NCBI RefSeq assembly: GCF_030388665.1
Contig: NZ_CP128846.1
Location: 2,046,001 to 2,110,000 of the forward strand
Reading direction: 5' to 3'
Source of the DNA: Streptomyces flavofungini
GTDB lineage: Bacteria; Actinomycetota; Actinomycetes; Streptomycetales; Streptomycetaceae
Length of the DNA stretch: 64,000 bases
Positions 1 through 64,000 of this stretch are shown piece by piece. The translations under genes and the position numbers were made by a program. The notes beneath the pieces were generated by a model, which did not search any database, had not been told where the DNA came from, and saw only the letters and a program-made list of their open reading frames with translations. Each line of letters opens with the position of its first letter. The first letter of the stretch is position 1.

Positions 1-1353
1 ATCGGCGCGCTGATCCTCGACGGCCGGATCGCGCTGCACGTCCGGCTCCCCGCCGAACGGGAGCTCGCCACGGCCCTCAACACCAGCAGGGCGACGATCA
101 CCGCGGTGTACGACCTGCTGCGCGAAGGCGGCTACGCCCGCAGCAGACGAGGGGCGGGTACGTGGACGGCGTTGCCCGAGGGCCGGGCACCGCACGGCGT
201 CAGCCGGCACCTGCGGCCCCACGACAGCGCCATCGACCTGGCCAGGGCCGCGCCCGCGCTGCCCGAACAGGTCCTCGTCGACGCGCTCGCCGAGGTCACG
301 CCCCGCCTCGCCGAGCACACCCGCATGCCCGGCTACCACCCCTACGGCCTGCCCGAGCTGCGGGCCGCCGTCGCCGAGCGGTTCACACGGCGGGGCCTCG
401 CGACCGTGCCGGACCAGGTCCTCGTGACCTCCGGCGCGCAGCACGCGCTCACCCTCGTCCTCGGGCTGCTGTGCCGCCCGGGCGACCGGGTGCTGGTCGA
501 GAACCCGTCGTACCCGAACGCCCTGGAGGCGATGCGCCGGGCCCGGCTGCGGACGGTGTCGGTGCCGGTGACCGACACCGGCTGGGACGTGGAGATCGTG
601 GAGTCGACGCTGCGTCAGGCGGTGCCCCGACTCGCCTACCTGATCCCGGACTTCCACAATCCGACGGGCTGTCTGCTGCCCGCGGCAGACCGGGCGCGGG
701 TGGTCCGGGCCGCGCACCGCTCCGGGACCTGGCTCGTCGTCGACGAGTGCCTGGCCGAGCTCGCGCTCGACGTGCCCGCGCCCGCGCCGCTCGCCTCGTA
801 CGCCGGCCCCGACGCGGGCGGCGAGGTCATCACGGTGGGGTCGATGAGCAAGACGCACTGGGGCGGTCTGCGCATCGGCTGGCTGCGGGCGTCCTCGCGG
901 CTCGTGACCGAGCTGGCCGGGCAGCGCGTCGCCACCGACATGGGCGGCTCGGTCCTTGACCAGCTCCTGGCCCTCGCCCTGCTCGACCGCCCCGGGGAGT
1001 TGCTGTCGCTCCGCGTCGAGCAGCTCCGCGAGCAGCGCGCCGCCCTGGCCGCCGCGCTCACCGAGCACGTGCCCCAGTGGACGTGGCGGCTGCCGTCCGG
1101 CGGCCTGTCCCTCTGGGTCGACCTGGGCGCGCCGATCGCATCGGCGCTCGCGGAGCGGGCGCTCGATCACGGCGTCCGGATCGAGGGCGGCGGCTGCTTC
1201 GCCCCCGACCCGGGCCTGTTCGAGCAGCGCCTGCGCATCCCGTACACCACGACCCCGGACACGCTGCGCGAGGCGGTCCAGCGCATGGCGAGGACGCTCG
1301 CCGACGGACTGCCCCGGACCCCGGCCGACCGCAAGCCGCACTGGATCGCCTGA
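1..1353 (+). CDS. MocR/PdxR-type GntR regulator with aminotransferase domain (5' end missing)
   Basis: A transcriptional regulator in which a winged-helix GntR domain is fused to a fold-type I aminotransferase-like domain that binds PLP. The reading frame is open from base 1, so the start lies outside the window. The visible N-terminus (LPAERELATALNTSRATITA, then YDLLREGGY) is the recognition part of the GntR HTH. The rest is the aminotransferase domain, with the PLP lysine in SMSKTHWGGLRIGW and the conserved PDFHNPTG segment. MocR proteins usually control PLP, GABA, taurine or export genes, often a divergently transcribed neighbour, but that neighbour would be left of the window. The gene ends against a strong convergent hairpin. 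Confidence 0.88.
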   Translation: MGALILDGRIALHVRLPAERELATALNTSRATITAVYDLLREGGYARSRRGAGTWTALPEGRAPHGVSRHLRPHDSAIDLARAAPALPEQVLVDALAEVTPRLAEHTRMPGYHPYGLPELRAAVAERFTRRGLATVPDQVLVTSGAQHALTLVLGLLCRPGDRVLVENPSYPNALEAMRRARLRTVSVPVTDTGWDVEIVESTLRQAVPRLAYLIPDFHNPTGCLLPAADRARVVRAAHRSGTWLVVDECLAELALDVPAPAPLASYAGPDAGGEVITVGSMSKTHWGGLRIGWLRASSRLVTELAGQRVATDMGGSVLDQLLALALLDRPGELLSLRVEQLREQRAALAAALTEHVPQWTWRLPSGGLSLWVDLGAPIASALAERALDHGVRIEGGGCFAPDPGLFEQRLRIPYTTTPDTLREAVQRMARTLADGLPRTPADRKPHWIA

Positions 1354-1438
1354 CCGTTGCGGTGCGCGCCCCGCTGGGACGCGGGGCGGGGCCCCTGTGC
1401 GGCTCCGCCGCGTGGGTGCGACCAGCCACCGACGGCCC

Positions 1439-1479
1439 GCGGCGTGAGCGCCTCGCCTCCAGCGAGGCGCTCACGCCGC
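1439..1479. terminator. 18-bp perfect hairpin between convergent genes
   Basis: The arms gcggcgtgagcgcctcgc (1439-1456) and its exact complement (1462-1479) enclose the 5-nt loop ctcca. The hairpin sits between two convergent genes and its right arm contains the stop codon of the leftward gene (1471-1473). It has no U-tract, as is common for Streptomyces terminators. It could act in both directions. Confidence 0.8.
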
Positions 1480-2625
1480 CGTCGTGACCTTGTTCTGCTC
1501 GAACGAGTCCAGCGTCCGCGCGAAGTCGCGGGTGGAGAGCAGCAGCTTGTAGATGATGGCGAGTTCGAAGACCAGCAGCAGCGCGCCGGACACGATCGTC
1601 GCGGGGATCACCACGTCGAACAGCGGGCCGATGATGAAGACGCCCATCTGGAACTCGATGCCGCTGACCAGGTGCGTACGGATACGGTGGCGCAGCAGGA
1701 AGGAGCGCGCCCGCAGGTACGCGGGGAACTTGCCGCGGAACTCCTGGTGCAGGTCGATGACCTGGGCCTTGCGACGCCGACGGCCCGCCGCGGCGGGGTC
1801 ACCGCCCTCGACGCCGCCCTCGACGCCGTCCTCGGTGCCGCGCTCCGTGCCGTGCTCGGCACCCTGGTCGAAGCCGGCCTCCGCGGGACCCTCGGCGGCC
1901 CCGAACTTCCCGGCGGTGAACGGAGCGTCGGCGTACCCGGCCGCCGCGCCCACGCCCTCGGCCGCCTCGGCCCGCTCGTGCCCTTCGGCCTTCGCCCGCT
2001 CCAGGTCCTGCTCCACGTCCGCCTCGGGGTTGTCCCGCAGCAGGTCCTCCATGAAGGCGAGCTCGGCGGCGTTCTCGGCCCGCCGGGCGGCCCGGACGCG
2101 GGCCTTGATCTGCTTGCGCATGGTGTACCGGATCTTGAATATCTCCAGCGAGTTGATGTACCGGAGCGTGTCGAGGAAGACCACGGCGACCGCGAGCCAG
2201 ATGTAGGTCTCGTCGTGCGTGCGCGCGTACTGACCGCCCATCAGGGCGACCCCGCACACCATCACCCGGATGCGGTCGAAGACGAAGTCGAGCCAGGCGC
2301 CGAAGACGGAACCCTGCCCGGTCAGCCGGGCGACCTTCCCGTCCATGCAGTCGAGCACGAAGCTGAAGTGGTAGATCACCGCGCCGAGCACCAGCCAGCG
2401 CCAGTCACCGAACGCGAAGCACACCGACGAGGCGAGCCCCAGCACGAACGCGCCCCAGGTGATCTGGTTGGGCGTGATTCTCGTGTACCGCGCCGTCAGC
2501 CGCACGAGCGGCGTGGCGAGCGGGTCCACGAGGATCACGGTCCACCACGCGTCGCGCTTCTTCTGGGTGATGCGGCGCACCTCGGCGAGCGGTGGCACGT
2601 CGGGGCGCTCGAACTGTCGTGACAT
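1471..2625 (-). CDS. CDP-alcohol phosphatidyltransferase family membrane protein
   Basis: An integral membrane enzyme predicted to transfer a phospho-alcohol between CDP-linked donor and acceptor in phospholipid or phosphoinositol synthesis. The full catalytic signature is present: D92-x2-D95-G-x2-A-R-x8-G109-x3-D113-x3-D117. Hydrophobic helices run through residues 55-135, with a last hydrophobic stretch near residues 325-365. At 384 aa it is longer than typical PgsA or PIS enzymes (about 200-230 aa) because of a charged, Ala/Glu/Gly-rich cytosolic insert at about residues 190-275. An aggaag ribosome site lies 7 nt before ATG 2625. The substrate cannot be told from sequence. No partner gene is adjacent; its stop codon lies inside the terminator stem. 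Confidence 0.82.
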   Translation of the reverse strand: MSRQFERPDVPPLAEVRRITQKKRDAWWTVILVDPLATPLVRLTARYTRITPNQITWGAFVLGLASSVCFAFGDWRWLVLGAVIYHFSFVLDCMDGKVARLTGQGSVFGAWLDFVFDRIRVMVCGVALMGGQYARTHDETYIWLAVAVVFLDTLRYINSLEIFKIRYTMRKQIKARVRAARRAENAAELAFMEDLLRDNPEADVEQDLERAKAEGHERAEAAEGVGAAAGYADAPFTAGKFGAAEGPAEAGFDQGAEHGTERGTEDGVEGGVEGGDPAAAGRRRRKAQVIDLHQEFRGKFPAYLRARSFLLRHRIRTHLVSGIEFQMGVFIIGPLFDVVIPATIVSGALLLVFELAIIYKLLLSTRDFARTLDSFEQNKVTTAA

Positions 2626-2661
2626 GGGTCAACTTCCTGGCGTTCGAATGAAGTTCATCTC

Positions 2662-2691
2662 ACGCTAGGTAGCCATTCATGGAAGGAACAA
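2662..2691 (-). promoter_or_regulatory. candidate promoter of the CDP-alcohol transferase gene
   Basis: On the minus strand TTGTTC (2686-2691) is followed after 18 bp by TAGCGT (2662-2667), a fair SigHrdB-type match 37 nt before the start codon. The palindrome atgaagttcat (2648-2658) lies just downstream and ccattcatgg overlaps the spacer. The call rests on consensus match alone. Confidence 0.35.
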
Positions 2692-2771
2692 GCGCTTACG
2701 TACGCAACCTTCGGGCAGGGTTATGGGTCACACAGACGTACCCGGTCCATGGCCAAGCCAGGATGAACCCG

Positions 2772-2830
2772 CGTTATGCGAGCGTTATCGAATGACCGGG
2801 CCGTTATCGAAAGACGTCGCGGAGCGTTAC
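2772..2830. repeat. four spaced CGTTAT direct repeats
   Basis: The 277-bp gap between 2626 and 2902 has no credible gene. It holds cgttat at 2772, 2783 and 2802, and cgttac at 2825. The first two are 11 bp apart (one helical turn). The second and third are each followed by cga. This resembles an array of binding half-sites for an unknown regulator. Confidence 0.4.
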
Positions 2831-2902
2831 GTCACACCGGGCCGGCACTCCCCACACTCATGCCGAAGTGCCCCCAACTCCCCTTGAAGCACCACCAAAA
2901 GG

Positions 2903-4144
2903 TCATCGCTCCCCACCCGTGTCCTTCACAGCGCCGCCACGCGCGGCCCGCACAATCTCCTCCTCGATCAGATCGGCCGCCATCTTCGTGCCGCCCTCCC
3001 CCGCCATGCCCGCGCGCACCTCGTCGAGCCTGCGGGCGACTTCGGGGTCGGCCACGATGTCCAGGACCGCCGCGCGCAGCGTCTCGGCGTCGGCCTCCTC
3101 CATGGGCAGGTGCCGGGCGACCCCGAGCCCCTGGAGCATGTCCGCGTTGCCGAACTGGTCGACGGCCTGGGGCACGGCGACCATCGGCGTCCCCGTGGCG
3201 AGGCCCTCCTGGCTGCCGCCCGCGCCGGCGTGCGTGATGAAGGCGTCGGCCTCCTTGAGGATCGCCAACTGCGGCACCCAGCGGTGCACTTCGACGTTGG
3301 CGGGCACGTCACCGAGGTCGGCGACGTCGACGTGCTTGCCGATCTGGAGCACCATGTGCCAGCCGGGCAGGTCGCCGAAGGCCTCGACGCACGCGCGGTA
3401 GAACCCGGGCTGCTTGGTGAACGCCGAGCCGAGCGACACGAGCAGCACCTTCTCCGCGCCCTCGGGGCGCCGCCACTCCCCCTGCGCGGCGCGGTCGCCC
3501 TGGCAGGCGCCGACGAAGGTGTGCACGCTCTCGTCGACCCGGTCGGCGTGGGGCTGCAGCGCCTTGGGGATCAGGACGAGCGAGCGCGGCGGGCGGCCGA
3601 CGAACGGGTCGTGGTGCTGGGTGATCCCGTTCTCCGCCAGCCAGGCCTGGAAGCGCGCGAAGTACGCCCGGCCCCGCTCGGTCTCCCGCAGTGGGGCGTA
3701 GAGCGGCTCGCCGACCTCCTCCTCGTACCCCTCCCAGGCCACCAGGTTCGGCGAGAGGGAGATCTCGGGGACGCCCCAGCGGCGGGCGAGCACGCGCGCG
3801 GGGTAGGACGTGATGTCGTGCAGGACGATGTCCGGCTCGTCGCCCTCGTACGCCGCGAGGAGCTGCGGCAGCGCGTTGATGGCGTCGTTCAGGAACGGCT
3901 CGATGTTGTCGATCAGGGTGTCGCCCCAGGCCTCCGGGTCGGCGTCGGGGCCCGGGAGCGTGGTGGTGTAGAGCACGGGTTCGGCCCCGGTCTCGGCGAT
4001 CTTCTCCTCGAAGGCGTGCGGGATCGCGTACGTGACGCGGTGGCCGCGGGCGACGAGTTCCCGGATCACTTCGAGGCTCGGGTTCACGTGCCCGTGGGCG
4101 GCGATGGAGAACATGGCGATGTGGGCACGCTGCGGTGTGGTCAT
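2903..4144 (-). CDS. macrolide-family UDP-sugar glycosyltransferase (GT1, OleD/MgtA-like)
   Basis: A GT-B fold transferase of the MGT family, which moves glucose from UDP-glucose onto macrolides and other hydroxylated natural products, typically inactivating them in the cytosol for self-protection. The N-terminus carries the acceptor-side histidine in [13 protein letters not shown]. The C-terminal half carries the donor motif [20 protein letters not shown] and the sugar-contacting DQFGNA. At 413 aa the length is standard for OleD and OleI. The start at 4144 has no upstream ribosome site, but a good promoter ends 6 nt before it, so the mRNA may be leaderless. A MarR gene lies 73 bp upstream on the same strand. 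The natural acceptor is unknown. Confidence 0.9.
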
Positions 4145-4150
4145 GCCCCG

Positions 4151-4180
4151 ACCCTAGGCGAGACGATACGTATCGTGCAA
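4151..4180 (-). promoter_or_regulatory. palindrome-overlapped promoter of the glycosyltransferase, probably leaderless
   Basis: On the minus strand TTGCAC (4175-4180) is followed by an 18-bp spacer and TAGGGT (4151-4156). Only 6 nt then separate the -10 box from the ATG, so transcription would begin at or within a base or two of the start codon. A perfect 14-bp palindrome, acgatacgtatcgt (4163-4176), fills the spacer and touches the -35 box. It is a classic repressor operator position for a TetR- or MarR-type protein. Confidence 0.65.
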
Positions 4181-4217
4181 TCCATTTCTCGCGCCGGGCC
4201 GACGCACGGGCCCCGGG

Positions 4218-4661
4218 TCACTCCCCGGGCACTCCCGCGTTGTACCGCAGCAGATACTCCGCGAAGCGCTCCAGGTCCGGACCGCTCCAGTCCGCGAGCC
4301 GCTCCCGGAACGCGACGCGGCGGCTGTCGGTGACCTCCCTGAGCAGCCCCGTGCCGCGCTCGGTCAGATGCAGCACCTGCACGCGATGGTCGTCCGGATC
4401 GAGGCGCCGCTCCACCAGACCGGCCTTCTCCAGGGCCCCCACCTGCCTGCTGATCGTCGACTTGTCCAGCGTGTAGTACGCCGCGAGGTCCGTCGCGCGG
4501 CAGCCGCCCCGGTCCTCCAGGTGGCTCAGGAGCGTGAAGGACACCAGTGACAGCTCGGGGTGCATCCGGGCGGCACTGGCTCGCGCCCGCCGCGCGAACG
4601 CCGTCATCTCGCGCTGGATGATCTCGATCGGCCCGTCCCGGCCCGGCTCGCCCTCGGTCAC
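4218..4661 (-). CDS. MarR-family transcriptional regulator
   Basis: A 147-residue dimeric winged-helix regulator. The DNA-binding core is seen in CRATDLAAYYTLDKSTISRQ followed by VGALEKAGLVERRLDPDDHR (recognition helix plus wing), with dimerisation helices at each end. The GTG at 4661 was chosen because gaggagg lies 8-10 nt upstream; the frame stays open far upstream but there it runs through unrelated sequence. It is divergent from a membrane protein gene, and a dyad-rich intergenic region lies between them, which suggests autoregulation and control of that neighbour. It is also co-directional with the downstream glycosyltransferase, which has its own promoter. Confidence 0.88.
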   Translation of the reverse strand: MTEGEPGRDGPIEIIQREMTAFARRARASAARMHPELSLVSFTLLSHLEDRGGCRATDLAAYYTLDKSTISRQVGALEKAGLVERRLDPDDHRVQVLHLTERGTGLLREVTDSRRVAFRERLADWSGPDLERFAEYLLRYNAGVPGE

Positions 4662-4678
4662 GGTTTCCGCCTCCTCCG

Positions 4679-4731
4679 CGAATGGTTGTACAGTACAACA
4701 TTGAGTGAGAGTTGTATAAGCCAACCATTCG
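4679..4731. promoter_or_regulatory. nested inverted repeats between MarR and membrane protein genes
   Basis: A perfect 15-bp palindrome, gttgtacagtacaac (4685-4699, centre 4692), lies inside a larger inverted repeat made of cgaatggttg (4679-4688) and caaccattcg (4722-4731). A partial copy, gttgta, occurs at 4711-4716. The region sits 17 nt before the MarR start and 23 nt before the divergent gene, so it is a likely MarR operator for both. Confidence 0.7.
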
Positions 4732-4754
4732 TCGACCCTCTGGAAGCGATCTGC

Positions 4755-5816
4755 ATGACGGCCACCGCCCGCGGCCCCCTGGGCCCCCTCGGTCACGTAC
4801 TCGTCCATCTCGTGACTCCCCTGCTGATGTGCCTGGGCATGGGCCTCGCCTACATGAGCGCCTTCGTCACCCCCGAACCGCACCGGCTGCCGGTCGCGGT
4901 CGTCGGCACCGACGCCCGCGCCCACGACGTCGTCCGGTCCCTCGGCGCCGGGGCGGGCGACGCCCTCGACGTCCGGCCGCTCGCCTCCCGCGCCGGGGCC
5001 GTCGAGGAGCTGAAGTCCCTCGACATCTCCGGCGCGTACGTCCCCGGCACCAAGGCCCCCGAGCTCCTGGTCGCCTCCGCGGGCTCCGACATGAGCGCGC
5101 TCGCCGCGCAGAAGGCCTTCACCCCGCTCGCCGCGGCCGAGGGCGCTCCCCTGAAGGTCACCGACGTGGCCGCGCCCGTCGACGACGACCCGACCGGCCA
5201 GGGCCTCTTCTTCCTCCTGGTCGCGGTGAGCATCGGCTCGTACGCCTCGGTCGCCGCGCTCGGCGCCGCGGGCGCGGGACTGCGGATGCGGACGCGGGCC
5301 GCGCTCGCCGCCGGGGTCTCGCTCGCCGTCAGCGTGATCGGGGCGGCGCTCGCGGGTCCGGTGTTCCACCTCGCGCACCACGGCCTCGCCGGGGTGTGGG
5401 CGATGGCCTGGCTGTACTCGGCGGGCATCCTCTTCATGGGCCTCGGCCTGCACACGTTCCTGAAGCGCTGGACCACGCTCGCGATGATGGTCCTGTTCGT
5501 GATGCTCAACTTCACGTCGTCCGGCGGCCTCTTCCGGCCCGAGCTGCAGAACGGCTTCTACGGCTCGCTGCACTCCTTCTGGAACGGCGCGGGCTTCGTC
5601 GAGGGCGTCCGGGGCCAGTTGTACTTCGACGGCCTCGACCTCGGCCGGTCCGTCTGGACGCTGCTCGCGTGGCTGGCGGCGGGGCTCGCGCTCACGGCGG
5701 TGGCGGCGCTGCGGGAGCGGCGGCAGCGCGCGGCCGCACCGCGCCCCGCGGCCGGGTCGGCCGGGGAGGCCGACGAGGCCGCGGAGGAGGAGATGGAGGA
5801 GTCGGTCGGCGTCTGA
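4755..5816 (+). CDS. six-TM membrane protein, YhgE/Pip or ABC-2 permease-like
   Basis: A 353-residue integral membrane protein. A first TM helix (about residues 12-35) is followed by an outside domain of about 100 residues, then five hydrophobic helices from about residue 155 to 320, and an acidic cytosolic tail (EADEAAEEEMEESVGV). One N-terminal helix, a large loop and a C-terminal helical bundle is the layout of YhgE/Pip-like and ABC-2-type export proteins. No ATPase gene is near. The ATG at 4755 follows ggaagcg at about 9 nt. Divergence from a MarR gene suggests an inducible export or membrane-stress role; that is inference. Confidence 0.7.
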   Translation: MTATARGPLGPLGHVLVHLVTPLLMCLGMGLAYMSAFVTPEPHRLPVAVVGTDARAHDVVRSLGAGAGDALDVRPLASRAGAVEELKSLDISGAYVPGTKAPELLVASAGSDMSALAAQKAFTPLAAAEGAPLKVTDVAAPVDDDPTGQGLFFLLVAVSIGSYASVAALGAAGAGLRMRTRAALAAGVSLAVSVIGAALAGPVFHLAHHGLAGVWAMAWLYSAGILFMGLGLHTFLKRWTTLAMMVLFVMLNFTSSGGLFRPELQNGFYGSLHSFWNGAGFVEGVRGQLYFDGLDLGRSVWTLLAWLAAGLALTAVAALRERRQRAAAPRPAAGSAGEADEAAEEEMEESVGV

Positions 5817-5869
5817 GGCGGTACGGGGTACGGAGGCGGTACGGGGTACGGAGGCGGTACGGAGTACGG
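5816..5869. repeat. three tandem 18-bp repeats at the end of the membrane protein gene
   Basis: Copies start at 5816, 5834 and 5852. The first two are identical and the third differs by one base. Each holds two gtacgg boxes. The first copy begins inside the stop codon. The array leads directly into the terminator hairpin. Confidence 0.85.
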
Positions 5870-5891
5870 GGCCACGCCCACGCGTGGCCCC
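5868..5891. terminator. 10-bp stem terminator between convergent genes
   Basis: ggggccacgc (5868-5877) pairs perfectly with gcgtggcccc (5882-5891) across the 4-nt loop ccac. It lies between the convergent membrane protein and sugar-binding protein genes, so it can serve both strands. Confidence 0.75.
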
Positions 5892-5911
5892 GTGCCCGTG
5901 TCCCGCGGTCG

Positions 5912-7207
5912 TCAGCGCTGGTAGCGCTTGAGGACCAGGTTGCCGTCCTTCACGAGGCGTTCGCGCAGCTCGTCCAGGCCGATCGCGCCGCTGTAGTACT
6001 CCTGGAGCGCGGGGGTCGCGATCTTGTCCTTCCACTCGGGGTAGCCGCGCACGGACTGGGCGGGCGCGGGGCGCAGCTGCCCGGCGAGGGCGGTGCCCGT
6101 CGCCCAGTCGTCCTTCTTCGTGCGCAGCGCCGGGTCCTTCAGGGCCGCCTTGCCGGTGGGCAGCATCCAGTCGCCGCGCGCGAGCCGCACCATGTTCGCG
6201 GGCCGCAGGAAGAAGTCGATGAACGCGGCGGCCTCCTTCTTGTGCGGGCTGTCCTCGGCGACCGAGAGGGTCTGCGGGCTGACGCCCTGCGCGAGCCCGT
6301 CCGCTCCGGCGGGTGCGGGCAGGACCCGCCAGTCGAAGCCCTTGGGCGCCTGCTGGGAGATCTGCTGACGGTAGGAGAACCCGAGCGGCACCATGGCGTA
6401 CTTGCCGCCGAAGAAGCCGGGCAGCGTGTCCGAGCCGCCCATGCCGAGCGTGCTTCCCGACGCGCTGCCGTCGATGTTGACCTGGTCGTGGACGGTGCGC
6501 GGCATGACCTCGTCGGCCGCCTCGAAGCGGATCTCGGCCTTGCCGTCGGCGCGCCGGTGGAACAGCTGCCCGCCGGTCGACAGGGACAGGTTGAGCGTCG
6601 CCGAGACGGGGTCCTTGAGCGGCCAGGCCACGCCGAACTTGCCGTCGCCGTCGCCGAGTTCCTTGGTCACCGACCGGAACTCCGACCAGCTCCAGGGCTT
6701 CTCGGGGGTCGGGATGCGGACGCCGGACTTCTTGAGCCACGTCGCGTTGGCGATCAGGACGCGCGGCTCCTGCAGGAACGGCACTCCGTAGACCTTGCCG
6801 CCGAAGGTCGCGGTGTCCCAACTGGCCTCGGGGATGTCCGACTTCAGCCGCTCGGGAAGGAGGTCGCCGAGGTCCGCGAGGTAGCCGCCGTAGGCGAAGT
6901 CCGCGAGGTCGTCGGAGGCGTCGTGGATGATGTCCGGTGCCTCACCGCCCTCGAAGGAGGTGAGCAGCTGGTCGTGGATGCTGGTCCAACTGCCCTGCAC
7001 GTACTCGACCTTGACGTCGGGGTGGGTGGCGTTCCACTTCTTCACCAGCTCCTTGTTGGCTTCCACGGACTCCTGCTGCCAGGCGAGGGACTGGAAGCGC
7101 AGCGTGATCCGGCCGTCCGACTCGCCGTCGCCGTCGTCGGAGCACCCGGCGAGCAGCAGGACGAGCGCGGCGGCCACGGCGCCGGACGCGCGTGCGCGTA
7201 CCCCCAT
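5912..7207 (-). CDS. sugar ABC transporter solute-binding lipoprotein
   Basis: A 431-residue extracellular binding protein of the carbohydrate (family 1) type, which captures an oligosaccharide outside the membrane and delivers it to the two permeases encoded just upstream. The N-terminus is a lipoprotein signal: a hydrophobic stretch then the lipobox LLAGC, with the acylated Cys near residue 22. Typical family features include APDIIHDASDDLADFAYGGY and YGVPFLQEPRVLIANATWLKKSG. The ATG at 7207 overlaps the permease stop by one base (TGATG), so the genes are translationally coupled. This is the last gene of the operon. The ligand is not evident. Confidence 0.92.
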   Translation of the reverse strand: MGVRARASGAVAAALVLLLAGCSDDGDGESDGRITLRFQSLAWQQESVEANKELVKKWNATHPDVKVEYVQGSWTSIHDQLLTSFEGGEAPDIIHDASDDLADFAYGGYLADLGDLLPERLKSDIPEASWDTATFGGKVYGVPFLQEPRVLIANATWLKKSGVRIPTPEKPWSWSEFRSVTKELGDGDGKFGVAWPLKDPVSATLNLSLSTGGQLFHRRADGKAEIRFEAADEVMPRTVHDQVNIDGSASGSTLGMGGSDTLPGFFGGKYAMVPLGFSYRQQISQQAPKGFDWRVLPAPAGADGLAQGVSPQTLSVAEDSPHKKEAAAFIDFFLRPANMVRLARGDWMLPTGKAALKDPALRTKKDDWATGTALAGQLRPAPAQSVRGYPEWKDKIATPALQEYYSGAIGLDELRERLVKDGNLVLKRYQR

Positions 7208-8046
7208 CAGCTCTTCACCGCCCCTGCCAGCATGCCGCCGGTGATCCGTTTCTGGATGATCGCGAAGAGCACGAGCGAGGGGAGCGTCGCGAGGAACGCG
7301 GCGGCGGCGAGCGGGCCGAGGTCGGCCGCGCCCTCCGCGCCCAGGAAGTGGGTGAGGACGACCGGCAACGTCTGTTTCTCCGGGGTCTTGAGCAGGACGA
7401 GCGCGAAGAAGAACTCGTTCCACGCGGTGATGAACGCGAACAGGGCCGTCGCCACGATGCCCGGCGCCAGCAGCGGCGCGGTCACGGACACCAGGGTGCG
7501 CAGCTTGCTCGCGCCGTCGACGGCGGCGGCCTCCTCCAGCTCGGTCGGCACGGCGCGGACGTACCCGACGAGCATCCACAGGGCGAACGGCAGCGCCCAC
7601 ACCACGTACACCATGATCAGACCCGGCAGTGAGTTGATCAGGTGCAGGTTCTTCAGGACCAGGAACAGCGGGATGATCACCAGGACGAACGGGAACGCCT
7701 GGCTGACCACGACCCAGCCGGTCGCGGCCCGCGCGAGCAGCGTGCGGTGCCGCGCCATGACGTACGCCATCGGGGTCGCGATGACGACGGCGACGAGCGA
7801 CGCGCTGAGCGCCGCGATCAGCGAGTTGCCCGCCGCTTCGAGCAGCGGCTGCTCGTCGAAGGCCTGGCGGTAGTTGGCGAGGGTGGGGTCCTTCGGGATC
7901 CAGGTGGGGTGCAGGCTGCCCAGTTCGCGCGCCGGTTTGAAGGACGTGGAGATCAGCCACAGGAACGGGAAGGCGAGGAAGACGAGGTACGCGAGGAGCG
8001 CGAGGTACTGCCCGGCCCGCGCCGGCCCGCTGGTCCGTCGGGTCAC
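7207..8046 (-). CDS. carbohydrate ABC transporter permease (MalG-type)
   Basis: A 279-residue inner-membrane permease with about six TM helices, forming half of the sugar channel. The EAA loop that contacts the ATPase is seen as ELEEAAAVDGASKLRTLVSV followed by TAPLLAPG. It overlaps the preceding permease gene by 4 bp (ATGA) and abuts the binding protein gene. MalG-type permeases normally follow the MalF-type partner, as here. No ATPase gene is in the operon; Streptomyces importers of this class commonly share the housekeeping ATPase MsiK, which is probably encoded elsewhere. Confidence 0.92.
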   Translation of the reverse strand: MTRRTSGPARAGQYLALLAYLVFLAFPFLWLISTSFKPARELGSLHPTWIPKDPTLANYRQAFDEQPLLEAAGNSLIAALSASLVAVVIATPMAYVMARHRTLLARAATGWVVVSQAFPFVLVIIPLFLVLKNLHLINSLPGLIMVYVVWALPFALWMLVGYVRAVPTELEEAAAVDGASKLRTLVSVTAPLLAPGIVATALFAFITAWNEFFFALVLLKTPEKQTLPVVLTHFLGAEGAADLGPLAAAAFLATLPSLVLFAIIQKRITGGMLAGAVKS

Positions 8047-9038
8047 CGCTGATCGCCCCCTCGCAGCCGGCCCACGAGATACACGGCGAGCAGCACCGAG
8101 ATCAGCGCGACCATCACACAGCCCATCGCCGCCGCGTAGCCGAACTGGCCGTAGCGGAACGCCTCTTCGTACGCGAACAGCATCGGAAGCCGGGTGCGTC
8201 CGCCGGGCCCGCCGTTGGTCAGGACGTAGACCAGGGCGAAGGAGTTGAAGTTCCAGATGAAGTTGAGGGCCGTGATGGCGAGCGCGATGGGCTTCAGGGC
8301 GGGCCAGGTGACGGTGCGGAAGCGGCGCCAGGCGCCCGCGCCGTCCATCTCGGCGGCCTCGTGGAGTTCGCGCGGCACGTTCTGGAGCCCGGCGAGCAGC
8401 GCGACCGTCGTCTGGGGCATGCCCGCCCAGACGCCGACGACGATGACGGCGGGCAGCGCGGTGCCGATGCCCGTCAGCCAGTCACGGCCGTCGCCGAAGC
8501 CGAGATCGCTCAGGGTCTCGTTGAGGATTCCCGCATCGGGGTTGTAGACGAGACGCCACATGATGCCGACGACGACCTCCGGCATCGCCCACGGGATGAT
8601 CGCGAGCGACCGGGCCAGCCAGCGCAGGCGCAGGTTCTGGTTGAGCAGGAGCGCGAGGCCGAGGGCGAGCAGGAACTGCGGCACCGTCACCCCGACGGCC
8701 CACAGCAGGCCGATCCGGAACGAGTCCCAGAACAGAGTGTCGTGCAACAGGTCCTGGAAGTTGAGCAGTCCGATCCACTCGGTGGGCTCGGTGCGGCCCG
8801 ACTGGGAGTCGGTGAAGGCCAGTGCGATGCCGTAGAGCAGCGGGCCGACGCTGAGGACGAGGATCGGGAGCAGCGCGGGCAGGACCAGGAACCAGGCGCC
8901 GTGGTCCATCACCCCGGCGCGCGCCGCGCCCCCGCCCTTGCCGCCGTCGTCCCCGGTGCGTCTGCGGCGGCCCCACCACCATCGGCCCCCGCCGGAGCTC
9001 CTGCTGCCGGACCGCTCGCTCGCGGTCGCCCATGTCAC
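8043..9038 (-). CDS. carbohydrate ABC transporter permease (MalF-type)
   Basis: A 331-residue permease and first gene of the importer operon. The EAA loop reads ELHEAAEMDGAGAWRRFRTV followed by TWPALKPIAL. Six TM helices follow a 40-residue Gly/Arg/Ser-rich cytosolic N-terminus that is unusually low in complexity. The GTG at 9038 is supported by aaaggag 8 nt upstream; a start at the internal MDHGAWF would remove the odd N-terminus but has no equally good ribosome site. A promoter candidate lies about 60 nt upstream. Confidence 0.92.
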   Translation of the reverse strand: MTWATASERSGSRSSGGGRWWWGRRRRTGDDGGKGGGAARAGVMDHGAWFLVLPALLPILVLSVGPLLYGIALAFTDSQSGRTEPTEWIGLLNFQDLLHDTLFWDSFRIGLLWAVGVTVPQFLLALGLALLLNQNLRLRWLARSLAIIPWAMPEVVVGIMWRLVYNPDAGILNETLSDLGFGDGRDWLTGIGTALPAVIVVGVWAGMPQTTVALLAGLQNVPRELHEAAEMDGAGAWRRFRTVTWPALKPIALAITALNFIWNFNSFALVYVLTNGGPGGRTRLPMLFAYEEAFRYGQFGYAAAMGCVMVALISVLLAVYLVGRLRGGDQR

Positions 9039-9094
9039 GGAATCGGCTCCTTTGGGCGGCTGATTGGGTTTTGGCCGCCCGGGCGACCCCCGTC

Positions 9095-9123
9095 ATCGTG
9101 CTGATGGGGCCGTGATACGTCAA
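9095..9123 (-). promoter_or_regulatory. candidate promoter of the sugar importer operon
   Basis: On the minus strand TTGACG (9118-9123) is followed by 17 bp and CACGAT (9095-9100). The -35 is near consensus and the -10 weak, which would fit an activator- or repressor-controlled promoter. The expected start point leaves a leader of about 50 nt. Confidence 0.4.
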
Positions 9124-9135
9124 GCGGCCGCGCAC

Positions 9136-9197
9136 GCCGGAAGTCCGGTCTGGCCTGTGCGAATGCGAGACTTGCGCGGCGGCGGGAGACTTCCGGC
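9136..9197. promoter_or_regulatory. 10-bp inverted repeat between sugar importer and kinase genes
   Basis: gccggaagtc (9136-9145) and its exact complement gacttccggc (9188-9197) are separated by 42 bp in the divergent intergenic region. A third agactt lies between them. A looped or two-site operator is possible; no regulator gene is adjacent. Confidence 0.35.
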
Positions 9198-9230
9198 CGT
9201 GGGCGAGGCACCGGGTGCGGGAGGCATGGG

Positions 9231-10097
9231 ATGGACGAGGCACGGGCACGGGACGTACTGGACTCCGCGGGGCTCGCGGGCGGCCCCGGCGTCCGCGCCG
9301 AGCTGCTCTCTCTCGGCGAGAACGCGGTGTTCGCCGTGGGCGACCTCGTGGTGAAGGTCGGCAGGCAGGCACCGGAGCTCCTCGACCGGGCGCGGCGGGA
9401 GCTGGCCGTCGCCGAGTGGCTGCGGGCGTCCGGGGTGCCGGCCGTGCGGGCCGCCGAGCCCAAGCCGTGGTTCGTCGGCGGACATCCGCTGACGCTGTGG
9501 CACCGGCTGCCCGCGGCCGTGCGCCCCGCTGGGCCCGCCGACCTCGCCGAGCTCCTGCGGCTCGTGCACGCCCTGCCCGCGCCCTCCTTCCGGCTGCCCC
9601 GGCGTGAGTTGCTCGGCGGGGTCGAGCGGTGGCTGCGGCTCGCCGGGGACGCGATCGACCCGGAGGACGCCGCGTATCTGCGGGCGCGGCGGGACGGGTT
9701 CGCCGCGGCCGCCGTCGCGCTCGTGCCGCGCCTCACGCCCGGGCCCCTGCACGGGGACGCGCTGCCGCGCAACGTCCTCGTCGGGCCCGAGGGGCCCGTC
9801 CTCGTGGACCTCGAGACCTTCTCCTCCGACCTGCGCGAGCACGATCTCGTCGTCATGGCCCTCTCCCGGGACCGGTACGGGCTCGGGGACGACGCCTATG
9901 ACGAGTTCACCCGGGTCTACGGGTGGGACGTGCGGGAGTGGGAGGGCTGCTCCGTGCTGCGCGGGGCGCGGGAGACGGCGAGCTGCGCGTGGGTCGCGCA
10001 GCACGCGCCCGCCAATCCGCGGGCGTTGGCCGAATTCCGCCGCCGCGTGGCCTCTCTCCGGGACGCCGACCCGACGGTGCGGTGGCATCCGTTCTGA
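9231..10097 (+). CDS. aminoglycoside phosphotransferase-family kinase
   Basis: A 288-residue kinase-fold protein of the APH/choline kinase superfamily that would phosphorylate a hydroxylated small molecule. The ATP-binding lysine is in VKVGRQAPELL. The Brenner catalytic loop is HGDALPRNVL (catalytic Asp), and the metal-binding Asp is in VLVDLETFSS, here followed by Glu. gggagg lies about 8 nt before ATG 9231. Family members include antibiotic kinases and metabolic kinases. Divergence from a sugar importer suggests the latter, but this is weak. Confidence 0.8.
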   Translation: MDEARARDVLDSAGLAGGPGVRAELLSLGENAVFAVGDLVVKVGRQAPELLDRARRELAVAEWLRASGVPAVRAAEPKPWFVGGHPLTLWHRLPAAVRPAGPADLAELLRLVHALPAPSFRLPRRELLGGVERWLRLAGDAIDPEDAAYLRARRDGFAAAAVALVPRLTPGPLHGDALPRNVLVGPEGPVLVDLETFSSDLREHDLVVMALSRDRYGLGDDAYDEFTRVYGWDVREWEGCSVLRGARETASCAWVAQHAPANPRALAEFRRRVASLRDADPTVRWHPF

Positions 10098-10150
10098 GGG
10101 GGTGCGGGGGCCTGCCGCGGGCTTCCCCCGTCCCGCCCCTTCCCGAAACC

Positions 10151-10250
10151 GGGGCTCCGCCCCTGGACCCCGGGGGTGGGTGCCCCCTTCGGTGGGACAG
10201 TCCTCCCCCGAATCGGCGCTTCGCGCCTCGTCCTCAATCGCCGGACGGGC
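10151..10250. repeat. Streptomyces-type intergenic hairpin element
   Basis: Two short hairpins, ggggctccgcccc (10151-10163) and ggcgcttcgcgcc (10215-10227), are followed by a tail reading tcaatcgccggacgggc. From general knowledge of Streptomyces genomes, this combination recurs between many genes and probably acts as a terminator or mRNA end. Here it separates convergent genes and its right end touches the exonuclease stop codon. Confidence 0.6.
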
Positions 10251-10984
10251 TAAGGGGTCGAGCCCGCGCGCAGGGCGATGTCCTCGCGCAGCGGCCACGT
10301 GCCGTCCACCACAGCGGCAGCGTCCCCCTTGCGGCGCAGGAAGTCCTGGAAGTCGGCCGCCCACTCGGCGTACCACTGCACCTGTCGGCGGTGGAGTTCG
10401 GCCACGCCGAGGTCGGCGACCTTGGTGTGGCGGGCGGCGATCGCGTGGGCGAGGCGCGCGGCGGCGAGGGCGTCGGCGGAGGCGTCGTGGGCGGATTCCA
10501 GGACGATGCCGTACTCGGTGCAGACCGCTTCGAGGTTGCGCTTGCCGCGGCGGTAGCGGTCGACGGAGCGGTCGATGGTGTACGGATCGACGACGGGCGC
10601 GGGCTCCGCGCCGCCGAGCCGGTCCCGCAGGGAGGGGAGCTTGTGCCGCCGCAGCTCGGCGGCGAGCAGGGTCAGGTCGAACGCGGCGTTGTAGGCGACG
10701 ACGGGGACGCCCGTCTGCCAGTACGACACCAGGACGGCGGCTATCGCGTCGGCGACCTCCGCGCCGGGCCGCCCCTCGGCGGCGGCCTTCTCGTCGGTGA
10801 TCCCGTGCACGGCCACCGCGTCCCGCGGGATCGGCACGCCCGGGTCCGCGAGCCACTCGCGGCGGCCCAGCTCCTGCCCGGCCCTGACCTCGATCACGGC
10901 CCCCGTGACGATGCGCGCCGCCAGCGGGTCCGTGCCCGTCGTCTCCAGGTCGAAGCCGATCAGCAGCTCCTGGTGCCAGCCCAT
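10250..10984 (-). CDS. DnaQ-like DEDDh 3'-5' exonuclease
   Basis: A 244-residue member of the DEDD exonuclease superfamily, which digests DNA or RNA from the 3' end using two metal ions. ExoI carries DFETTG (first Asp and Glu, here FDLETTG). ExoII holds Asp in VVAYNAAFDLTLL. The ExoIIIepsilon motif is HDASADALAAARL, with His and Asp. The ATG at 10984 is preferred to one 51 bp upstream because aaggggg sits 8 nt before it. Free-standing proteins of this kind act in repair or RNA turnover. The two flanking genes appear unrelated. Confidence 0.87.
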   Translation of the reverse strand: MGWHQELLIGFDLETTGTDPLAARIVTGAVIEVRAGQELGRREWLADPGVPIPRDAVAVHGITDEKAAAEGRPGAEVADAIAAVLVSYWQTGVPVVAYNAAFDLTLLAAELRRHKLPSLRDRLGGAEPAPVVDPYTIDRSVDRYRRGKRNLEAVCTEYGIVLESAHDASADALAAARLAHAIAARHTKVADLGVAELHRRQVQWYAEWAADFQDFLRRKGDAAAVVDGTWPLREDIALRAGSTP

Positions 10985-11122
10985 GGCCGCCCCCTTCGTC
11001 GTGGTGCTTTCCCCCAGTGGTCCCCACGATCCCATGCGCCACTGACAATCAGATGGCCGGATTCCGTTTGTCCCCGCGGGCCGGTCCCGCCGGGCCCCGC
11101 GGGGCCGCCCCGCCCCCGCCCC

Positions 11123-12364
11123 TCACGACACCGGGCGCGAGTCCGCCCACGCCGTCTCGAACTCCTCCCGGTAGGTCGCGAAGAGCCCGTGCTCGCCGTG
11201 GTCGCCCGGCTTCACCACCCTGCCGCCGCCGCGCAGCACCAGCACGGGCACCTCCATGCCGCGGGTGCGGCGGAGGTAGGACTGGACGACCGCGATGCCG
11301 TCCGCCCCGTCCCCGTCGACCAGGTAGGCCGTGAAGCGCGGCGTCTCGTCGAAGACCTGGATCTCGAAGGCGCCGGGGTCCCGCAGCCGGGACCGCACCC
11401 GCCGCATGTGCAGGATGTTGGTCTCGACGGAGCGACTGAGCTCGCCCCGTTTGAGTCCGAGTTCCCGCTCGCGTCGCTTGACGGCGCTGCTCGCGGGGTT
11501 CAGGAACAGCAGCCGCACCCGGCAGCCGGACTCGGCGAGCCGCACGAGACGGCGCCCGGAGAAGTTCTGGACCAGCAGGTTGAGGCCTATCCCGATGGCG
11601 TCGACGCGGCGGGCCTCGCCGAACAGGTCCTCGGCGGGGAACTGGCGAAGCAGGCGCACCCGGTCGGTGTGCACCCCGACCACGTCGGCGTACCGGTCGC
11701 CGACCAGTTGCTCGACGGCGTCGACGGGCAGGCGCCGCGAGGAGGGGGTGTCGGAGCCCGCGCCGAGGATCTCCAGGAGCCGGGCGGAGGCGCGTTCGGC
11801 CTGGGCGAGGACCGTCGGCGACAGGGCGCGGTTGCGGGAGACGACGTTGCGGGTGACCTCCAGTTCGTCCAGGGCGAGTTCGACCTCGCGCCGGTCGTCC
11901 AGGTAGGGCTCGAAGCACGGCCAGTGCTGGACCATCAGCTCCCGCAGCTGCGGCAGCGTCAGGAAGCTGAGGACGTTGTCGTCGGCCGGGTCGAGGAGGT
12001 AGCCCTTGCGGCGGCTCACCTCCCGGACGGCGACCGCCCGCTGCACCCACTCCTGCCCGGCCGGGCCCGCCGCGGCGACGACCCAGTCGTCGGCGTGGAC
12101 GGGTTCGTAGACGGGGCGCAGAACAGCGGCCACGACCGCGCGCAGCCGCTGTTCCACGAGATTCAGCCAGATGTAGGCCCGCCCGGCCCGCTGTGCGCGG
12201 GTGCGCACCTCGCGCCAGGCGTCGGCGCCCCAGTCGAGCTCGGGGCCGATCTGCGATGCCATGTCCACCGGACGTGCCAAGGACACGGCCGCTGGCGGGA
12301 CATTGGCGGAGCCCTCCTCGTGACCCTCGTCACCAGGGGGCAGTTCCCGCCCACCCGAGCTCAC
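11123..12364 (-). CDS. SAV2148-family HEPN domain protein
   Basis: A 413-residue cytosolic protein that I recognise as the SAV2148 family, a lineage conserved across Streptomyces. The N-terminal half (about residues 45-200) is all-helical and is assigned to the HEPN class; a clear RxxxxH RNase motif is not obvious to me, so nuclease activity is uncertain. The C-terminal half has alternating strands and helices (VDAIGIGLNLLVQNFSGRRL, CRVRLLFLNPAS, FTAYLVDGDGADGIAVVQSY) and resembles phospholipase D-like or nucleotidyl-binding regions. It is probably monocistronic. Its function is unknown. Confidence 0.75.
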   Translation of the reverse strand: MSSGGRELPPGDEGHEEGSANVPPAAVSLARPVDMASQIGPELDWGADAWREVRTRAQRAGRAYIWLNLVEQRLRAVVAAVLRPVYEPVHADDWVVAAAGPAGQEWVQRAVAVREVSRRKGYLLDPADDNVLSFLTLPQLRELMVQHWPCFEPYLDDRREVELALDELEVTRNVVSRNRALSPTVLAQAERASARLLEILGAGSDTPSSRRLPVDAVEQLVGDRYADVVGVHTDRVRLLRQFPAEDLFGEARRVDAIGIGLNLLVQNFSGRRLVRLAESGCRVRLLFLNPASSAVKRRERELGLKRGELSRSVETNILHMRRVRSRLRDPGAFEIQVFDETPRFTAYLVDGDGADGIAVVQSYLRRTRGMEVPVLVLRGGGRVVKPGDHGEHGLFATYREEFETAWADSRPVS

Positions 12365-12469
12365 CCACGCACCGCCTTCCGCTCCCCCCGGACTCTCCCC
12401 CAGTCAACGATCAAGGAAGGGTACTCCGGGAGCGGCGGGCGGTGCAGCCGGATGGAGCGGGCACTTTTC

Positions 12470-13798
12470 TCAATTGCCGACCGGGATCCGTCCGTTGTGG
12501 TCGGCGAGGTCCTGCGGGGTGAGCGGGTTCATGGCCGTGACGTCGCGCGGAGCAAGGGCGAAGCCCTGCCAGTGGACCGGCATGGGCTGCTGGTCCTCGT
12601 CCCGCGCGATGTGGTGGAAGCCGATGTTGACCCAGGTGATGGGGTGCTTCAGGGTCTCGCCGTTCGACCACTTGTCGACGCTCTTGGGGTAGCCGTTCGG
12701 GCAGCCGATGTTGGCGCTCGCGTACTGCTCGCACTTCTTGTACTCGGTGAAGTACACGTCGTGCTTGGTGTAGGGCCGTCCGATGTGCTTGTTGCTGGCC
12801 CCGGGGACGATCTCGTACGAACGCGGGTGCTTGTCCTTGTTCTTGCCCGTGGCGCTGACCACGCGCCACCAGCGCATGACCTTGCGGTCGCCGGCGAGTT
12901 CCTTGGTGACGGGCGTGCGGGTCGTCTTCGTGGTCGGGCTGCCGCCGCCGGTCGACGGGGTGACCTTGGAGTCGTACTGCTCGACCTTGGCCTTCGGGGA
13001 GCCGTCGAGGCCGAAGTTCAGGCGCCAGAAGACGTTGTGCGAGTGGCTCTCGGCCTTGGCCTGGTCGCCCTTGCCGATGGGCCAGCCGCGGCCGTCGCCG
13101 CCGTCGAAGTCGTACGGCGAGAGGCTGCCGGTCGCGCCCACGTTGGAGGTGATGGTGCCGTCCGAGGAGAAGCGCCACTCGGTGATGTACTCGTACCAGG
13201 AGGCCTTGTTGACGGTGTAGACGAGCAGGTCCTTGCCCTGGCCGGTGTAGACCTTGCCGTTGCCGCCGGTGGACTGGTCGTGGGTGAGGCGGTACGCGTG
13301 CCCACGCGCGCGCGTGGTGGTGCACAGGCCCTTGACGTTGCCCCGGTCGGGCACCTTCACGGTCTTGATGGTGCCGCCGGGGCACTCACCGGGCTTGAGT
13401 GCCTGCAGGGCCTGGCCGAAGTCGGTGTCGGTGACGTCCTGGAACTCGGCGTCGCCGTCGTCGTAGGGCACGTGGATCTGGGCGAGGCGTGCGCTGGTGA
13501 GGACCGGGATGGGCTTGGGCTCGCCCTTGGGCTGGTAGCTGATCTTGTCGAGGATCAGCCCGGAGTAGGTGTTGTAGTGCCAGCACATCCGCCAGGTCGT
13601 GCCGCCGTCGACGGTCTGCTCGATCTTGTAGGCGGCGCTGCAGTCGGCAGCGGCGGCGGGCGGGGCCTTGGGGGCGGCGGCGGCCGGTCCCGCGGGGCCC
13701 GCGGCGGCGAGGCCGGCCCCGATCAGCGCGGAGACCGCGAGGGCCGTTCCGGCCCTTCTGCGGGCGCGCGAAAGTCTGTTGCCGTGAGAGGCGTCCAT
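12470..13798 (-). CDS. secreted copper amine oxidase-like catalytic subunit
   Basis: A 442-residue exported protein (Arg-rich, Tat-like or Sec signal, cleavage near residue 42) that matches only the catalytic beta-domain of copper amine oxidases, which deaminate primary amines to aldehydes with H2O2. The TPQ-forming tyrosine would be Y202 in SWYEYITEW, where the usual Asn before Tyr is Trp. Copper ligands would be H252 and H254 (SHSHNVFWRL) and H396 (HHIARDEDQQPMPV). Aspartates 124 and 126 (DTDFG) lie where the catalytic base is expected. gaaggag stands 10 nt before ATG. The N2/N3 domains of the family are missing here but appear on the gene just upstream. Confidence 0.7.
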   Translation of the reverse strand: MDASHGNRLSRARRRAGTALAVSALIGAGLAAAGPAGPAAAAPKAPPAAAADCSAAYKIEQTVDGGTTWRMCWHYNTYSGLILDKISYQPKGEPKPIPVLTSARLAQIHVPYDDGDAEFQDVTDTDFGQALQALKPGECPGGTIKTVKVPDRGNVKGLCTTTRARGHAYRLTHDQSTGGNGKVYTGQGKDLLVYTVNKASWYEYITEWRFSSDGTITSNVGATGSLSPYDFDGGDGRGWPIGKGDQAKAESHSHNVFWRLNFGLDGSPKAKVEQYDSKVTPSTGGGSPTTKTTRTPVTKELAGDRKVMRWWRVVSATGKNKDKHPRSYEIVPGASNKHIGRPYTKHDVYFTEYKKCEQYASANIGCPNGYPKSVDKWSNGETLKHPITWVNIGFHHIARDEDQQPMPVHWQGFALAPRDVTAMNPLTPQDLADHNGRIPVGN

Positions 13799-13884
13799 AC
13801 GGAAAGGGCTCCTTCAGGAGGAGAAGTGTCCGGGTGCCCCGCCCCGCCGTCCTGCGGGTGCGGGCGGTGGTCTGGCCGGGCGGC

Positions 13885-14679
13885 TCAGCCCAGGCGGCCC
13901 ACGTCGCGCGAGCTGAGGTCCACGACGAAGGCGCGGGTGTCGATCCACGGGCCGCGCTTGACCTTCGCGACGACCTGGAAGCACCGGTGCCTGCCGCACT
14001 CGGAGAGCTCCGCGGGGATCTTCAGGTTCGTCTGCTTGCTGAAGACGAAGCCGCTCAGGTCGAGGTCGCCGGGGCCGGTGAGGTCCTTGCCGGTGGCCTT
14101 CTTGTAGTCCTGCTTCAGGCCCTTGCCGAGCGGGTCGGCGATCAGCAGCCGGGTGGCCTCGGCCAGCTCGTCCTTGGTGGGCGGCGGCTGCACGTTGTGC
14201 GCCGAGTTCGTGGACTCCACCTTGCCGGTCTCCAGATTGACCGTCTTGGTGATCGCCGCGTCCTTCTTGTAGTCGTAGTACACGATCTGCGCGCGGCGCG
14301 CGGCGTCGGCGCCCTCGGCGGGGTCGTTCTCGGCGAGGTTCGTGGAGAGCCGCTGCGGCCCGCGGTCGCCCTCCACGTCCCGCGCGCTGGAGCGCAGGCC
14401 GTTGCTGTTCAGCGCCGCCTTCTCGGCGCGCTCGGTCTCGGCGTCGGTCAGCGGGTCGCTGCCTATGCCCTTGTCGCCCTCCTCGGGCGCGTCCTCGACG
14501 ACTCCGTCGGGCGCGATCGCGTCCTGGCGCGCCGAACCCGCCGCCGTGCTGCGGTCCCCCCTGTCACCCGCGCCGGCCCCCTCCGGCAGCGTGACGACGA
14601 CCATCGCGGCGGTCGCGACGACGGCGAGCGCGCCGCCCGTCACGACCTTCCCCAGATGACGTCTGACTAGTTCGCCCAT
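13885..14679 (-). CDS. secreted protein resembling amine oxidase N2/N3 domains
   Basis: A 264-residue protein with an N-terminal signal or anchor helix (GGALAVVATAAMVVVTLP) and an acidic linker. Its second half (about residues 130-264) looks like the N-terminal accessory domains of copper amine oxidases: a strand-rich part (IVYYDYKKDAAITKTVNLET, GKVES), a helix after QPPPTKDELAEATRLLIADP, and a last hairpin (RAFVVDLSSRDVGRL) like the family's VVDL element. It ends 86 bp before the catalytic gene on the same strand, so the two are probably co-transcribed. I infer a two-subunit enzyme; a simple secreted protein of other function is the alternative. Confidence 0.6.
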   Translation of the reverse strand: MGELVRRHLGKVVTGGALAVVATAAMVVVTLPEGAGAGDRGDRSTAAGSARQDAIAPDGVVEDAPEEGDKGIGSDPLTDAETERAEKAALNSNGLRSSARDVEGDRGPQRLSTNLAENDPAEGADAARRAQIVYYDYKKDAAITKTVNLETGKVESTNSAHNVQPPPTKDELAEATRLLIADPLGKGLKQDYKKATGKDLTGPGDLDLSGFVFSKQTNLKIPAELSECGRHRCFQVVAKVKRGPWIDTRAFVVDLSSRDVGRLG

Positions 14680-14840
14680 ATCCTCCCCCTTTTCTCCCGT
14701 ACAGCCCCATTTTTAGGGCATGTCGAGTATGTGGTCAGTCGGTTAGACGGGCTCAACTCCCTTGCGGTTGCCCCACTTTCGAGCAGAGTCTGAGCGAACT
14801 CCAGTCATGGGGCGGGGGCGATCGTGGAAGAGTCATAGGC

Positions 14841-16949
<2,109 letters not shown>

Positions 16950-16970
16950 GGGGACGCCCCGCCCGGCTCC

Positions 16971-16996
16971 GGTCGGCCCCGGTCGGCCCCGGTCGG
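16971..16996. repeat. short 10-bp tandem repeat
   Basis: ggtcggcccc is present in two full copies and one partial copy between the convergent glgX and MFS genes. It is probably simple slippage sequence. Confidence 0.6.
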
Positions 16997-16997
16997 C

Positions 16998-18554
16998 TCA
17001 ACGGCCCGGACGGGCGAGCAGCGCCACCCCGAAGGCCACGGCCGCGGCGGCGCTGCCGAGCGCGAAGGCGGCGTCCGCCCCGTGCGTCTCGGCGAGGCGC
17101 CCGGCCACGGCGAGCGTGACGGCCTGGCCGCCGACGAAGGCGCTCGCCGCGAACGTCATGCCCTCGGCGAGGCGCGCCTGCGGCACGGCCCGTTCGGTGA
17201 GGGCGAAGCCGGTGATGAGGTTCGGGGCGTAGACGGCGCCGAAGACGGTCACGACGGCGTACAGGCCCGGCATGCTGTGGGTCCACACCAGCGGCAGGGC
17301 GAGCAGCGCGGCGGCTGCCGTGGCGACGCGCCAGCGGGCGTGCAGCCCGAAGCGGTCCGGCACCGCGGCCATCGCCAGCCCGACGACCGCGCTCATGACG
17401 CCCATCGCGGCGTAGACCAGGCCCGCCTGGCCGGCCGCGTCCAACTCCTCGGTGAGCGCGGTGATCCCGGCCCCGCAGGCGCCGAGCAGCACGCCGAGGA
17501 AGGCCAGGCCGGTCCGGACGACGTACACCTCGCGCGGCAGCCGCCCGCCCCGCGCCCGTGCGCGCGGGGCGGTCCGCTCCTCGGGCCGCGCCGCCCGCGC
17601 GGTCGGGTGCAGGGCGAAGGCCGTGCCGCAGACCGCGACCAGGAGGGCCGCGGCGGCGAACGCGTACGCCGGGTGGCCCGCGAGGGCGGCGAGGCCCACG
17701 AGGGCGGGGCCGAGCACGAACGACAGCTCGTCCATCGTCGACTCCAGGGACAGCGCGGTCCCGACGAGCCGCGCGTCCCCGCCCTCGTCGCGCACGAGGC
17801 GCACGACGCGGGCCCGGGCGAGCGGCCCGATCCCCGGCACGCTGGCGCCCGCCAGGACGCCCAGGAGGAGCAGCGCGGGGGTGGGCGGCCCCAGGAGCGC
17901 GCCGAGCGTGTACGCGGCCACACAGAGGGCGTTGAGCACCGCGAAGGCGAGGACCACGGGCCGTTGCCCCCTCCGGTCCGCGAGCCGCCCGACGAACGGC
18001 CCCGCGCCCACCTGCCCGAGCGCCAGCGCACACGCGACGGCGCCCCCGGTCGCGATCGACCCGCTGGTCCGGCTGACCAGCAGGACACTCCCGAACTGGA
18101 TCACCGCCACGGGCAACCGCCCCAGGAACGACACCACCGGCAGCGCCGCCCCGGTGAGAGCGACCACCTGCCGGTAGGCGTCCAGGGTGCCCCGAGCACC
18201 GGCCTTCCGCACGGCGCCGGACGCACGGCCGTCGCGGACACGGCCGTTACGAGCACGGCCACCACAGCCACCCCCGCCGCGCGCAGCACCGTCGCGGCCA
18301 CCGCCACCCCGCACGCCACCGTCCCGCAGGCCCTCCGCCCGCGCACCCGTGCCCGGCCGCTCGTCGGCTCGCACCCCGGTCGTCCGCACGGCGGCCCCAC
18401 GCCCCCGGGCATCCCGCGCACCGCCATCGCGCACGCCGCCGCCCCGCACACCAGCCGCACGGACGTCGCCCTCCCGGGCGCCCGCCGCCCGCGCTCCGCC
18501 CGTGTCCGGCCCCCTGTACGTCCGCCCCCGGGAGCCATGTGCGTTCTCAGCCAT
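16998..18554 (-). CDS. MFS transporter with repetitive Gly/Arg N-terminal extension
   Basis: A major facilitator superfamily exporter-like protein with about 12 TM helices from about residue 145 onward. Motif A is present as GRLADRRGQRP. The best start (MAENAHGSRG, 18554) gives 518 aa, of which the first 120 or so are an unusual Arg/Gly/Ala stretch with repeated VRxxG units (VRAAGVRGGGVRDGG). A later GTG or ATG start just before TLDAYRQVVALTGAALP would give a normal 390-aa transporter; no strong ribosome site decides between them. The substrate is unknown. The gene is divergent from treY. Confidence 0.78.
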   Translation of the reverse strand: MAENAHGSRGRTYRGPDTGGARAAGAREGDVRAAGVRGGGVRDGGARDARGRGAAVRTTGVRADERPGTGARAEGLRDGGVRGGGGRDGAARGGGGCGGRARNGRVRDGRASGAVRKAGARGTLDAYRQVVALTGAALPVVSFLGRLPVAVIQFGSVLLVSRTSGSIATGGAVACALALGQVGAGPFVGRLADRRGQRPVVLAFAVLNALCVAAYTLGALLGPPTPALLLLGVLAGASVPGIGPLARARVVRLVRDEGGDARLVGTALSLESTMDELSFVLGPALVGLAALAGHPAYAFAAAALLVAVCGTAFALHPTARAARPEERTAPRARARGGRLPREVYVVRTGLAFLGVLLGACGAGITALTEELDAAGQAGLVYAAMGVMSAVVGLAMAAVPDRFGLHARWRVATAAAALLALPLVWTHSMPGLYAVVTVFGAVYAPNLITGFALTERAVPQARLAEGMTFAASAFVGGQAVTLAVAGRLAETHGADAAFALGSAAAAVAFGVALLARPGR

Positions 18555-18636
18555 TCGTCGGAAGCTAGTGCCGGGCCGGTTCTGGCGCGCATGCGTCGAA
18601 GGCACGAAAGGCGGTGGGAAGGGTACGTAGGTTCGC

Positions 18637-21135
18637 ATGACGCCACAGCGCACCGCCTCCGTGGTTCCGCCGCCGCCGACCGCCACCTATCGGCTCCAGT
18701 TGCAGCCGGACTTCCCCTTCGCGGCCGCCGCGCGGGCGGTGCCGTATCTGGCCTCGCTCGGGGTCTCGCATCTGCATCTGTCGCCGGTTCTGGAGGCGGT
18801 GCCCGGGTCGACGCACGGGTACGACGTCGTGGACCACGCGCGGGTGCGGGCGGAGCTGGGGGGTGAGGAGGGGCTGCGGGCGCTCGCGGGCACGGCGCGT
18901 GCGGCCGGGCTCGGTCTGGTCGTGGACATCGTGCCGAACCACATGGCGGCATCGCCCCGGCACAACCGGGCGCTGTGGGAGGTCCTGCGCGAGGGGCCCG
19001 ACTCCCCGTACGCGCGCTGGTTCGACATCGACTGGGAGGCGGGCGGCGGCAAGGTGCTGCTGCCCGTGCTCGGGCACCGGCTCGGGCACGAGCTGGAGCA
19101 CCTGCGCGTCGAGGGCGGCGTCCTGCGCCACCACGACCAGGAGTTCCCGCTGCGCGAGGGCACGCAGGGGCTGCCGCTCACGCGCCTCCTCGACGCGCAG
19201 TGGTACCGCCTCGCCTGGTGGCGGCTCGCCCGCACGGAGATCAACTACCGGCGCTTCTTCACCATTTCGGACCTCGTCGCCATCCGCGTGGAGGACCCGG
19301 AGGTGTTCGACGCGACGCACGCGACGGTGCTGCGGCTCCTGGACGAGGGCGTCGTGGACGGACTGCGCGTGGACCACCCCGACGGCCTCGCGGACCCCGG
19401 GGCGTACCTCCAGCGCCTGCACGAGGCGACCGGCGGGCGCTGGACGGCCGTCGAGAAGATACTGGCCGACGGGGAGCGGCTGCCGGCCGCCTGGCCCGTG
19501 GCGGGTACCACCGGCTACGACGCGCTGCGGCACGTCGACGGCGTCCTCACGGACAGGACGGGCGCCGCCGAACTCCTGGCCCAGTACCGCAGGTTCGCGG
19601 CGCCGCCCGCCGACCGCGGCGGCGACTGGGCGGCGACGCTGCGGCGCGCCGCGTACAAGGTCGTCACGCGCGAGCTGGCCGCCGAGGTCGACCGCCTCAC
19701 GCGCGAGGTGGTGGCGCTGGGCGCGGCGGATCCCGCGCTGCGCGACCACGCGCCGTGGGCACTGCGGACGGCGCTGCGGGAACTCCTCGTACGCCTTGAG
19801 GTCTACCGTCCGTACGCCACCGGGGGCGCCGATCCCGAGACGGTCCTGACGGCGGACGCGGCGCGGGAGGCCAAGCGGGTGTTCGCCGTCCCCGAGGAGG
19901 CCGAGGTCGTGGACGCGGTGCGGGACCTGGTGCTCGGCAGGGCGCCGGGCGACGGGGCGCGCGAGGCCTTCCGCGCGCGGTTCGCGCAGACGGCCGCCGC
20001 GCTGCGGGCCAAGTCGCTGGAGGACACGGCGTTCTACCGGCACGCCCCGCTCCTCTCGGCCGCCGAGGTGGGCGGCTCGCCCGCGCGGCCCGCCGTGGAC
20101 GTGGCCGAGTTCCACGCGTACTGCGCGCGCGTGCAGCGCGACTGGCCGTACTCGGGCACGGTCCTGACGACGCACGACTCCAAGCGCAGCGCGGACGTGC
20201 GGGCGGCCGTGAGCGTGCTCGCGCAGGCGCCCGCGCGGTGGGCGGCGCTGCTCGCCGAGGTGACGCGGCGGACGGCGCGTCCGGGCGGCAGGCGGGCGCC
20301 CGACCCCCAACTGGCGTGGGCCGCCTGGCAGACGGCGGTGGGGTTCGCGCCGTCCGCCCTGACCGCGCGGGCCGAGGCGGAAGCCGGGCCGTACGGACGA
20401 AGGCTGCGGGAAGCCCTGTTGAAACACGTGCGGGAGGCCGGGCTGCACACGAGCTGGACGGAGCCCGACGAGGCGTACGAGGAGGCGGTGGCGGCGTTCC
20501 TGGAGGCCGGGCCGTGCGGGCCGCCGCTGCACGCGGTGACCGAGTTCGCCGCGGAGCTGGCGCCGCACGTGCGGGCCAACGTGCTCGGCGCCGCGCTGCT
20601 GCACCTGACGATGCCCGGGGTGCCCGACCTGTATCAGGGCACCGAGCGCGACTACCGGGCCCTGGTGGACCCGGACAACCGTCATACCGTGTCGTTCGGC
20701 GCGCCCCTCGACGACTCCGCGGGCTCCGTGGGCCCGGCGCTCCGGGCGCCGCGGGGCGAGGAGGGCGCCCGGGACCTGTCCGCCGAGAAGCTGGCCGTGA
20801 CGGTCGCGGCGCTGCGGCTGCGGGCGCGGCGGCCGGAACTCTTCGGCGGCGCGGGCACGTACGAACCGCTGGCGGCGACGGGCCCCCGCGCCGGGCACTG
20901 CCTGGCCCACGCCCGCTCCGGGGGCGTCGTCGCGGCCGTGACGCGGCTGTCGCTGCGGCTCGCCGACGCGGGCGGCTGGGGCGACACGGCGCTGCCGCTC
21001 CCGGAGGGCGACTGGGCCGACCTGCTCGTACCGGGGCGGCGGTTCAGCGGGCACGCGCGCGTGGCGGAGCTGTTCGCTCAGCTGCCGGTGGCGCTCCTGG
21101 AACGGACGGGCGAAGGCGTGCGGGCGGAGCGGTGA
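18637..21135 (+). CDS. treY: maltooligosyl trehalose synthase TreY
   Basis: An 832-residue GH13 enzyme that isomerises the reducing-end alpha-1,4 bond of a maltooligosaccharide to alpha-1,1, making maltooligosyl trehalose for TreZ. The N-terminus TYRLQLQPDFPFAAA and HGYDVVDHARVRAELGG are diagnostic. The nucleophile region is VDGLRVDHPDGLADP, and the long insert and VPDLYQGTE segment are typical of TreY. The start is 82 bp from the divergent MFS gene, with ggaaggg further upstream than usual. It is separated from treZ by three unrelated genes, so the trehalose genes are not one operon here. Confidence 0.94.
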   Translation: MTPQRTASVVPPPPTATYRLQLQPDFPFAAAARAVPYLASLGVSHLHLSPVLEAVPGSTHGYDVVDHARVRAELGGEEGLRALAGTARAAGLGLVVDIVPNHMAASPRHNRALWEVLREGPDSPYARWFDIDWEAGGGKVLLPVLGHRLGHELEHLRVEGGVLRHHDQEFPLREGTQGLPLTRLLDAQWYRLAWWRLARTEINYRRFFTISDLVAIRVEDPEVFDATHATVLRLLDEGVVDGLRVDHPDGLADPGAYLQRLHEATGGRWTAVEKILADGERLPAAWPVAGTTGYDALRHVDGVLTDRTGAAELLAQYRRFAAPPADRGGDWAATLRRAAYKVVTRELAAEVDRLTREVVALGAADPALRDHAPWALRTALRELLVRLEVYRPYATGGADPETVLTADAAREAKRVFAVPEEAEVVDAVRDLVLGRAPGDGAREAFRARFAQTAAALRAKSLEDTAFYRHAPLLSAAEVGGSPARPAVDVAEFHAYCARVQRDWPYSGTVLTTHDSKRSADVRAAVSVLAQAPARWAALLAEVTRRTARPGGRRAPDPQLAWAAWQTAVGFAPSALTARAEAEAGPYGRRLREALLKHVREAGLHTSWTEPDEAYEEAVAAFLEAGPCGPPLHAVTEFAAELAPHVRANVLGAALLHLTMPGVPDLYQGTERDYRALVDPDNRHTVSFGAPLDDSAGSVGPALRAPRGEEGARDLSAEKLAVTVAALRLRARRPELFGGAGTYEPLAATGPRAGHCLAHARSGGVVAAVTRLSLRLADAGGWGDTALPLPEGDWADLLVPGRRFSGHARVAELFAQLPVALLERTGEGVRAER

Positions 21136-21252
21136 CGAGGGGGAGGAGTGGCCTTCTTGCGCGGGCCCTGGGAAGCCCGGGTCCGGAGTGCTTGACACCT
21201 GCACCGTCGCGTGGCGTACTGCGGATTGCGTCAGCGGACGCACCGGCGGGGG

Positions 21253-22503
21253 GTGAGTCAACTGGCGGAGAGCCGCTATCCCACAGTTCCCGAACTCGTG
21301 TCGTCCGTTCGGGAGCTTGCGGCCCGCCGTCCCGAGCTGAGCACGCTGCGCCGCGTCGGCACCTCACGCGGCGGCCGTCCCCTGCACCTGCTGTCCGTGG
21401 GCCGTGCCCCCCGCGCGGTCCTGGTGGTCGCGGGCGCCCACGCCAACGAGCCCACCGGCGGTTCGACCCTCCTCGCGCTCGCCGAACAGGCGCTGCTCGA
21501 CCCGGAGTTGCGGCAGGACACCTCCTGGCACTTCCTGCTGTGCGCGGACCCGGACGGCGCGAGCCTGCACCGGACCCCGGCGCCCCGCAGCCTCCTCGAC
21601 TACCACCGGCACTTCTTCCGCCCCGCGGGCCCGGAGCAGCCCGAGTGGTCGCCCTCGGTGCTCCCGCCGGACCGGTTGCCGCCGGAGACCCGCGCCCTGA
21701 CCGGTGTCATCGACGAACTGCGGCCCTTTTTGCAGGTGTCCCTGCACTGCACGGACCTCGGCGGCAGCTGGGTGCAGCTGACCCGGGACATCCCGGGGCT
21801 CGCCGAGCCGTTCGCGAAGTCGGCGGCCCGCCTCGGCATCCCGGTGGAGACGGGCGCGTCGGACGCGGCCGGGTGGCCGGTGTCGGGCCCCGGCGTGCAC
21901 GTGCTGCCGGGGCCGGGGTCGGCGGCGGCGTATCCGAGCCTGCCGGAGGACGCCCGGCACACGACCTGGCACCACGCGCACCGCTACGGCGGCACGACCG
22001 CGATCGTGGAGGTGCCGATGTGGGCGAGCGACATGGTGGGCGACCTGGCGGCGCACCCGGCGCCGCGGACGGCGCTGCGGTCCTTCGCGTCCCGGCTCCG
22101 GCACGACGGGTGGCTGGTCGAGGAGGTGCTGCAGGACGCGCTGCCGCGCCTGCCGCACGCGCACGGTCCGCTCCTGCGGGCCGCCAGGTGGGCGCTCGGC
22201 CTGGTGCCGGGGCTCGCCGACGACTGGGGGCGGCTGCCGCCCGCGGGCACGTCGATGGCGTACATCGGGAGCGTCGACGCCTTCGGGCGGCGGCTGCCGC
22301 TGCGGGCCGCGGCGATGCTGCGCAGGGTGCTCGTCAGCGCGGGTGACCGGGCGGCGCCGCGCCTGGACCGCCTGGTGACGCAGTGGAGCGAGGCGTTCGC
22401 CGAGCGGTTCGGGGCGCGGTGGGTGCCGCTGGAGCACCAGGTGGAGCACCAGGCCCGGACGGCGGTGGAGGCGGCGCGGCACGCGCGCGCGGCACTCGAC
22501 TGA
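21253..22503 (+). CDS. M14 zinc carboxypeptidase-like protein
   Basis: A metallo-carboxypeptidase fold protein of about 416 aa. The first zinc ligands are in GAHANEPTGG (HxxE), the third in LQVSLHCTDLGG, and the general-base Glu could be that of TAIVEVPMW. No signal peptide is visible, so it is probably cytosolic, which favours peptide or amino-acid amide hydrolysis over secretion. The GTG at 21253 follows ggcggggg. An in-frame GTG at 21211 would add 14 residues, but a TTGACA box at 21192 suggests transcription begins beyond it. The C-terminal 150 residues are helical and of unknown role. Confidence 0.72.
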   Translation: MSQLAESRYPTVPELVSSVRELAARRPELSTLRRVGTSRGGRPLHLLSVGRAPRAVLVVAGAHANEPTGGSTLLALAEQALLDPELRQDTSWHFLLCADPDGASLHRTPAPRSLLDYHRHFFRPAGPEQPEWSPSVLPPDRLPPETRALTGVIDELRPFLQVSLHCTDLGGSWVQLTRDIPGLAEPFAKSAARLGIPVETGASDAAGWPVSGPGVHVLPGPGSAAAYPSLPEDARHTTWHHAHRYGGTTAIVEVPMWASDMVGDLAAHPAPRTALRSFASRLRHDGWLVEEVLQDALPRLPHAHGPLLRAARWALGLVPGLADDWGRLPPAGTSMAYIGSVDAFGRRLPLRAAAMLRRVLVSAGDRAAPRLDRLVTQWSEAFAERFGARWVPLEHQVEHQARTAVEAARHARAALD

Positions 22504-22506
22504 AGA

Positions 22507-22548
22507 GCGCGTGGGCGGCGCGGGGGTGCGCGTGGGCGGCGCGGGGGT
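22507..22548. repeat. two tandem 21-bp repeats
   Basis: Two identical 21-bp units (22507-22527 and 22528-22548) lie between the convergent M14 and FHA genes. They are G-rich with a gcgggggt core. Confidence 0.75.
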
Positions 22549-22574
22549 GCGGGCGACGGAGAGGGTGGTCCCGC

Positions 22575-23135
22575 TCAGGCCGTCGCGAGGCAGAACGACA
22601 GGCTCCCGAAGGACACCTGGTCCCCGGCCTGGACGACGGCGGCGCCGATCACCCGGCGGCCGTTCACCGACGTGCCGTTGGTCGAGCCGAGGTCGCGCAG
22701 GACCCACATGCCGCCCTGCGCGGACAGTTCGGCGTGCAGGCGCGAGACCGTGTCGTGGCTGAGCCGCAGGCCGTTCGCCGGGTCGCGGCCGATCCGCAGC
22801 GGATACGCGCCGGGCGCGGGCAGCAGCAGCTTCGGCAGCCGCTCGGACTGCCAGGCCCTGCGCAGCTTCACCGTGAACCCGGACACCGCGCCCACGGAGC
22901 CGAGCACGAGCTTCGACCAGCGGCTCTCGGTGCGCAGGTCGGCGGTGAGCGCGGCCAGTTCGTCCCGGCGCCGGGCGGCGAGGGCCAGCTCCATGCGCCG
23001 TACGAACGTGTCGTGCGAGAGCCGGCCGAGCGCCGCGCCCTCTCTCAGCACCTCCAGGGCCCGCTCCCGCTCGGCGTCGGTGAGCCGCACCGGGTTCGTA
23101 CCGGACTCGGAGGGCAGCGAGGAAGGCGAGGTCAC
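22575..23135 (-). CDS. DUF1707 and FHA domain protein
   Basis: A 186-residue cytosolic signalling protein. Residues about 14-65 are a DUF1707/SHOCT-like helical pair (RLTDAERERALEVLREG, GRLSHDTFVRRMELALAAR). The C-terminal 90 residues form an FHA domain that binds phosphothreonine, with LRIGRDP, SRLHAEL and GSTNGTSVNGR all intact. The GTG at 23135 has no clear ribosome site. Such proteins read out Ser/Thr kinase activity; the nearest kinase in the window is far away. Confidence 0.85.
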   Translation of the reverse strand: MTSPSSLPSESGTNPVRLTDAERERALEVLREGAALGRLSHDTFVRRMELALAARRRDELAALTADLRTESRWSKLVLGSVGAVSGFTVKLRRAWQSERLPKLLLPAPGAYPLRIGRDPANGLRLSHDTVSRLHAELSAQGGMWVLRDLGSTNGTSVNGRRVIGAAVVQAGDQVSFGSLSFCLATA

Positions 23136-23359
23136 GTCGGCAATTGTCGGCCAGGCCACGGCGAGTGTCCAGAATGGACCTGGCGGCGGCCGCGGACCCG
23201 CGCCATCCACCCCGGGCCCGAGCCGCGCGCGCCCCGCCCCGACCGCACCGGCGGCCCCCGCCGGATCCGGCCAGGAACCGGCCGGGAACCGGACAAGGCC
23301 CAACAACCGTACGGGTTACGGCGGCTGGGCTCCGGCGCCCCCTGGGTCAGAATGAGCGA

Positions 23360-25402
23360 ATGGTGGCTGATCTTCCGCAAGTGGCGAACAGTTTCGTGGG
23401 GCGTGAAGCCGATCTGGCCCGCGTGGCCGCCGCGCTCACGACGCACCGCGTGACCACCGTCACGGGCATGGCGGGCGTGGGGAAGACCCGCCTGGCGCTG
23501 GAGAGCCTGCACCGGATCGACGCGGACCGGCCGGGCGCGCTCGGCGAGACGCACTGGGCCGACCTCGGCGCCCTCCCGCACGAACGGCAGCTGATCGCGA
23601 CCCTCGCGCACGCCGTGGGGTTCGCCGACCACACCACGGGCGTGGCCCTGGACGCGCTCGTCAGCTGGCTGTCGGGACGCCGCTTCCTGCTCGTCCTCGA
23701 CTCCTGCGAGCACCTGGTCGCGGCGTGCGCCGAGGTGGTCGGCGAACTCCTCGCGGCCTGCCCCGATCTGCGCATCCTCGCCACCAGCAGACAGCGCCTC
23801 GGCTTACCCGGCGAGCGCGTCGTCCAGGTCGCTCCCCTGCCGGCCGACGGCGACGCGCTCGCCCTGTTCCTGGACCGGGCCCTGGTCGTGGCCCCCGCCC
23901 TGAGCCTGCGCACCCCGCACCAGAGCGACAGCGCGCGGGAGATCTGCGCGCTGCTCGACGGCGTTCCCCTCGCCCTCGAACTGGCCTCGGCCCAGCTGAT
24001 GCACACCACGCTCCACGACCTGTGCGAGCGGCTCGGTTCGCGCCGGGCCGGGCTGATGTCGCCGACCTGGCCCGCGCGGCACCGGTCGCTGCGGCTCGCC
24101 ATCGGCTGGAGCCACGAGCTGTGCGAGCCGCTGGAGCGGCTGCTGTGGGCCCGGCTCTCGGTGTTCCCCGGCTCCTTCGACCGGCGGGCCGCGCGGGGCG
24201 TGTGCGCGGGCGGCCCGCTGTCCGCGGCGGCGGTCGACGCGGCGCTCACGGGCCTGACCGGCAAGTCGGTGGTCGGCGTCGAGGAAGGCGGCCGGTACCG
24301 GCTGCCGCGGACCGTGCGGGACTACGGCGCGATGTGGTTGGAGGAGCTCCGGGAGAGCGAGGCGACGGCCACCCGCCACGCCGCGTACTTCCTGGCCCAC
24401 GCCCGGTCCGCGGACGAGGGGTGGGCCGGGCCCGGGCAGTCGTTGTGGTACCGCAGGATCGCGGCGGCGCACGTCGACCTGTGCGCGGCCCTGGACCACC
24501 TGTGCGACCACGATCCCCCGGCCGCCGTGGAACTCGCCGCCCTGGTCGGCTTCTTCTGGGTCTGCTGCGGGCATCTGCGGGAGGCGCGCGCGTATCTGGA
24601 GCAGGTGCTCGCCCTGCGGCCGGGGTTCAGCAGGGCGGGCGAGCGGGCGCAGTGGGCGCTGGGGATCGTCAAGGCGCTCCAGGGCGACCTCGACGGGGCG
24701 GCCGCCATCGGCCACCGGTGCGCGCGCGGCGCCGAGCGCCTCGACGACGCGGAGGCCCGGCTGGCCGCCGCCTATCTCATCGGCCTCGCCGAGCTCCTGC
24801 GCGGGGAGCCGGGGCGGGCCAAGGAGGTGGCCGACGAGGCCCTCGCGGTGGCGGGGGCGCCGCCCTTCACGTCCGCGTCCACGCTCCGCTGCCATCTGGT
24901 GCGGGTGTTCGCGCTGACCGCGCTCGGCAGGCTCGGCCCGGCGCGGAGCGAGGCCGCGTGGCTGCGGGCGCTGTGCGCGGCGCACGGCGAGCACTGGACG
25001 CGCGCGTACGCCGATCAGCAGCTCGCCCTGATCGCGCTGGCGCAGGGGCGGCCCGTGCCCGCGTCCGAGCACGCCCGCGCCATGCTGGCCGGCATGCGGC
25101 ACCTGGGCGACACGTTCGGCATCGCCCTCGGCATGGACGTCCTCGCCGCCGCCGCTGCCGCCCGCGGCCTCGGCGAGCCCGCCGCCCTCGCCGCCGGGGC
25201 CGGGCAGACCTACTGGGCCGCCGTGGGGCACGCGCAGCGCGGCACCCCGGAGCTGGCCGAGATGCGGCGCGCCTGCCGGGCGGAGGCCGTCGCGGCGATC
25301 GGCGAGTACGCCTTCCAGCTGGCGTTCCGCCGGGGCGCGGAGGGGGATCCGGACGCCGTGCTCAGGCTCGCGGTGTCGGGGCGCCTGTTGGGGAATGGTT
25401 GA
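23360..25402 (+). CDS. NB-ARC/TPR regulator (AfsR-like ATPase) with a TTA codon
   Basis: A 680-residue STAND-type ATPase. The P-loop is GMAGVGKTRLA (about residue 36), Walker B is FLLVLDSCEH, and the sensor region LRILATSRQRLGL matches the NB-ARC family seen in AfsR and in LuxR-type ATPase regulators. After a winged-helix part (SLRLAIGWSHELCEPLERLL) the C-terminal half is TPR-like. No SARP domain at the start and no LuxR HTH at the end are present, so direct DNA binding is doubtful. Leu149 is encoded by TTA (23804-23806), the only TTA I found in this window, so translation should need the bldA tRNA and occur late in development. Confidence 0.82.
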   Translation: MVADLPQVANSFVGREADLARVAAALTTHRVTTVTGMAGVGKTRLALESLHRIDADRPGALGETHWADLGALPHERQLIATLAHAVGFADHTTGVALDALVSWLSGRRFLLVLDSCEHLVAACAEVVGELLAACPDLRILATSRQRLGLPGERVVQVAPLPADGDALALFLDRALVVAPALSLRTPHQSDSAREICALLDGVPLALELASAQLMHTTLHDLCERLGSRRAGLMSPTWPARHRSLRLAIGWSHELCEPLERLLWARLSVFPGSFDRRAARGVCAGGPLSAAAVDAALTGLTGKSVVGVEEGGRYRLPRTVRDYGAMWLEELRESEATATRHAAYFLAHARSADEGWAGPGQSLWYRRIAAAHVDLCAALDHLCDHDPPAAVELAALVGFFWVCCGHLREARAYLEQVLALRPGFSRAGERAQWALGIVKALQGDLDGAAAIGHRCARGAERLDDAEARLAAAYLIGLAELLRGEPGRAKEVADEALAVAGAPPFTSASTLRCHLVRVFALTALGRLGPARSEAAWLRALCAAHGEHWTRAYADQQLALIALAQGRPVPASEHARAMLAGMRHLGDTFGIALGMDVLAAAAAARGLGEPAALAAGAGQTYWAAVGHAQRGTPELAEMRRACRAEAVAAIGEYAFQLAFRRGAEGDPDAVLRLAVSGRLLGNG

Positions 25403-25506
25403 CCCCACGGACCCAGTGCGCACGGTCCGACAGACCTGACGGGGCCGACGGGGCCGACGGGTATACGCACGTCCATGGGCATGGCCGACCGACGAGAGGA
25501 CTGCCG

Positions 25507-27252
25507 GTGAGGTTCGAGGTGTGGGCGCCGCACGCGGAGCGGGTGGAACTGGTCCTGGACGGCGGCACGCGGGCGATGGCGCGTGACGAGGAGCGCCCGG
25601 GGTGGTGGGCGGTCGAGGCGGCGGCGAGCGACGGCACGCGCTACGGCTTCTCGCTGGACGGCGGCCCCGCGCTGCCCGACCCCCGCTCGGCGCGCCAGCC
25701 CGACGGGCCCGACGGGCTGAGCGCGGTCGTGGACCACGACCGGTACGCATGGCGGACGCCGTGGGCGGGGCGCGGCCTTCGCGCCGCGGTGCTCTACGAG
25801 CTGCATGTGGGCACGTACACCCCCGAAGGCACCCTGGACGCGGCGGCGGGGCGCCTGGACCACCTGGCCCACCTCGGCGTCACGCACGTCGAGTTGATGC
25901 CGCTGTGCCCCTTCCCGGGGCGGCACGGCTGGGGCTATGAGGGGGTGTCGCTGTGGGCCGTGCACGAGCCCTACGGCGGCCCCGAGGCGCTGAAACGGTT
26001 CGTCGACGCGGCGCACGCGCACGGCCTCGGCGTCGTCCTCGACGTGGTGCACAACCACCTGGGGCCGTCGGGCAACCATCTGCCCGCGTTCGGGCCGTAC
26101 TTCACGGACACCCACCAGACGCCGTGGGGCGCCGCCGTGAACCTGGACGCGCCCGGCTCGGACGAGGTGCGGGCGTATCTGGTGGGCAGCGCCCTCGCCT
26201 GGCTGCGGGAGTACCGGATCGACGGGCTCCGCCTGGACGCCGTGCACGCGCTGCGGGACACCCGCGCCCTGCACTTCCTGGAGGAGCTCGCGGCGGCCGT
26301 GGACGGCCTCGCGGACGAACTGGGCAGACCGCTCGCCCTGGTCGGCGAGTCCGACCTGAACGACCCGCGCCTGATCACTCCGCGCGCGGGCGGCGGCCTC
26401 GGCCTGCACGCGCAGTGGAACGACGACTTCCACCACGCCCTGCACACCGCGCTCACCGGCGAGTCCCAGGGCTACTACGCGGACTTCGCGGCCGCGCCCC
26501 TGGCCGCGCTCGCCAGGACGCTGACGCGCGGCTTCTTCCACGACGGCACGTTCTCGACGTTCCGCGGCCGCCACCACGGCCGCGAGGTCGACCGCGCCCG
26601 CACCCCCGCGTACCGGCTGCTCGGCTACACGCAGACGCACGACCAGATCGGCAACCGCGCCCAGGGCGACCGGCTCGCGGCCGCCCTGTCCCCCGGACTG
26701 CTCGCGTGCGGGGCGGCGCTCGCCCTCACCGGCCCTTTCACGCCGATGCTGTTCATGGGCGAGGAGTGGGCGGCGGGGACGCCCTGGCAGTTCTTCACCG
26801 ACCACACCGACCCGGACCTCGCGGACGCCGTACGCCGGGGCAGGCGCCGGGAGTTCGCCGCGCACGGCTGGGCCGAGGAGGAGATTCCCGACCCCCAGGA
26901 CCCGGCGACCCGGGCGCGCTCGTGCCTCGACTGGTCGGAGCCGGAACGCGCACCGCACGCGCGCGTCCTCGCCTGGTACCGCGAGCTGATCGCGCTGCGC
27001 CACGCCCGCGCGGACCTCATCGACCCCGATCTGGCGGCGGTGCGGGTCGCGTACGACGAGGCGGCGCGCTGGTTGGTGCTGCGGCGCGGGGACCTGCGGA
27101 TCGCCGTGAACCTCGCGGGCGAGGCGGCCACGGTCCGGCTGGGCGTGCCGCACGCGCGCGTGCTCGCCGCGTGGGACGCGGTGGCGGGGCCGGGAGCGGA
27201 CGGGGCGCTGCGGCTGCCGCCGGAGTCGTGCGCGGTGCTGGCCCTCGCGTAG
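25507..27252 (+). CDS. treZ: malto-oligosyltrehalose trehalohydrolase TreZ
   Basis: A 581-residue GH13 enzyme that releases free trehalose from maltooligosyl trehalose, completing the TreX-TreY-TreZ route. The short N-terminal beta-domain (RFEVWAPHAERVELVLDGG) leads to the barrel. The nucleophile is in IDGLRLDAVHAL, the acid in LVGESDLNDPRL and the transition-state Asp in TQTHDQIGNRAQGDRLA. The GTG at 25507 is supported by gagagga 8 nt upstream and gives the family length. It lies 104 bp after the NB-ARC regulator gene. Confidence 0.93.
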   Translation: MRFEVWAPHAERVELVLDGGTRAMARDEERPGWWAVEAAASDGTRYGFSLDGGPALPDPRSARQPDGPDGLSAVVDHDRYAWRTPWAGRGLRAAVLYELHVGTYTPEGTLDAAAGRLDHLAHLGVTHVELMPLCPFPGRHGWGYEGVSLWAVHEPYGGPEALKRFVDAAHAHGLGVVLDVVHNHLGPSGNHLPAFGPYFTDTHQTPWGAAVNLDAPGSDEVRAYLVGSALAWLREYRIDGLRLDAVHALRDTRALHFLEELAAAVDGLADELGRPLALVGESDLNDPRLITPRAGGGLGLHAQWNDDFHHALHTALTGESQGYYADFAAAPLAALARTLTRGFFHDGTFSTFRGRHHGREVDRARTPAYRLLGYTQTHDQIGNRAQGDRLAAALSPGLLACGAALALTGPFTPMLFMGEEWAAGTPWQFFTDHTDPDLADAVRRGRRREFAAHGWAEEEIPDPQDPATRARSCLDWSEPERAPHARVLAWYRELIALRHARADLIDPDLAAVRVAYDEAARWLVLRRGDLRIAVNLAGEAATVRLGVPHARVLAAWDAVAGPGADGALRLPPESCAVLALA

Positions 27253-27295
27253 GGCGTGACGGCGTCAAGGGCCCCCGGTGCCGTCGCACGGGACC

Positions 27296-27326
27296 TTGAC
27301 CTCAAGAGCACTTCAACTTCTATCCT
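27296..27326 (+). promoter_or_regulatory. MerR/SoxR-type promoter with 19-bp spacer for the aldo/keto reductase
   Basis: TTGACC (27296-27301) and TATCCT (27321-27326) are both near consensus but 19 bp apart, the overlong spacing that MerR-family activators correct by twisting DNA. An imperfect dyad, acctcaag-N4-cttcaact (27299-27318), fills the spacer; its left half equals the SoxR half-site. Transcription would start about 19 nt before the ATG. Confidence 0.65.
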
Positions 27327-27351
27327 GCGCCGGGACACGTGAGGAGATCCG

Positions 27352-28353
27352 ATGGAACAGCGGTACCTGGGCGGGACCGGCCTGCGGGTGAGTGAACTGT
27401 GCTTCGGCGCCATGATGTTCGGCGGCGGCGAGGGCGGCGCGGACGAGGCGACGGCGCACCGGATGCTGGACGCGTTCACGGCGGCGGGCGGCACGTTCAT
27501 CGACACGGCTGACGTGTACGGCGGCGGGGTCTCGGAGGAGGTCCTCGGCCGCTGGCTCAAGGGCCGCCGCCGTGACGACCTCGTCATCGCCACCAAGGTG
27601 TTCCTGCCGATGGGTGAGGGCCCGAACGCGCGCGGCCTCAGCCGCAAGCACATCCTGTCGGCGGTCGACGCGAGCCTGCGCCGCCTGGGCACCGACCACA
27701 TCGACCTCTACCAGACGCACGTGTGGGACGCGCGCACGCCGTTGGAGGAGACCCTGTCCACCCTCGACGGCCTGGTGCGGTCCGGGAAGGTCCGCTACCT
27801 GGGCACGAGCAACGTCAGCCCGGCCCAGCTGCAGAAGTCTCTCGACCTGTCCCGCGCGCAGGGCTGGGAGCCCTACGTCTGCCTCCAGCCGCGCTACAAC
27901 CTGCTCGCCCGCGAGGCCGAGTGGGAACTCCTGCCGCTGAGCGCGGCGGAGGGCGTCGGCGTCATTCCCTACAGCCCGCTCCAGGCGGGCTGGCTCTCGG
28001 GGAAGTTCCGGCGCGGCATGGCGGCGCCGCCCGCGGGGGCGCGCGGCAGCGGCGCCTGGCAGGAGCGCGCCACCGAGGAGACCTGGCGGGTCGTGGACGC
28101 GGTGCTCGCCGTCGCCGAGGAGACCGGCCGCACGCCCGCGCAGGTGGCGCTGCGCTGGCTGCTCCAGCGTCCGGGCGTGACCGCGCCGATCGTGGGCGCC
28201 CGCTCGGTGGAGCAGCTGACGGACAACCTGGGCGCGGCGGGCTGGACCCTGACGGCGGCGCAGGACCAGCGGCTCACGGAGGCGAGCGCGCGGCCGCTGC
28301 CGTATCCGTACGACCTCCTGGCGCACTTCACGGACGAGCGGCCGCACGGCTGA
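27352..28353 (+). CDS. aldo/keto reductase
   Basis: A 333-residue NAD(P)H-dependent oxidoreductase with the AKR barrel. The catalytic tetrad is visible: Asp and Tyr in [11 protein letters not shown], Lys in [10 protein letters not shown], and His in [13 protein letters not shown]. The C-terminal nicotinamide/phosphate segment is [17 protein letters not shown]. gaggag lies 7 nt before the ATG. Its promoter has the architecture activated by MerR-family redox or electrophile sensors, so a role in reactive aldehyde or quinone detoxification is likely. No MerR gene is in the window. Confidence 0.9.
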
Positions 28354-28374
28354 GCCGGGGCCCGCGGGCGGGCG

Positions 28375-29502
28375 TCAGTCGACCACGGCCAGCTCCCGCG
28401 CGGTGGTGTTGAGGCGGCGGCCGCCGTCCTCCGTGACCGTGACGATGTCCTCGATGCGGACGCCGAAGCGGCCCGGCAGGTAGACGCCGGGCTCCACGGA
28501 GAAGCACATGCCCGGGACGAGCGGCTGCCGCTCGCCCTCGATCATGTAGGGCGGTTCGTGCGTGGTGACGCCGATGCCGTGGCCGGTGCGGTGGATGAAG
28601 TACTCGCCGTACCCGGCCTCGGTGATCACCGCGCGCGCCACCCGGTCGACGTCCTGGCAGGCGATGCCGGGGCGCACCGCGCGGCAGGCGGCGTCCTGGG
28701 CCTCGCGGACCACGTCGTGGACGCGCTGCTCCTCGGCCGAGGGCTCGCCGACGTGCACGGTGCGGGAGGTGTCCGAGCCGTATCCGTGCCGCAGGCCGCC
28801 GAAGTCGAGGACGACCATGTCGCCGCGCTCGATGACGCGGTCGCCCGCCTCGTGGTGCGGACTGGCGCCGTTGGGCCCGGAGCCGACGACGGTGAAGTCG
28901 ACCTGCTCGTGCCCGAACTGCCGCAGCAGGTCCGCGAGATCACGGGCGACGTCGGTCTCCTTGCGGCCCGCGAAGCTCACCTTCTGGATCTCCTCGTACG
29001 TGGCGTCGGCGGCGGCCCCGGCCGCGGCGAGCCGCTCCAGCTCGGCGGCGTCCTTGACGGCGCGGAGCATCGGCAGGGCCTCGGTGAGGGCGGTGTAGGA
29101 GCTGTCGGGCAACTGCCGCTGCAGGCCGAGGAGATGCATGGCCCAGGCGTTGTCGCTGACGCCGAAGCGGCCGTGCGCGTCGAGCAGCGGCGCGGTCACG
29201 CCGTAGGGGTCCGTGCCGTCGGTCCAGTCCCGCAGGGTCAGCGCGGGGGCGCCGGTCGCGCGGGCGGCGTCGGGGGCCTCCAGCTTCGGCACGACGAGGA
29301 CCGGGTCCCGGCCCGGGGCGATGACGAGCAGGGTGAGGCGTTCGGTGTCGGCGGGCACGCGGTAGCCGGTGAGCCAGACCAGGTCGGGCCCGGGTGCGAC
29401 GAGGACGCCCGCGAGGCCCGCGTCGGCGGCGGCGCGGGCGGCGCGGTCCATCCGGGCGCGGTAGTCGTCGGCGGTGAACGGCGCGGGCGCGGGCGTGGTC
29501 AT
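28375..29502 (-). CDS. M24 family Xaa-Pro aminopeptidase
   Basis: A 375-residue creatinase/aminopeptidase-fold metallopeptidase that removes N-terminal residues before proline. A creatinase-like N-terminal domain precedes the pita-bread fold. All five metal ligands are seen: Asp in VVLDFGG, Asp in GSDTSRTVHV, His in HRTGHGIG, Glu in FSVEPGVYLPG and Glu in VRIEDIVTVT. The start at 29502 was chosen because aggagg lies 5 nt upstream. It is convergent with the aldo/keto reductase gene across only 21 bp. Confidence 0.9.
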   Translation of the reverse strand: MTTPAPAPFTADDYRARMDRAARAAADAGLAGVLVAPGPDLVWLTGYRVPADTERLTLLVIAPGRDPVLVVPKLEAPDAARATGAPALTLRDWTDGTDPYGVTAPLLDAHGRFGVSDNAWAMHLLGLQRQLPDSSYTALTEALPMLRAVKDAAELERLAAAGAAADATYEEIQKVSFAGRKETDVARDLADLLRQFGHEQVDFTVVGSGPNGASPHHEAGDRVIERGDMVVLDFGGLRHGYGSDTSRTVHVGEPSAEEQRVHDVVREAQDAACRAVRPGIACQDVDRVARAVITEAGYGEYFIHRTGHGIGVTTHEPPYMIEGERQPLVPGMCFSVEPGVYLPGRFGVRIEDIVTVTEDGGRRLNTTARELAVVD

Positions 29503-29631
29503 CGGGCCTCCTGGGCTGGGCGCGGGGTCTCCCCCAGCATCCTGCACGGCCGCCCCCGGCCCCGCGAGTGGGTATCGCGCGGCGGAGCCGGGGGGGCGGG
29601 CCGGCGGGTGCGGGGGCCGCGCCGTACCGGC

Positions 29632-29868
29632 TCAGCCCTCGACCGCGAGCCGCACGCCGAGCAGCACGAGGACCCCGCCGGACACCTGCTCCAGCCTGCG
29701 CCGCACCGCGGCCCGCGGAAGGACGGTCTTCAGGCGGCCGACGAACCCCGCGTACAGGCCGTAGCAGCCCACCCGGCGCCGAGGAATGCGACGGGGGTGG
29801 TCAGCATGGCGCCCCTCATGAGGCGGCCCCCTCGCCCCATGCCACCGTTTCGCGATTGGCCGTTCCAC
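29632..29868 (-). pseudogene. remnant of a LysE/RhtB-family exporter
   Basis: Only about the last 45 codons (from LYAGFVGRLKTVLP to GVLVLLGVRLAVEG) look like a LysE-family amino-acid exporter C-terminus. A possible N-terminal scrap reads MLTTPVAFLGAGWA in another frame just upstream (29769-29810). Everything between, about 150 codons in a normal gene, is gone and the frames do not join. A large deletion plus frameshift explains this. The open frame itself starts in unrelated sequence and is probably not translated. Confidence 0.55.
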
Positions 29869-29879
29869 GACCGGTGTCG

Positions 29880-29911
29880 CTAATGGTTAGATCCTTCTCA
29901 GCCATTAGATC
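29880..29911. promoter_or_regulatory. AT-rich dyad upstream of the phosphodiesterase gene
   Basis: ctaatgg (29880-29886) and ccattag (29902-29908) form a 7-bp inverted repeat. ttagatc occurs at 29887-29893 and again at 29905-29911. The patch is strikingly A+T-rich for this genome and lies between the LysE remnant and the start at 29937, so it is a likely promoter/operator, perhaps inherited from the lost exporter. Confidence 0.45.
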
Positions 29912-29936
29912 ATTCCGGTACGGAGGGGCGTACGAC

Positions 29937-30686
29937 ATGCTGGTACTCGCGCAGATCAGTGACCTTCACCTGGACGGGACCGCGCGCGCGACGGAGCGGG
30001 CCGAGCGCGTGCTCGACCATCTGCGGGCGCTGCCGGGGCCGTTGGACGCCCTCCTGGTGACCGGCGACATCGCCGACCACGGCGAGGAGTCCGAGTACAA
30101 GGAGGCCGCGCGCCTGCTGTTCGCCGACGCGCCCTGGCCGGTCCTGACCTGCCCCGGCAACCACGACGCGCGCGGGCCCTACCGCACGGCGCTGCTCGGC
30201 GAGAGCTCGCCCTCGGACGCGCCCGTGAACCGCGCCCACCGCGTGGGCGGCACCGAGATCCTGATGGTCGACTCCAGCCTGCCCGGCAGCGACGAGGGGC
30301 AGTTGGACGAGGAGACGTACGCGTGGATCGAGGAGCGGCTCGCCGGGCTCGACGACGGCACGCCGGTCCTGCTGTCCTTCCACCACCACCCGGTCCGGAT
30401 GCACCACCCACGCCTGGACACCTGGCGGCTGCGCGCGCCGGAGCCCCTCGCGGCCCTGGTGGAGCGGCACCCCGAGATCGTCGGCCTGATCATCGGGCAC
30501 GCGCACACCCCGGCGGCGACCACCTTCGCGGGGCGACCGCTGATCGTCGGCCCCGGCGTGGTCTCGACGCTGCGACTGCCGTGGGAGGGCGAGGGCTTGG
30601 TCGACCTGGACGCCCCGGTCGGGCTCGCCTTCCACGTCCTGGACGACGAGCGGCGGCTGACGACGCACTTCAGGGTCGTCACGTGA
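29937..30686 (+). CDS. CpdA-like cyclic nucleotide phosphodiesterase (metallophosphoesterase)
   Basis: A 249-residue calcineurin-like hydrolase of the class III 3',5'-cyclic nucleotide phosphodiesterase group. All metal motifs are present: ISDLHLD, VTGDIADHG, CPGNHDARG, SFHHHPVR and GHAHTPA. ggagggg is about 8 nt before ATG. It may hydrolyse cAMP or act on other phosphodiesters. The coding end overlaps the end of the convergent PDZ protein gene by 8 bp. Confidence 0.88.
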   Translation: MLVLAQISDLHLDGTARATERAERVLDHLRALPGPLDALLVTGDIADHGEESEYKEAARLLFADAPWPVLTCPGNHDARGPYRTALLGESSPSDAPVNRAHRVGGTEILMVDSSLPGSDEGQLDEETYAWIEERLAGLDDGTPVLLSFHHHPVRMHHPRLDTWRLRAPEPLAALVERHPEIVGLIIGHAHTPAATTFAGRPLIVGPGVVSTLRLPWEGEGLVDLDAPVGLAFHVLDDERRLTTHFRVVT

Positions 30687-31515
30687 TCAAGCCCGGCCGC
30701 ACCGACAACACCTGCCGCGCGCCGCTCGCGTGACGGACCGTCAGCGTGACGTTCCTGCCCGGCCTCGCGCCCGCGACGGCCTTCGCCAGGTCACCGGCCG
30801 AGGCGACCCGGCTGCCGCCGAACGCGAGCAGGACGTCACCGCGTACGAGACCGGCGGCGTGCCCGGGGCCCGGCCGGCGCACCGCGACGAGCAGCGCGCC
30901 GCCGCCACCGGGGGCGTCGACGGCCTCGACGCCGAGGGCGGGGCGCGGGGACTGTGGCCCGGCGACCGGGGCACCCTTGCCGGAAGAGGTCTCCTTCGGG
31001 GACGCGGCCGGGGGCGCCTTCGGGGGAGCTTTCGGGGACGCGGCCGGGGGGCCCTTCGGGGACGCGGCGCGACCCTCACCCGCCCCTGCCCCCGCACCGG
31101 CCCCCGCTCCCGAGGCCGCCCCCGGGGCCGCTCCCATCGCCGCGCCCTGCTCGCCCGCCTGGCTCTGCATCTCCGCGAGCTTGCTCATGCCGATGACCGT
31201 GGCGCCCACGGTGCCGAGGCCGATGCCCGAGAGCAGCAGGACCGCGGCGCAGAACAGGCCGAACAGGAGTGACAAGAGCCGTCTGCCGCGGCGGCGGGCG
31301 CGGTGCGGGCGGTGCGGGCGGCGCCCCTTGAGGGGTGCGCCGGATCGTCCGGCCTTCCGGGCCGCGTCCGACCCGTCGGACAGGCCGGACGCTTCGGATA
31401 CGTCGGACGCGGTGGTGGTGCCGGGTGTGTCTGATGTGGCGGATGTGACGGATGTACGGCCGGGGTCTGGCTCGTCTCCCGGCAACGGCTTGGGACGCAA
31501 CGCGGTCTGTTCCAT
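30679..31515 (-). CDS. single-TM PDZ domain protein
   Basis: A 278-residue membrane-anchored protein. A Ser/Thr/Asp-rich then Arg-rich cytosolic N-terminus (about 80 aa) leads to one TM helix (LLSLLFGLFCAAVLLLSGIG), then an outside Gly/Ala and Pro/Lys/Ala repeat linker (about residues 120-190) and a C-terminal PDZ domain. The PDZ is seen in ALGVEAVDAPGGGGALLVAV, VRGDVLLAFGGSRVASAGDL and RPGRNVTLTV. No protease domain is present, so it probably binds C-termini or scaffolds at the outer membrane face. Confidence 0.78.
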   Translation of the reverse strand: MEQTALRPKPLPGDEPDPGRTSVTSATSDTPGTTTASDVSEASGLSDGSDAARKAGRSGAPLKGRRPHRPHRARRRGRRLLSLLFGLFCAAVLLLSGIGLGTVGATVIGMSKLAEMQSQAGEQGAAMGAAPGAASGAGAGAGAGAGEGRAASPKGPPAASPKAPPKAPPAASPKETSSGKGAPVAGPQSPRPALGVEAVDAPGGGGALLVAVRRPGPGHAAGLVRGDVLLAFGGSRVASAGDLAKAVAGARPGRNVTLTVRHASGARQVLSVRPGLIT

Positions 31516-31563
31516 GGCTCGCCTCCGGCCACAGCCCTACCCGGCGTGACCCCGCGCGACGAT

Positions 31564-32430
31564 TCACGAACGGGTGACGTCCAGGCGTGCGGCGAACATC
31601 GTGGCGGGACCGTGCGGGGTCCCGGCGTGCACCAGTTCGGTGCGGTGGACGACGCGCGGCTCGGTGAGCGGTACGCCGACGGTGCCGGGCGCGGTGGCGG
31701 CCGACTCCGGGAGCAGGGCGAGGCCGTGGCCCGCGGCGACGAGGGCGGTGAGGGTGCGCACGTCGGTGCCTTCGTAGCGCAGGGCCGGGCGGAAGCCGCC
31801 GCCCCCGTGGGCCGCCCGCAGCTGGTCCAGGGGCAGGCCCGCACCCGGAGCGTCCAGCCAGCGGGCGTCGGCGAGGTCGCCCAGGCGCAGGCCGGTGCGG
31901 CGGGCCAGCGGGTGGCCGGCAGGAAGGAGCACGCGGACGGGTTCCTCGCCGACGCCGCGGACGCCGAGCGGGGCCACGTCGGGCAGCCGCAGCGGGTCGC
32001 TGGGCGCGGCCAGGCCGTCGACGAGCCCGAGGGGGGCGGTGCCCGTCGCGACGGCCTCGGGGACGTCCGCGCGCGGCAGGACGCGCAGGGTGACGCCGGT
32101 CGACGGGAGCGCCCGGAGCGTGCGGGGTGTCAGGGCCGTCGGCGCGGCCACGAGCGTCAGGTCCTCGTCGACCGCGCCCGCGAGGGCCGTGACGTCGGCG
32201 CGGGCCGCGTCGAGCCGCAGCAGAAGCGGACCCGTGTGCTCGAGCAGCCGCTCGCCCGCGCGGGTGGGCGCGACGGGGCGGCGGGTCAGGAGCGGGGTGC
32301 CGAGGTCCTGTTCCAGGGCGGCGATGTGCTGGGAGACGGCGGACTGGGTGTAGCCCAGTTCGCGGGCGGCGGCGGAGAACGAGGCCAGGCGGGCGACGAC
32401 GGCGTACGTGCGCAGGAGGTGCGGGTCCAT
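31564..32430 (-). CDS. LysR-family transcriptional regulator
   Basis: A 288-residue LysR regulator. The N-terminal HTH is complete (SFSAAARELGYTQSAVSQHI, then AALEQDLGTPLLTR). The rest is the two-lobed effector domain. It is divergent from the amidotransferase-like gene, with 96 bp between the starts, the usual arrangement for a LysR protein and its target. The effector is unknown. Confidence 0.9.
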   Translation of the reverse strand: MDPHLLRTYAVVARLASFSAAARELGYTQSAVSQHIAALEQDLGTPLLTRRPVAPTRAGERLLEHTGPLLLRLDAARADVTALAGAVDEDLTLVAAPTALTPRTLRALPSTGVTLRVLPRADVPEAVATGTAPLGLVDGLAAPSDPLRLPDVAPLGVRGVGEEPVRVLLPAGHPLARRTGLRLGDLADARWLDAPGAGLPLDQLRAAHGGGGFRPALRYEGTDVRTLTALVAAGHGLALLPESAATAPGTVGVPLTEPRVVHRTELVHAGTPHGPATMFAARLDVTRS

Positions 32431-32526
32431 GGCGGTCAGGATCGCCCAGGCGCATCAGCGTTGCTTATGGAGGGTGCAGATTTCATCGTTGGACGTGAAC
32501 GGGCGGGGCCGCCCAGGATGAGGTCC

Positions 32527-33330
32527 ATGACCGCAACACCGGCCCCCGTGGCTCGAATCGCCCTGATCGCCGACCGCTCGCTGTCCGTCATCGCCCACAC
32601 CCGCGTCCCGCTCCTGCTGTCCGCGCTCGCCGCCCGCGACGGGCTGCTCCTCGACGCCTACTGGATCCCGACGACGGACGCCGAGGAACCGGACGCGGTG
32701 CGCGGCTTCGACGCGGTGTGGGTCCTTCCGGGCAGTCCGTACCGCAGTGAGGCGGGCGCGCTGGCCGCGATCCGCGCGGCCCGCGAGGGTGGTGTGCCGT
32801 TCCTCGGCACGTGCGGCGGCTTCCAGCACGCGCTCCTGGAGTTCGCGCGGAACGCGTGCGGCCTGAGCGACGTGGCGCACGCCGAGAACGAGCCGGACGC
32901 CGACGACCTGATGCTCACGCCGCTGGCCTGCTCGCTCGTCGGCCACGAGGGCGTGGTGCGGCTCGCGCCCGGCTCGCTCGCCGAGTCGCTGCTCGGCTCC
33001 GACCGCTCCCTGGAGCGCTTCCACTGCGTGTACGGCCCCGACGGCAGCGCCCACCTGCCCACCCTGGAGGCCCACGGCCTGCGCTTCAGCGGCAGGGACG
33101 AGCAGGGCCAGGCGCGGGTCGCCGAACTTCCCGGCCATCCATTCTTCCTGGCCTCGCTGTTCCAGCCGGAGCAGTACGGCGACGGCTCGCGTGCGCATCC
33201 GTTCGTGCGGGGGCTCGCCAGGGCGGCCGTGGCGCACGCGGCGGGGGCGCGGGGGCTGGAGGGGCGGGTGCCGGAGGGCCGGGTGCCGGAGGGGCAGGAG
33301 CCGGCAGCGCAGGGGGCGCGGACCGCCTGA
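32527..33330 (+). CDS. CTP synthase C-terminal region-related class I amidotransferase-like protein
   Basis: A 267-residue protein with the class I glutamine amidotransferase fold of the CTP synthase C-terminus but no synthase domain. The nucleophile Cys is in FLGTCGGFQHALLEFARNA. The expected catalytic His-Pro-Glu appears as LFQPEQYG, so His is replaced by Gln and the triad is incomplete. That substitution probably precludes normal glutaminase activity. The C-terminus has a repetitive EGRVPEGRVPEGQ tail. It is likely controlled by the divergent LysR gene. Function unknown. Confidence 0.72.
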   Translation: MTATPAPVARIALIADRSLSVIAHTRVPLLLSALAARDGLLLDAYWIPTTDAEEPDAVRGFDAVWVLPGSPYRSEAGALAAIRAAREGGVPFLGTCGGFQHALLEFARNACGLSDVAHAENEPDADDLMLTPLACSLVGHEGVVRLAPGSLAESLLGSDRSLERFHCVYGPDGSAHLPTLEAHGLRFSGRDEQGQARVAELPGHPFFLASLFQPEQYGDGSRAHPFVRGLARAAVAHAAGARGLEGRVPEGRVPEGQEPAAQGARTA

Positions 33331-33374
33331 GCCCGCGTCCCCGCCGCGCCCCGGCCACCCCGGTGGCGTGGTCC

Positions 33375-35336
33375 TCAGTGGCCGCCCCCGTGACCGCCGT
33401 CATGGCCGCCGTGCCCGCCGCCGTGGTCGAACTTCAGCGCCTCCTTCGGCATCACGACGAACGGCCGCATCATCCCCATGTCCTCGTGTTCGAGGAGGTG
33501 GCAGTGGTACATGAACCGGCCGTACGCCCCGTCGAACTTGCCGATGACACGCAGGAGCTGGCCGCCGGGCACCCGGAACACGTCTTTCCAGCCGCGCTCG
33601 TTGGGGGCCAGGGGGACCGGCGTGCCCGGGTCGTGGGTGATCGGGGCGCGGGTGCCGCCGATCGTGACGTCGAAGCCCGAGGCGTCGTACGCGTCGCGGC
33701 CGAGGAGTTGGAAGTCGGCCAGGTGGATGTGCATCGGGTGGGTCACGTTCGGATTCACCGCGAGGTTGAGGAAGCTCCACTGTTCGTACGCGCCCTCGCC
33801 GATCGTGTAGCCGAGGCCGTCGTTGAACGTCCGGGCGATGCGCCGGTACGTCTTCAGCACGCCGTCGGGGCCGCGCAGTTGGATGATGCCGTCGGTGGGG
33901 ACCTGGATGGATCCCGGGTCCTTCACCTCCACCATCTCCCACATCTCCGGATGGCCGCCGCCGCCCTTGGTGGCGGGCGGGGTGAGCACGACGAGGCGGT
34001 GGCCGTGCGGCACGCCGTGGCCGATGGCCCGGAACGATCCTGACAGGACCTCGGGCAGCCGGAAGGTCTCGGGGGCGCCGCCGCCCCTGCCGACGCGGAA
34101 CTCCATGACGTGCGGATACGCCACGTCACCCGCGGGGTCGGGCACGCCGGGCGCGGCGTTCGGGCCCTTGTTGACCAGGCGGAGCCGCTTGCCCGCGAGC
34201 GTCCGGAAGTCGACGAGCAGGTCGAAGCGCTCGGCGGGCGCGACCGTGAGCGCGGGCAGGGCCGCGTCGAAGTCGACGGGCACGGGCCGGGGCAGCAGGC
34301 CGCCGTCGCTGCCGATCTGGTGCAGCACGCCCGGCACCGGCGCGTTGTCCTCGTCGACGAGGACCAGGTCGTACGTCCGGGCGTTCGAGGCGTTGACCAG
34401 GCGGAGGCGGTACCAGCCGGGGGCCACGTCCGCGTACGGCCAGATGCGGCCGTTGACCGTGGTGTACGGGCCGGTGAAGGGCAGCGAGACCGGCTTGCCC
34501 GTCTCCGCGTTCTTCGGGTCGACGATCGTGGTCTTGTGCAGGAGGCGTCCGGTGAGGCGGCCGTCCTCGTCGGTGTCCAAGTTCCTGTCGGCGATGAGCA
34601 GGGGGATCTCCCGCTTGCCGGAGGGGAGTTGGAGGGCGTCCTCCTCGTCGTCCCGGACGAGGTACGTGCCGTAGAGCCCCGCGTACACGTTCCACCGGGT
34701 GATGTTCATGGCGTGGTCGTGATACCACCACTGGACCGCCTGGTGGTCGTTCGGGTACTCGGACAGCTGGGCGTCGCCGTACCCCACGGCGTTGTCCGCC
34801 CAGCCGTCGTTCCCGCCGCCCGTCTGCGCGCCGTGCACGTGCGTGACCGTCCAGGCGGGCAGTGCCGCCACGTCCTTGTTCGGCTCGACGCCGTCACGGC
34901 CCGGGCGGGTGCTCGGCGGCGGGGACGTACGCGGGGCCTCGACGGCCGTCACGGGGAACTCGCTGTCCTTGGGCACGCGGTTCGTCCAGGCGATCCGCAC
35001 GCGCTCGCCGCGGCGCACCTCGATGGTGGGGCCCGGCACGCACCCTTCGTACCCCCACATGAGCGTGGGCGGCAGTTGCGGGTGCAGCCGCACCCAGCCG
35101 GGGCGGACGGCGATCTCCGTCTCCTCCAGGACGTCGCCGCCCGCCGGGCGCAGGACGGGCGGGACCGTCAACGGCGCCATGAACGGCGCGAGTTCGCGGG
35201 TTTCCAGCTCGTGCGCGACCGTGTCGCGGTCGATGCCCGCGTGCGCTCCGGTCCGCATGCCGGCCTGAGTGCCGGTCCGCATGCCGGCCTGAGTGCCGGT
35301 CCGCATGCCGGTCTGCATGTCAGTCACGTCGGTCAA
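33375..35336 (-). CDS. multicopper oxidase, phenoxazinone synthase/CotA-like
   Basis: A 653-residue three-cupredoxin oxidase that couples one-electron oxidation of phenols or aminophenols to reduction of O2. Copper motifs are THVHG (near residue 180), [16 protein letters not shown] and [14 protein letters not shown], the last two forming the T1/T2/T3 sites. Length and the [20 protein letters not shown] segment fit phenoxazinone synthase and CotA. No signal peptide is visible. The N-terminus has three near-perfect MRTGTQAG repeats and the C-terminus a [12 protein letters not shown] tail that could bind metal. A later start is possible. No phenoxazinone cluster genes are adjacent. Confidence 0.88.
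35251..35319. repeat. 24-bp tandem repeats encoding the MCO N-terminus
   Basis: Two identical 24-bp units (35251-35274, 35275-35298) and a third partial unit encode the octapeptide repeat MRTGTQAG of the multicopper oxidase. The unit length is a multiple of three, so copy number can change without frameshift. Confidence 0.85.
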
Positions 35337-35726
35337 GGTCGAACACCCCCGTGTCCAGCTGTCTTCAGTGATGCGGCTGACTCGGCTGTTCTTCAGCCTT
35401 CACCCCAGAAGACTCACGGCATGCGCCGAAAGTTCCATGAATCCCCCATTCCAGAAATAGGGCGCATGACGGGTGCATGGCAGATGCCTGACGGATGCGC
35501 GGTGAGCGCTCGGCGGGGCGCCGAGAGGTGGTGCGTGTGGGGGTCCCGGGCCCGCTGGTGCGGGTGAGAGATCGCTGTTTCCCGGTGCGGGAGCGACCGG
35601 CGCCTCTAGGCTGCGGGTCCCGGGGCCCGTTCCGCACCCACCGCCACCCCGACCCCGACCTCGGCCTCGCCCCGCCCCGCCCCCGAGCCCCGGACCGCCC
35701 GCCCCGCCGGAAGGAGAACGCGCCCC
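35337..35726. other. 390-bp region upstream of the CHAT/Hsp70 operon
   Basis: I see no credible gene here. It must hold the promoter of the rightward operon. The best -10 candidate is TAGGCT (35607-35612), about 115 bp before the first start, with no good -35. ggctg-N5-cagcc near 35390 is a small hairpin. Confidence 0.35.
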
Positions 35727-36203
35727 ATGCCCGACGCCCTGCCCCTGCGCGCGGAGGTGCTGCTCGACCAGGACGCCCCGGAAGCCCTCGCCCAGGACCT
35801 GGTCGCGGCGCTCGACGACCTCGGCGTCCGCACGGCCCGCGTCCGCCGGGCCGTCGCCCACCGCGGCGTGGGCGACCTCGCCTGGCTCGCCCTCGCCTCC
35901 CTGCCGCTCCAGGCCTTCCTCAGCGGCCTGGGCGCGGAGGCGGTGCGGGACGCGTACGCGTCGCTCAAGGGCCTGGTACGGCGCGGGGCGGACCCAGGGG
36001 CGGCGGGGGCCGACGGGGCGCCGCGCCCCTTGGTGCTCCAGGACGACCGGAGCGGCCTGAGCGTCGTCCTGGAACCGGATCTGCCCGCCGAGGCGTATGA
36101 GCAGTTGCTGGGCCTCGACTTGACGACGTTCCAGGTGGGGCCGCTGCACTACGATCGCCAACTCGGCCGCTGGCGCTCGGAGTTGGACGAGGCCGCAGGC
36201 TGA
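35727..36203 (+). CDS. small protein opening the CHAT/Hsp70 operon, EACC1-like
   Basis: A 158-residue protein of unknown function. Predicted order: an alpha/beta N-terminus, an amphipathic or weakly hydrophobic helix pair (LAWLALASLPLQAFLSGLG, AYASLKGLVRR), a Gly/Ala linker, then a strand hairpin (PLVLQDDRSGLSVVLEPDLP). This layout recalls the small effector-associated constant component (EACC1) proteins encoded beside effectors in actinobacterial conflict systems, but that is topology only. It lies 31 bp before the TPR gene, so it is probably the first gene of the operon. The spacing suggests stoichiometric partnership with the larger proteins. Confidence 0.55.
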   Translation: MPDALPLRAEVLLDQDAPEALAQDLVAALDDLGVRTARVRRAVAHRGVGDLAWLALASLPLQAFLSGLGAEAVRDAYASLKGLVRRGADPGAAGADGAPRPLVLQDDRSGLSVVLEPDLPAEAYEQLLGLDLTTFQVGPLHYDRQLGRWRSELDEAAG

Positions 36204-36234
36204 CGGACCATCACTGGCTGCTGAACGGGGGCTT

Positions 36235-38427
36235 GTGGGAGTGGAGCCACGGACGGAGCCGACGCTCGCCGACGCGGAACGGGACGGCGCGGAACGGGAT
36301 CGCTCGCAGGAGGCCTGCGCGGAGGAGGCCCACGCGGAGGAAGTCCGCGTGGAGGAGCCCCACGCGGAGGCGCGGCCCCATGTCCGGCTGGGACGCGTAC
36401 GCCTGGCCGCCGGGGATCTCGACGGCGCCCGCACCGAGTTCCAGCTCGCCCACGAGGCCGCGCCCGACGACGCCACTCCCCTGTTCTGGCTCGGCTGCGC
36501 CCTGGCCCACGAAGGGCGAATCGACTCCGCCGAGGCCCACTTCACCCGTTCCCTCGCGTGCGCCGCGCCGCACCCGCGCGCCCTCGTCCAGCGCGCCTAC
36601 ACACGCCTCGCGGCGGGGAACGGGGAGGGGGCGCTGGCCGATCTCCGCGCGGCGGAGCGGAGCGGAGTGCTGGACGACGAGGGCAGGTGGGCGGCGGCGG
36701 TGCTGTCGGGGGTGCGGGGCGCCGTCGGCTCGGGGCGACGGAACGCGTCCGGCCCGGGGACACACAGCACCCCCGGATCAGAGGCACCCAGCCCCTCCGG
36801 CCCAGGGGCGGCACCGAGCGCCCCCGAATCCGCGCCCACCGCGTCCCGCGTCGCCGCGCTGCTCCGCAGAGCCGGGCTCGCCGCGCTCGACGGCGCCGAC
36901 CCGGACTGGCCGCGCGCCGCCGCCCTGTTCGGCGCGGCGTGGGACATCGAGCCGTACACCGGGCGCTTCGCGGTGCTGTACGGCGTCGCCCTTGCCGTGG
37001 GCGGGCGACGGGACGCCGCCGTCGACGTCCTCGCCACCGCCGCCCGGCGCGACCCCTGCGACCACCGCGTCACCCACGCCCTGGCGATCGCCCTCCTCAA
37101 CTCCCCGACACAGGAACCCTCCGCCGACGTCCCGCACACGACGGACTCCCCCACGACGCCCGCAGCCCCGGCACCCCCGACACCCACCCCGCCCTGCGAG
37201 CGCGCCATCGCCGCCTGGGGTGCGCTCCTCTACGACAGCTCCTTCTGGGACCGCGTGCGGCTCGCGGCCGGGCGGCGGTACGGCGCGGAGGTGGGCGCCG
37301 ACCTCGTGCCCGGCCTGCGGAGCGGGCTGCGTGACCGTGTGGCGCGGCGCCTGCCCGACGAGGGCGTCAGCGGCAGCCGCGTAGCCCCGGACGTGCTCCT
37401 CCAGCGCGAGGCCGACGCCGCGCGGATCCTCGACGAGGCCGGCGGGTTCCCCGGGCCCTGGGACACCCCCCTGCGCTGCGGGCCGCTGGCGATCGCCGCG
37501 CTCGGCCGGGTCCGGGAGTTCGGCGTCTTCACCGCCACGGGCAGCGGCGCCGCCCCCGAGACGGGCGTCGCGCACCCCGCCCTCGTCCACCCCTTCTCCG
37601 AACTCGGCTTCGCCCAGATCCAGTTGACCGCCGGGCTGCCCGGCGACGCCCTCGCCGCCCTCACCGAGCTGCGCTGCCGCGACTGCCGCGCGCGGGCGCG
37701 TGCGGCGGGCCCGGCCGCGGCGCCCGTCTGCGAAGCGGACTGCGCCCGCTTCGACGGGCTCAACCCCGGGTACGCCGGGCTCCCCGACCGCCACCGGCGG
37801 CTCGCCAAGGACGCCCGGGAGCTGGCCCTGCACGCCCGCGTCACCCTCGGCAGGGACCACCTCACCGCCGACCGCCCCGACTTCGGCGCCGCCGCCGCGT
37901 GCTGGCGCCGCGCCCTCGTCCACAGCAGACGGCTGGAGCGCTACCGGCACACGCAGGCAGCCGTCGTCGGCCTCGCGCTCGCCGCTGCCAAGGACGCCTA
38001 CCGCGCCGGGCACCTGACCCGCGCCGCGAGCACCCTGGAGACCGCGCGCTCCGTCATCGGCGCCAACGAACGACCCCATCTGGACGGCCAGTTGGCCCGC
38101 GTACTCGCCGACCGCGGCATCCGCGAGGCCAACCGCGAGGACGCCGACCTGGAGGCGTCCGCGACGGACCTGCGGCGCTCCGTGGCGATCGGCCCGCGGC
38201 TGCGGCGCGCGCAGCTCAGCCTCGGTATCGTGCTGCGCGGCCTGGCGCTGCGCCGCTGGGGCTCGGGCAGCCTGTCCGGCGCGCGCACCGCCCTGGAGGA
38301 GGCCGTCGGGCAACTGACCGCCGCGCTCACGCACTTCCCCGACGACCCGGAGATCACCGAGGAGCGGGACCGGGCCCGGAGCGAACTCGACTTCGTACGC
38401 GAACAGTTCGACGAGAGCTGGAGGTGA
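36235..38427 (+). CDS. TPR protein paralogous to the C-terminus of the CHAT protein
   Basis: A 730-residue cytosolic protein. An acidic N-terminus with repeated AEE/VEE units (residues 25-45) precedes three or four TPRs (about residues 48-165), a disordered Pro/Ser/Ala region, and from about residue 326 a module shared with the C-terminus of the next protein. Shared landmarks are WGALLYDSSFWD versus WATLLSDDVYWD, ILDEAGGFPG versus ILKDVGGLPG, and YAGLPDRHRRL versus YARLPHRHARL. It has no CHAT domain. I infer a scaffold or regulatory subunit that arose by duplication and pairs with the protease. GTG 36235 has a weak site; GTG 36241 is an alternative. Confidence 0.72.
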   Translation: MGVEPRTEPTLADAERDGAERDRSQEACAEEAHAEEVRVEEPHAEARPHVRLGRVRLAAGDLDGARTEFQLAHEAAPDDATPLFWLGCALAHEGRIDSAEAHFTRSLACAAPHPRALVQRAYTRLAAGNGEGALADLRAAERSGVLDDEGRWAAAVLSGVRGAVGSGRRNASGPGTHSTPGSEAPSPSGPGAAPSAPESAPTASRVAALLRRAGLAALDGADPDWPRAAALFGAAWDIEPYTGRFAVLYGVALAVGGRRDAAVDVLATAARRDPCDHRVTHALAIALLNSPTQEPSADVPHTTDSPTTPAAPAPPTPTPPCERAIAAWGALLYDSSFWDRVRLAAGRRYGAEVGADLVPGLRSGLRDRVARRLPDEGVSGSRVAPDVLLQREADAARILDEAGGFPGPWDTPLRCGPLAIAALGRVREFGVFTATGSGAAPETGVAHPALVHPFSELGFAQIQLTAGLPGDALAALTELRCRDCRARARAAGPAAAPVCEADCARFDGLNPGYAGLPDRHRRLAKDARELALHARVTLGRDHLTADRPDFGAAAACWRRALVHSRRLERYRHTQAAVVGLALAAAKDAYRAGHLTRAASTLETARSVIGANERPHLDGQLARVLADRGIREANREDADLEASATDLRRSVAIGPRLRRAQLSLGIVLRGLALRRWGSGSLSGARTALEEAVGQLTAALTHFPDDPEITEERDRARSELDFVREQFDESWR

Positions 38428-38436
38428 GCGGCGGCG

Positions 38437-41400
38437 ATGCTCCAGTACGAGGAACTGCGCATCCGGGTCCGCCCCGTCGGCCCGTCCCACTGCCTCGTGG
38501 CCGTCAGCGGTCCCGCGTGCGCGCTCGGCGTGATCGCCGTGGACGGCGCGCCGGCGGCGTTCCGGGCCCGCTGGGACCGGCTCGTCGCCGCCGACCTCGG
38601 CCTCGCACCCATGGGCGAGCGGCACACGGCCGAGCAGCTGCGCGACCTCGGCCGTGACGTGTACCGGTTGCTGTTCGGCGGCGACGGCGGCGAGGGGGCC
38701 GGGGGCTGCCTGGCCGCCGCCCTCGAACTCGCCCAGCGCCTGCGCCCCCCGCGCGGCCTGCGGCTCCGCTTCGACCTGCCGCCGCACCTGCGGGAACTGC
38801 CGCTCGAAGCCCTGTGCGCGCCCGCCGGGATGCCGCAGCAGTCCCTCGCCCTAGGCCCCGGCCACTCCCTGGCCCGCTCACTGCCCGGCGGGCCCCTCGG
38901 CCGCCGCCTGCCCGACCCGGCGGACGAGCCCAGCCTGATCCGTCTCGTCGTCGCCTGCGCCTCCCCGGCCGGGTCGGGCCCCGCCCTCCGCGTGGACTCC
39001 GAAGTGGCCGCGCTGCGCCAGGAGTTGCCGGAGGTGGCGGTCCGCACCACGGTCGTCGAGCGGGCCACCCGCGAGCGCCTGGAGTCGGCGCTCGGGGCGC
39101 ACGGCGACCTGCCGACGGCCGTGCTCCTCATCGCCCACGGAACGTACGACGAGGACCTCGGCAAGGGCGTCGTCCAGCTGGAGACGGAGCACGGCGGCGC
39201 GGACCCGGTGCCCGCCGATCTGCTCAGCGGCATCCTCCTCAAAGCCCCGAGGCTGCGGCTCGCCGTCCTCAACCTGTGCTCCGGCGCTGACAGTTCGGGC
39301 CCCGACGGAGTGCACACCGAGCCGTTCTCGGGGCTCGCGCAGGCGCTCGTCGGCGGCGGCGTGCCCGCTGTCGTCGCCATGCGCGGCCGGGTCAGCGACG
39401 TGTCGGCGGGACGCTTCAGCCCCGAGCTCCTGAAGGGGCTCGCGGCGAACCGGACCGTCGACGAGTCGATGGCCGCCGCGCGCCGCCGCATCTCGCACCT
39501 GCCGCGGCACACGGCCGTCGAGTGGGCGACGCCCGCGCTGTTCCTGCACGCCGGATACCGGCACGGCTGGCTCTTCAAGGCGCGGGAGGTGCGCGACGAC
39601 GACGGCGCGGCGCCCGACCCGCTGCGCGAGGGCGCCGACGCCCTGCGCGCCTTCCAGCGGCCCGTGGGGCACGTCGGCGCGGCGACGCTCATCGACGCGG
39701 CGCGGTTCGAGCGCGACCGCGGCGAGTGGGCGCAGGTCCTGCGGATCCTGCGGACACCGACGCGGCAGTACGAGGACGAGCAGCGGCAACTGCGGGACGA
39801 GGCGGCGTTCGAGCTGGCCTGGCCCGAGCTGGAAGCGCTCTGCGGGGTGCTCGCCGCCGGGCGGGACGGGGCGGACGCGGCGCGGCGCCTCGCCGCGGTC
39901 CGCGCCGCCCTGCCGTGCCCGCTGCCCGCCGGGCTCCTCGACCGCGCGGACCGGCTGCGCCACGCCGCCGAGCTGGCCGACCGGGCCCGCGCCGCGGAGG
40001 CCGCCGCGGACTGGCCCACCGCCATCGCCCTCTACGAACAGGTCCTCGCCACCACCCCCGACTCCCCCGCCCCCCGCGCCCGCCTCACCGAGGCCCGCAC
40101 CCGGCTCCGCCTCGCCACGGCCCTGGCGACGGCCGCCCACGCCCACCACGCCACCGCCTGGCCCGAGGCCGCCCACGCCTACGAGGAGGCCCTGGCCCTG
40201 CTCCCCGACGACCCCGCCCTCACCGCGCGCGCGGCGTACGCGCGGGGCCGCGTCGCGGAGGGCGCCGGGGACTGGCGGGGGGCGATGGAGGCGTTCGGGG
40301 CCTGTACGGGGGCCGGCGGGGGCACCTTGGGCGAGGGGGGCAGCGAGAGGGCCGGGGGTGGTGTCGCGGTCGGGGGCGGCGTGGCCTGCGGGGAGAGGGC
40401 GGGTGTCCGGTACGGCATGTCCGCTGAAGTCGGTGCGGCGACCGGGACGGCGGACGCCGGGTGCGGCCCGGCCGCTGAAATCTCTGCTCCGGCCGGGAAC
40501 GGCTCGGCGCCCGCCGAAGCGGGCGCGCTCACCGACACCGCCGCCCCACCCGCCGAAGCAGTCGCAGTCACCGGGACCGGTCCGATCACCGCCGACCGCG
40601 CGCAGCCCCGGAACAACACGACCGCCCCGGCACCGGCTCCACCGACAGGTCCGACCGCCGCACCCGCGCCCCACGGCGATCCCGGCACCGGCCCCGCCCC
40701 CGCGAGCCCGCCCCGCGCCGCCCCCGCGGGCACGCCGGAGCACCCGGACATCTCCGACGCCCCCGCCCGGTACGCCTACGCGCGCGGGCGAGCCGCGGCC
40801 GACGCGGGTGACTGGGCGACGGCGGCCGCCGCCTTCAGCACGTGCCGCGAGGCGGAGGCCGGTGCCGGGGCGACGGGGCACACCGACGTCACCCTCCGCT
40901 GGACCTACGCCCGGGGCCGCCGCTGCCAGGAGCTGGGGGACTGGGGCGGCGCCGTGTCCCACCTCGCCGCTCTCCCGGCCGAGTTCGTCGACGTACAGAC
41001 CCATCTGCGGTTCTCCCGGGGCATGTTCGCCGACTCCCGGGGCGAGTGGGAGGGCGTCATCGACGGGTTCGGCGGGCTGCCCGACGAGTACGCGGACGGC
41101 GAGGTGAAGGTGCGCCGCCTCTACGCCCGGGCCCGCGCCGCCGCCGACGGGCGCGGGGACTGGGCCGCCGCCTCCGGGCTCCTGGCCGACCTGCCCGACT
41201 CGGCGCGCGACGGCACCGTCGCACCGCTGCGCCGCAAGGTGGAGGGCCGCCGCGCGGAGGCCGGGGGCGACTGGGCGGCGGCCCGCGCGATCTACGCCCG
41301 CGCGTTCACCGGCGGCGGGCCCGGCGGCACTCTGCCGGCGCCGCGCACCCCGTTGCCGCCGCACGTCCCCGAGCCCGCGAGCAGCGCCGCCGCGAACTCC

Positions 41401-44241
41401 CCGGCCACCGCCGCCCCCGCCCCGAACTCCCCGGCCCTCGCCCTCACCCCCACCGCCCGGGAGTCCCTCCACCTGTACCTCTACGCGCTCTCCCGCACCC
41501 ACGAGCTGTCGTGCCGGTGGGCCGACGCCCTGCACGTGTACCTCGTGCTGCCCGACGCGTGGGCGGACGTGGCGGCGCGGCGGCGGTACGCGCGGGCCCG
41601 GGTGGCCGAGGAGGAGGTCGAGGCGTCGGGCGAGGGGCCGGGGACGGCCGCGCGGTGGCGGATGGTGGCGGCCGCGTACGACCTGCTCGGCGAGGCGAGC
41701 GGCGCGGGCAGCTGCGCGGGCGGCCGCGCCGACTCGTGCGCCGCCGGTCACGCGGGCGACACCGCCGGTGCGGGCGAGGGGCGCGACCACGCCGCACGCG
41801 CGGAGTACGCCCGCGTCCGTGCCGCCGAGGCCGACGGCGAGTGGGCCGCCGTCGTCGGGGCGGCCGAGGCGCTGGGCGCCTACCGGGACGCGCCCGCCGT
41901 CGCCGCGTACGCCCGGGGGCGGCTCGCGGACGCGCACCAGGAGTGGCGGCGGGCCGCCGAGGCCTTCGAGGAGTGCCGGGGGCACGGGGACGCGGACGCC
42001 CACCTGGCGTACGCGCGGGGCCGCTCCCTGGAGGCGGAGGGCCGGTGGAGCGAGGCCGTCGAGGAGTACGGGCGGGCGGCGGACCGGCTCGACCGGGCCG
42101 ATGTGCGCCGGCGCAGGCTGCGGCGCCTCATCGACCTGCTGCCGTGGGCCGACGGCGCGACCCGGGGCCCACTGGCCGCGGACCCGTTCGCGCTGCGCGA
42201 CGAGACGTACCCCTACCGGGCGCTGCGCGCGGTGGGCGTGCACCCGGGTGTGTCGATGGCCGCGGTGAGCGACGCCTCCTACACGCTCCTGGAGCGCGGC
42301 GGCATGACGTGGTCGGAGCGGGTCGCGTGGGACCGGCTGCGGCTGCCGGGCAGACGGCTGCAGGTGGACGCGCTGCTGTACCGGTGGCAGCAGCCGGACG
42401 GTCTGCGGGCCGCGCTGGCCACGCTGTCGCCGGACGACGAGCACGCCGGGCCCGGCTTCGTGGACGTGCTGTGCGAGCGCTTCCCCGGCGACGCCCCGCT
42501 CCTGCTGCTCCTCGCGCGGGGGCGCGACGCGGCCACCGCCGAGTGGGAGCGGCGGCTCGCGGCCGCGCCGGGCGACATGGCGACGGCGCACGGTCTGGCC
42601 GTGGCCCGGCTGTGGCAGGCGCAGGAGCTGGAGCAGAGCGGGGCGTGGGAACACGCCGTGCGGACCTGGGAGTTGGCGCTCTCCTACTGGGCCACGCTCC
42701 TGAGCGACGACGTGTACTGGGACGGGTGGCGGGCCGAGCGGGCCGACTGCTACGAGCGCAAGCTGACCCACGAGGACATGACGCGGCTGCGCTGGGAGCT
42801 GAGCCGCCATCTGTTCGGCCTGCTCTCGGCGTACGAGCAGCGGCACACCGAGCAGGACCGGCCGGAACAGGCCGCGTGGTACGAGGAGTTGGCGGAGTTC
42901 CTGGAGGCGGAGCTGGCGGGCGCGCGGATCCTCAAGGACGTCGGCGGGCTGCCCGGCGTACCGGGGGCGCGCGCCGCCCTCGCCTGCGGGCCGCGCTATC
43001 TGCGCCTGCTCGACCTGCAACTGCCCCTCGCCGAGCTCGCCGCGGACCTGGACGCCGCCGCGAAGGACGGCAAGGACCCGGGCGAGTACGCGGTGCGCGA
43101 GCTGCGCTGGGCGTTCTCTGGCCTCTCCCGGGCCCTCACGCTGTGCGCGGTGCACAAGTTCGAGCCCGCCCTGCGCGCCCTGCCCGCGTTCCCGACGCTG
43201 ACGACGCTCCCCGACGACTGCGCGGGCCCCGCCGCCGCGCCCGACCCGCGCCGCCACCTCGATGGGTGCGCGTACTGCCAGGAGTTCCTGCGCCGGGACC
43301 CGGCGTACGCCCGACTGCCGCACCGGCACGCCCGGTTGCTGCAGGACGGGGTCGAACTGGCCGTGCGGGTGCGCCTGGAGCTGTCGCGCACGGCGCTCGC
43401 CGACGGCGAGTGCGGGCTCGGCCGGGCCCAGGAGCAGTGGGAGCGCCTGGTGCGGGTGGCGCGCCGCGCGGGGATGACGGCGCGGGCCAAGAAGGCGCTG
43501 GTGCGGACCGTGCTCGGGCGGGTCGAGGCCCTCCTCGACGAGGACCCGGCGCGCCGTGGTGACGTCCTGGACGAGGCGATCACGCTCGTCGAGGCGGTGC
43601 CGCCGGTGCTGCACCCGCTGGAGCGCGAGGTCCGCGACCAGCTCGACGGGCGGCTCTCGTCGCTGTACTCGATGCGGGGCGTGTGGCGCGGCTACACCCG
43701 CACCAAGCACGGCATGCGCTCCGACGTGTACGGCGCGGAGGCCGACCTGCGCCGCGCCCTCGCCCTGAACCCGGCGTCCAACCACGCGCGCGACAACCTG
43801 GCCCGCGCCCTCGTCTTCACCCTGGACGCCCGCACCGACGAACTCCCGGCCCGGCTATGCCTGTTGCACGAGGCCCTCGGCCTGCTCGACGTGGGCCTCG
43901 GCCAGGCCCTCACCCACAACTACCGCGAGACCCTGGGCGAGAGCCTGGAGGAGCTCGACCGGCTCCTCGCCACGGACCTGGGGGTCGTGGGCGTGGGCGA
44001 GCTGATGCGCAGCGACGGCGCGGAGCCGCCCCCGGACGAGGACGACCTGGCGTCCTGGGCCGCCGCCCTGACCGACCGCGCGGAGGCCGAACTCGCCCGC
44101 GGTGACGTCCGCAGGGCCCTGCACCACCTGATCCGCGCCACCCGCGCCGACGTCATGGACGGCAGGGTCCGGCGGGCCCTGCTCGACGCGGTGAACCGCT
44201 GGCTGACCGCGCTGACCACCGAAGGAGGCGGCCCCTCGTGA
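38437..44241 (+). CDS. giant CHAT-domain protease with TPR-like repeats
   Basis: A 1,934-residue protein. Residues about 1-390 are a CHAT (caspase-like) peptidase, with the catalytic pair His234 (LIAHGTYDED) and Cys281 (LNLCSGAD). Next come TPR-like repeats marked by YARGR and GDW (YAYARGRAAADAGDWATAAA), broken by Pro/Ala linkers at about 630-765 and 957-1007. A J-domain-like segment lies at about 1260-1316, and the C-terminus from about 1417 is paralogous to the preceding protein. ggaggtg lies 10 nt before ATG. CHAT proteases are effectors in caspase-like and Craspase systems; here TPR repeats probably sense or hold it inactive. Substrate unknown. Confidence 0.87.
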   Translation: MLQYEELRIRVRPVGPSHCLVAVSGPACALGVIAVDGAPAAFRARWDRLVAADLGLAPMGERHTAEQLRDLGRDVYRLLFGGDGGEGAGGCLAAALELAQRLRPPRGLRLRFDLPPHLRELPLEALCAPAGMPQQSLALGPGHSLARSLPGGPLGRRLPDPADEPSLIRLVVACASPAGSGPALRVDSEVAALRQELPEVAVRTTVVERATRERLESALGAHGDLPTAVLLIAHGTYDEDLGKGVVQLETEHGGADPVPADLLSGILLKAPRLRLAVLNLCSGADSSGPDGVHTEPFSGLAQALVGGGVPAVVAMRGRVSDVSAGRFSPELLKGLAANRTVDESMAAARRRISHLPRHTAVEWATPALFLHAGYRHGWLFKAREVRDDDGAAPDPLREGADALRAFQRPVGHVGAATLIDAARFERDRGEWAQVLRILRTPTRQYEDEQRQLRDEAAFELAWPELEALCGVLAAGRDGADAARRLAAVRAALPCPLPAGLLDRADRLRHAAELADRARAAEAAADWPTAIALYEQVLATTPDSPAPRARLTEARTRLRLATALATAAHAHHATAWPEAAHAYEEALALLPDDPALTARAAYARGRVAEGAGDWRGAMEAFGACTGAGGGTLGEGGSERAGGGVAVGGGVACGERAGVRYGMSAEVGAATGTADAGCGPAAEISAPAGNGSAPAEAGALTDTAAPPAEAVAVTGTGPITADRAQPRNNTTAPAPAPPTGPTAAPAPHGDPGTGPAPASPPRAAPAGTPEHPDISDAPARYAYARGRAAADAGDWATAAAAFSTCREAEAGAGATGHTDVTLRWTYARGRRCQELGDWGGAVSHLAALPAEFVDVQTHLRFSRGMFADSRGEWEGVIDGFGGLPDEYADGEVKVRRLYARARAAADGRGDWAAASGLLADLPDSARDGTVAPLRRKVEGRRAEAGGDWAAARAIYARAFTGGGPGGTLPAPRTPLPPHVPEPASSAAANSPATAAPAPNSPALALTPTARESLHLYLYALSRTHELSCRWADALHVYLVLPDAWADVAARRRYARARVAEEEVEASGEGPGTAARWRMVAAAYDLLGEASGAGSCAGGRADSCAAGHAGDTAGAGEGRDHAARAEYARVRAAEADGEWAAVVGAAEALGAYRDAPAVAAYARGRLADAHQEWRRAAEAFEECRGHGDADAHLAYARGRSLEAEGRWSEAVEEYGRAADRLDRADVRRRRLRRLIDLLPWADGATRGPLAADPFALRDETYPYRALRAVGVHPGVSMAAVSDASYTLLERGGMTWSERVAWDRLRLPGRRLQVDALLYRWQQPDGLRAALATLSPDDEHAGPGFVDVLCERFPGDAPLLLLLARGRDAATAEWERRLAAAPGDMATAHGLAVARLWQAQELEQSGAWEHAVRTWELALSYWATLLSDDVYWDGWRAERADCYERKLTHEDMTRLRWELSRHLFGLLSAYEQRHTEQDRPEQAAWYEELAEFLEAELAGARILKDVGGLPGVPGARAALACGPRYLRLLDLQLPLAELAADLDAAAKDGKDPGEYAVRELRWAFSGLSRALTLCAVHKFEPALRALPAFPTLTTLPDDCAGPAAAPDPRRHLDGCAYCQEFLRRDPAYARLPHRHARLLQDGVELAVRVRLELSRTALADGECGLGRAQEQWERLVRVARRAGMTARAKKALVRTVLGRVEALLDEDPARRGDVLDEAITLVEAVPPVLHPLEREVRDQLDGRLSSLYSMRGVWRGYTRTKHGMRSDVYGAEADLRRALALNPASNHARDNLARALVFTLDARTDELPARLCLLHEALGLLDVGLGQALTHNYRETLGESLEELDRLLATDLGVVGVGELMRSDGAEPPPDEDDLASWAAALTDRAEAELARGDVRRALHHLIRATRADVMDGRVRRALLDAVNRWLTALTTEGGGPS

Positions 44242-44594
44242 TCAGGGACCCCGACAGCGGCCCCGGCCCCTACGAAGCGCTCGCCGAGGCCGGCGTGACG
44301 CCGTGGACCTCGCACGCGGACCTGCGGGACGTGCCGTTCGACCTGCTCGCCCGGCGCCTGATGACGCCGTTCACGCAGGCGGCCTGGGACGAGCTGCGCA
44401 CCGTACCGGGACGGCTGCTCGTCGATCTGTTCCGCTACGACATGGACCTCGCCGCCGAACTCCCGGGCGCCGTCGCGGAGATGGACCGGCAGCTCGACGA
44501 GCCGGGCCCTCGGGGCGGGCCCGGTGCCGGGAATCCGCTGTCCGAGGAGGCGGCCGCCCGTCTCCTCGCCGACCTCGTCCGCTTCGACGTCTGA
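44238..44594 (+). CDS. degenerate J-domain-like protein
   Basis: A 118-residue protein overlapping the CHAT gene by 4 bp (GTGA). Residues about 11-68 (PYEALAEAGVTP, DLRDVPFDLLARRLM, AAWDELRTVPGRLLVDLFRY) follow the order of a DnaJ J-domain: YxxL-G-V-xP, helix II, helix III, then the AW-x-L-x-x-x-x-R-x-x-x-D-x-x-x-Y ending. The HPD tripeptide needed to stimulate Hsp70 ATPase is absent. The same segment occurs inside the CHAT protein. With GrpE- and Hsp70-like genes directly after it, a co-chaperone role is a reasonable inference. An unrelated helical protein is the alternative. Confidence 0.5.
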   Translation: MIRDPDSGPGPYEALAEAGVTPWTSHADLRDVPFDLLARRLMTPFTQAAWDELRTVPGRLLVDLFRYDMDLAAELPGAVAEMDRQLDEPGPRGGPGAGNPLSEEAAARLLADLVRFDV

Positions 44595-44631
44595 CCGCCC
44601 GAGATCCGACTGCCCGAAAGGAGGCGCGCAC

Positions 44632-45204
44632 ATGAACCCGATGGACCCGCCGGACCCCCCGCCGGATCACGACGCCCCGTACGGAGCCGCCGCCCTGGCC
44701 GCGTACGAGGGTTCCAGGGCGCTGGCCGCCCGGGACGCCGCGCACCGGGCGCACACCGAGCGGCTGCTCCTGGTGTGCGCCGACACGCTGGACGCCTGCG
44801 GGCGGCTGCTCGCCGAAGGGCCGGGCGGCGCGGACCCGGCCGCGTACCACCGCAGTCTCCGACTCGTCGTGCGGCAGCTGGAGTCGGCGGTCCGCGACGA
44901 GGGCCTGGAGGTGTTCGGGCGCGCCGGGGAGCGCGCGGAGCCTGCCACGCACCACGTCGTGGAGGTGCGCGCCGCTCCACCGGGGGCCGTGGACGACGAG
45001 GTCCTTGAGGTCGTGCGGCGCGGGTATCGATACCGGGGTCAGGTGCTGCGCGCCGCCCGGGTCGTGGTCGCGGCGGCCGGGGCCGGGCCCGACAGCACCA
45101 CGGACGAGGACAGCGGCACCGACGGCGACTGCGGTACCGGCAGTGACAGCGGAACCGGCGGCGGGACAGGCAGGGCACCACAGGAAGGGACCACGCACGG
45201 ATGA
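44632..45204 (+). CDS. GrpE-like nucleotide exchange factor
   Basis: A 190-residue protein with an N-terminal helical stretch (about residues 20-85) and a compact segment, VDDEVLEVVRRGYRYRGQ followed by VLRAARVVVA, that matches the beta-domain signature of GrpE. GrpE releases ADP from Hsp70. The long coiled helix of canonical GrpE is shorter here. The C-terminus is a Gly/Ser/Asp/Thr repeat tail with Cys. aaggagg lies about 8 nt before ATG 44632. The stop overlaps the Hsp70 start by 4 bp (ATGA), so the factor is probably dedicated to that Hsp70. Confidence 0.68.
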   Translation: MNPMDPPDPPPDHDAPYGAAALAAYEGSRALAARDAAHRAHTERLLLVCADTLDACGRLLAEGPGGADPAAYHRSLRLVVRQLESAVRDEGLEVFGRAGERAEPATHHVVEVRAAPPGAVDDEVLEVVRRGYRYRGQVLRAARVVVAAAGAGPDSTTDEDSGTDGDCGTGSDSGTGGGTGRAPQEGTTHG

Positions 45205-47342
45205 AGGCCATCGGGATCGACCTCGGCACGACGAACAGCGCCGTCGCCGCCCACGACCCGCACCGCGGGGACATCGCGGTGCTCACCAACAGCAAGGGCG
45301 ACCGCCTCACGCCGTCCGTCGTCGGCCTGGTGCGGCGCGACGGCAAGGAGCAGACGATCGTCGGCGAGGACGCCCTGAACTGGGCGGTGCGCCAGCCCAG
45401 GGACACCATCGTGTCGGTGAAGCGCCTGATGGGCCGGGACTTCGCGGACACCTCGGTGGCCGAGGCCCGCGACCGGCTCAGCTACGAGATCGTGCCGGGG
45501 CCCGACGACGACCCGCGGGCCCATGTGACGCTCGGGGGCCGCACCCGGACGCCCGCCGAGATCTCCAGCGTCATCCTCGACAAGCTGGTGCGGGACGCGG
45601 CGCGCACCCTCGGCGAGCAGGTCACGCACGCGGTGATCACGGTGCCCGCGTACTTCAGGGACGCGCAGCGCGCGGCGACCCGGGAGGCCGCGGAGCGCGC
45701 GGGCCTGGTGGTGAAGAAGATCGTCGACGAGCCGACGGCCGCCGCCGTCGCCTTCGGCCTGCACAAGCCGGACGGGGCCCGCAGCCGGGTCCTGGTGTAC
45801 GACCTGGGCGGCGGCACCTTCGACATCTCCGTCCTGAACACGGTCAAGGACCGGGACGGCAACAGCCAGTTCCAGGTGCTGCGCTCCGCCGGGGACATCT
45901 GGCTGGGCGGCGACGACTTCGACCTGGTGATCGTGGAGCGGATCATCGCCTGGATGCGCGCGGAGCGGGGCGTCGACCCGGCGGGCGACAAGGAGTTCCT
46001 GTTCCAGGCGAAGAAGGCGGCGGAGGCGGCCAAGCGGGAGCTGAACGAGCTGCCGGAGACGTACATCGTGATCCCGGCCGCGTACCGCGGGCCCGAGGGC
46101 ATCGTGGACGTCGAGATGGCGCTCACCCGCGACGAGTTCCAGGCGATGATCGCGCCCCTGGTGACCCGCACCATGGACCTCGTCAAGGAGACCCTGTCGG
46201 GCTTCGAGCTGGCGCCCGACGACATCTCCGACGTGCTGCTCGTCGGCGGTGGCACCCTGACCCGCCCGGTGTACGAGGCGGTGGAGGCGTTCTTCGGCGC
46301 CGACAAGGTGCGCCGCAACATCAACCCGATGGAGTGCGTGGCCTACGGCGCGGGCGTGCTCGCCCAGACCCTGGACGGCGTGGAGTGCCCCGCCCAGAAG
46401 TGCGCCCGCACCAACGAGTACGCGGCCGAGACGTGTGTGGACTGCGGGCAGAGCCTGGTCAACGGGCGGCCGGTGGGCTCCACGGGCCTGTTCGAGTCGA
46501 CGCCCATGGCGATGGGGATCGCCGCCGTGAAGGGCTCCCAGCGGGACGTGTTCGTCCAGATCATCCCGGCGGGCTCCCCCTATCCGCTGCCCGAGCCGCG
46601 CCAGCGCACGTTCCACGCGACGGACAGCAGGCTGATCCGAGTGCCGGTGTACGAGGGCGACAGTCATGTGGCGAGCGAGAACCACGAACAGGGCGTGGTG
46701 GAGTTCGAGCTGCCGCAGGAGATCGAGATCAACTGCCATGTGGACGTGTCGTTCAACTACTCGGCGGACCGCATCATCACCGTGCGGATCGCCGTGCGCG
46801 GCACCGACATGGTCCTGGAGGCGACACCCCGGCGCGAGATGCCCCGCACCCCGCCGCCCGAGACCGAGCGGGAGGTGGACAGCGCGATCCTGCGCGAGGA
46901 GCTGGGGCTCGCCGTGCGGGAGGCCCAGCGCTTCCTCAAGCAGTACGGCACCTACATCGAGCAGACGCAGGAGATGAAGGCGCGCCGCGACATCGCGCAG
47001 GCGCAGCGGGCGGTGGAGATGGGCGACAGCCGCGAGTACAAACGTCTCACCGAGCTGCTGCTCGACGACATGTACCACCAGTGCGGGCTGGCCAGCCAGT
47101 TCCGGCAGGCCGAACTCGCCTCGGACGGCGCCCCGTTGGAGACGGTCAACGCGATCAGTGAGGCCGTCGAGCAGGTGAAGGCGGCCCACCGCCAGGGCAA
47201 CAGCATCCAGACCGCCGAGCAGGCCAAGAACCTGCGCAGCATGATCGCCGTCGCCTACTCGGAGCGCGCGGTGCCGACCCTGCCCAGCAAGAAGGACTAC
47301 GGGGGCATCCTCCAGGTCCCCGACGACATGGCCGGCGGATGA
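45201..47342 (+). CDS. Hsp70 chaperone with Cys4 knuckle in the interdomain linker
   Basis: A 713-residue DnaK-type chaperone. The ATPase domain is intact: GIDLGTTNSAVA (phosphate 1), VYDLGGGTFDIS (phosphate 2), LLVGGGTLTRPVYEAV (adenosine). Where DnaK has its short linker there is a four-cysteine insert: C396, C401, C412, C415 (CPAQKC, then CVDCG), a likely zinc knuckle. A beta substrate domain follows (FESTPMAMGIAAVKGSQRDV) and a helical C-terminus of about 200 residues. It is distinct from the housekeeping DnaK, which lacks such cysteines. Coupled by ATGA overlaps to the GrpE-like gene before and the second Hsp70-like gene after. Confidence 0.88.
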   Translation: MKAIGIDLGTTNSAVAAHDPHRGDIAVLTNSKGDRLTPSVVGLVRRDGKEQTIVGEDALNWAVRQPRDTIVSVKRLMGRDFADTSVAEARDRLSYEIVPGPDDDPRAHVTLGGRTRTPAEISSVILDKLVRDAARTLGEQVTHAVITVPAYFRDAQRAATREAAERAGLVVKKIVDEPTAAAVAFGLHKPDGARSRVLVYDLGGGTFDISVLNTVKDRDGNSQFQVLRSAGDIWLGGDDFDLVIVERIIAWMRAERGVDPAGDKEFLFQAKKAAEAAKRELNELPETYIVIPAAYRGPEGIVDVEMALTRDEFQAMIAPLVTRTMDLVKETLSGFELAPDDISDVLLVGGGTLTRPVYEAVEAFFGADKVRRNINPMECVAYGAGVLAQTLDGVECPAQKCARTNEYAAETCVDCGQSLVNGRPVGSTGLFESTPMAMGIAAVKGSQRDVFVQIIPAGSPYPLPEPRQRTFHATDSRLIRVPVYEGDSHVASENHEQGVVEFELPQEIEINCHVDVSFNYSADRIITVRIAVRGTDMVLEATPRREMPRTPPPETEREVDSAILREELGLAVREAQRFLKQYGTYIEQTQEMKARRDIAQAQRAVEMGDSREYKRLTELLLDDMYHQCGLASQFRQAELASDGAPLETVNAISEAVEQVKAAHRQGNSIQTAEQAKNLRSMIAVAYSERAVPTLPSKKDYGGILQVPDDMAGG

Positions 47343-49426
47343 CGGCAGCAAGGGCCGGTGCGGGCCGCGTCAGCCTCGGCGTGGACTTCGGCGCCACCGG
47401 GGTGCGGGCGCTGTTCGCGGGGCCGGGACAGCAGGTGCGCCGCCTCGACCTGCCCGCGGCGGAGCCGTCGTGGCTGCGGTGCGCCCCGGCCGCGGCGGGC
47501 GTCCTTCCGGTGACGTTCCCCAGCCTGAAGTCCCTGGTGGGCAGCGGGGGTCCGGTGCCGTGGCGAGGGGAGGCGGCCGACGTGGACACGGTCGTGGTGC
47601 GGCTGCTCCGGGGGCTGCGCGAGCGCGTCGAGGAGCAGGCGGACGCCTTCGTCGCGCAGACCGTCGTCAGTGTGCCCGCGTCCTTCCAGTCGGCGCAGCG
47701 CCAGGCCCTGCGGGACGCGGCGGACGCGGCCGGGCTCACGCCCGTGCGGCTGATCAGCGACTCGATGGCGGCGGTCATGGGGCACACCACGGACCGCGAC
47801 AGCGGCACGTTCCTCGTGTACGGCATGGGGTACGAGGGCTTCGAGATCGGCCTGGTACGGGGCGTGCGCGGGCACTGCCGCGCCCTCGGCTACGCCGGTG
47901 CGGCCACCTCGGGGGGCCGCGCCTTCGACGAGGCCGCCCTGGAGTCCGCGGTACGGCTCCTTCTGGCGCACCGCGGACCGGCTTCGGTGACGGGCGCCCC
48001 GGCAGAGGTGTGGCTCGGCCTGCGCGAGCGGGCCGAGCGGGCCCGCAAGGCGCTGACGGGACCGGCCGCCGAGGACGGGGCCGCGGTAACGGACTTCGCG
48101 GCACTCACCCTCGACCTGGGCACCGGGCCCGCCCTGCGCATGGGCATCACCCGGCCGAACCTGGACGCGTTCCTGGAGCCGCACGTGCGCCGCACCGTGC
48201 GGCGCGCCCACGCCCTGCTCGACGAGTCCGCGGTGCCGCGCGCGGATGTGGACACCCTGCTCCTGGTCGGCGGCGGCACGCTGATGGAGCAGGTGCGTTC
48301 GGGTGTCGCGGGCCTCGGCCGCGGCACCGCCCACGGCCCGCCGGAGCTGCTCGCCCTCGGCGCGCTCAAGCACGCGGTGCGGCTCGCGGGCGGCGGCGCC
48401 CCCTCTTCCCGCTCGACGGCCCTGGAGGAGGGCCTCCTCGAACCCGCCGACCCGGCCCGCGACACCCTCGCCGACGCCCCCGCCCTCACCGCGAGCCTCT
48501 TCCCCCTCGACGCCCCGCCCGACCCCCTCACCGACGCCTCCGCCGCGCCGCGCCAGGACGTCGCCCACGCAAGGGACCTCGTCCGGCAGGGGCGCAGGCA
48601 GGAGGCGGTGGCGCTGCTGCGGGACATCGTGACGGAGGCGCGGGAGCTGCTGGCGGGGCTCGAGGCGGGGCGGGGGACGGGGGTGGCGGGGGACGGGGTT
48701 GCGGGCACGGGTGCCGGTGCACATGCCGGTGCCGGGGACAGTGCCAGTGCCAGTGCCAGGACAGGGGACAGGCGTGCGGAGGGCTCGGGCCCGCCGGAAC
48801 AGCGGACACAGGAGAGGCAACAGACCCAGGAGAGGCGACAGACCCAGGAGGCGCGACAGCCGCAGGAGGAGCAGCAGGAACAGCCGTCACGACAGGAACA
48901 ACAGTCTCCGCGGGGGCAGCAGCCACCGAAGGAACAGTCGTTGCAGCAGAACGCCGAAGCCCGGGTCGTGCGACAGCGCCCCGGCCGCGGCAGCGAACGC
49001 CAACTCGCCCGCGCCAGGCTCCTGCTGGAGCACGGCCGCTACGAGCACGCCGTGCAGGTGTCCCACCAGGCCTGGCAGGAGGCCACCGCGCTCACGGACC
49101 GCGCCGACGTCCTGGACGCGATGATCGACGTGCACTGCGCGGCGGCGATGGCCGACATGGCGCCGGACCACTTCGCGGACGCCGAGCGGTGGCTGCGGTG
49201 CGCGTACGGGCACGACCCGACGAACGAGCGGGTGCGCGGGCTGCTCGCGCGGCGCACCTTCCGGCACGCGGAGGAACTCCACCGGATCGGTGCGCGGGAT
49301 GAGGCGATTGAGGCCCTTGGCAAGTGCCTCATGTGGGACCGTGAACACCCCGGAGCCGAGGCGCTTTCGCGCCTGCTCGGCCGCGACGGCAGGAACCGGC
49401 GCGGCCGGGGGGACGTCCTCGACTGA
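47339..49426 (+). CDS. degenerate Hsp70-like protein fused to TPRs
   Basis: A 695-residue protein. Residues about 10-360 have the Hsp70/actin fold, but key motifs are altered: GVDFGATGVRAL for phosphate 1 and VYGMGYEGFEIGLV where VYDLGGGTFDISV is expected, so the Asp of phosphate 2 is lost; LLLVGGGTLMEQV remains. ATP hydrolysis is doubtful though binding may persist. No substrate-binding domain is present. A Gln/Glu/Arg-rich linker (about residues 480-540) leads to a TPR-like C-terminus (LARARLLLEHGRYEHAVQ, EEAHRIGARD-like helices). I infer a regulatory partner of the upstream Hsp70, in the manner of Hsp110-type pairs. Confidence 0.75.
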   Translation: MTAARAGAGRVSLGVDFGATGVRALFAGPGQQVRRLDLPAAEPSWLRCAPAAAGVLPVTFPSLKSLVGSGGPVPWRGEAADVDTVVVRLLRGLRERVEEQADAFVAQTVVSVPASFQSAQRQALRDAADAAGLTPVRLISDSMAAVMGHTTDRDSGTFLVYGMGYEGFEIGLVRGVRGHCRALGYAGAATSGGRAFDEAALESAVRLLLAHRGPASVTGAPAEVWLGLRERAERARKALTGPAAEDGAAVTDFAALTLDLGTGPALRMGITRPNLDAFLEPHVRRTVRRAHALLDESAVPRADVDTLLLVGGGTLMEQVRSGVAGLGRGTAHGPPELLALGALKHAVRLAGGGAPSSRSTALEEGLLEPADPARDTLADAPALTASLFPLDAPPDPLTDASAAPRQDVAHARDLVRQGRRQEAVALLRDIVTEARELLAGLEAGRGTGVAGDGVAGTGAGAHAGAGDSASASARTGDRRAEGSGPPEQRTQERQQTQERRQTQEARQPQEEQQEQPSRQEQQSPRGQQPPKEQSLQQNAEARVVRQRPGRGSERQLARARLLLEHGRYEHAVQVSHQAWQEATALTDRADVLDAMIDVHCAAAMADMAPDHFADAERWLRCAYGHDPTNERVRGLLARRTFRHAEELHRIGARDEAIEALGKCLMWDREHPGAEALSRLLGRDGRNRRGRGDVLD

Positions 49427-49518
49427 CGAAGACCGACGAGGCATCCCGGGCGCGGCGCCACGGCGCCCGCGCCACCGGCCCGGGGCCCCCAGGCCGCTCC
49501 GAGACAGGGAGTACGCGT

Positions 49519-51245
<1,727 letters not shown>

Positions 51246-51249
<4 letters not shown>

Positions 51250-51755
51250 GCCCGTACCGGCGGCGCGGGCGGGGCCGGGGCGCGGGCGGCCGGGTCGCGG
51301 GCGTCGTCCTCGCGGGCTGGCTCTTCGCCGACCTGCTGCTCGTACTCGCCCTGGTGTCGATGGCCGACAGGCCCGACCCGCTCGCCGCGCGTCCGAAGCC
51401 GTCGAACAGCGCGGACGGGACGAAGCCGCCGAAGCCGAAGCCGAGCCCCACGGGCCCGCGGTCGGTGGAGCGCAAGCCCGAGCAGTTCGAGGTGAAGGGC
51501 ACGGACAAGGACGCGCTCGTGGCGCAGATCGGCCGGTCCACGAAGAAGTGGCAGGGCCGGACGGCCGCGCTGGTGCTGACCTTCGGCGGCGGGCAGAGCG
51601 GCACGACGTACGCCCACCGCGTCAACTCGCTGCTCGGCGAGGGCCGTCCGGAGATGTTCACGCGGAAGACGGCGACGGACGACTTCCACGACCTGAGCAA
51701 CAGCCCGTCGACCGCCGTGGTCCGGGTGTACTTCTTCACGGCGCCGGGAGGCTGA
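51246..51755 (+). CDS. single-TM protein with a membrane aspartate, MotB/ZorB-like
   Basis: A 169-residue protein overlapping the preceding gene by 4 bp (GTGA). A short Arg-rich cytosolic start is followed by one TM helix (VLAGWLFADLLLVLALVSMA) with Asp29 in its first third, in the same FADLL context as the proton-carrying Asp of MotB, TolR and ZorB. A Lys/Pro linker leads to an outside domain of about 85 residues (TAALVLTFGGGQSG, YAHRVNSLLGEG) that may be a reduced OmpA-like domain without its peptidoglycan-binding Asp/Arg. The pairing with a coiled-coil membrane protein supports a stator-like complex; this is inference. Confidence 0.58.
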
Positions 51756-51758
51756 CCG

Positions 51759-54029
51759 GTGGCGACGAACTGGCGGCCCGGCGTCCGGGGCACCGACGGC
51801 ACGCCCCCGCCGCTGCCCGTGCTCCCGCAGTTCCCCGGCATGCGCGGATACCGCCAACTGCGCTCCGGCCTTCGCGACTTGGGGTTCCGGCACGCCGCCG
51901 AGCTGCTGCGGGAGCCGGGGCGGCAGCAGGCGGCGGGCGGTGTCTTCAACACCCTGCCGACGGCGCAGACGGACGACGGCTTCCGTGTCCTCGACGGCCT
52001 GTGGTTCCCCGGCCGCGGCGGGCTGTGGCAGCGCGTGGACGTGCCGTTCGTGCGGCGGGCACGGGAGGCCTGGCAGATGTCGGCGGACCCGCGCGCGCTG
52101 ACGGCGGCCGCGGTCACGGACGTCCTGGAGACCCTGGCGCGCGACCACCCGATGGGGCTTCGGCGCATCGTCCTGTGGGAGCTGTGCTGCCTGCTGAAGG
52201 ACGGCGGCGGTAACGGCAAGGGCGGCAGGCCGGGCACGCGCGGAGGCGACGCGGCCACGGCGGGGGCCGGTGCCGGCTCGGCCACGGCGACGACCGCCGA
52301 CGACGTCGCCGCGCTCGGCGTGCACCGCAGTGAGGCCCGCCTCCTGGCCGCCGCCGTCGACGCCGCCTTCCCCGCCGACGGGGCGGCCCGGCGCGCGGCG
52401 GAGGAGATCAACGACGTCTGGCCGGGCACCCGCCTCCGCCGGGCCGAGCACCTCGCGGACCTGCTGCCCGCGGCACCGGACGACCACGTACTCGCCGCGC
52501 TGCTCGGCGCGGTGCGGACCCGCTCCACGAAGGTGCGGCTCCTCGCGTACGCGGCCCGCAGGGCGCACGACAGCGGTGACGCGCGGGCGGCGGCCACCAC
52601 GTGGCTCGGCGCGCTGCGGCAGGCCACGGACGCGCCGGAGCTGCGGGCGGGCCTGCTGCGGACGGCCACCGCCCTCGCCGACGCGCCGTCCGCCCCCGAG
52701 GAGTCCGCGGTCCGGGCGTGGCCGCAGGACCGCGGCATCGGCCTGAGCTGGCGGGCGCCGCACGTACCCGGCACGCGCCCCGCCGACCCCGTGACGTACG
52801 CCGTCCTGCGCTTCGACGACGACGCCCCGGAGACCACCAGCGAGGTCGCGCGGGTCGAGGTGGCCGCACCGGAAGCCCGGCTGCTGACGGCCCACGACAC
52901 GGCCGCGCCGCTGGGCCGCGCCCTGCGCTACGCCGTCCTCCCGCTGCGCGGCGACCGCGTCGCCGGGGTGCCGCGCGTCTCCGCGCCGGTCCTCGTCGCG
53001 CCGGACGTCACGCAGCTTATGACCAAGCCCGTGCCGGGAGGCGTCCAGGTGCACTGGCGGCCGCACCCGGCGGCCGTCGACATCGAGGTGCTGCGCTACG
53101 ACCTGCCGGACGTCGGCGCGGGCAGCGGGCCGACGGTGCTGTCCTGCGGGCGCCGGGGACTGGTGGACGACGCGCTGCCCCCGGGGATCTACACGTACCG
53201 GGTGAGCTGCGGCTATCCAGGCCCTGGCGGCACCGTCGCCCGGTCGCCCGGGGTGCACGTCATGGCCCGCGTCGAGGCGTGGCCGACCCCCGTGCGGGAG
53301 CTGACCGCCGAGCTCGCCGGGGACCGCGTGCGGCTCGCGTGGCGCGCGCCCCGGCGCGGTCGAAGCACCCTCGTGCCCTGGCCGGACGGCCCGATCGCGC
53401 CGGGCACGGACATCTCGGAACGCTTCGCCCGCATGTCCGCACCGAGCACACCCGGCGGCGCGACACCCGCCCACGCCACGTCCGCCCACGCCGGGAGCGC
53501 GTCGGACCTGCCGGATCCCTGGGCGGCGGAGCCGCGCACGGGTGGTGGCGACGGACGGGACCTGCTGCTCGAAGTGGACCCGCCCGTGGCGGGGCGGCTG
53601 CGGATGACGGCGGTGAGCGTGCTCGGCGACCGTGCGGTGGCCGGTCCGAGTGTCGTCATCGAGAGTCCGGCCCCGATCAAGGACTTGACGGTGGTGCGGC
53701 TCGGGCGCGGGCGCGCCAACGCGGTGTTCACCTGGCCGGAGCCCGCCGTGCTGGTGCGGGTCGGCTGGCAGGACGGCACGCGCGGCGACTCCCGGCGCGT
53801 GCCGCGCAGCACGCACCAGAAGGCGTCCGGGGCGGTCGAGTTGGCCGTGCCGGAGAGCGCCTGCACCGTCACGGTCACCCCGCTGACCCGCCCGGACGCC
53901 GTCGCCGTGCCCGCGCCGCCCGCGTACGCCGACCTGCCCGCGGCGCACCTGCCGCCGCCCCCGCCGGAGCCCGCGCCGTGGCGGCGGTGGTGGCGCCGCT
54001 GGCTGCGCACCCGCGCCCGCCAGAGCTGA
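51759..54029 (+). CDS. FN3-like repeat protein, last gene of the CHAT/Hsp70 operon
   Basis: A 756-residue protein of unknown function starting 3 bp after the MotB-like gene. The N-terminal 300 residues are mostly helical (MRGYRQLRSGLRDLGFRHAA, FVRRAREAWQMSADPRALTA) with a Gly/Thr/Ala linker near residue 160. From about residue 325 at least three fibronectin type III-like beta domains follow: VTYAVLRFDDDA, GVQVHWRPHPAAVDIEVLRY, DRVRLAWRAPRRG and ANAVFTWPEPAVLVRVGW. The C-terminus is Arg/Trp-rich. There is no P-loop or signal peptide. FN3 proteins are known in GAP1-type conflict operons, which fits the facing gene set. Confidence 0.62.
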   Translation: MATNWRPGVRGTDGTPPPLPVLPQFPGMRGYRQLRSGLRDLGFRHAAELLREPGRQQAAGGVFNTLPTAQTDDGFRVLDGLWFPGRGGLWQRVDVPFVRRAREAWQMSADPRALTAAAVTDVLETLARDHPMGLRRIVLWELCCLLKDGGGNGKGGRPGTRGGDAATAGAGAGSATATTADDVAALGVHRSEARLLAAAVDAAFPADGAARRAAEEINDVWPGTRLRRAEHLADLLPAAPDDHVLAALLGAVRTRSTKVRLLAYAARRAHDSGDARAAATTWLGALRQATDAPELRAGLLRTATALADAPSAPEESAVRAWPQDRGIGLSWRAPHVPGTRPADPVTYAVLRFDDDAPETTSEVARVEVAAPEARLLTAHDTAAPLGRALRYAVLPLRGDRVAGVPRVSAPVLVAPDVTQLMTKPVPGGVQVHWRPHPAAVDIEVLRYDLPDVGAGSGPTVLSCGRRGLVDDALPPGIYTYRVSCGYPGPGGTVARSPGVHVMARVEAWPTPVRELTAELAGDRVRLAWRAPRRGRSTLVPWPDGPIAPGTDISERFARMSAPSTPGGATPAHATSAHAGSASDLPDPWAAEPRTGGGDGRDLLLEVDPPVAGRLRMTAVSVLGDRAVAGPSVVIESPAPIKDLTVVRLGRGRANAVFTWPEPAVLVRVGWQDGTRGDSRRVPRSTHQKASGAVELAVPESACTVTVTPLTRPDAVAVPAPPAYADLPAAHLPPPPPEPAPWRRWWRRWLRTRARQS

Positions 54030-54163
54030 GGTCCCGGCGACCGGAGCTGAGGTCCCGGCGGCACCGCACGTCCCTCGTACCCGCCCCGCGCCCCTCGATG
54101 ATCCCGGAACTCACCGAAACCCCGGGAGCTCCGGAACGCACCGGCCCTCCAACGCCCCCGACT

Positions 54164-54234
54164 CCCGCAATTCCCCTACTCCCGCAACTCCCGCAATTCC
54201 CCTACTCCCGCAACTCCCGCAACTCCCCTACTCC
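54164..54234. repeat. 26-bp tandem repeat between the two convergent operons
   Basis: Two identical 26-bp units (54164-54189, 54190-54215) and a third partial unit are each built from cccgcaatt, cccctact and cccgcaact. The last cccctact contains the TAG stop codon of the kinase gene (54228-54230). A further imperfect repeat of ggagctgaggtcccggcg lies at 54022-54060. No other gene is visible in the 198-bp gap. Confidence 0.85.
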
Positions 54235-55580
54235 TTGACCTCCGCCTCCACCCCGCCCCCGAACTCCAGGAGCAGCCCGGACTGCAGCGCGATCGTGCGG
54301 CCCGGCCCGACCTCGCGTACCGAACCGTCGTCCTTGCGGACCGTCCACACGTTCTGGGTGCGGTTCGTCAGGCCGTACCGGCCGCGCTGCTTGGGGTGTT
54401 CGGTGACCTCGCCGACGACGGCGCGGAAGTCGTGCCGGTCGGGGTCGCCGTCCAGGTGGTGGGCGTACACACGGGCGGAGGGGTCGAGGCGGATGCCGCG
54501 GCGGGTGCGCAGGGTGGTGCCGGTGGCGGTGACCAGTTCGAGGCGGGGCGGGAGCTGCAGGGGCCGGCCGCACTTCCAGCAGTCCGGCGGCGCGCCGTCG
54601 GGCTGGGTCAGGTTCTGCCGGCCGCACAGGCGGCACTGGGTGATGGCGTCGAGGACCTGGCTGAGGGCGTCGCGCCACTGTGTCTCGCGGACCCGCTTCG
54701 CGGGCGCCCTCAGGCCGTCGGTGAACGTCTGCACGAACAGGTCCCGCAGGATCTGCGGCAGCGCCGCCCAGGTGGCGATGACGGTCGGCTGCTCACCGGG
54801 GACGGGACGGTTGCGGGTGTCCGAGGGGTCGTACACGAACACCGGGTCGGTGCCGTACAGCTTGCGCTTGGCGGCCTCGCCCATGCAGTGGATGCGCATG
54901 GCGAGCGCCCCGTTGAAGGGGTGCTCGTTCATCAGGAGCAGGAACAGCAGCACGGCGAGGGAGTGCAGGTCGGTCTGGGTGCCGGGCTGCGCGCCGCGGT
55001 CGCCGCGCACCAGCTCCGGCGCCATGAAGTCCATGGTCCCCGCGACTCCGGCGGTGCCGCCCTCCACGACCGCGTTGTCGTTGTCGCAGACCAGGACGTC
55101 GCCGGTGCGCGGGTCGAAGAAGATGTTGCCCCAGTTGATGTCGCGGTAGGCGATGCCCTTGGAGTGCAGCGCGCGGTACGCCTCGACGGTGTGCAGGGCG
55201 ACCGTCACCAGGGTGCGCATCGTCGCGTCCTTCACGGACGGGTCGCGCCGGAACAGCGCGGGCAGGTCCTGGAAGCGCGCGGGGCGCACGTCCATCAGAT
55301 AGCCGAAGCCGGGCTCCTTGCCGTCGGGGTCCATGACGATGGACCGCGGCCACAGGAAGCGGTCGTCGTCCCAGCCCTTCTCGATGAGCCCTTCCAGGAT
55401 GTGGCGCTGGCGGGCGTCGGCGAGCTGCGGGTAGTACCACTTCACGGCGCGGTCGCCGCGCACCGTGGACACCCGGTACACCTCGCCCTGGCCGCCGGAT
55501 CCGAAGAGCTCCCCGACCGTGACCTGTTCCCCGGACTCGGTCACCAGCTTCCTTCCGGTGGCGAGCATGCCGTTGCTCAT
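54228..55580 (-). CDS. TerY-P triad protein kinase with Zn ribbon
   Basis: A 450-residue Ser/Thr kinase-like protein. The glycine loop is LFGSGGQGEVYRV, the Lys is in RAVKWYYP, the catalytic loop is YRDINWGNIFFD and the metal Asp is in VLVCDNDNAVVEGG. After the kinase (about residues 15-320) comes a Cys4 ribbon, CRLCG and CWKCG (about residue 330-355), then a beta-rich FHA-like tail (about 360-450). Kinase plus Zn ribbon beside vWA and PP2C genes is the TerY-P triad described by Anantharaman and colleagues in 2012. It overlaps the phosphatase gene by 4 bp (ATGA). Its targets are probably local. Confidence 0.85.
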   Translation of the reverse strand: MSNGMLATGRKLVTESGEQVTVGELFGSGGQGEVYRVSTVRGDRAVKWYYPQLADARQRHILEGLIEKGWDDDRFLWPRSIVMDPDGKEPGFGYLMDVRPARFQDLPALFRRDPSVKDATMRTLVTVALHTVEAYRALHSKGIAYRDINWGNIFFDPRTGDVLVCDNDNAVVEGGTAGVAGTMDFMAPELVRGDRGAQPGTQTDLHSLAVLLFLLLMNEHPFNGALAMRIHCMGEAAKRKLYGTDPVFVYDPSDTRNRPVPGEQPTVIATWAALPQILRDLFVQTFTDGLRAPAKRVRETQWRDALSQVLDAITQCRLCGRQNLTQPDGAPPDCWKCGRPLQLPPRLELVTATGTTLRTRRGIRLDPSARVYAHHLDGDPDRHDFRAVVGEVTEHPKQRGRYGLTNRTQNVWTVRKDDGSVREVGPGRTIALQSGLLLEFGGGVEAEVKE

Positions 55581-56545
55581 GCGGTCCCCGTTCCTTCCGT
55601 CGTGCCGTCGTCGTTCGTTGCCGGTGCCGTGCCGTGCGCGTCGGGCACCGCCGTGCCGTGTTCCGTGCCCGCCGCCGCGGTCGCGAAGGCCGCGACGAGC
55701 GTCGTGTCGTCCCCCGAGTACTTCGCCGCCCGCGCCAGCCAGTCCTCCAGCTGCCCCTGGACGGCGGCCACGCCCTGTCCTGCGGCGCGTTCGCACACGC
55801 CGGTGGCGAAGTCCAGGAAGCCCTGGTGGTCGGCGAAGCTCTTGGAGAGCCCGTCGGTGGAGAGCAGCACGGCCGGCGGCGGGCCGCCGGTGAGGGGCTG
55901 CCAGTGGGTGCGGGTCTTGCGCCAGGGTTCCGGCTCGCACAGCGAGTCGGTCTCGTCGCCCATGTCGGGCCCGGTGGACAGCGGTGTGTGCGCTACGCCG
56001 CCGTCGTCGACGAGCACGACGTCCCCGTCGCCCAGCTGCCAGCACAGCAGCATGTGCGGGGTCAGGACGGCGCCGAGCAGGGTGCTGCCGTACGCGGCGA
56101 GGTCCCAAGTGGCCGCGGGGCCCTCCCGGTCACGGCGGGCGCGGGCCGCGGCCCGCCGGGCGGGCCCCGCGCCGTGCGCGGGCGAGCTGGCGTCGTGCAC
56201 CAGGGCGCGCTGCCGCCAGCGGTGCCCGACGGCCCGTGGCAGGAGCCGGGCCGCGGCGCGCAGCCCCGGCCAGTTCGCCGCGTCGGCGCCGAGCCGCACG
56301 GCCTCGTGCGCGAAGACCTCCGCGCAGGCCGTGAACTCCTGGACGGCCCAGCGCGCGCCCTGGTCGCTGCGGAAGTGCGCGGCGGAGCCGTGGCCGTCGG
56401 CGACCGCCAGGACGACGGCGCGGCCGCCCGCCGTGGCCTTGGCGGCGCACCGGTCCTGGCTGTACTTCTTGGCGACGCCCTTGACGGCGCCGCGGAGCAG
56501 CTCCCAGTCCGCTGCCCGGTCGAGCGGCGCACGGACCGCGGTCAC
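55577..56545 (-). CDS. PP2C-family protein phosphatase
   Basis: A 322-residue metal-dependent Ser/Thr phosphatase. The metal motifs are VVLAVADGHGSAAHF, LLCWQLGDGDVVLVDD and VLLSTDGLSKSF, and the last Asp is in AAKYSGDDTTLVAAF. It lacks a signal or membrane helix. It overlaps both neighbours by 4 bp (GTGA and ATGA), so phosphatase, kinase and vWA protein are made together. It should reverse the kinase's phosphorylation. Confidence 0.9.
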   Translation of the reverse strand: MTAVRAPLDRAADWELLRGAVKGVAKKYSQDRCAAKATAGGRAVVLAVADGHGSAAHFRSDQGARWAVQEFTACAEVFAHEAVRLGADAANWPGLRAAARLLPRAVGHRWRQRALVHDASSPAHGAGPARRAAARARRDREGPAATWDLAAYGSTLLGAVLTPHMLLCWQLGDGDVVLVDDGGVAHTPLSTGPDMGDETDSLCEPEPWRKTRTHWQPLTGGPPPAVLLSTDGLSKSFADHQGFLDFATGVCERAAGQGVAAVQGQLEDWLARAAKYSGDDTTLVAAFATAAAGTEHGTAVPDAHGTAPATNDDGTTEGTGTA

Positions 56546-57273
56546 CAGATCTCGTCTTCGTCGCCGCCCTTGGTCAGCGGCGGGCCCACCGGCGCCGCGG
56601 GTTTGGCGTCCTCGACCTTGGGGGTGGAGGCGTCCTTCACGACGGCGGTGGACATCCAGCGGATGGCCGCGGCGAGCTGGCGCGGGTTCTTGGCCTGCAG
56701 CGGCTCCAGTTCGGGATTGCCGAGGAACTCCTTCAGCATGCTCTTGTCCGCGTCGTCCCCGATGGCGACGGCGACGCGCACGGCCCGCTTGCCCCAGGGC
56801 GTGCTGTCGATGGCGCGCAGGCCCGCCCGCCAGTCGTCGGTGGGCTGGCCGTCGGAGGCGAGGGCGAGCACCGGGGGCAGGGCGCGCTGCGGCATCGGCG
56901 GGGTCTCCAGGGCCCCGGCGGCGAGCTTGAAGGCGGCGCCCATGTCGGTGCCGCCGTAGGTGTGCACGTCCTCCCAGGAGAAGCTGTCGACCGGGGTCGG
57001 CTCGCCGACGTGCCAGCTCGCGCCGCTGGCGAACGAGATGGCCCGTACGAGCAGCGAGGCGGCGGGGTTGGCGTCGGCGGCCTGCCGCATCTCCGGGATG
57101 GCCTCGCGGATGGCGAAGTTCAGCTGCCCGATCTTGCCGTTGACGCTCATGGAGCCCGAGCAGTCGAGCATCCAGATGAAGTGCACGGGGCGGCTCGCCA
57201 TGGAGCCGCCGGGGAAGTTGTCGGCGGCCTCGCTGGACTCACCGGTGACGCTGGTGCCTTTTGTTCGGCTCAC
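56542..57273 (-). CDS. TerY-like vWA domain protein
   Basis: A 243-residue von Willebrand A protein. The MIDAS motif is complete: FIWMLDCSGSMSVNGK (DxSxS), the Thr in YGGTDMGAAF, and the Asp in LALASDGQPTDDW. It matches the TerY group that accompanies PP2C and kinase genes. The C-terminus is a charged tail. gagagga lies 6-7 nt before the GTG at 57273. It is probably the adaptor that brings kinase and phosphatase to a substrate or assembles the complex in a metal-dependent way. Confidence 0.87.
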   Translation of the reverse strand: MSRTKGTSVTGESSEAADNFPGGSMASRPVHFIWMLDCSGSMSVNGKIGQLNFAIREAIPEMRQAADANPAASLLVRAISFASGASWHVGEPTPVDSFSWEDVHTYGGTDMGAAFKLAAGALETPPMPQRALPPVLALASDGQPTDDWRAGLRAIDSTPWGKRAVRVAVAIGDDADKSMLKEFLGNPELEPLQAKNPRQLAAAIRWMSTAVVKDASTPKVEDAKPAAPVGPPLTKGGDEDEIW

Positions 57274-57406
57274 GCTGGTCCTCTCCAGGTGGATCGGGGT
57301 GCACGGGGACGGGCCGAGGGGGTCGGTCCGGGTCCTGACGGTCTCTCAGTACGAGGGCACGTAGGGGGTGACGTACGGGGAACGAGACGCGGTTGCGGGA
57401 CGTGGC

Positions 57407-57445
57407 GGGCGGATGGGGTGGGCGGATGGGGCAGGCGGATGGGGT
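57407..57445. repeat. three 13-bp tandem repeats upstream of the TerY-like gene
   Basis: Three copies of gggcggatggggt (57407, 57420 and 57433, the last two with one change each) lie in the 193-bp gap between the GAP1-type and vWA genes. The region must contain any separate promoter for the triad, but I see no clear boxes. Confidence 0.75.
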
Positions 57446-57466
57446 GGCCGGTCGGGGCCGTGCGGG

Positions 57467-60226
57467 CTACCGGGCGTGGAAGCCGTGGCGCCAGGCGTTC
57501 CACTCCCGCACCCGTTCCTTGCCCTGGCGGCCGGCGATGACGGTGGCCACCTCGCTGAGGCCCCGCTCGTCGAGGCGGGCCACGACGGGCGCGAGGATCT
57601 CGTGGAGGAGTTCCTGGGCGACCTGCCGCCAGTCGAGGGAGACGCCGGGGCGCCGTGTGGGCCGCCACAGGTAGTAGTAGGCGCTGATCTCCTCCGGTTG
57701 TCGCGGCAGGTCCCGTTCGAGCTGTTCACGTCTGCGTTCATCGAGCATCAACTGCCGGTACGGGGCCATGAGTTCGGGCCCGGAGGAGATCAGGTAGTCG
57801 TACACGGGGGCGCGGGCGAGCTGGGGGGCGTCGGTGCGGACGAGGGCGACCGCGATGAGCTCGCCGACGCCCCGGCGCACGGTGACGGCCAGGGGGGCCG
57901 CGTCGACGTGCAGGGCCTGCAACCGGTGGACGCTCTGCCGCAGGGAGAGCCGGCGTTCGGCCAGATCCTGGGCGAGGACCAGGAGTTGGGCGGTGGCGCG
58001 CTGGTGCCGCTTCAGGTGGCGTTCGTGGAGCAGGTCGCGGGCGAACGCGACGGTCTCCTGGTCGACCCGGTCGGGCGCCGTGACGACGCCGGTGACGTGC
58101 TGGCCGAGGCCCGCCTGGACGAGCAGGGGCACGGTGCAGGTGCGGGCGAGCCAGGGGAGTTCGGCGGGCGCGGGGTCGGTGGTGCGCCAGACGAGCCGCC
58201 ACACCTGCCGCAGCGTCGCCGCGTCGCTCACCCTGCGCCCCGGCAGGATCTCGGTGAGCTTGCCGAAGAGGTCGGCGCCGCGCAGACCGTCGCCCGGTCC
58301 GCCCCAGTGGGCGGCGGCCACGGCGAGGCGCAGCGGCAGCGGCGAGTGGTCGTCGAGATTGCGGCGCAGCCAGTCGCCCTGCGGCGAGGCGGCGAGGTCT
58401 CGCAGTAGGTCGAGCCGCCCGATGCCGCCATCGGAGCCGAGCATCTTCAGGACGCGCCGGGTCAGGGGGGCGTAGTCGACGGCGTCGAGGACGTGGACGG
58501 CCTGGGCGCGGTCGGTGCCTTCGGGGTTGCGCAGGGCGCGGGCGAGCCGCTTCATCGCCGCGTCGACGCCGCGCCCTCCGGCGGCGGCGACCGCGACCGC
58601 GAGCCGCAGCGGTTCCACCCAGGCCTCCGGTGGTTCCCGCAGGGCCCGCCACAGCGCCTCGTCGGCGTCCCCGCCGTACTCGGCCCGCAGCGCCCGCCCG
58701 GCGTCGCCGCCGAGGGGCAACTCGTCACAGACGGCGGCCAGTTCGGCGGGCACCTCGCGGGGTCCGGCGGCTGCCAGGCGGTGCCGGGCCAGGGCGAGCG
58801 CGAGGGACTCGGCGGCGGCCCGGTCGTGGAGGTGGAGCTCCCGGCAGAGGGCGGTGAGGGGGGCGGCGTCGGCGCCGACCGCCCCCACCAGCACGGCCAC
58901 CGCTTCCCGCAGCGCGTCGCCGGTCAGTTCGGCGAGGTCGCCGCCGGACAGCAGGCCCGCGTGGAGCAGGGCGGGCACGAGCCGGGTCGGCGAGAAGGCG
59001 TCGGAGTCGGGGCAGGGGTGGGCCGCGCCGTCGGGGACATCGGGGTCGGTGGGGTCGGTGGCCGTGCCGGTGGGGGCGGTCGGGGCGCCGGTGGGCCGGG
59101 GCAGCGGCACGCCCGCGATCCACAGGCGGGCCGTCCAGGTCGCCCAGAGGTCGGCGGCGGGCGGGCTGCCGGGGCCGTCGAGGCCGTCGTGGACGCGGTA
59201 CAGGTGGTCGAGCGTGGTGACGTCGAAGCGGTCGAAGTCGGCGTCGGGGCCGATGCCGACGATGTGCTGCGGGGCCCGGCCGGGGTCGGTGGCGCGAGTG
59301 GTGAACGTCAGCGAGGGGACGTACGCGGGCGGCAGCGAGGCGCAGGCGAGCGCGATCCAGCGGGCGACGGTGTCCGTGCTCTCCTCGGCCAGGACGAGCT
59401 GGCGTCCGGCCGGGTCGTCGAAGAGGCGGCGTACGTCGGCGAGGAAGGGGGCGACGCGGGGCTCGTGGGCGCGGGCGAAGCGGGTCAGCTCGGCGCGGCC
59501 GAACGGTCCTTCGGGTCGGGGGAGTTCACCGGAGCCGGTGTCGGCATCCGCGCCCGCGCGCCCGTCGGCGGTGGCATCCGCGCCCGCGTCCCCGTCGGCC
59601 TCCGCGGCTGCGTCGGCGTCCGCGCCCGCGTCGGCGCCGGCGCCGAGGGCCGACCCGGCCGCGAGCAGCATGACCGGCCACTCATCGGCGAACATCGCCG
59701 CGTCGGCACCGGTGAGGTGGATGGCCCGGACCTCGCCTCCGGCACCGCCGGTGCGGCACAGCAGGCCGGCGCCGTCGGGCAGACGGCTGAAGCTGAACGG
59801 CGCACCGAGCCCGAGCCCGTTCGCGCCCCGCCCGCACCCGGCGCCGACGGCGAGCGCCACCCACTCGGCGACTTCCGCGTCGTCCGCCGAGAGCCCGGTC
59901 GCATCCGCATCCGCATCCGCTTCCGCGTGCAAGTCCGGGTCCCGGACCGGGTCCGGGTCCGGGACCGGGACCGGGACCGCGCCCGGGTCGAGGCCGAAGC
60001 CCAAAACCGCGTCCGAGCCCGCGTCCCCGTCCGAACCCGAGCCCACGTCCACCTCCGAAGCAGCGCCCGAGGCCGGCCCCCGCGCACGCGTCGAAGCGCC
60101 CTCCGGCGCGGCGGCCGCGCCCTTGAGGCCGGGCCGGGGTCCGGGTGGGACAGGGACGGGAACCAGCCGGACGGTGCCGGTGACCGGCTCCTCGTCGAGC
60201 CGGTAGTTGAGGTGGCGGATGGCCAT
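57467..60226 (-). CDS. GTPase-associated protein 1 (GAP1)-type large protein
   Basis: A 919-residue protein that I assign to the GAP1-related group found in actinobacterial NTP-dependent conflict systems. The start MAIRHLNYRLDEEPVTGTV and the segment FSFSRLPDGAGLLCRTGG resemble the GAP1 N-terminal domain, with a long helical C-terminal part (about residues 400-919). Two acidic low-complexity inserts (about 65-115 and 205-245) are built from Ala/Asp and Pro/Asp repeats. No catalytic motif is visible. It is the first gene of the leftward set, 193 bp ahead of the vWA gene. The GTPase it would normally pair with is not in this window. Confidence 0.6.
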   Translation of the reverse strand: MAIRHLNYRLDEEPVTGTVRLVPVPVPPGPRPGLKGAAAAPEGASTRARGPASGAASEVDVGSGSDGDAGSDAVLGFGLDPGAVPVPVPDPDPVRDPDLHAEADADADATGLSADDAEVAEWVALAVGAGCGRGANGLGLGAPFSFSRLPDGAGLLCRTGGAGGEVRAIHLTGADAAMFADEWPVMLLAAGSALGAGADAGADADAAAEADGDAGADATADGRAGADADTGSGELPRPEGPFGRAELTRFARAHEPRVAPFLADVRRLFDDPAGRQLVLAEESTDTVARWIALACASLPPAYVPSLTFTTRATDPGRAPQHIVGIGPDADFDRFDVTTLDHLYRVHDGLDGPGSPPAADLWATWTARLWIAGVPLPRPTGAPTAPTGTATDPTDPDVPDGAAHPCPDSDAFSPTRLVPALLHAGLLSGGDLAELTGDALREAVAVLVGAVGADAAPLTALCRELHLHDRAAAESLALALARHRLAAAGPREVPAELAAVCDELPLGGDAGRALRAEYGGDADEALWRALREPPEAWVEPLRLAVAVAAAGGRGVDAAMKRLARALRNPEGTDRAQAVHVLDAVDYAPLTRRVLKMLGSDGGIGRLDLLRDLAASPQGDWLRRNLDDHSPLPLRLAVAAAHWGGPGDGLRGADLFGKLTEILPGRRVSDAATLRQVWRLVWRTTDPAPAELPWLARTCTVPLLVQAGLGQHVTGVVTAPDRVDQETVAFARDLLHERHLKRHQRATAQLLVLAQDLAERRLSLRQSVHRLQALHVDAAPLAVTVRRGVGELIAVALVRTDAPQLARAPVYDYLISSGPELMAPYRQLMLDERRREQLERDLPRQPEEISAYYYLWRPTRRPGVSLDWRQVAQELLHEILAPVVARLDERGLSEVATVIAGRQGKERVREWNAWRHGFHAR

Positions 60227-60359
60227 GCCACATTGTGACCACCAGCGAGCGCCGCCCGCAGGAGTTGAGCCAACTTCCCTCGCGCACCGTGCGTTTCACC
60301 CCGTCGCACCCGGCCCGCGGGGCACGACGGCACTCTTGCGCGGCCCGCCGGTCCCGGCC

Positions 60360-61178
60360 ATGGTGACGGTCGTGACCGCCTTCATACTCCCCCATCAGCT
60401 GGTCGGCGAAGGACCTCACAAGGTGCTCGCCGTGCACGGCTGGTTCGCGGACCGCTCGGCGTACGCGCCGCTGCTCGCCGACCTCGACACGGACACCTTC
60501 CAGTACGCCCTGGTGGACCTGCGGGGGTACGGCGAGGCCAAGGACGCCGTCGGCTCGTACACCACCGCCGAAGCAGCCGCCGACCTCGTCGACCTGGCCG
60601 ACCGGCTCGGGTGGGAGCGGTTCTCGGTCGTGGGGCACTCGATGGGCGGGAGCGTGGCGCAGCGCGTGGTGGCGCTCGCGCCGCACCGGGTGCGGCGGAT
60701 CGTGGGCATCTCGCCGGTGCCCGCCTCGGGCCTGCCGCTGCCGCCCGAGCAGGCCGAACTCTTCGCGTCGGCCGCGCACCGGCCGGAGAACCGGCGCGCC
60801 ATCATCGACATGACCACGGGCGGGGCCCGCCCCGAGGCCTGGCTCGGCCGCATGGTCGCCCGCTCCCTCGCGTGCAGCGACGCCAAGGCGTTCCGGGCCT
60901 GGCTCGACTCCTGGACGGGCGACGACTTCCACACGCGCCTCGACGGCTGCCAGGTGCCCGCGCTCGCCGTCACCGGCGCCCTCGACCCGGCCCTCTCGGC
61001 GGACCTGATGCGGCAGACCTGGCTGACGTGGTTCGCGCGCGGCGAACTGGTGGACCTGCCGGGCGCCGGGCACTACGCGATGGACGAGGCGCCGCTCGAC
61101 CTGATCCGCGCGGTGGAGGACTTCCTGCGGGCCGACGACGGCGCGGCGCGGCCCGCTCCCCAGGCTCCCGGCGCATGA
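60360..61178 (+). CDS. alpha/beta hydrolase
   Basis: A 272-residue alpha/beta-hydrolase fold enzyme. The oxyanion region is AVHGWFADRS, the nucleophile elbow is VVGHSMGGSVAQ (Ser), the acid is in VTGALDPALSADL (Asp) and the His is in LPGAGHYAMDEAP. It could hydrolyse esters or C-C bonds. The stop overlaps the P450 start by 4 bp (ATGA), so it forms a two-gene operon and may act on the same substrate. The start at 60360 is uncertain; ATG further in is possible. Confidence 0.87.
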   Translation: MVTVVTAFILPHQLVGEGPHKVLAVHGWFADRSAYAPLLADLDTDTFQYALVDLRGYGEAKDAVGSYTTAEAAADLVDLADRLGWERFSVVGHSMGGSVAQRVVALAPHRVRRIVGISPVPASGLPLPPEQAELFASAAHRPENRRAIIDMTTGGARPEAWLGRMVARSLACSDAKAFRAWLDSWTGDDFHTRLDGCQVPALAVTGALDPALSADLMRQTWLTWFARGELVDLPGAGHYAMDEAPLDLIRAVEDFLRADDGAARPAPQAPGA

Positions 61179-62461
61179 CCCCACCGCCCGGCCCCGCCGC
61201 CGCGCTCCCCGACGTCTTCGACCCGCGGCTGTACGCCGACGGCGTGCCGTACGACCGCTACCGCGTCCTGCGCGAGAACCACCCCGTCGCCCGGCAGGAG
61301 GAACCGCCCGTCCTCGGCTGGCCCGCGGGGCCCGGGTTCTGGGCGGTGACGCGGCACGCGGACGTGACGGCGGTCCTGAAGGACGCGGCGACGTACTCCT
61401 CGTACCTGGGCGCCACCCAGATCCGTGACCCGGGCCCGGGCGACCTGCCGTTCATCCGCCGGATGATGCTCAATCAGGACCCGCCCGGGCACGGCCGGTT
61501 GCGCACCCTGGTGAGCCGCGCCTTCACGCCGCGCCGGATCGCCCGCTTCGAGGACCGGGCGCGGGAGCGGGCCCGTGCGCTCCTGCGGCGTGCGGTGGCC
61601 GACGCCCGCGCCGGGGACGGCGGCTGCGACCTGGTCGCCTCGGTCACCGACGACTACGCGCTCCTGAACCTCGCGGACCTGCTGGGCGTCCCGGAGAGCG
61701 ACCGCGGGCTGCTGCTCCACTGGACGCGGCGGGTCATCGGCTACCAGGACCCGGACGAGGCGGGCGAGCCGGTGCTCGGGCCCGACGGCCGGCCGCTGAA
61801 CCCCCGGTCACCGGCGATGCTGGCGGACATGTTCGCGTACGCCGGTGAACTCGCCGCGCACAAGCGGCGCCACCCCGACGACGACATCCTCACCGCGCTC
61901 GCCACCACGCCCGAACTGGGCGCGGGCGAACTGGAGATGTTCTTCTTCCTGCTCACCGTCGCGGGCAACGACACGGTGCGCGGGGCCGCGCCCGGCGGGG
62001 TGCTCGCCCTCGTGCTCCACCCGGACCAGCTGGGCGCGCTGCGGTCGGGGGCGGCCCCGATGCCCGGCGCGGTGGAGGAGCTGCTGCGCTGGCATCCGCC
62101 GGTCCTCACCTTCCGGCGGACGGCGGCTCGCGACACCGTTCTCGCCGGGACGCCGATCCGGCGCGGCGACAAGGTCGTGGTCTTCCACGCCTCGGCCAAC
62201 CGCGACGAGCGGGTGTTCACCGAGCCCGACCGCCTCGACCTGCGGCGCACGCCGAACCCGCACGTGTCGTTCGGCGGCGGCCCGCACGTCTGCCTGGGCG
62301 CGCACTTCGCACGGCTGCAACTCGCGCTCTTCTACGAGGAGTTCCTCGCCGCCGTGCCAAACCCGCGCCTGGCCGGGGCGCCGGTCCGCCTGGTCTCGCA
62401 CTTCATCAACAGCCTCAAGTCGCTGCCCCTGCGGATGGCGGACCGAAGGATGGCGGACTGA
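61175..62461 (+). CDS. cytochrome P450
   Basis: A 428-residue bacterial class I P450. The I-helix has AGNDTVRG (acid-Thr pair), the K-helix ExxR is EELLRW, and the heme loop is FGGGPHVCLGAHFAR with the axial Cys. It is closest in feel to the CYP124/125/142 group that oxidises branched lipids and sterols, though that is an impression. It needs external ferredoxin and reductase, neither of which is nearby. Its partner hydrolase is translationally coupled upstream. Confidence 0.92.
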   Translation: MTPPPGPAAALPDVFDPRLYADGVPYDRYRVLRENHPVARQEEPPVLGWPAGPGFWAVTRHADVTAVLKDAATYSSYLGATQIRDPGPGDLPFIRRMMLNQDPPGHGRLRTLVSRAFTPRRIARFEDRARERARALLRRAVADARAGDGGCDLVASVTDDYALLNLADLLGVPESDRGLLLHWTRRVIGYQDPDEAGEPVLGPDGRPLNPRSPAMLADMFAYAGELAAHKRRHPDDDILTALATTPELGAGELEMFFFLLTVAGNDTVRGAAPGGVLALVLHPDQLGALRSGAAPMPGAVEELLRWHPPVLTFRRTAARDTVLAGTPIRRGDKVVVFHASANRDERVFTEPDRLDLRRTPNPHVSFGGGPHVCLGAHFARLQLALFYEEFLAAVPNPRLAGAPVRLVSHFINSLKSLPLRMADRRMAD

Positions 62462-62552
62462 AAGGGGAGCCCTCGGGCCCGCCGTACCGCATTCGCCTCG
62501 TCGGATACCGTTCGGGAAAGATCATCCCCAGCACGGAAGCGAGCATCCGGCC

Positions 62553-63812
62553 ATGTACGCGGCAGCCGAAGACGACTACCACGACGACGTGTTCCCGGTC
62601 GTGCCGGCTCCGCAGGACGGCACCCGCTGGCAGGCGCCCGCCGATCTGGAGGCGCACCTGTACGAGCTGGCCGAGGCCGAGGACGGCTACGCCTATCTGC
62701 GGGCGCTCGCCGTCGAGGGCCTGTACCGCCCGGTGCCGCTCACGGACCTCGCCGCGGCGCCGGAAGCGCCGCCCCTGTTCAGCGTGGAGGTCCCCGACGG
62801 CCGCCGGGTGGCGCAGGTGTACACGGCCGGCCTGCTGCCGCGCCCGCACCCCGACGTGGTGTACGAGTACGTCACGCTCGGCACCCTGGCGCGCCAGTGG
62901 CCCGAGGACATCGACGTCATGGTGGTCAACACCCGGACGCCGTGCGAGCAGTACTACCTGACCACGAAGGAGGAGCGGCAGGTCTGGGCCGACCTGCACG
63001 ACGAGCACCACCGTCCCGGCCGGATCGACGACCGCGTGGACACCCGCCGCACCGGCGCGCCGGAAGGACCCGTCCTGCACGGCCTGGCCTGCGGCGCCCA
63101 CCTGTGCTTCGCCAACGGCGCGCCCTGGAACACCCTCGACTGGCACGGCGCGGGCTACACCAACGAGGTGACGCGCCTCGAGGAGTGGTGGGGCGTGCGG
63201 GACCGCGAGGAGTGGCGGGGCGTCCAGGAACGCCTCCTGGACCGCGAAGTCAGCCCCTGGTACTGGGACTTCGTCCTCGGCGCCCGCACCGCCGTGCTCG
63301 CCGAACAGGGGCCGCCCGTGGACGCGGAGCTGTGGCGCCGCTGCGTCGAGGTGACCCTGCGCAACCGCGTCGTCGAGACCGGCGGCCCCGACGTGCCGCA
63401 CCGACCCGGCGACGACCCGGAGCTCGACCAGTTCGTGGACGCGCTGCGCGCCCTGGTCGGCAAGGTCCTGCGCTACGAGGCCCGGTTCCGCGCCGACGGC
63501 CTGCTCCCGCCGGACGGGCACGTCGCGAGTGTCGCGGCCTGGGATCTCGGCCGCGCCTCCAAGATGGCCCGCTGGGGCCGGGGCGCCCGCTACGCCACCC
63601 ACAGCGAACTCCTCACCGCCCTCGAACGCGTCGCCCGCGAGTCCCGCGCGGCGTACGCCTCCTGGGAGGAGTTCTCCGCGGGCTACGTCCTGGGCCGCTG
63701 CCTCCACTTCGACGAGGAGGAGTTCGGCACGTGGTACACCTCGGTCCTGCGGGCCCACCACGCCCTCACCACGGACCCGGACAGCCCGTGGCAGCAGGTC
63801 GCTTTCCTCTGA
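62553..63812 (+). CDS. SseB-like N-terminus plus DUF1266 protein
   Basis: A 419-residue cytosolic protein. The N-terminal 150 residues look like an SseB/enhanced-serine-sensitivity domain (LGTLARQWPEDIDVMVVNTR). The C-terminal 230 residues match DUF1266: WYWDFVLGARTAVLAEQ, AAWDLGRASKMARWGRGARY and YASWEEFSAGYVLGRCLHF. The DUF1266 family is common near toxin-immunity and contact-dependent loci, but its function is unknown. It is probably monocistronic, starting 91 bp after the P450. Confidence 0.75.
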   Translation: MYAAAEDDYHDDVFPVVPAPQDGTRWQAPADLEAHLYELAEAEDGYAYLRALAVEGLYRPVPLTDLAAAPEAPPLFSVEVPDGRRVAQVYTAGLLPRPHPDVVYEYVTLGTLARQWPEDIDVMVVNTRTPCEQYYLTTKEERQVWADLHDEHHRPGRIDDRVDTRRTGAPEGPVLHGLACGAHLCFANGAPWNTLDWHGAGYTNEVTRLEEWWGVRDREEWRGVQERLLDREVSPWYWDFVLGARTAVLAEQGPPVDAELWRRCVEVTLRNRVVETGGPDVPHRPGDDPELDQFVDALRALVGKVLRYEARFRADGLLPPDGHVASVAAWDLGRASKMARWGRGARYATHSELLTALERVARESRAAYASWEEFSAGYVLGRCLHFDEEEFGTWYTSVLRAHHALTTDPDSPWQQVAFL

Positions 63813-63860
63813 AGCCCCCTGAAGCCCTCTGAAGTTCCCTGAAGTCCCCTGAAGTTCCTG
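63811..63860. repeat. five 10-bp tandem repeats after the DUF1266 gene
   Basis: Five units beginning gaag (63811, 63821, 63831, 63841, 63851) follow with exact 10-bp period; the first shares bases with the stop codon. Each unit junction contains TGA, so all three frames are closed within about 20 bp. The rest of the gap to the window end (63861-64000) holds a run of nine G and no visible gene. Confidence 0.85.
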
Positions 63861-64000
63861 TGACGCTCGACGCGACCGCCGCCCTCCGGGCGAGCGCGAC
63901 CCGGGCGCCCACCTCCGGCCGGGGGGGGGCGCGTTTCGGCCGCCTCAGGGCCCCGAGGGCCGCCCCGCGGATATCGCTCGCGCGTACGGAAAGGATGCCC

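Follow-up and report, generated by a model that had tools for sequence, protein, structure and literature searches.

A 14-gene cassette in Streptomyces flavofungini joins a giant CHAT protein and its own Hsp70 set to GAP1 and kinase genes of a published family of predicted conflict systems. It lies in a stretch of 64,000 nucleotides (the window, meaning the whole of the DNA analysed) and consists of a packed rightward operon of ten genes (35727-54029) followed directly by four convergent minus-strand genes (54228-60226) for a kinase, a PP2C phosphatase, a vWA protein and GAP1. The two halves are one unit, and the minus-strand half, overlooked in the earlier note, gives the cassette its family identity. 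Its anatomy (gene content, order, homology and motifs) is directly established; as to function, which we infer, the best reading is that the cassette serves in conflict or stress and that within it an Hsp70 cycle replaces a GTPase switch and gates the CHAT protease. The genes are as follows.

35727..36203, plus strand: a158, 158 aa, first operon gene, with a conserved PLQAFLSGLG segment
36235..38427, plus strand: bTPR, 730 aa TPR protein (Pfam TPR_2, E=2e-9)
38437..44241, plus strand: predicted CHAT protease, 1934 aa, N-terminal CHAT at residues 98-366 (PF12770, E=2e-22)
44238..44594, plus strand: dJ, 118 aa, J-domain-like, without HPD motif
44632..45204, plus strand: GrpE-like nucleotide exchange factor, 190 aa (PF01025, E=3.8e-13)
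45201..47342, plus strand: Hsp70, 713 aa (PF00012, E=2e-111)
47339..49426, plus strand: degenerate Hsp70-TPR, 695 aa (PF00012, E=5e-29)
49519..51249, plus strand: hCC, 576 aa, TTG start, two hydrophobic segments and a long coiled coil
51246..51755, plus strand: iTM, one-TM protein with a conserved membrane Asp (GWLFADLLLVLALVSMADRP)
51759..54029, plus strand: jFN3, 756 aa, homologous to the FNIII-position protein of GAP1 systems
54228..55580, minus strand: Ser/Thr kinase, TerY-P type (PF00069, E=3e-16), with a C-terminal Cys4 (zinc-ribbon-like) segment
55577..56545, minus strand: PP2C phosphatase (PF13672, E=3.5e-31)
56542..57273, minus strand: vWA protein, TerY-like (PF13519, E=0.014, below the cut-off)
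57467..60226, minus strand: GAP1 (PF20052, E=8e-89; PF20014, E=1.5e-19), the outer cassette edge

The operon drawn in the earlier note was confirmed in coordinates, strand and junctions for all ten genes, with exact 4-bp overlaps at four junctions (CHAT/J-like, GrpE/Hsp70, Hsp70/Hsp70-TPR and the two membrane genes, hCC/iTM). Its end at 54029 did not hold as the end of the unit, which continues on the minus strand to 60226. The halves are not co-transcribed and are separated by a convergent gap of 198 bp, in which no promoter or terminator pattern or unusual fold is apparent; Rfam and tRNA scans of the whole window gave no matches. Pfam scans were run at E-values up to 10, at which HMMER still filters and weak matches are not fully listed.

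The order of all 14 genes is identical in 10 of the 11 Streptomyces genomes with uncut flanks, so that the check for scattered homologues set by the earlier note came out in its favour. The eleventh, S. cacaoi, lacks only a158 (present in the other ten uncut cassettes), and its genes outside the GAP1 edge are not conserved. Recurrence of this order in further Streptomyces genomes, together with conservation of the CHAT His/Cys pair, shows that the operon is not a product of chance. Cassette HMMs were built from the window and L011-L024, with L038-L045 added for the minus-strand genes and GTPases, so that matches within these loci are partly by construction; genomes G693, G606, G660, G689 and G882 lie outside the building set. 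Rows were dropped where bTPR matches in L013, L020 and L022 were the CHAT gene and where the gHsp match in L016 was that of Hsp70; the one-TM row of S. huasconensis was left out as well.

The cassette is rare, with strong Hsp70 matches in 7 of 295 Streptomyces genomes. Five of the seven have GAP1 about 11-15 kb away, and the other two are fragmented assemblies with the Hsp70 and GAP1 matches on separate contigs; a separate check of seven genomes found GAP1 beside the Hsp70 operon in every one. Among the candidates scored in 394 genomes of the class there were 11 weak, distant Hsp70 matches (E 2e-9 to 4e-5), and the two that were inspected are a dnaK-grpE-dnaJ operon (G928) and an Hsp70/GrpE pair (G970). 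A weak Streptomyces match (G539) is likewise an Hsp70-GrpE pair, the other cassette genes being absent within 20 kb. A further search of 61 genomes gave weak matches (E 5e-5 to 6e-4) in nine besides the window's own, one of which (G029) is also among the GAP1-carrying genomes. The iTM profile, with nine candidates scored per genome in 396 Actinomycetota genomes, matched only the window's genome among the rows listed.

The relatives that place the cassette are the GAP1-N2/DO-GTPase systems, predicted conflict systems described by Kaur, Burroughs, Iyer and Aravind (2020, PMC7159879). One theme of these systems (theme 2) is an HSP70 with GrpE, a second HSP70 without peptide-binding domain and an FNIII-repeat protein; another (theme 3) is a kinase with PP2C and vWA. 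The cassette shares with them the GAP1 M and C domains, an FN3-like component and both the HSP70 and the kinase/PP2C/vWA themes, and it unites two themes called non-overlapping in PMC7159879. The statement in the earlier note that no described system was known was therefore too strong. The cassette differs in that no DO-GTPase was found and GAP1-N2 is not recognisable; PMC7159879 counts the DO-GTPase-GAP1 pair among the core components that remain unexchanged and set these systems apart. Components beyond those systems are CHAT-TPR, the J-like proteins, a coiled-coil protein with two hydrophobic segments and a protein resembling a stator B subunit. None of the words CHAT, MotA and Zorya appears in the main text of PMC7159879, and 'caspase', the wider superfamily, occurs there 28 times; the figures or supplements of that paper could list an example of the cassette. 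Among the matches listed for open-licence papers, there was no description of this combination.

CHAT proteins belong to the caspase superfamily, and the third gene product is predicted from its sequence to be a caspase-like protease. Its catalytic pair, His234/Cys281, is kept in 15 of 15 sequences (the window and all 14 relatives inspected), which bears out the expectation that the catalytic residues would be conserved. The CHAT domain is followed by a long TPR-like region, and the protein contains an internal J-like module (module HMM E=1e-12). The preceding TPR protein is related to its C-terminal region, since tblastn of bTPR finds the relatives' CHAT gene (E about 6e-12). A PDB sequence search with the CHAT domain returned nothing usable.

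The chaperone set is dedicated to the cassette, as had been suggested, with Hsp70, GrpE and J-like genes inside the conserved unit. The catalytic motifs of Hsp70 are well known and were the basis for scoring sites as intact or lost. The active-type Hsp70 has intact ATPase motifs in 15 of 15 sequences; a Cys4 segment, its four Cys invariant in all 14 aligned sequences, follows the nucleotide-binding domain and precedes the region that occupies the position of the substrate-binding domain. The Hsp70-TPR paralogue, a degenerate nucleotide-binding domain fused to C-terminal TPR-like repeats, has lost the DEPTAAA and DLGGGTFD motifs in 14 of 14 and is predicted to be catalytically dead. This second Hsp70 without a peptide-binding domain, found alongside Hsp70 and GrpE, reproduces the HSP70 theme of the GAP1-N2 systems. 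The predicted model of dJ weakly resembles J-domain folds, although dJ has no Pfam DnaJ match. HPD is the functional J motif; it is absent in 14 of 14 aligned dJ homologues, which have an LMTP.TQ-type loop there, and dJ was rejected as a classical J-protein on this account. A PDB sequence search with the J-like profile gave nothing usable. Because the J-like proteins are without HPD, it is uncertain that they stimulate the Hsp70 cycle in the classical way.

The sharing of one operon by a full-length, ATPase-intact Hsp70, GrpE, J-like proteins and a protease would also suit a quality-control or envelope-stress machine, in which Hsp70-GrpE would feed damaged membrane or wall clients to CHAT and the triad and GAP1 would tune the process, giving maintenance under stress with no conflict or death. 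The membrane protein iTM, whose domain resembles peptidoglycan-binding domains, is consistent with such a role. We regard this explanation as unlikely, given the very patchy distribution (7 of 295 Streptomyces), the membership of the GAP1, FNIII and triad homologues in predicted conflict systems (PMC7159879) and the different layout of a housekeeping dnaK operon (L147).

The two membrane proteins had been read as a stator-like, MotA/MotB-like pair, and the two halves of that reading fared differently. A MotB-like identity for iTM is tentative: its C-terminal domain resembles SiiA/OmpA peptidoglycan-binding domains with moderate scores. The best Foldseek match is the SiiA peptidoglycan-binding domain, with OmpA-like and MotB domains among the aligned chains; the matches after SiiA are mostly FtsZ/tubulin-type folds with slightly weaker E-values, and ranking by Z places CagT first with chorismate mutases close behind. 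Absence from the Foldseek and VIA lists was not counted as evidence, and a PDB sequence search with the one-TM profile gave nothing usable. A MotA-like identity for hCC is unsupported. MotA and ExbB proteins have an expected number of helices, and hCC was rejected as a MotA because its helix count is wrong and it has no MotA/ExbB match in Pfam; its weak PADLOC ZorA matches are confined to the coiled coil. The pair differs from stator systems in its A subunit, and shares with ZorAB, MotAB and SiiAB, as described in part of PMC11890865, a one-TM protein with a membrane Asp, whose C-terminal domain here resembles peptidoglycan-binding domains with moderate scores, beside a partner with a cytoplasmic coiled coil.

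The two hydrophobic segments and long cytosolic coiled coil of hCC could instead mark an effector, with the pair not a sensor and hCC a SLATT-type pore former freed by CHAT cleavage; GAP1 systems are known to include two-TM pore-forming SLATT effectors (PMC7159879, section 29). This is distinctly unlikely: hCC has no SLATT match in Pfam, and its partner iTM, with a membrane Asp and SiiA/OmpA-like domain, argues for a stator-like pair.

The remaining genes link the cassette to the GAP1-N2 family. GAP1, the FN3-like protein, vWA, PP2C and the kinase are, as judged by sequence similarity, homologues of genes of the GTPase-type systems. We examined 30 non-Hsp70-type GAP1 loci, hand-picked from GAP1 matches (82 of 295 genomes), and 13 of them have the order FNIII - DO-GTPase - GAP1 - TM-GTPase - vWA - PP2C - kinase. 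In the 13 GTPase-type Streptomyces loci, GAP1, the FN3-like gene and the triad accompany two DO-GTPases. Identity to one of these loci (L101) is 67% over 195 aa for vWA, 47% for PP2C, 58% for the kinase and 35% over 710 aa for jFN3 (E=8e-81). In all 13 kinase-type GAP1 loci the jFN3 HMM matches a gene immediately upstream of the DO-GTPase. The protein called FN3-like in the earlier note is homologous to this FNIII-position protein, but Pfam gives no fn3 match for it or for the L101 and L087 homologues; a relative in L043 has a weak one (E=0.05). The kinase tail has CxxC at 316 and 334, and a Cys4 of this kind is zinc-ribbon-like. The adjacent vWA, PP2C and Cys4-tailed Ser/Thr kinase genes have the layout of a TerY-P triad.

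The GAP1 proteins themselves separate the two types. The middle and C-terminal domains (PF20014 and PF20052) are present in all ten Hsp70-type GAP1s scanned of the 12 at hand (L042 and L092, with start unclear or incomplete, were left out). GAP1-N2 (PF20013) is recognisable in none of the ten, versus 13 of 13 GTPase-type GAP1s with triad and 9 of 9 solitary GAP1s, the two groups scanned for comparison. The YSG..GNFH motif is absent from the same ten and present in the same 13, and an N2 remnant in the Hsp70-type GAP1 aligns by profile over 56 columns (probability 96.5). Hsp70-type GAP1s form a single clade (100/100) and Hsp70-type triads one side of a branch (100/100), in trees that are midpoint-rooted with long branches and do not give the direction of change; the GAP1 tree leaves out two rows of less than 450 aa (L098 and L103).

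In none of seven genomes was a DO-GTPase2 (PF19993) found close to the cassette, and in five of them none was found anywhere among the candidates scored; six further Hsp70-type genomes also gave none among at most 101 candidates scored per genome. Our own DO-GTPase HMMs had no match in 20 cassettes, nine of them cut, and no Walker A motif occurs in the 14 cassette proteins. Our first idea, that N2 loss simply follows GTPase loss, lost weight on comparison with nine solitary GAP1 genes, which retain N2 although no DO-GTPase was found in their neighbourhood (DO-GTPase2 was found genome-wide in one of these nine genomes, among the candidates scored); N2 loss is therefore not a simple consequence of GTPase loss. 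HSP70 is also present in GTPase-containing GAP1 loci, so Hsp70 need not have taken the GTPase role.

Since no DO-GTPase was found near the solitary GAP1s, a GAP1 without a GTPase is not unique to the cassette.

Being convergent, not co-transcribed and 198 bp apart, the halves might be two independent systems, one of CHAT/Hsp70 and one of GAP1/triad type, kept together by shared horizontal transfer. This is very unlikely: they occur together in 11 of 11 uncut genomes, the Hsp70-type GAP1s are a single clade, and the FN3-like gene of the Hsp70 half has homologues that belong to the GAP1 operon in every one of the 13 kinase-type GTPase loci, so that the halves share ancestry.

Other known systems resemble parts of the cassette. 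The triad has the same three genes, with the kinase C-terminal Cys4, as TerY-P in the part of PMC11090510 covered; there TerY-P is tied to CoCoNuT and tellurite genes, whereas here the triad is tied to GAP1 and the Hsp70/CHAT operon. With defence CHAT proteases the cassette shares a CHAT domain with His/Cys (PADLOC SAVED_CHAT, E=2e-8; BovA, E=2e-6), but its CHAT forms the N-terminus of a giant TPR protein beside a private Hsp70 set, and no SAVED domain was matched in the ten operon proteins. ZorC, ZorD and ZorE have no match among the ten operon and four minus-strand proteins, so that the cassette is not assigned to Zorya. The EACC1-caspase two-gene systems, as described in part of PMC7159879 (system 4), likewise open with a small gene, after which a peptidase of the caspase superfamily is encoded; here the peptidase gene comes third in a far longer unit, and a158 was rejected as an EACC1 because there was no Pfam EACC1 match and a genome-wide family search was without signal there. 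Defence-family models, SAVED_CHAT among them, are matched with modest scores and for the most part through domains of wide occurrence (PD-T4-6 by the kinase, E=3e-15; JetC by the coiled coil, E=4e-6; PDC-M61B by Hsp70, E=8e-5).

Taken as a whole, the cassette may be a relative of the GAP1/FNIII/TerY-P conflict systems in which Hsp70-GrpE and a dead Hsp70 stand in as a nucleotide-driven switch gating CHAT, a reading whose chances we put slightly below even. That chaperone state controls protease release, as proposed earlier, we likewise infer. In such a switch, iTM, anchored to peptidoglycan, and its coiled-coil partner would report envelope disturbance, GAP1 and the FN3-like protein would sense the trigger, and the kinase/PP2C/vWA triad would set the threshold by phosphorylation. 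Hsp70, reset by GrpE, would keep the CHAT protease folded yet silent while held on TPR and J-like scaffolds (the dead Hsp70-TPR, the TPR protein, the J-like protein and the CHAT J-like module). A trigger would shift the Hsp70 cycle and free CHAT, which could then cleave cellular or partner proteins and bring about growth stop or the death of the hypha. In its fullest form this would be a chaperone-gated death switch, the Hsp70 cycle, dead paralogue and HPD-less J-like scaffold having assumed the part of the paired GTPases and linking an envelope sensor, stator-like and anchored to peptidoglycan, to the release of the giant CHAT, a possibility that we consider real but rather unlikely.

In this cassette no DO-GTPases accompany GAP1, the FN3-like protein and the kinase triad, and an Hsp70 module stands where the GTPases would be. 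The GTPase-type loci of the same genus are a ready natural control, in named loci of sequenced strains. If Hsp70 is the switch, the decision in a system of the cell-death type would be taken by a chaperone in place of a GTPase.

The ten rightward genes of the cassette (window 35727-54029) stand as first described, with 4-bp overlaps at four junctions, but the unit does not end with them, since four convergent genes downstream also belong to it:

54228-55580, minus strand: Ser/Thr kinase, directly downstream of the operon and convergent with it
55577-56545, minus strand: PP2C, convergent with the operon
56542-57273, minus strand: vWA, convergent with the operon
57467-60226, minus strand: GAP1, convergent with the operon

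Short direct repeats (ctcccgcaa type, 54150-54235) occupy part of the gap between the two gene sets. GAP1 was taken as the outer edge because the genes past it are not conserved in S. cacaoi. Its divergent neighbor, an alpha/beta-hydrolase gene (60207-61178, plus strand), has a counterpart at the matching place in four loci (L038, L039, L040 and L042) and was not found in L041 or L043. A multicopper oxidase gene (33375-35336, minus strand) is divergent from the operon.

Pfam scans of the operon proteins support the TPR, CHAT, GrpE and two HSP70 assignments, and returned no match for the first, J-like, one-TM and FN3-like genes. The Hsp70 gene encodes a four-cysteine segment (46386-46445) at the expected site of the interdomain linker, separating the nucleotide-binding domain from the region that follows it; these cysteines are invariant in all 14 aligned proteins. 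The TPR protein (36235-38427) is related to the C-terminal part of the CHAT protein (38437-44241), which suggests a duplication. The coiled-coil protein carries a long Pro-Thr repeat.

A pattern-based scan with the Hsp70 query, covering one genome for each of 84,980 species, returned 14 loci, all from Streptomyces, that share one gene order as far as each extends. At the whole-genome level, the 14 genes occur in identical order and orientation in 10 of 11 genomes with uncut flanks; the remaining one, S. cacaoi, has all but the first gene. Nine more loci, cut by contig or locus ends, fit this order as far as they extend, the exception being a S. europaeiscabiei contig where GrpE is missing from its place after the J-like gene and before the Hsp70 gene (L022, 4003-4057). 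In S. cacaoi the CHAT gene (L024, 2381-8903) reads as two frames that overlap; in S. huasconensis the one-TM gene (L020, 8807-9235) has an apparent frame change. The exceptions in these three species are possibly draft-sequence errors.

The cassette is rare and patchy. The Hsp70 C-terminal profile matches 8 of 295 Streptomyces genomes (seven strongly) and 13 of 394 genomes of the class (two strongly, both Streptomyces). GAP1 lies within about 11-15 kb of the Hsp70 in five of the seven strong-match Streptomyces genomes. The other two (G501 and G689) are fragmented assemblies with the Hsp70 and GAP1 matches on different contigs; that other contig holds a kinase-PP2C-vWA-GAP1 set in G501 and a single GAP1 match, of unassigned type, in G689.

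GAP1-C itself is present in 82 of the 295 Streptomyces genomes. Among 30 hand-chosen Streptomyces GAP1 loci outside the Hsp70 type, 13 have the order FNIII - DO-GTPase - GAP1 - TM-GTPase - vWA - PP2C - kinase, eight have a DO-GTPase without the vWA-PP2C-kinase triad (some with an Hsp70-like gene), and nine are solitary GAP1 genes (L098, L100, L103, L105, L106, L110, L116, L120 and L123). Four window genes are homologues of those in the GTPase-plus-triad type, with identities to L101, a locus of that type, of 35% (FN3-like), 67% (vWA), 47% (PP2C) and 58% (kinase). The Hsp70-type GAP1s form one clade (100/100, tree of 41), and their triads separate cleanly from GTPase-type triads (tree of 24). 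The direction of evolution is not settled, because both trees are midpoint-rooted and the GAP1 tree carries a warning of long branches meeting.

No DO-GTPase was found in the cassette. DO-GTPase2 was found near it in none of seven genomes and was not found genome-wide in five of them; the other two encode it at a separate locus with a GAP1 of its own. It was not found in six more Hsp70-type genomes (best 101 or fewer candidates scored per genome), and no [AG]x4GK[ST] Walker A motif occurs in any of the 14 cassette proteins. GAP1-N2 is recognizable in 13 of 13 GTPase-type proteins with triad and all nine solitary GAP1s, and in none of 10 Hsp70-type GAP1s, where profile comparison recovers a 56-column remnant. 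Its YSG..GNFH stretch is present in all 13 GTPase-type proteins and absent from all 10 Hsp70-type ones. This link between N2 and GTPase is not strict, because N2 is retained in the solitary GAP1s, which have no DO-GTPase, FN3-like gene or triad detected among their neighbors; a GAP1 with no GTPase beside it is therefore not unique to the cassette. Genome-wide, among the best candidates scored per genome, DO-GTPase2 was found in only one of the nine solitary-GAP1 genomes, about 236 kb from GAP1.

For GAP1-N2 systems, Kaur et al. 2020 (PMC7159879) distinguish three themes, termed non-overlapping: tubulin; HSP70 with GrpE, a subset adding a second HSP70 without the peptide-binding domain; and kinase, PP2C and vWA. 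The cassette unites the second and third. The window's genome has a second GAP1 locus (L044, G000:C1:847493-852329) that encodes two DO-GTPases, with an Hsp70-like gene lying upstream (E=3e-6 for HSP70). This locus is close to the published type, so a single strain carries both forms.

The analysis shows which genes the cassette contains and in what order, their homologies, and which active sites are kept or lost; gating, sensing and cell death in the cassette we infer. The best-supported reading is that Hsp70 and GrpE, with the dead Hsp70-TPR protein, would be the nucleotide-driven switch in a GAP1/FNIII/TerY-P signaling unit and would gate the CHAT protease; the membrane pair may be an envelope sensor or effector. 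The observation in the earlier note, a CHAT/Hsp70/GrpE operon with a membrane pair, holds and is extended, and its interpretation as a conflict or stress system is partly supported. The cassette is a variant within GAP1 conflict systems rather than a categorically new system.
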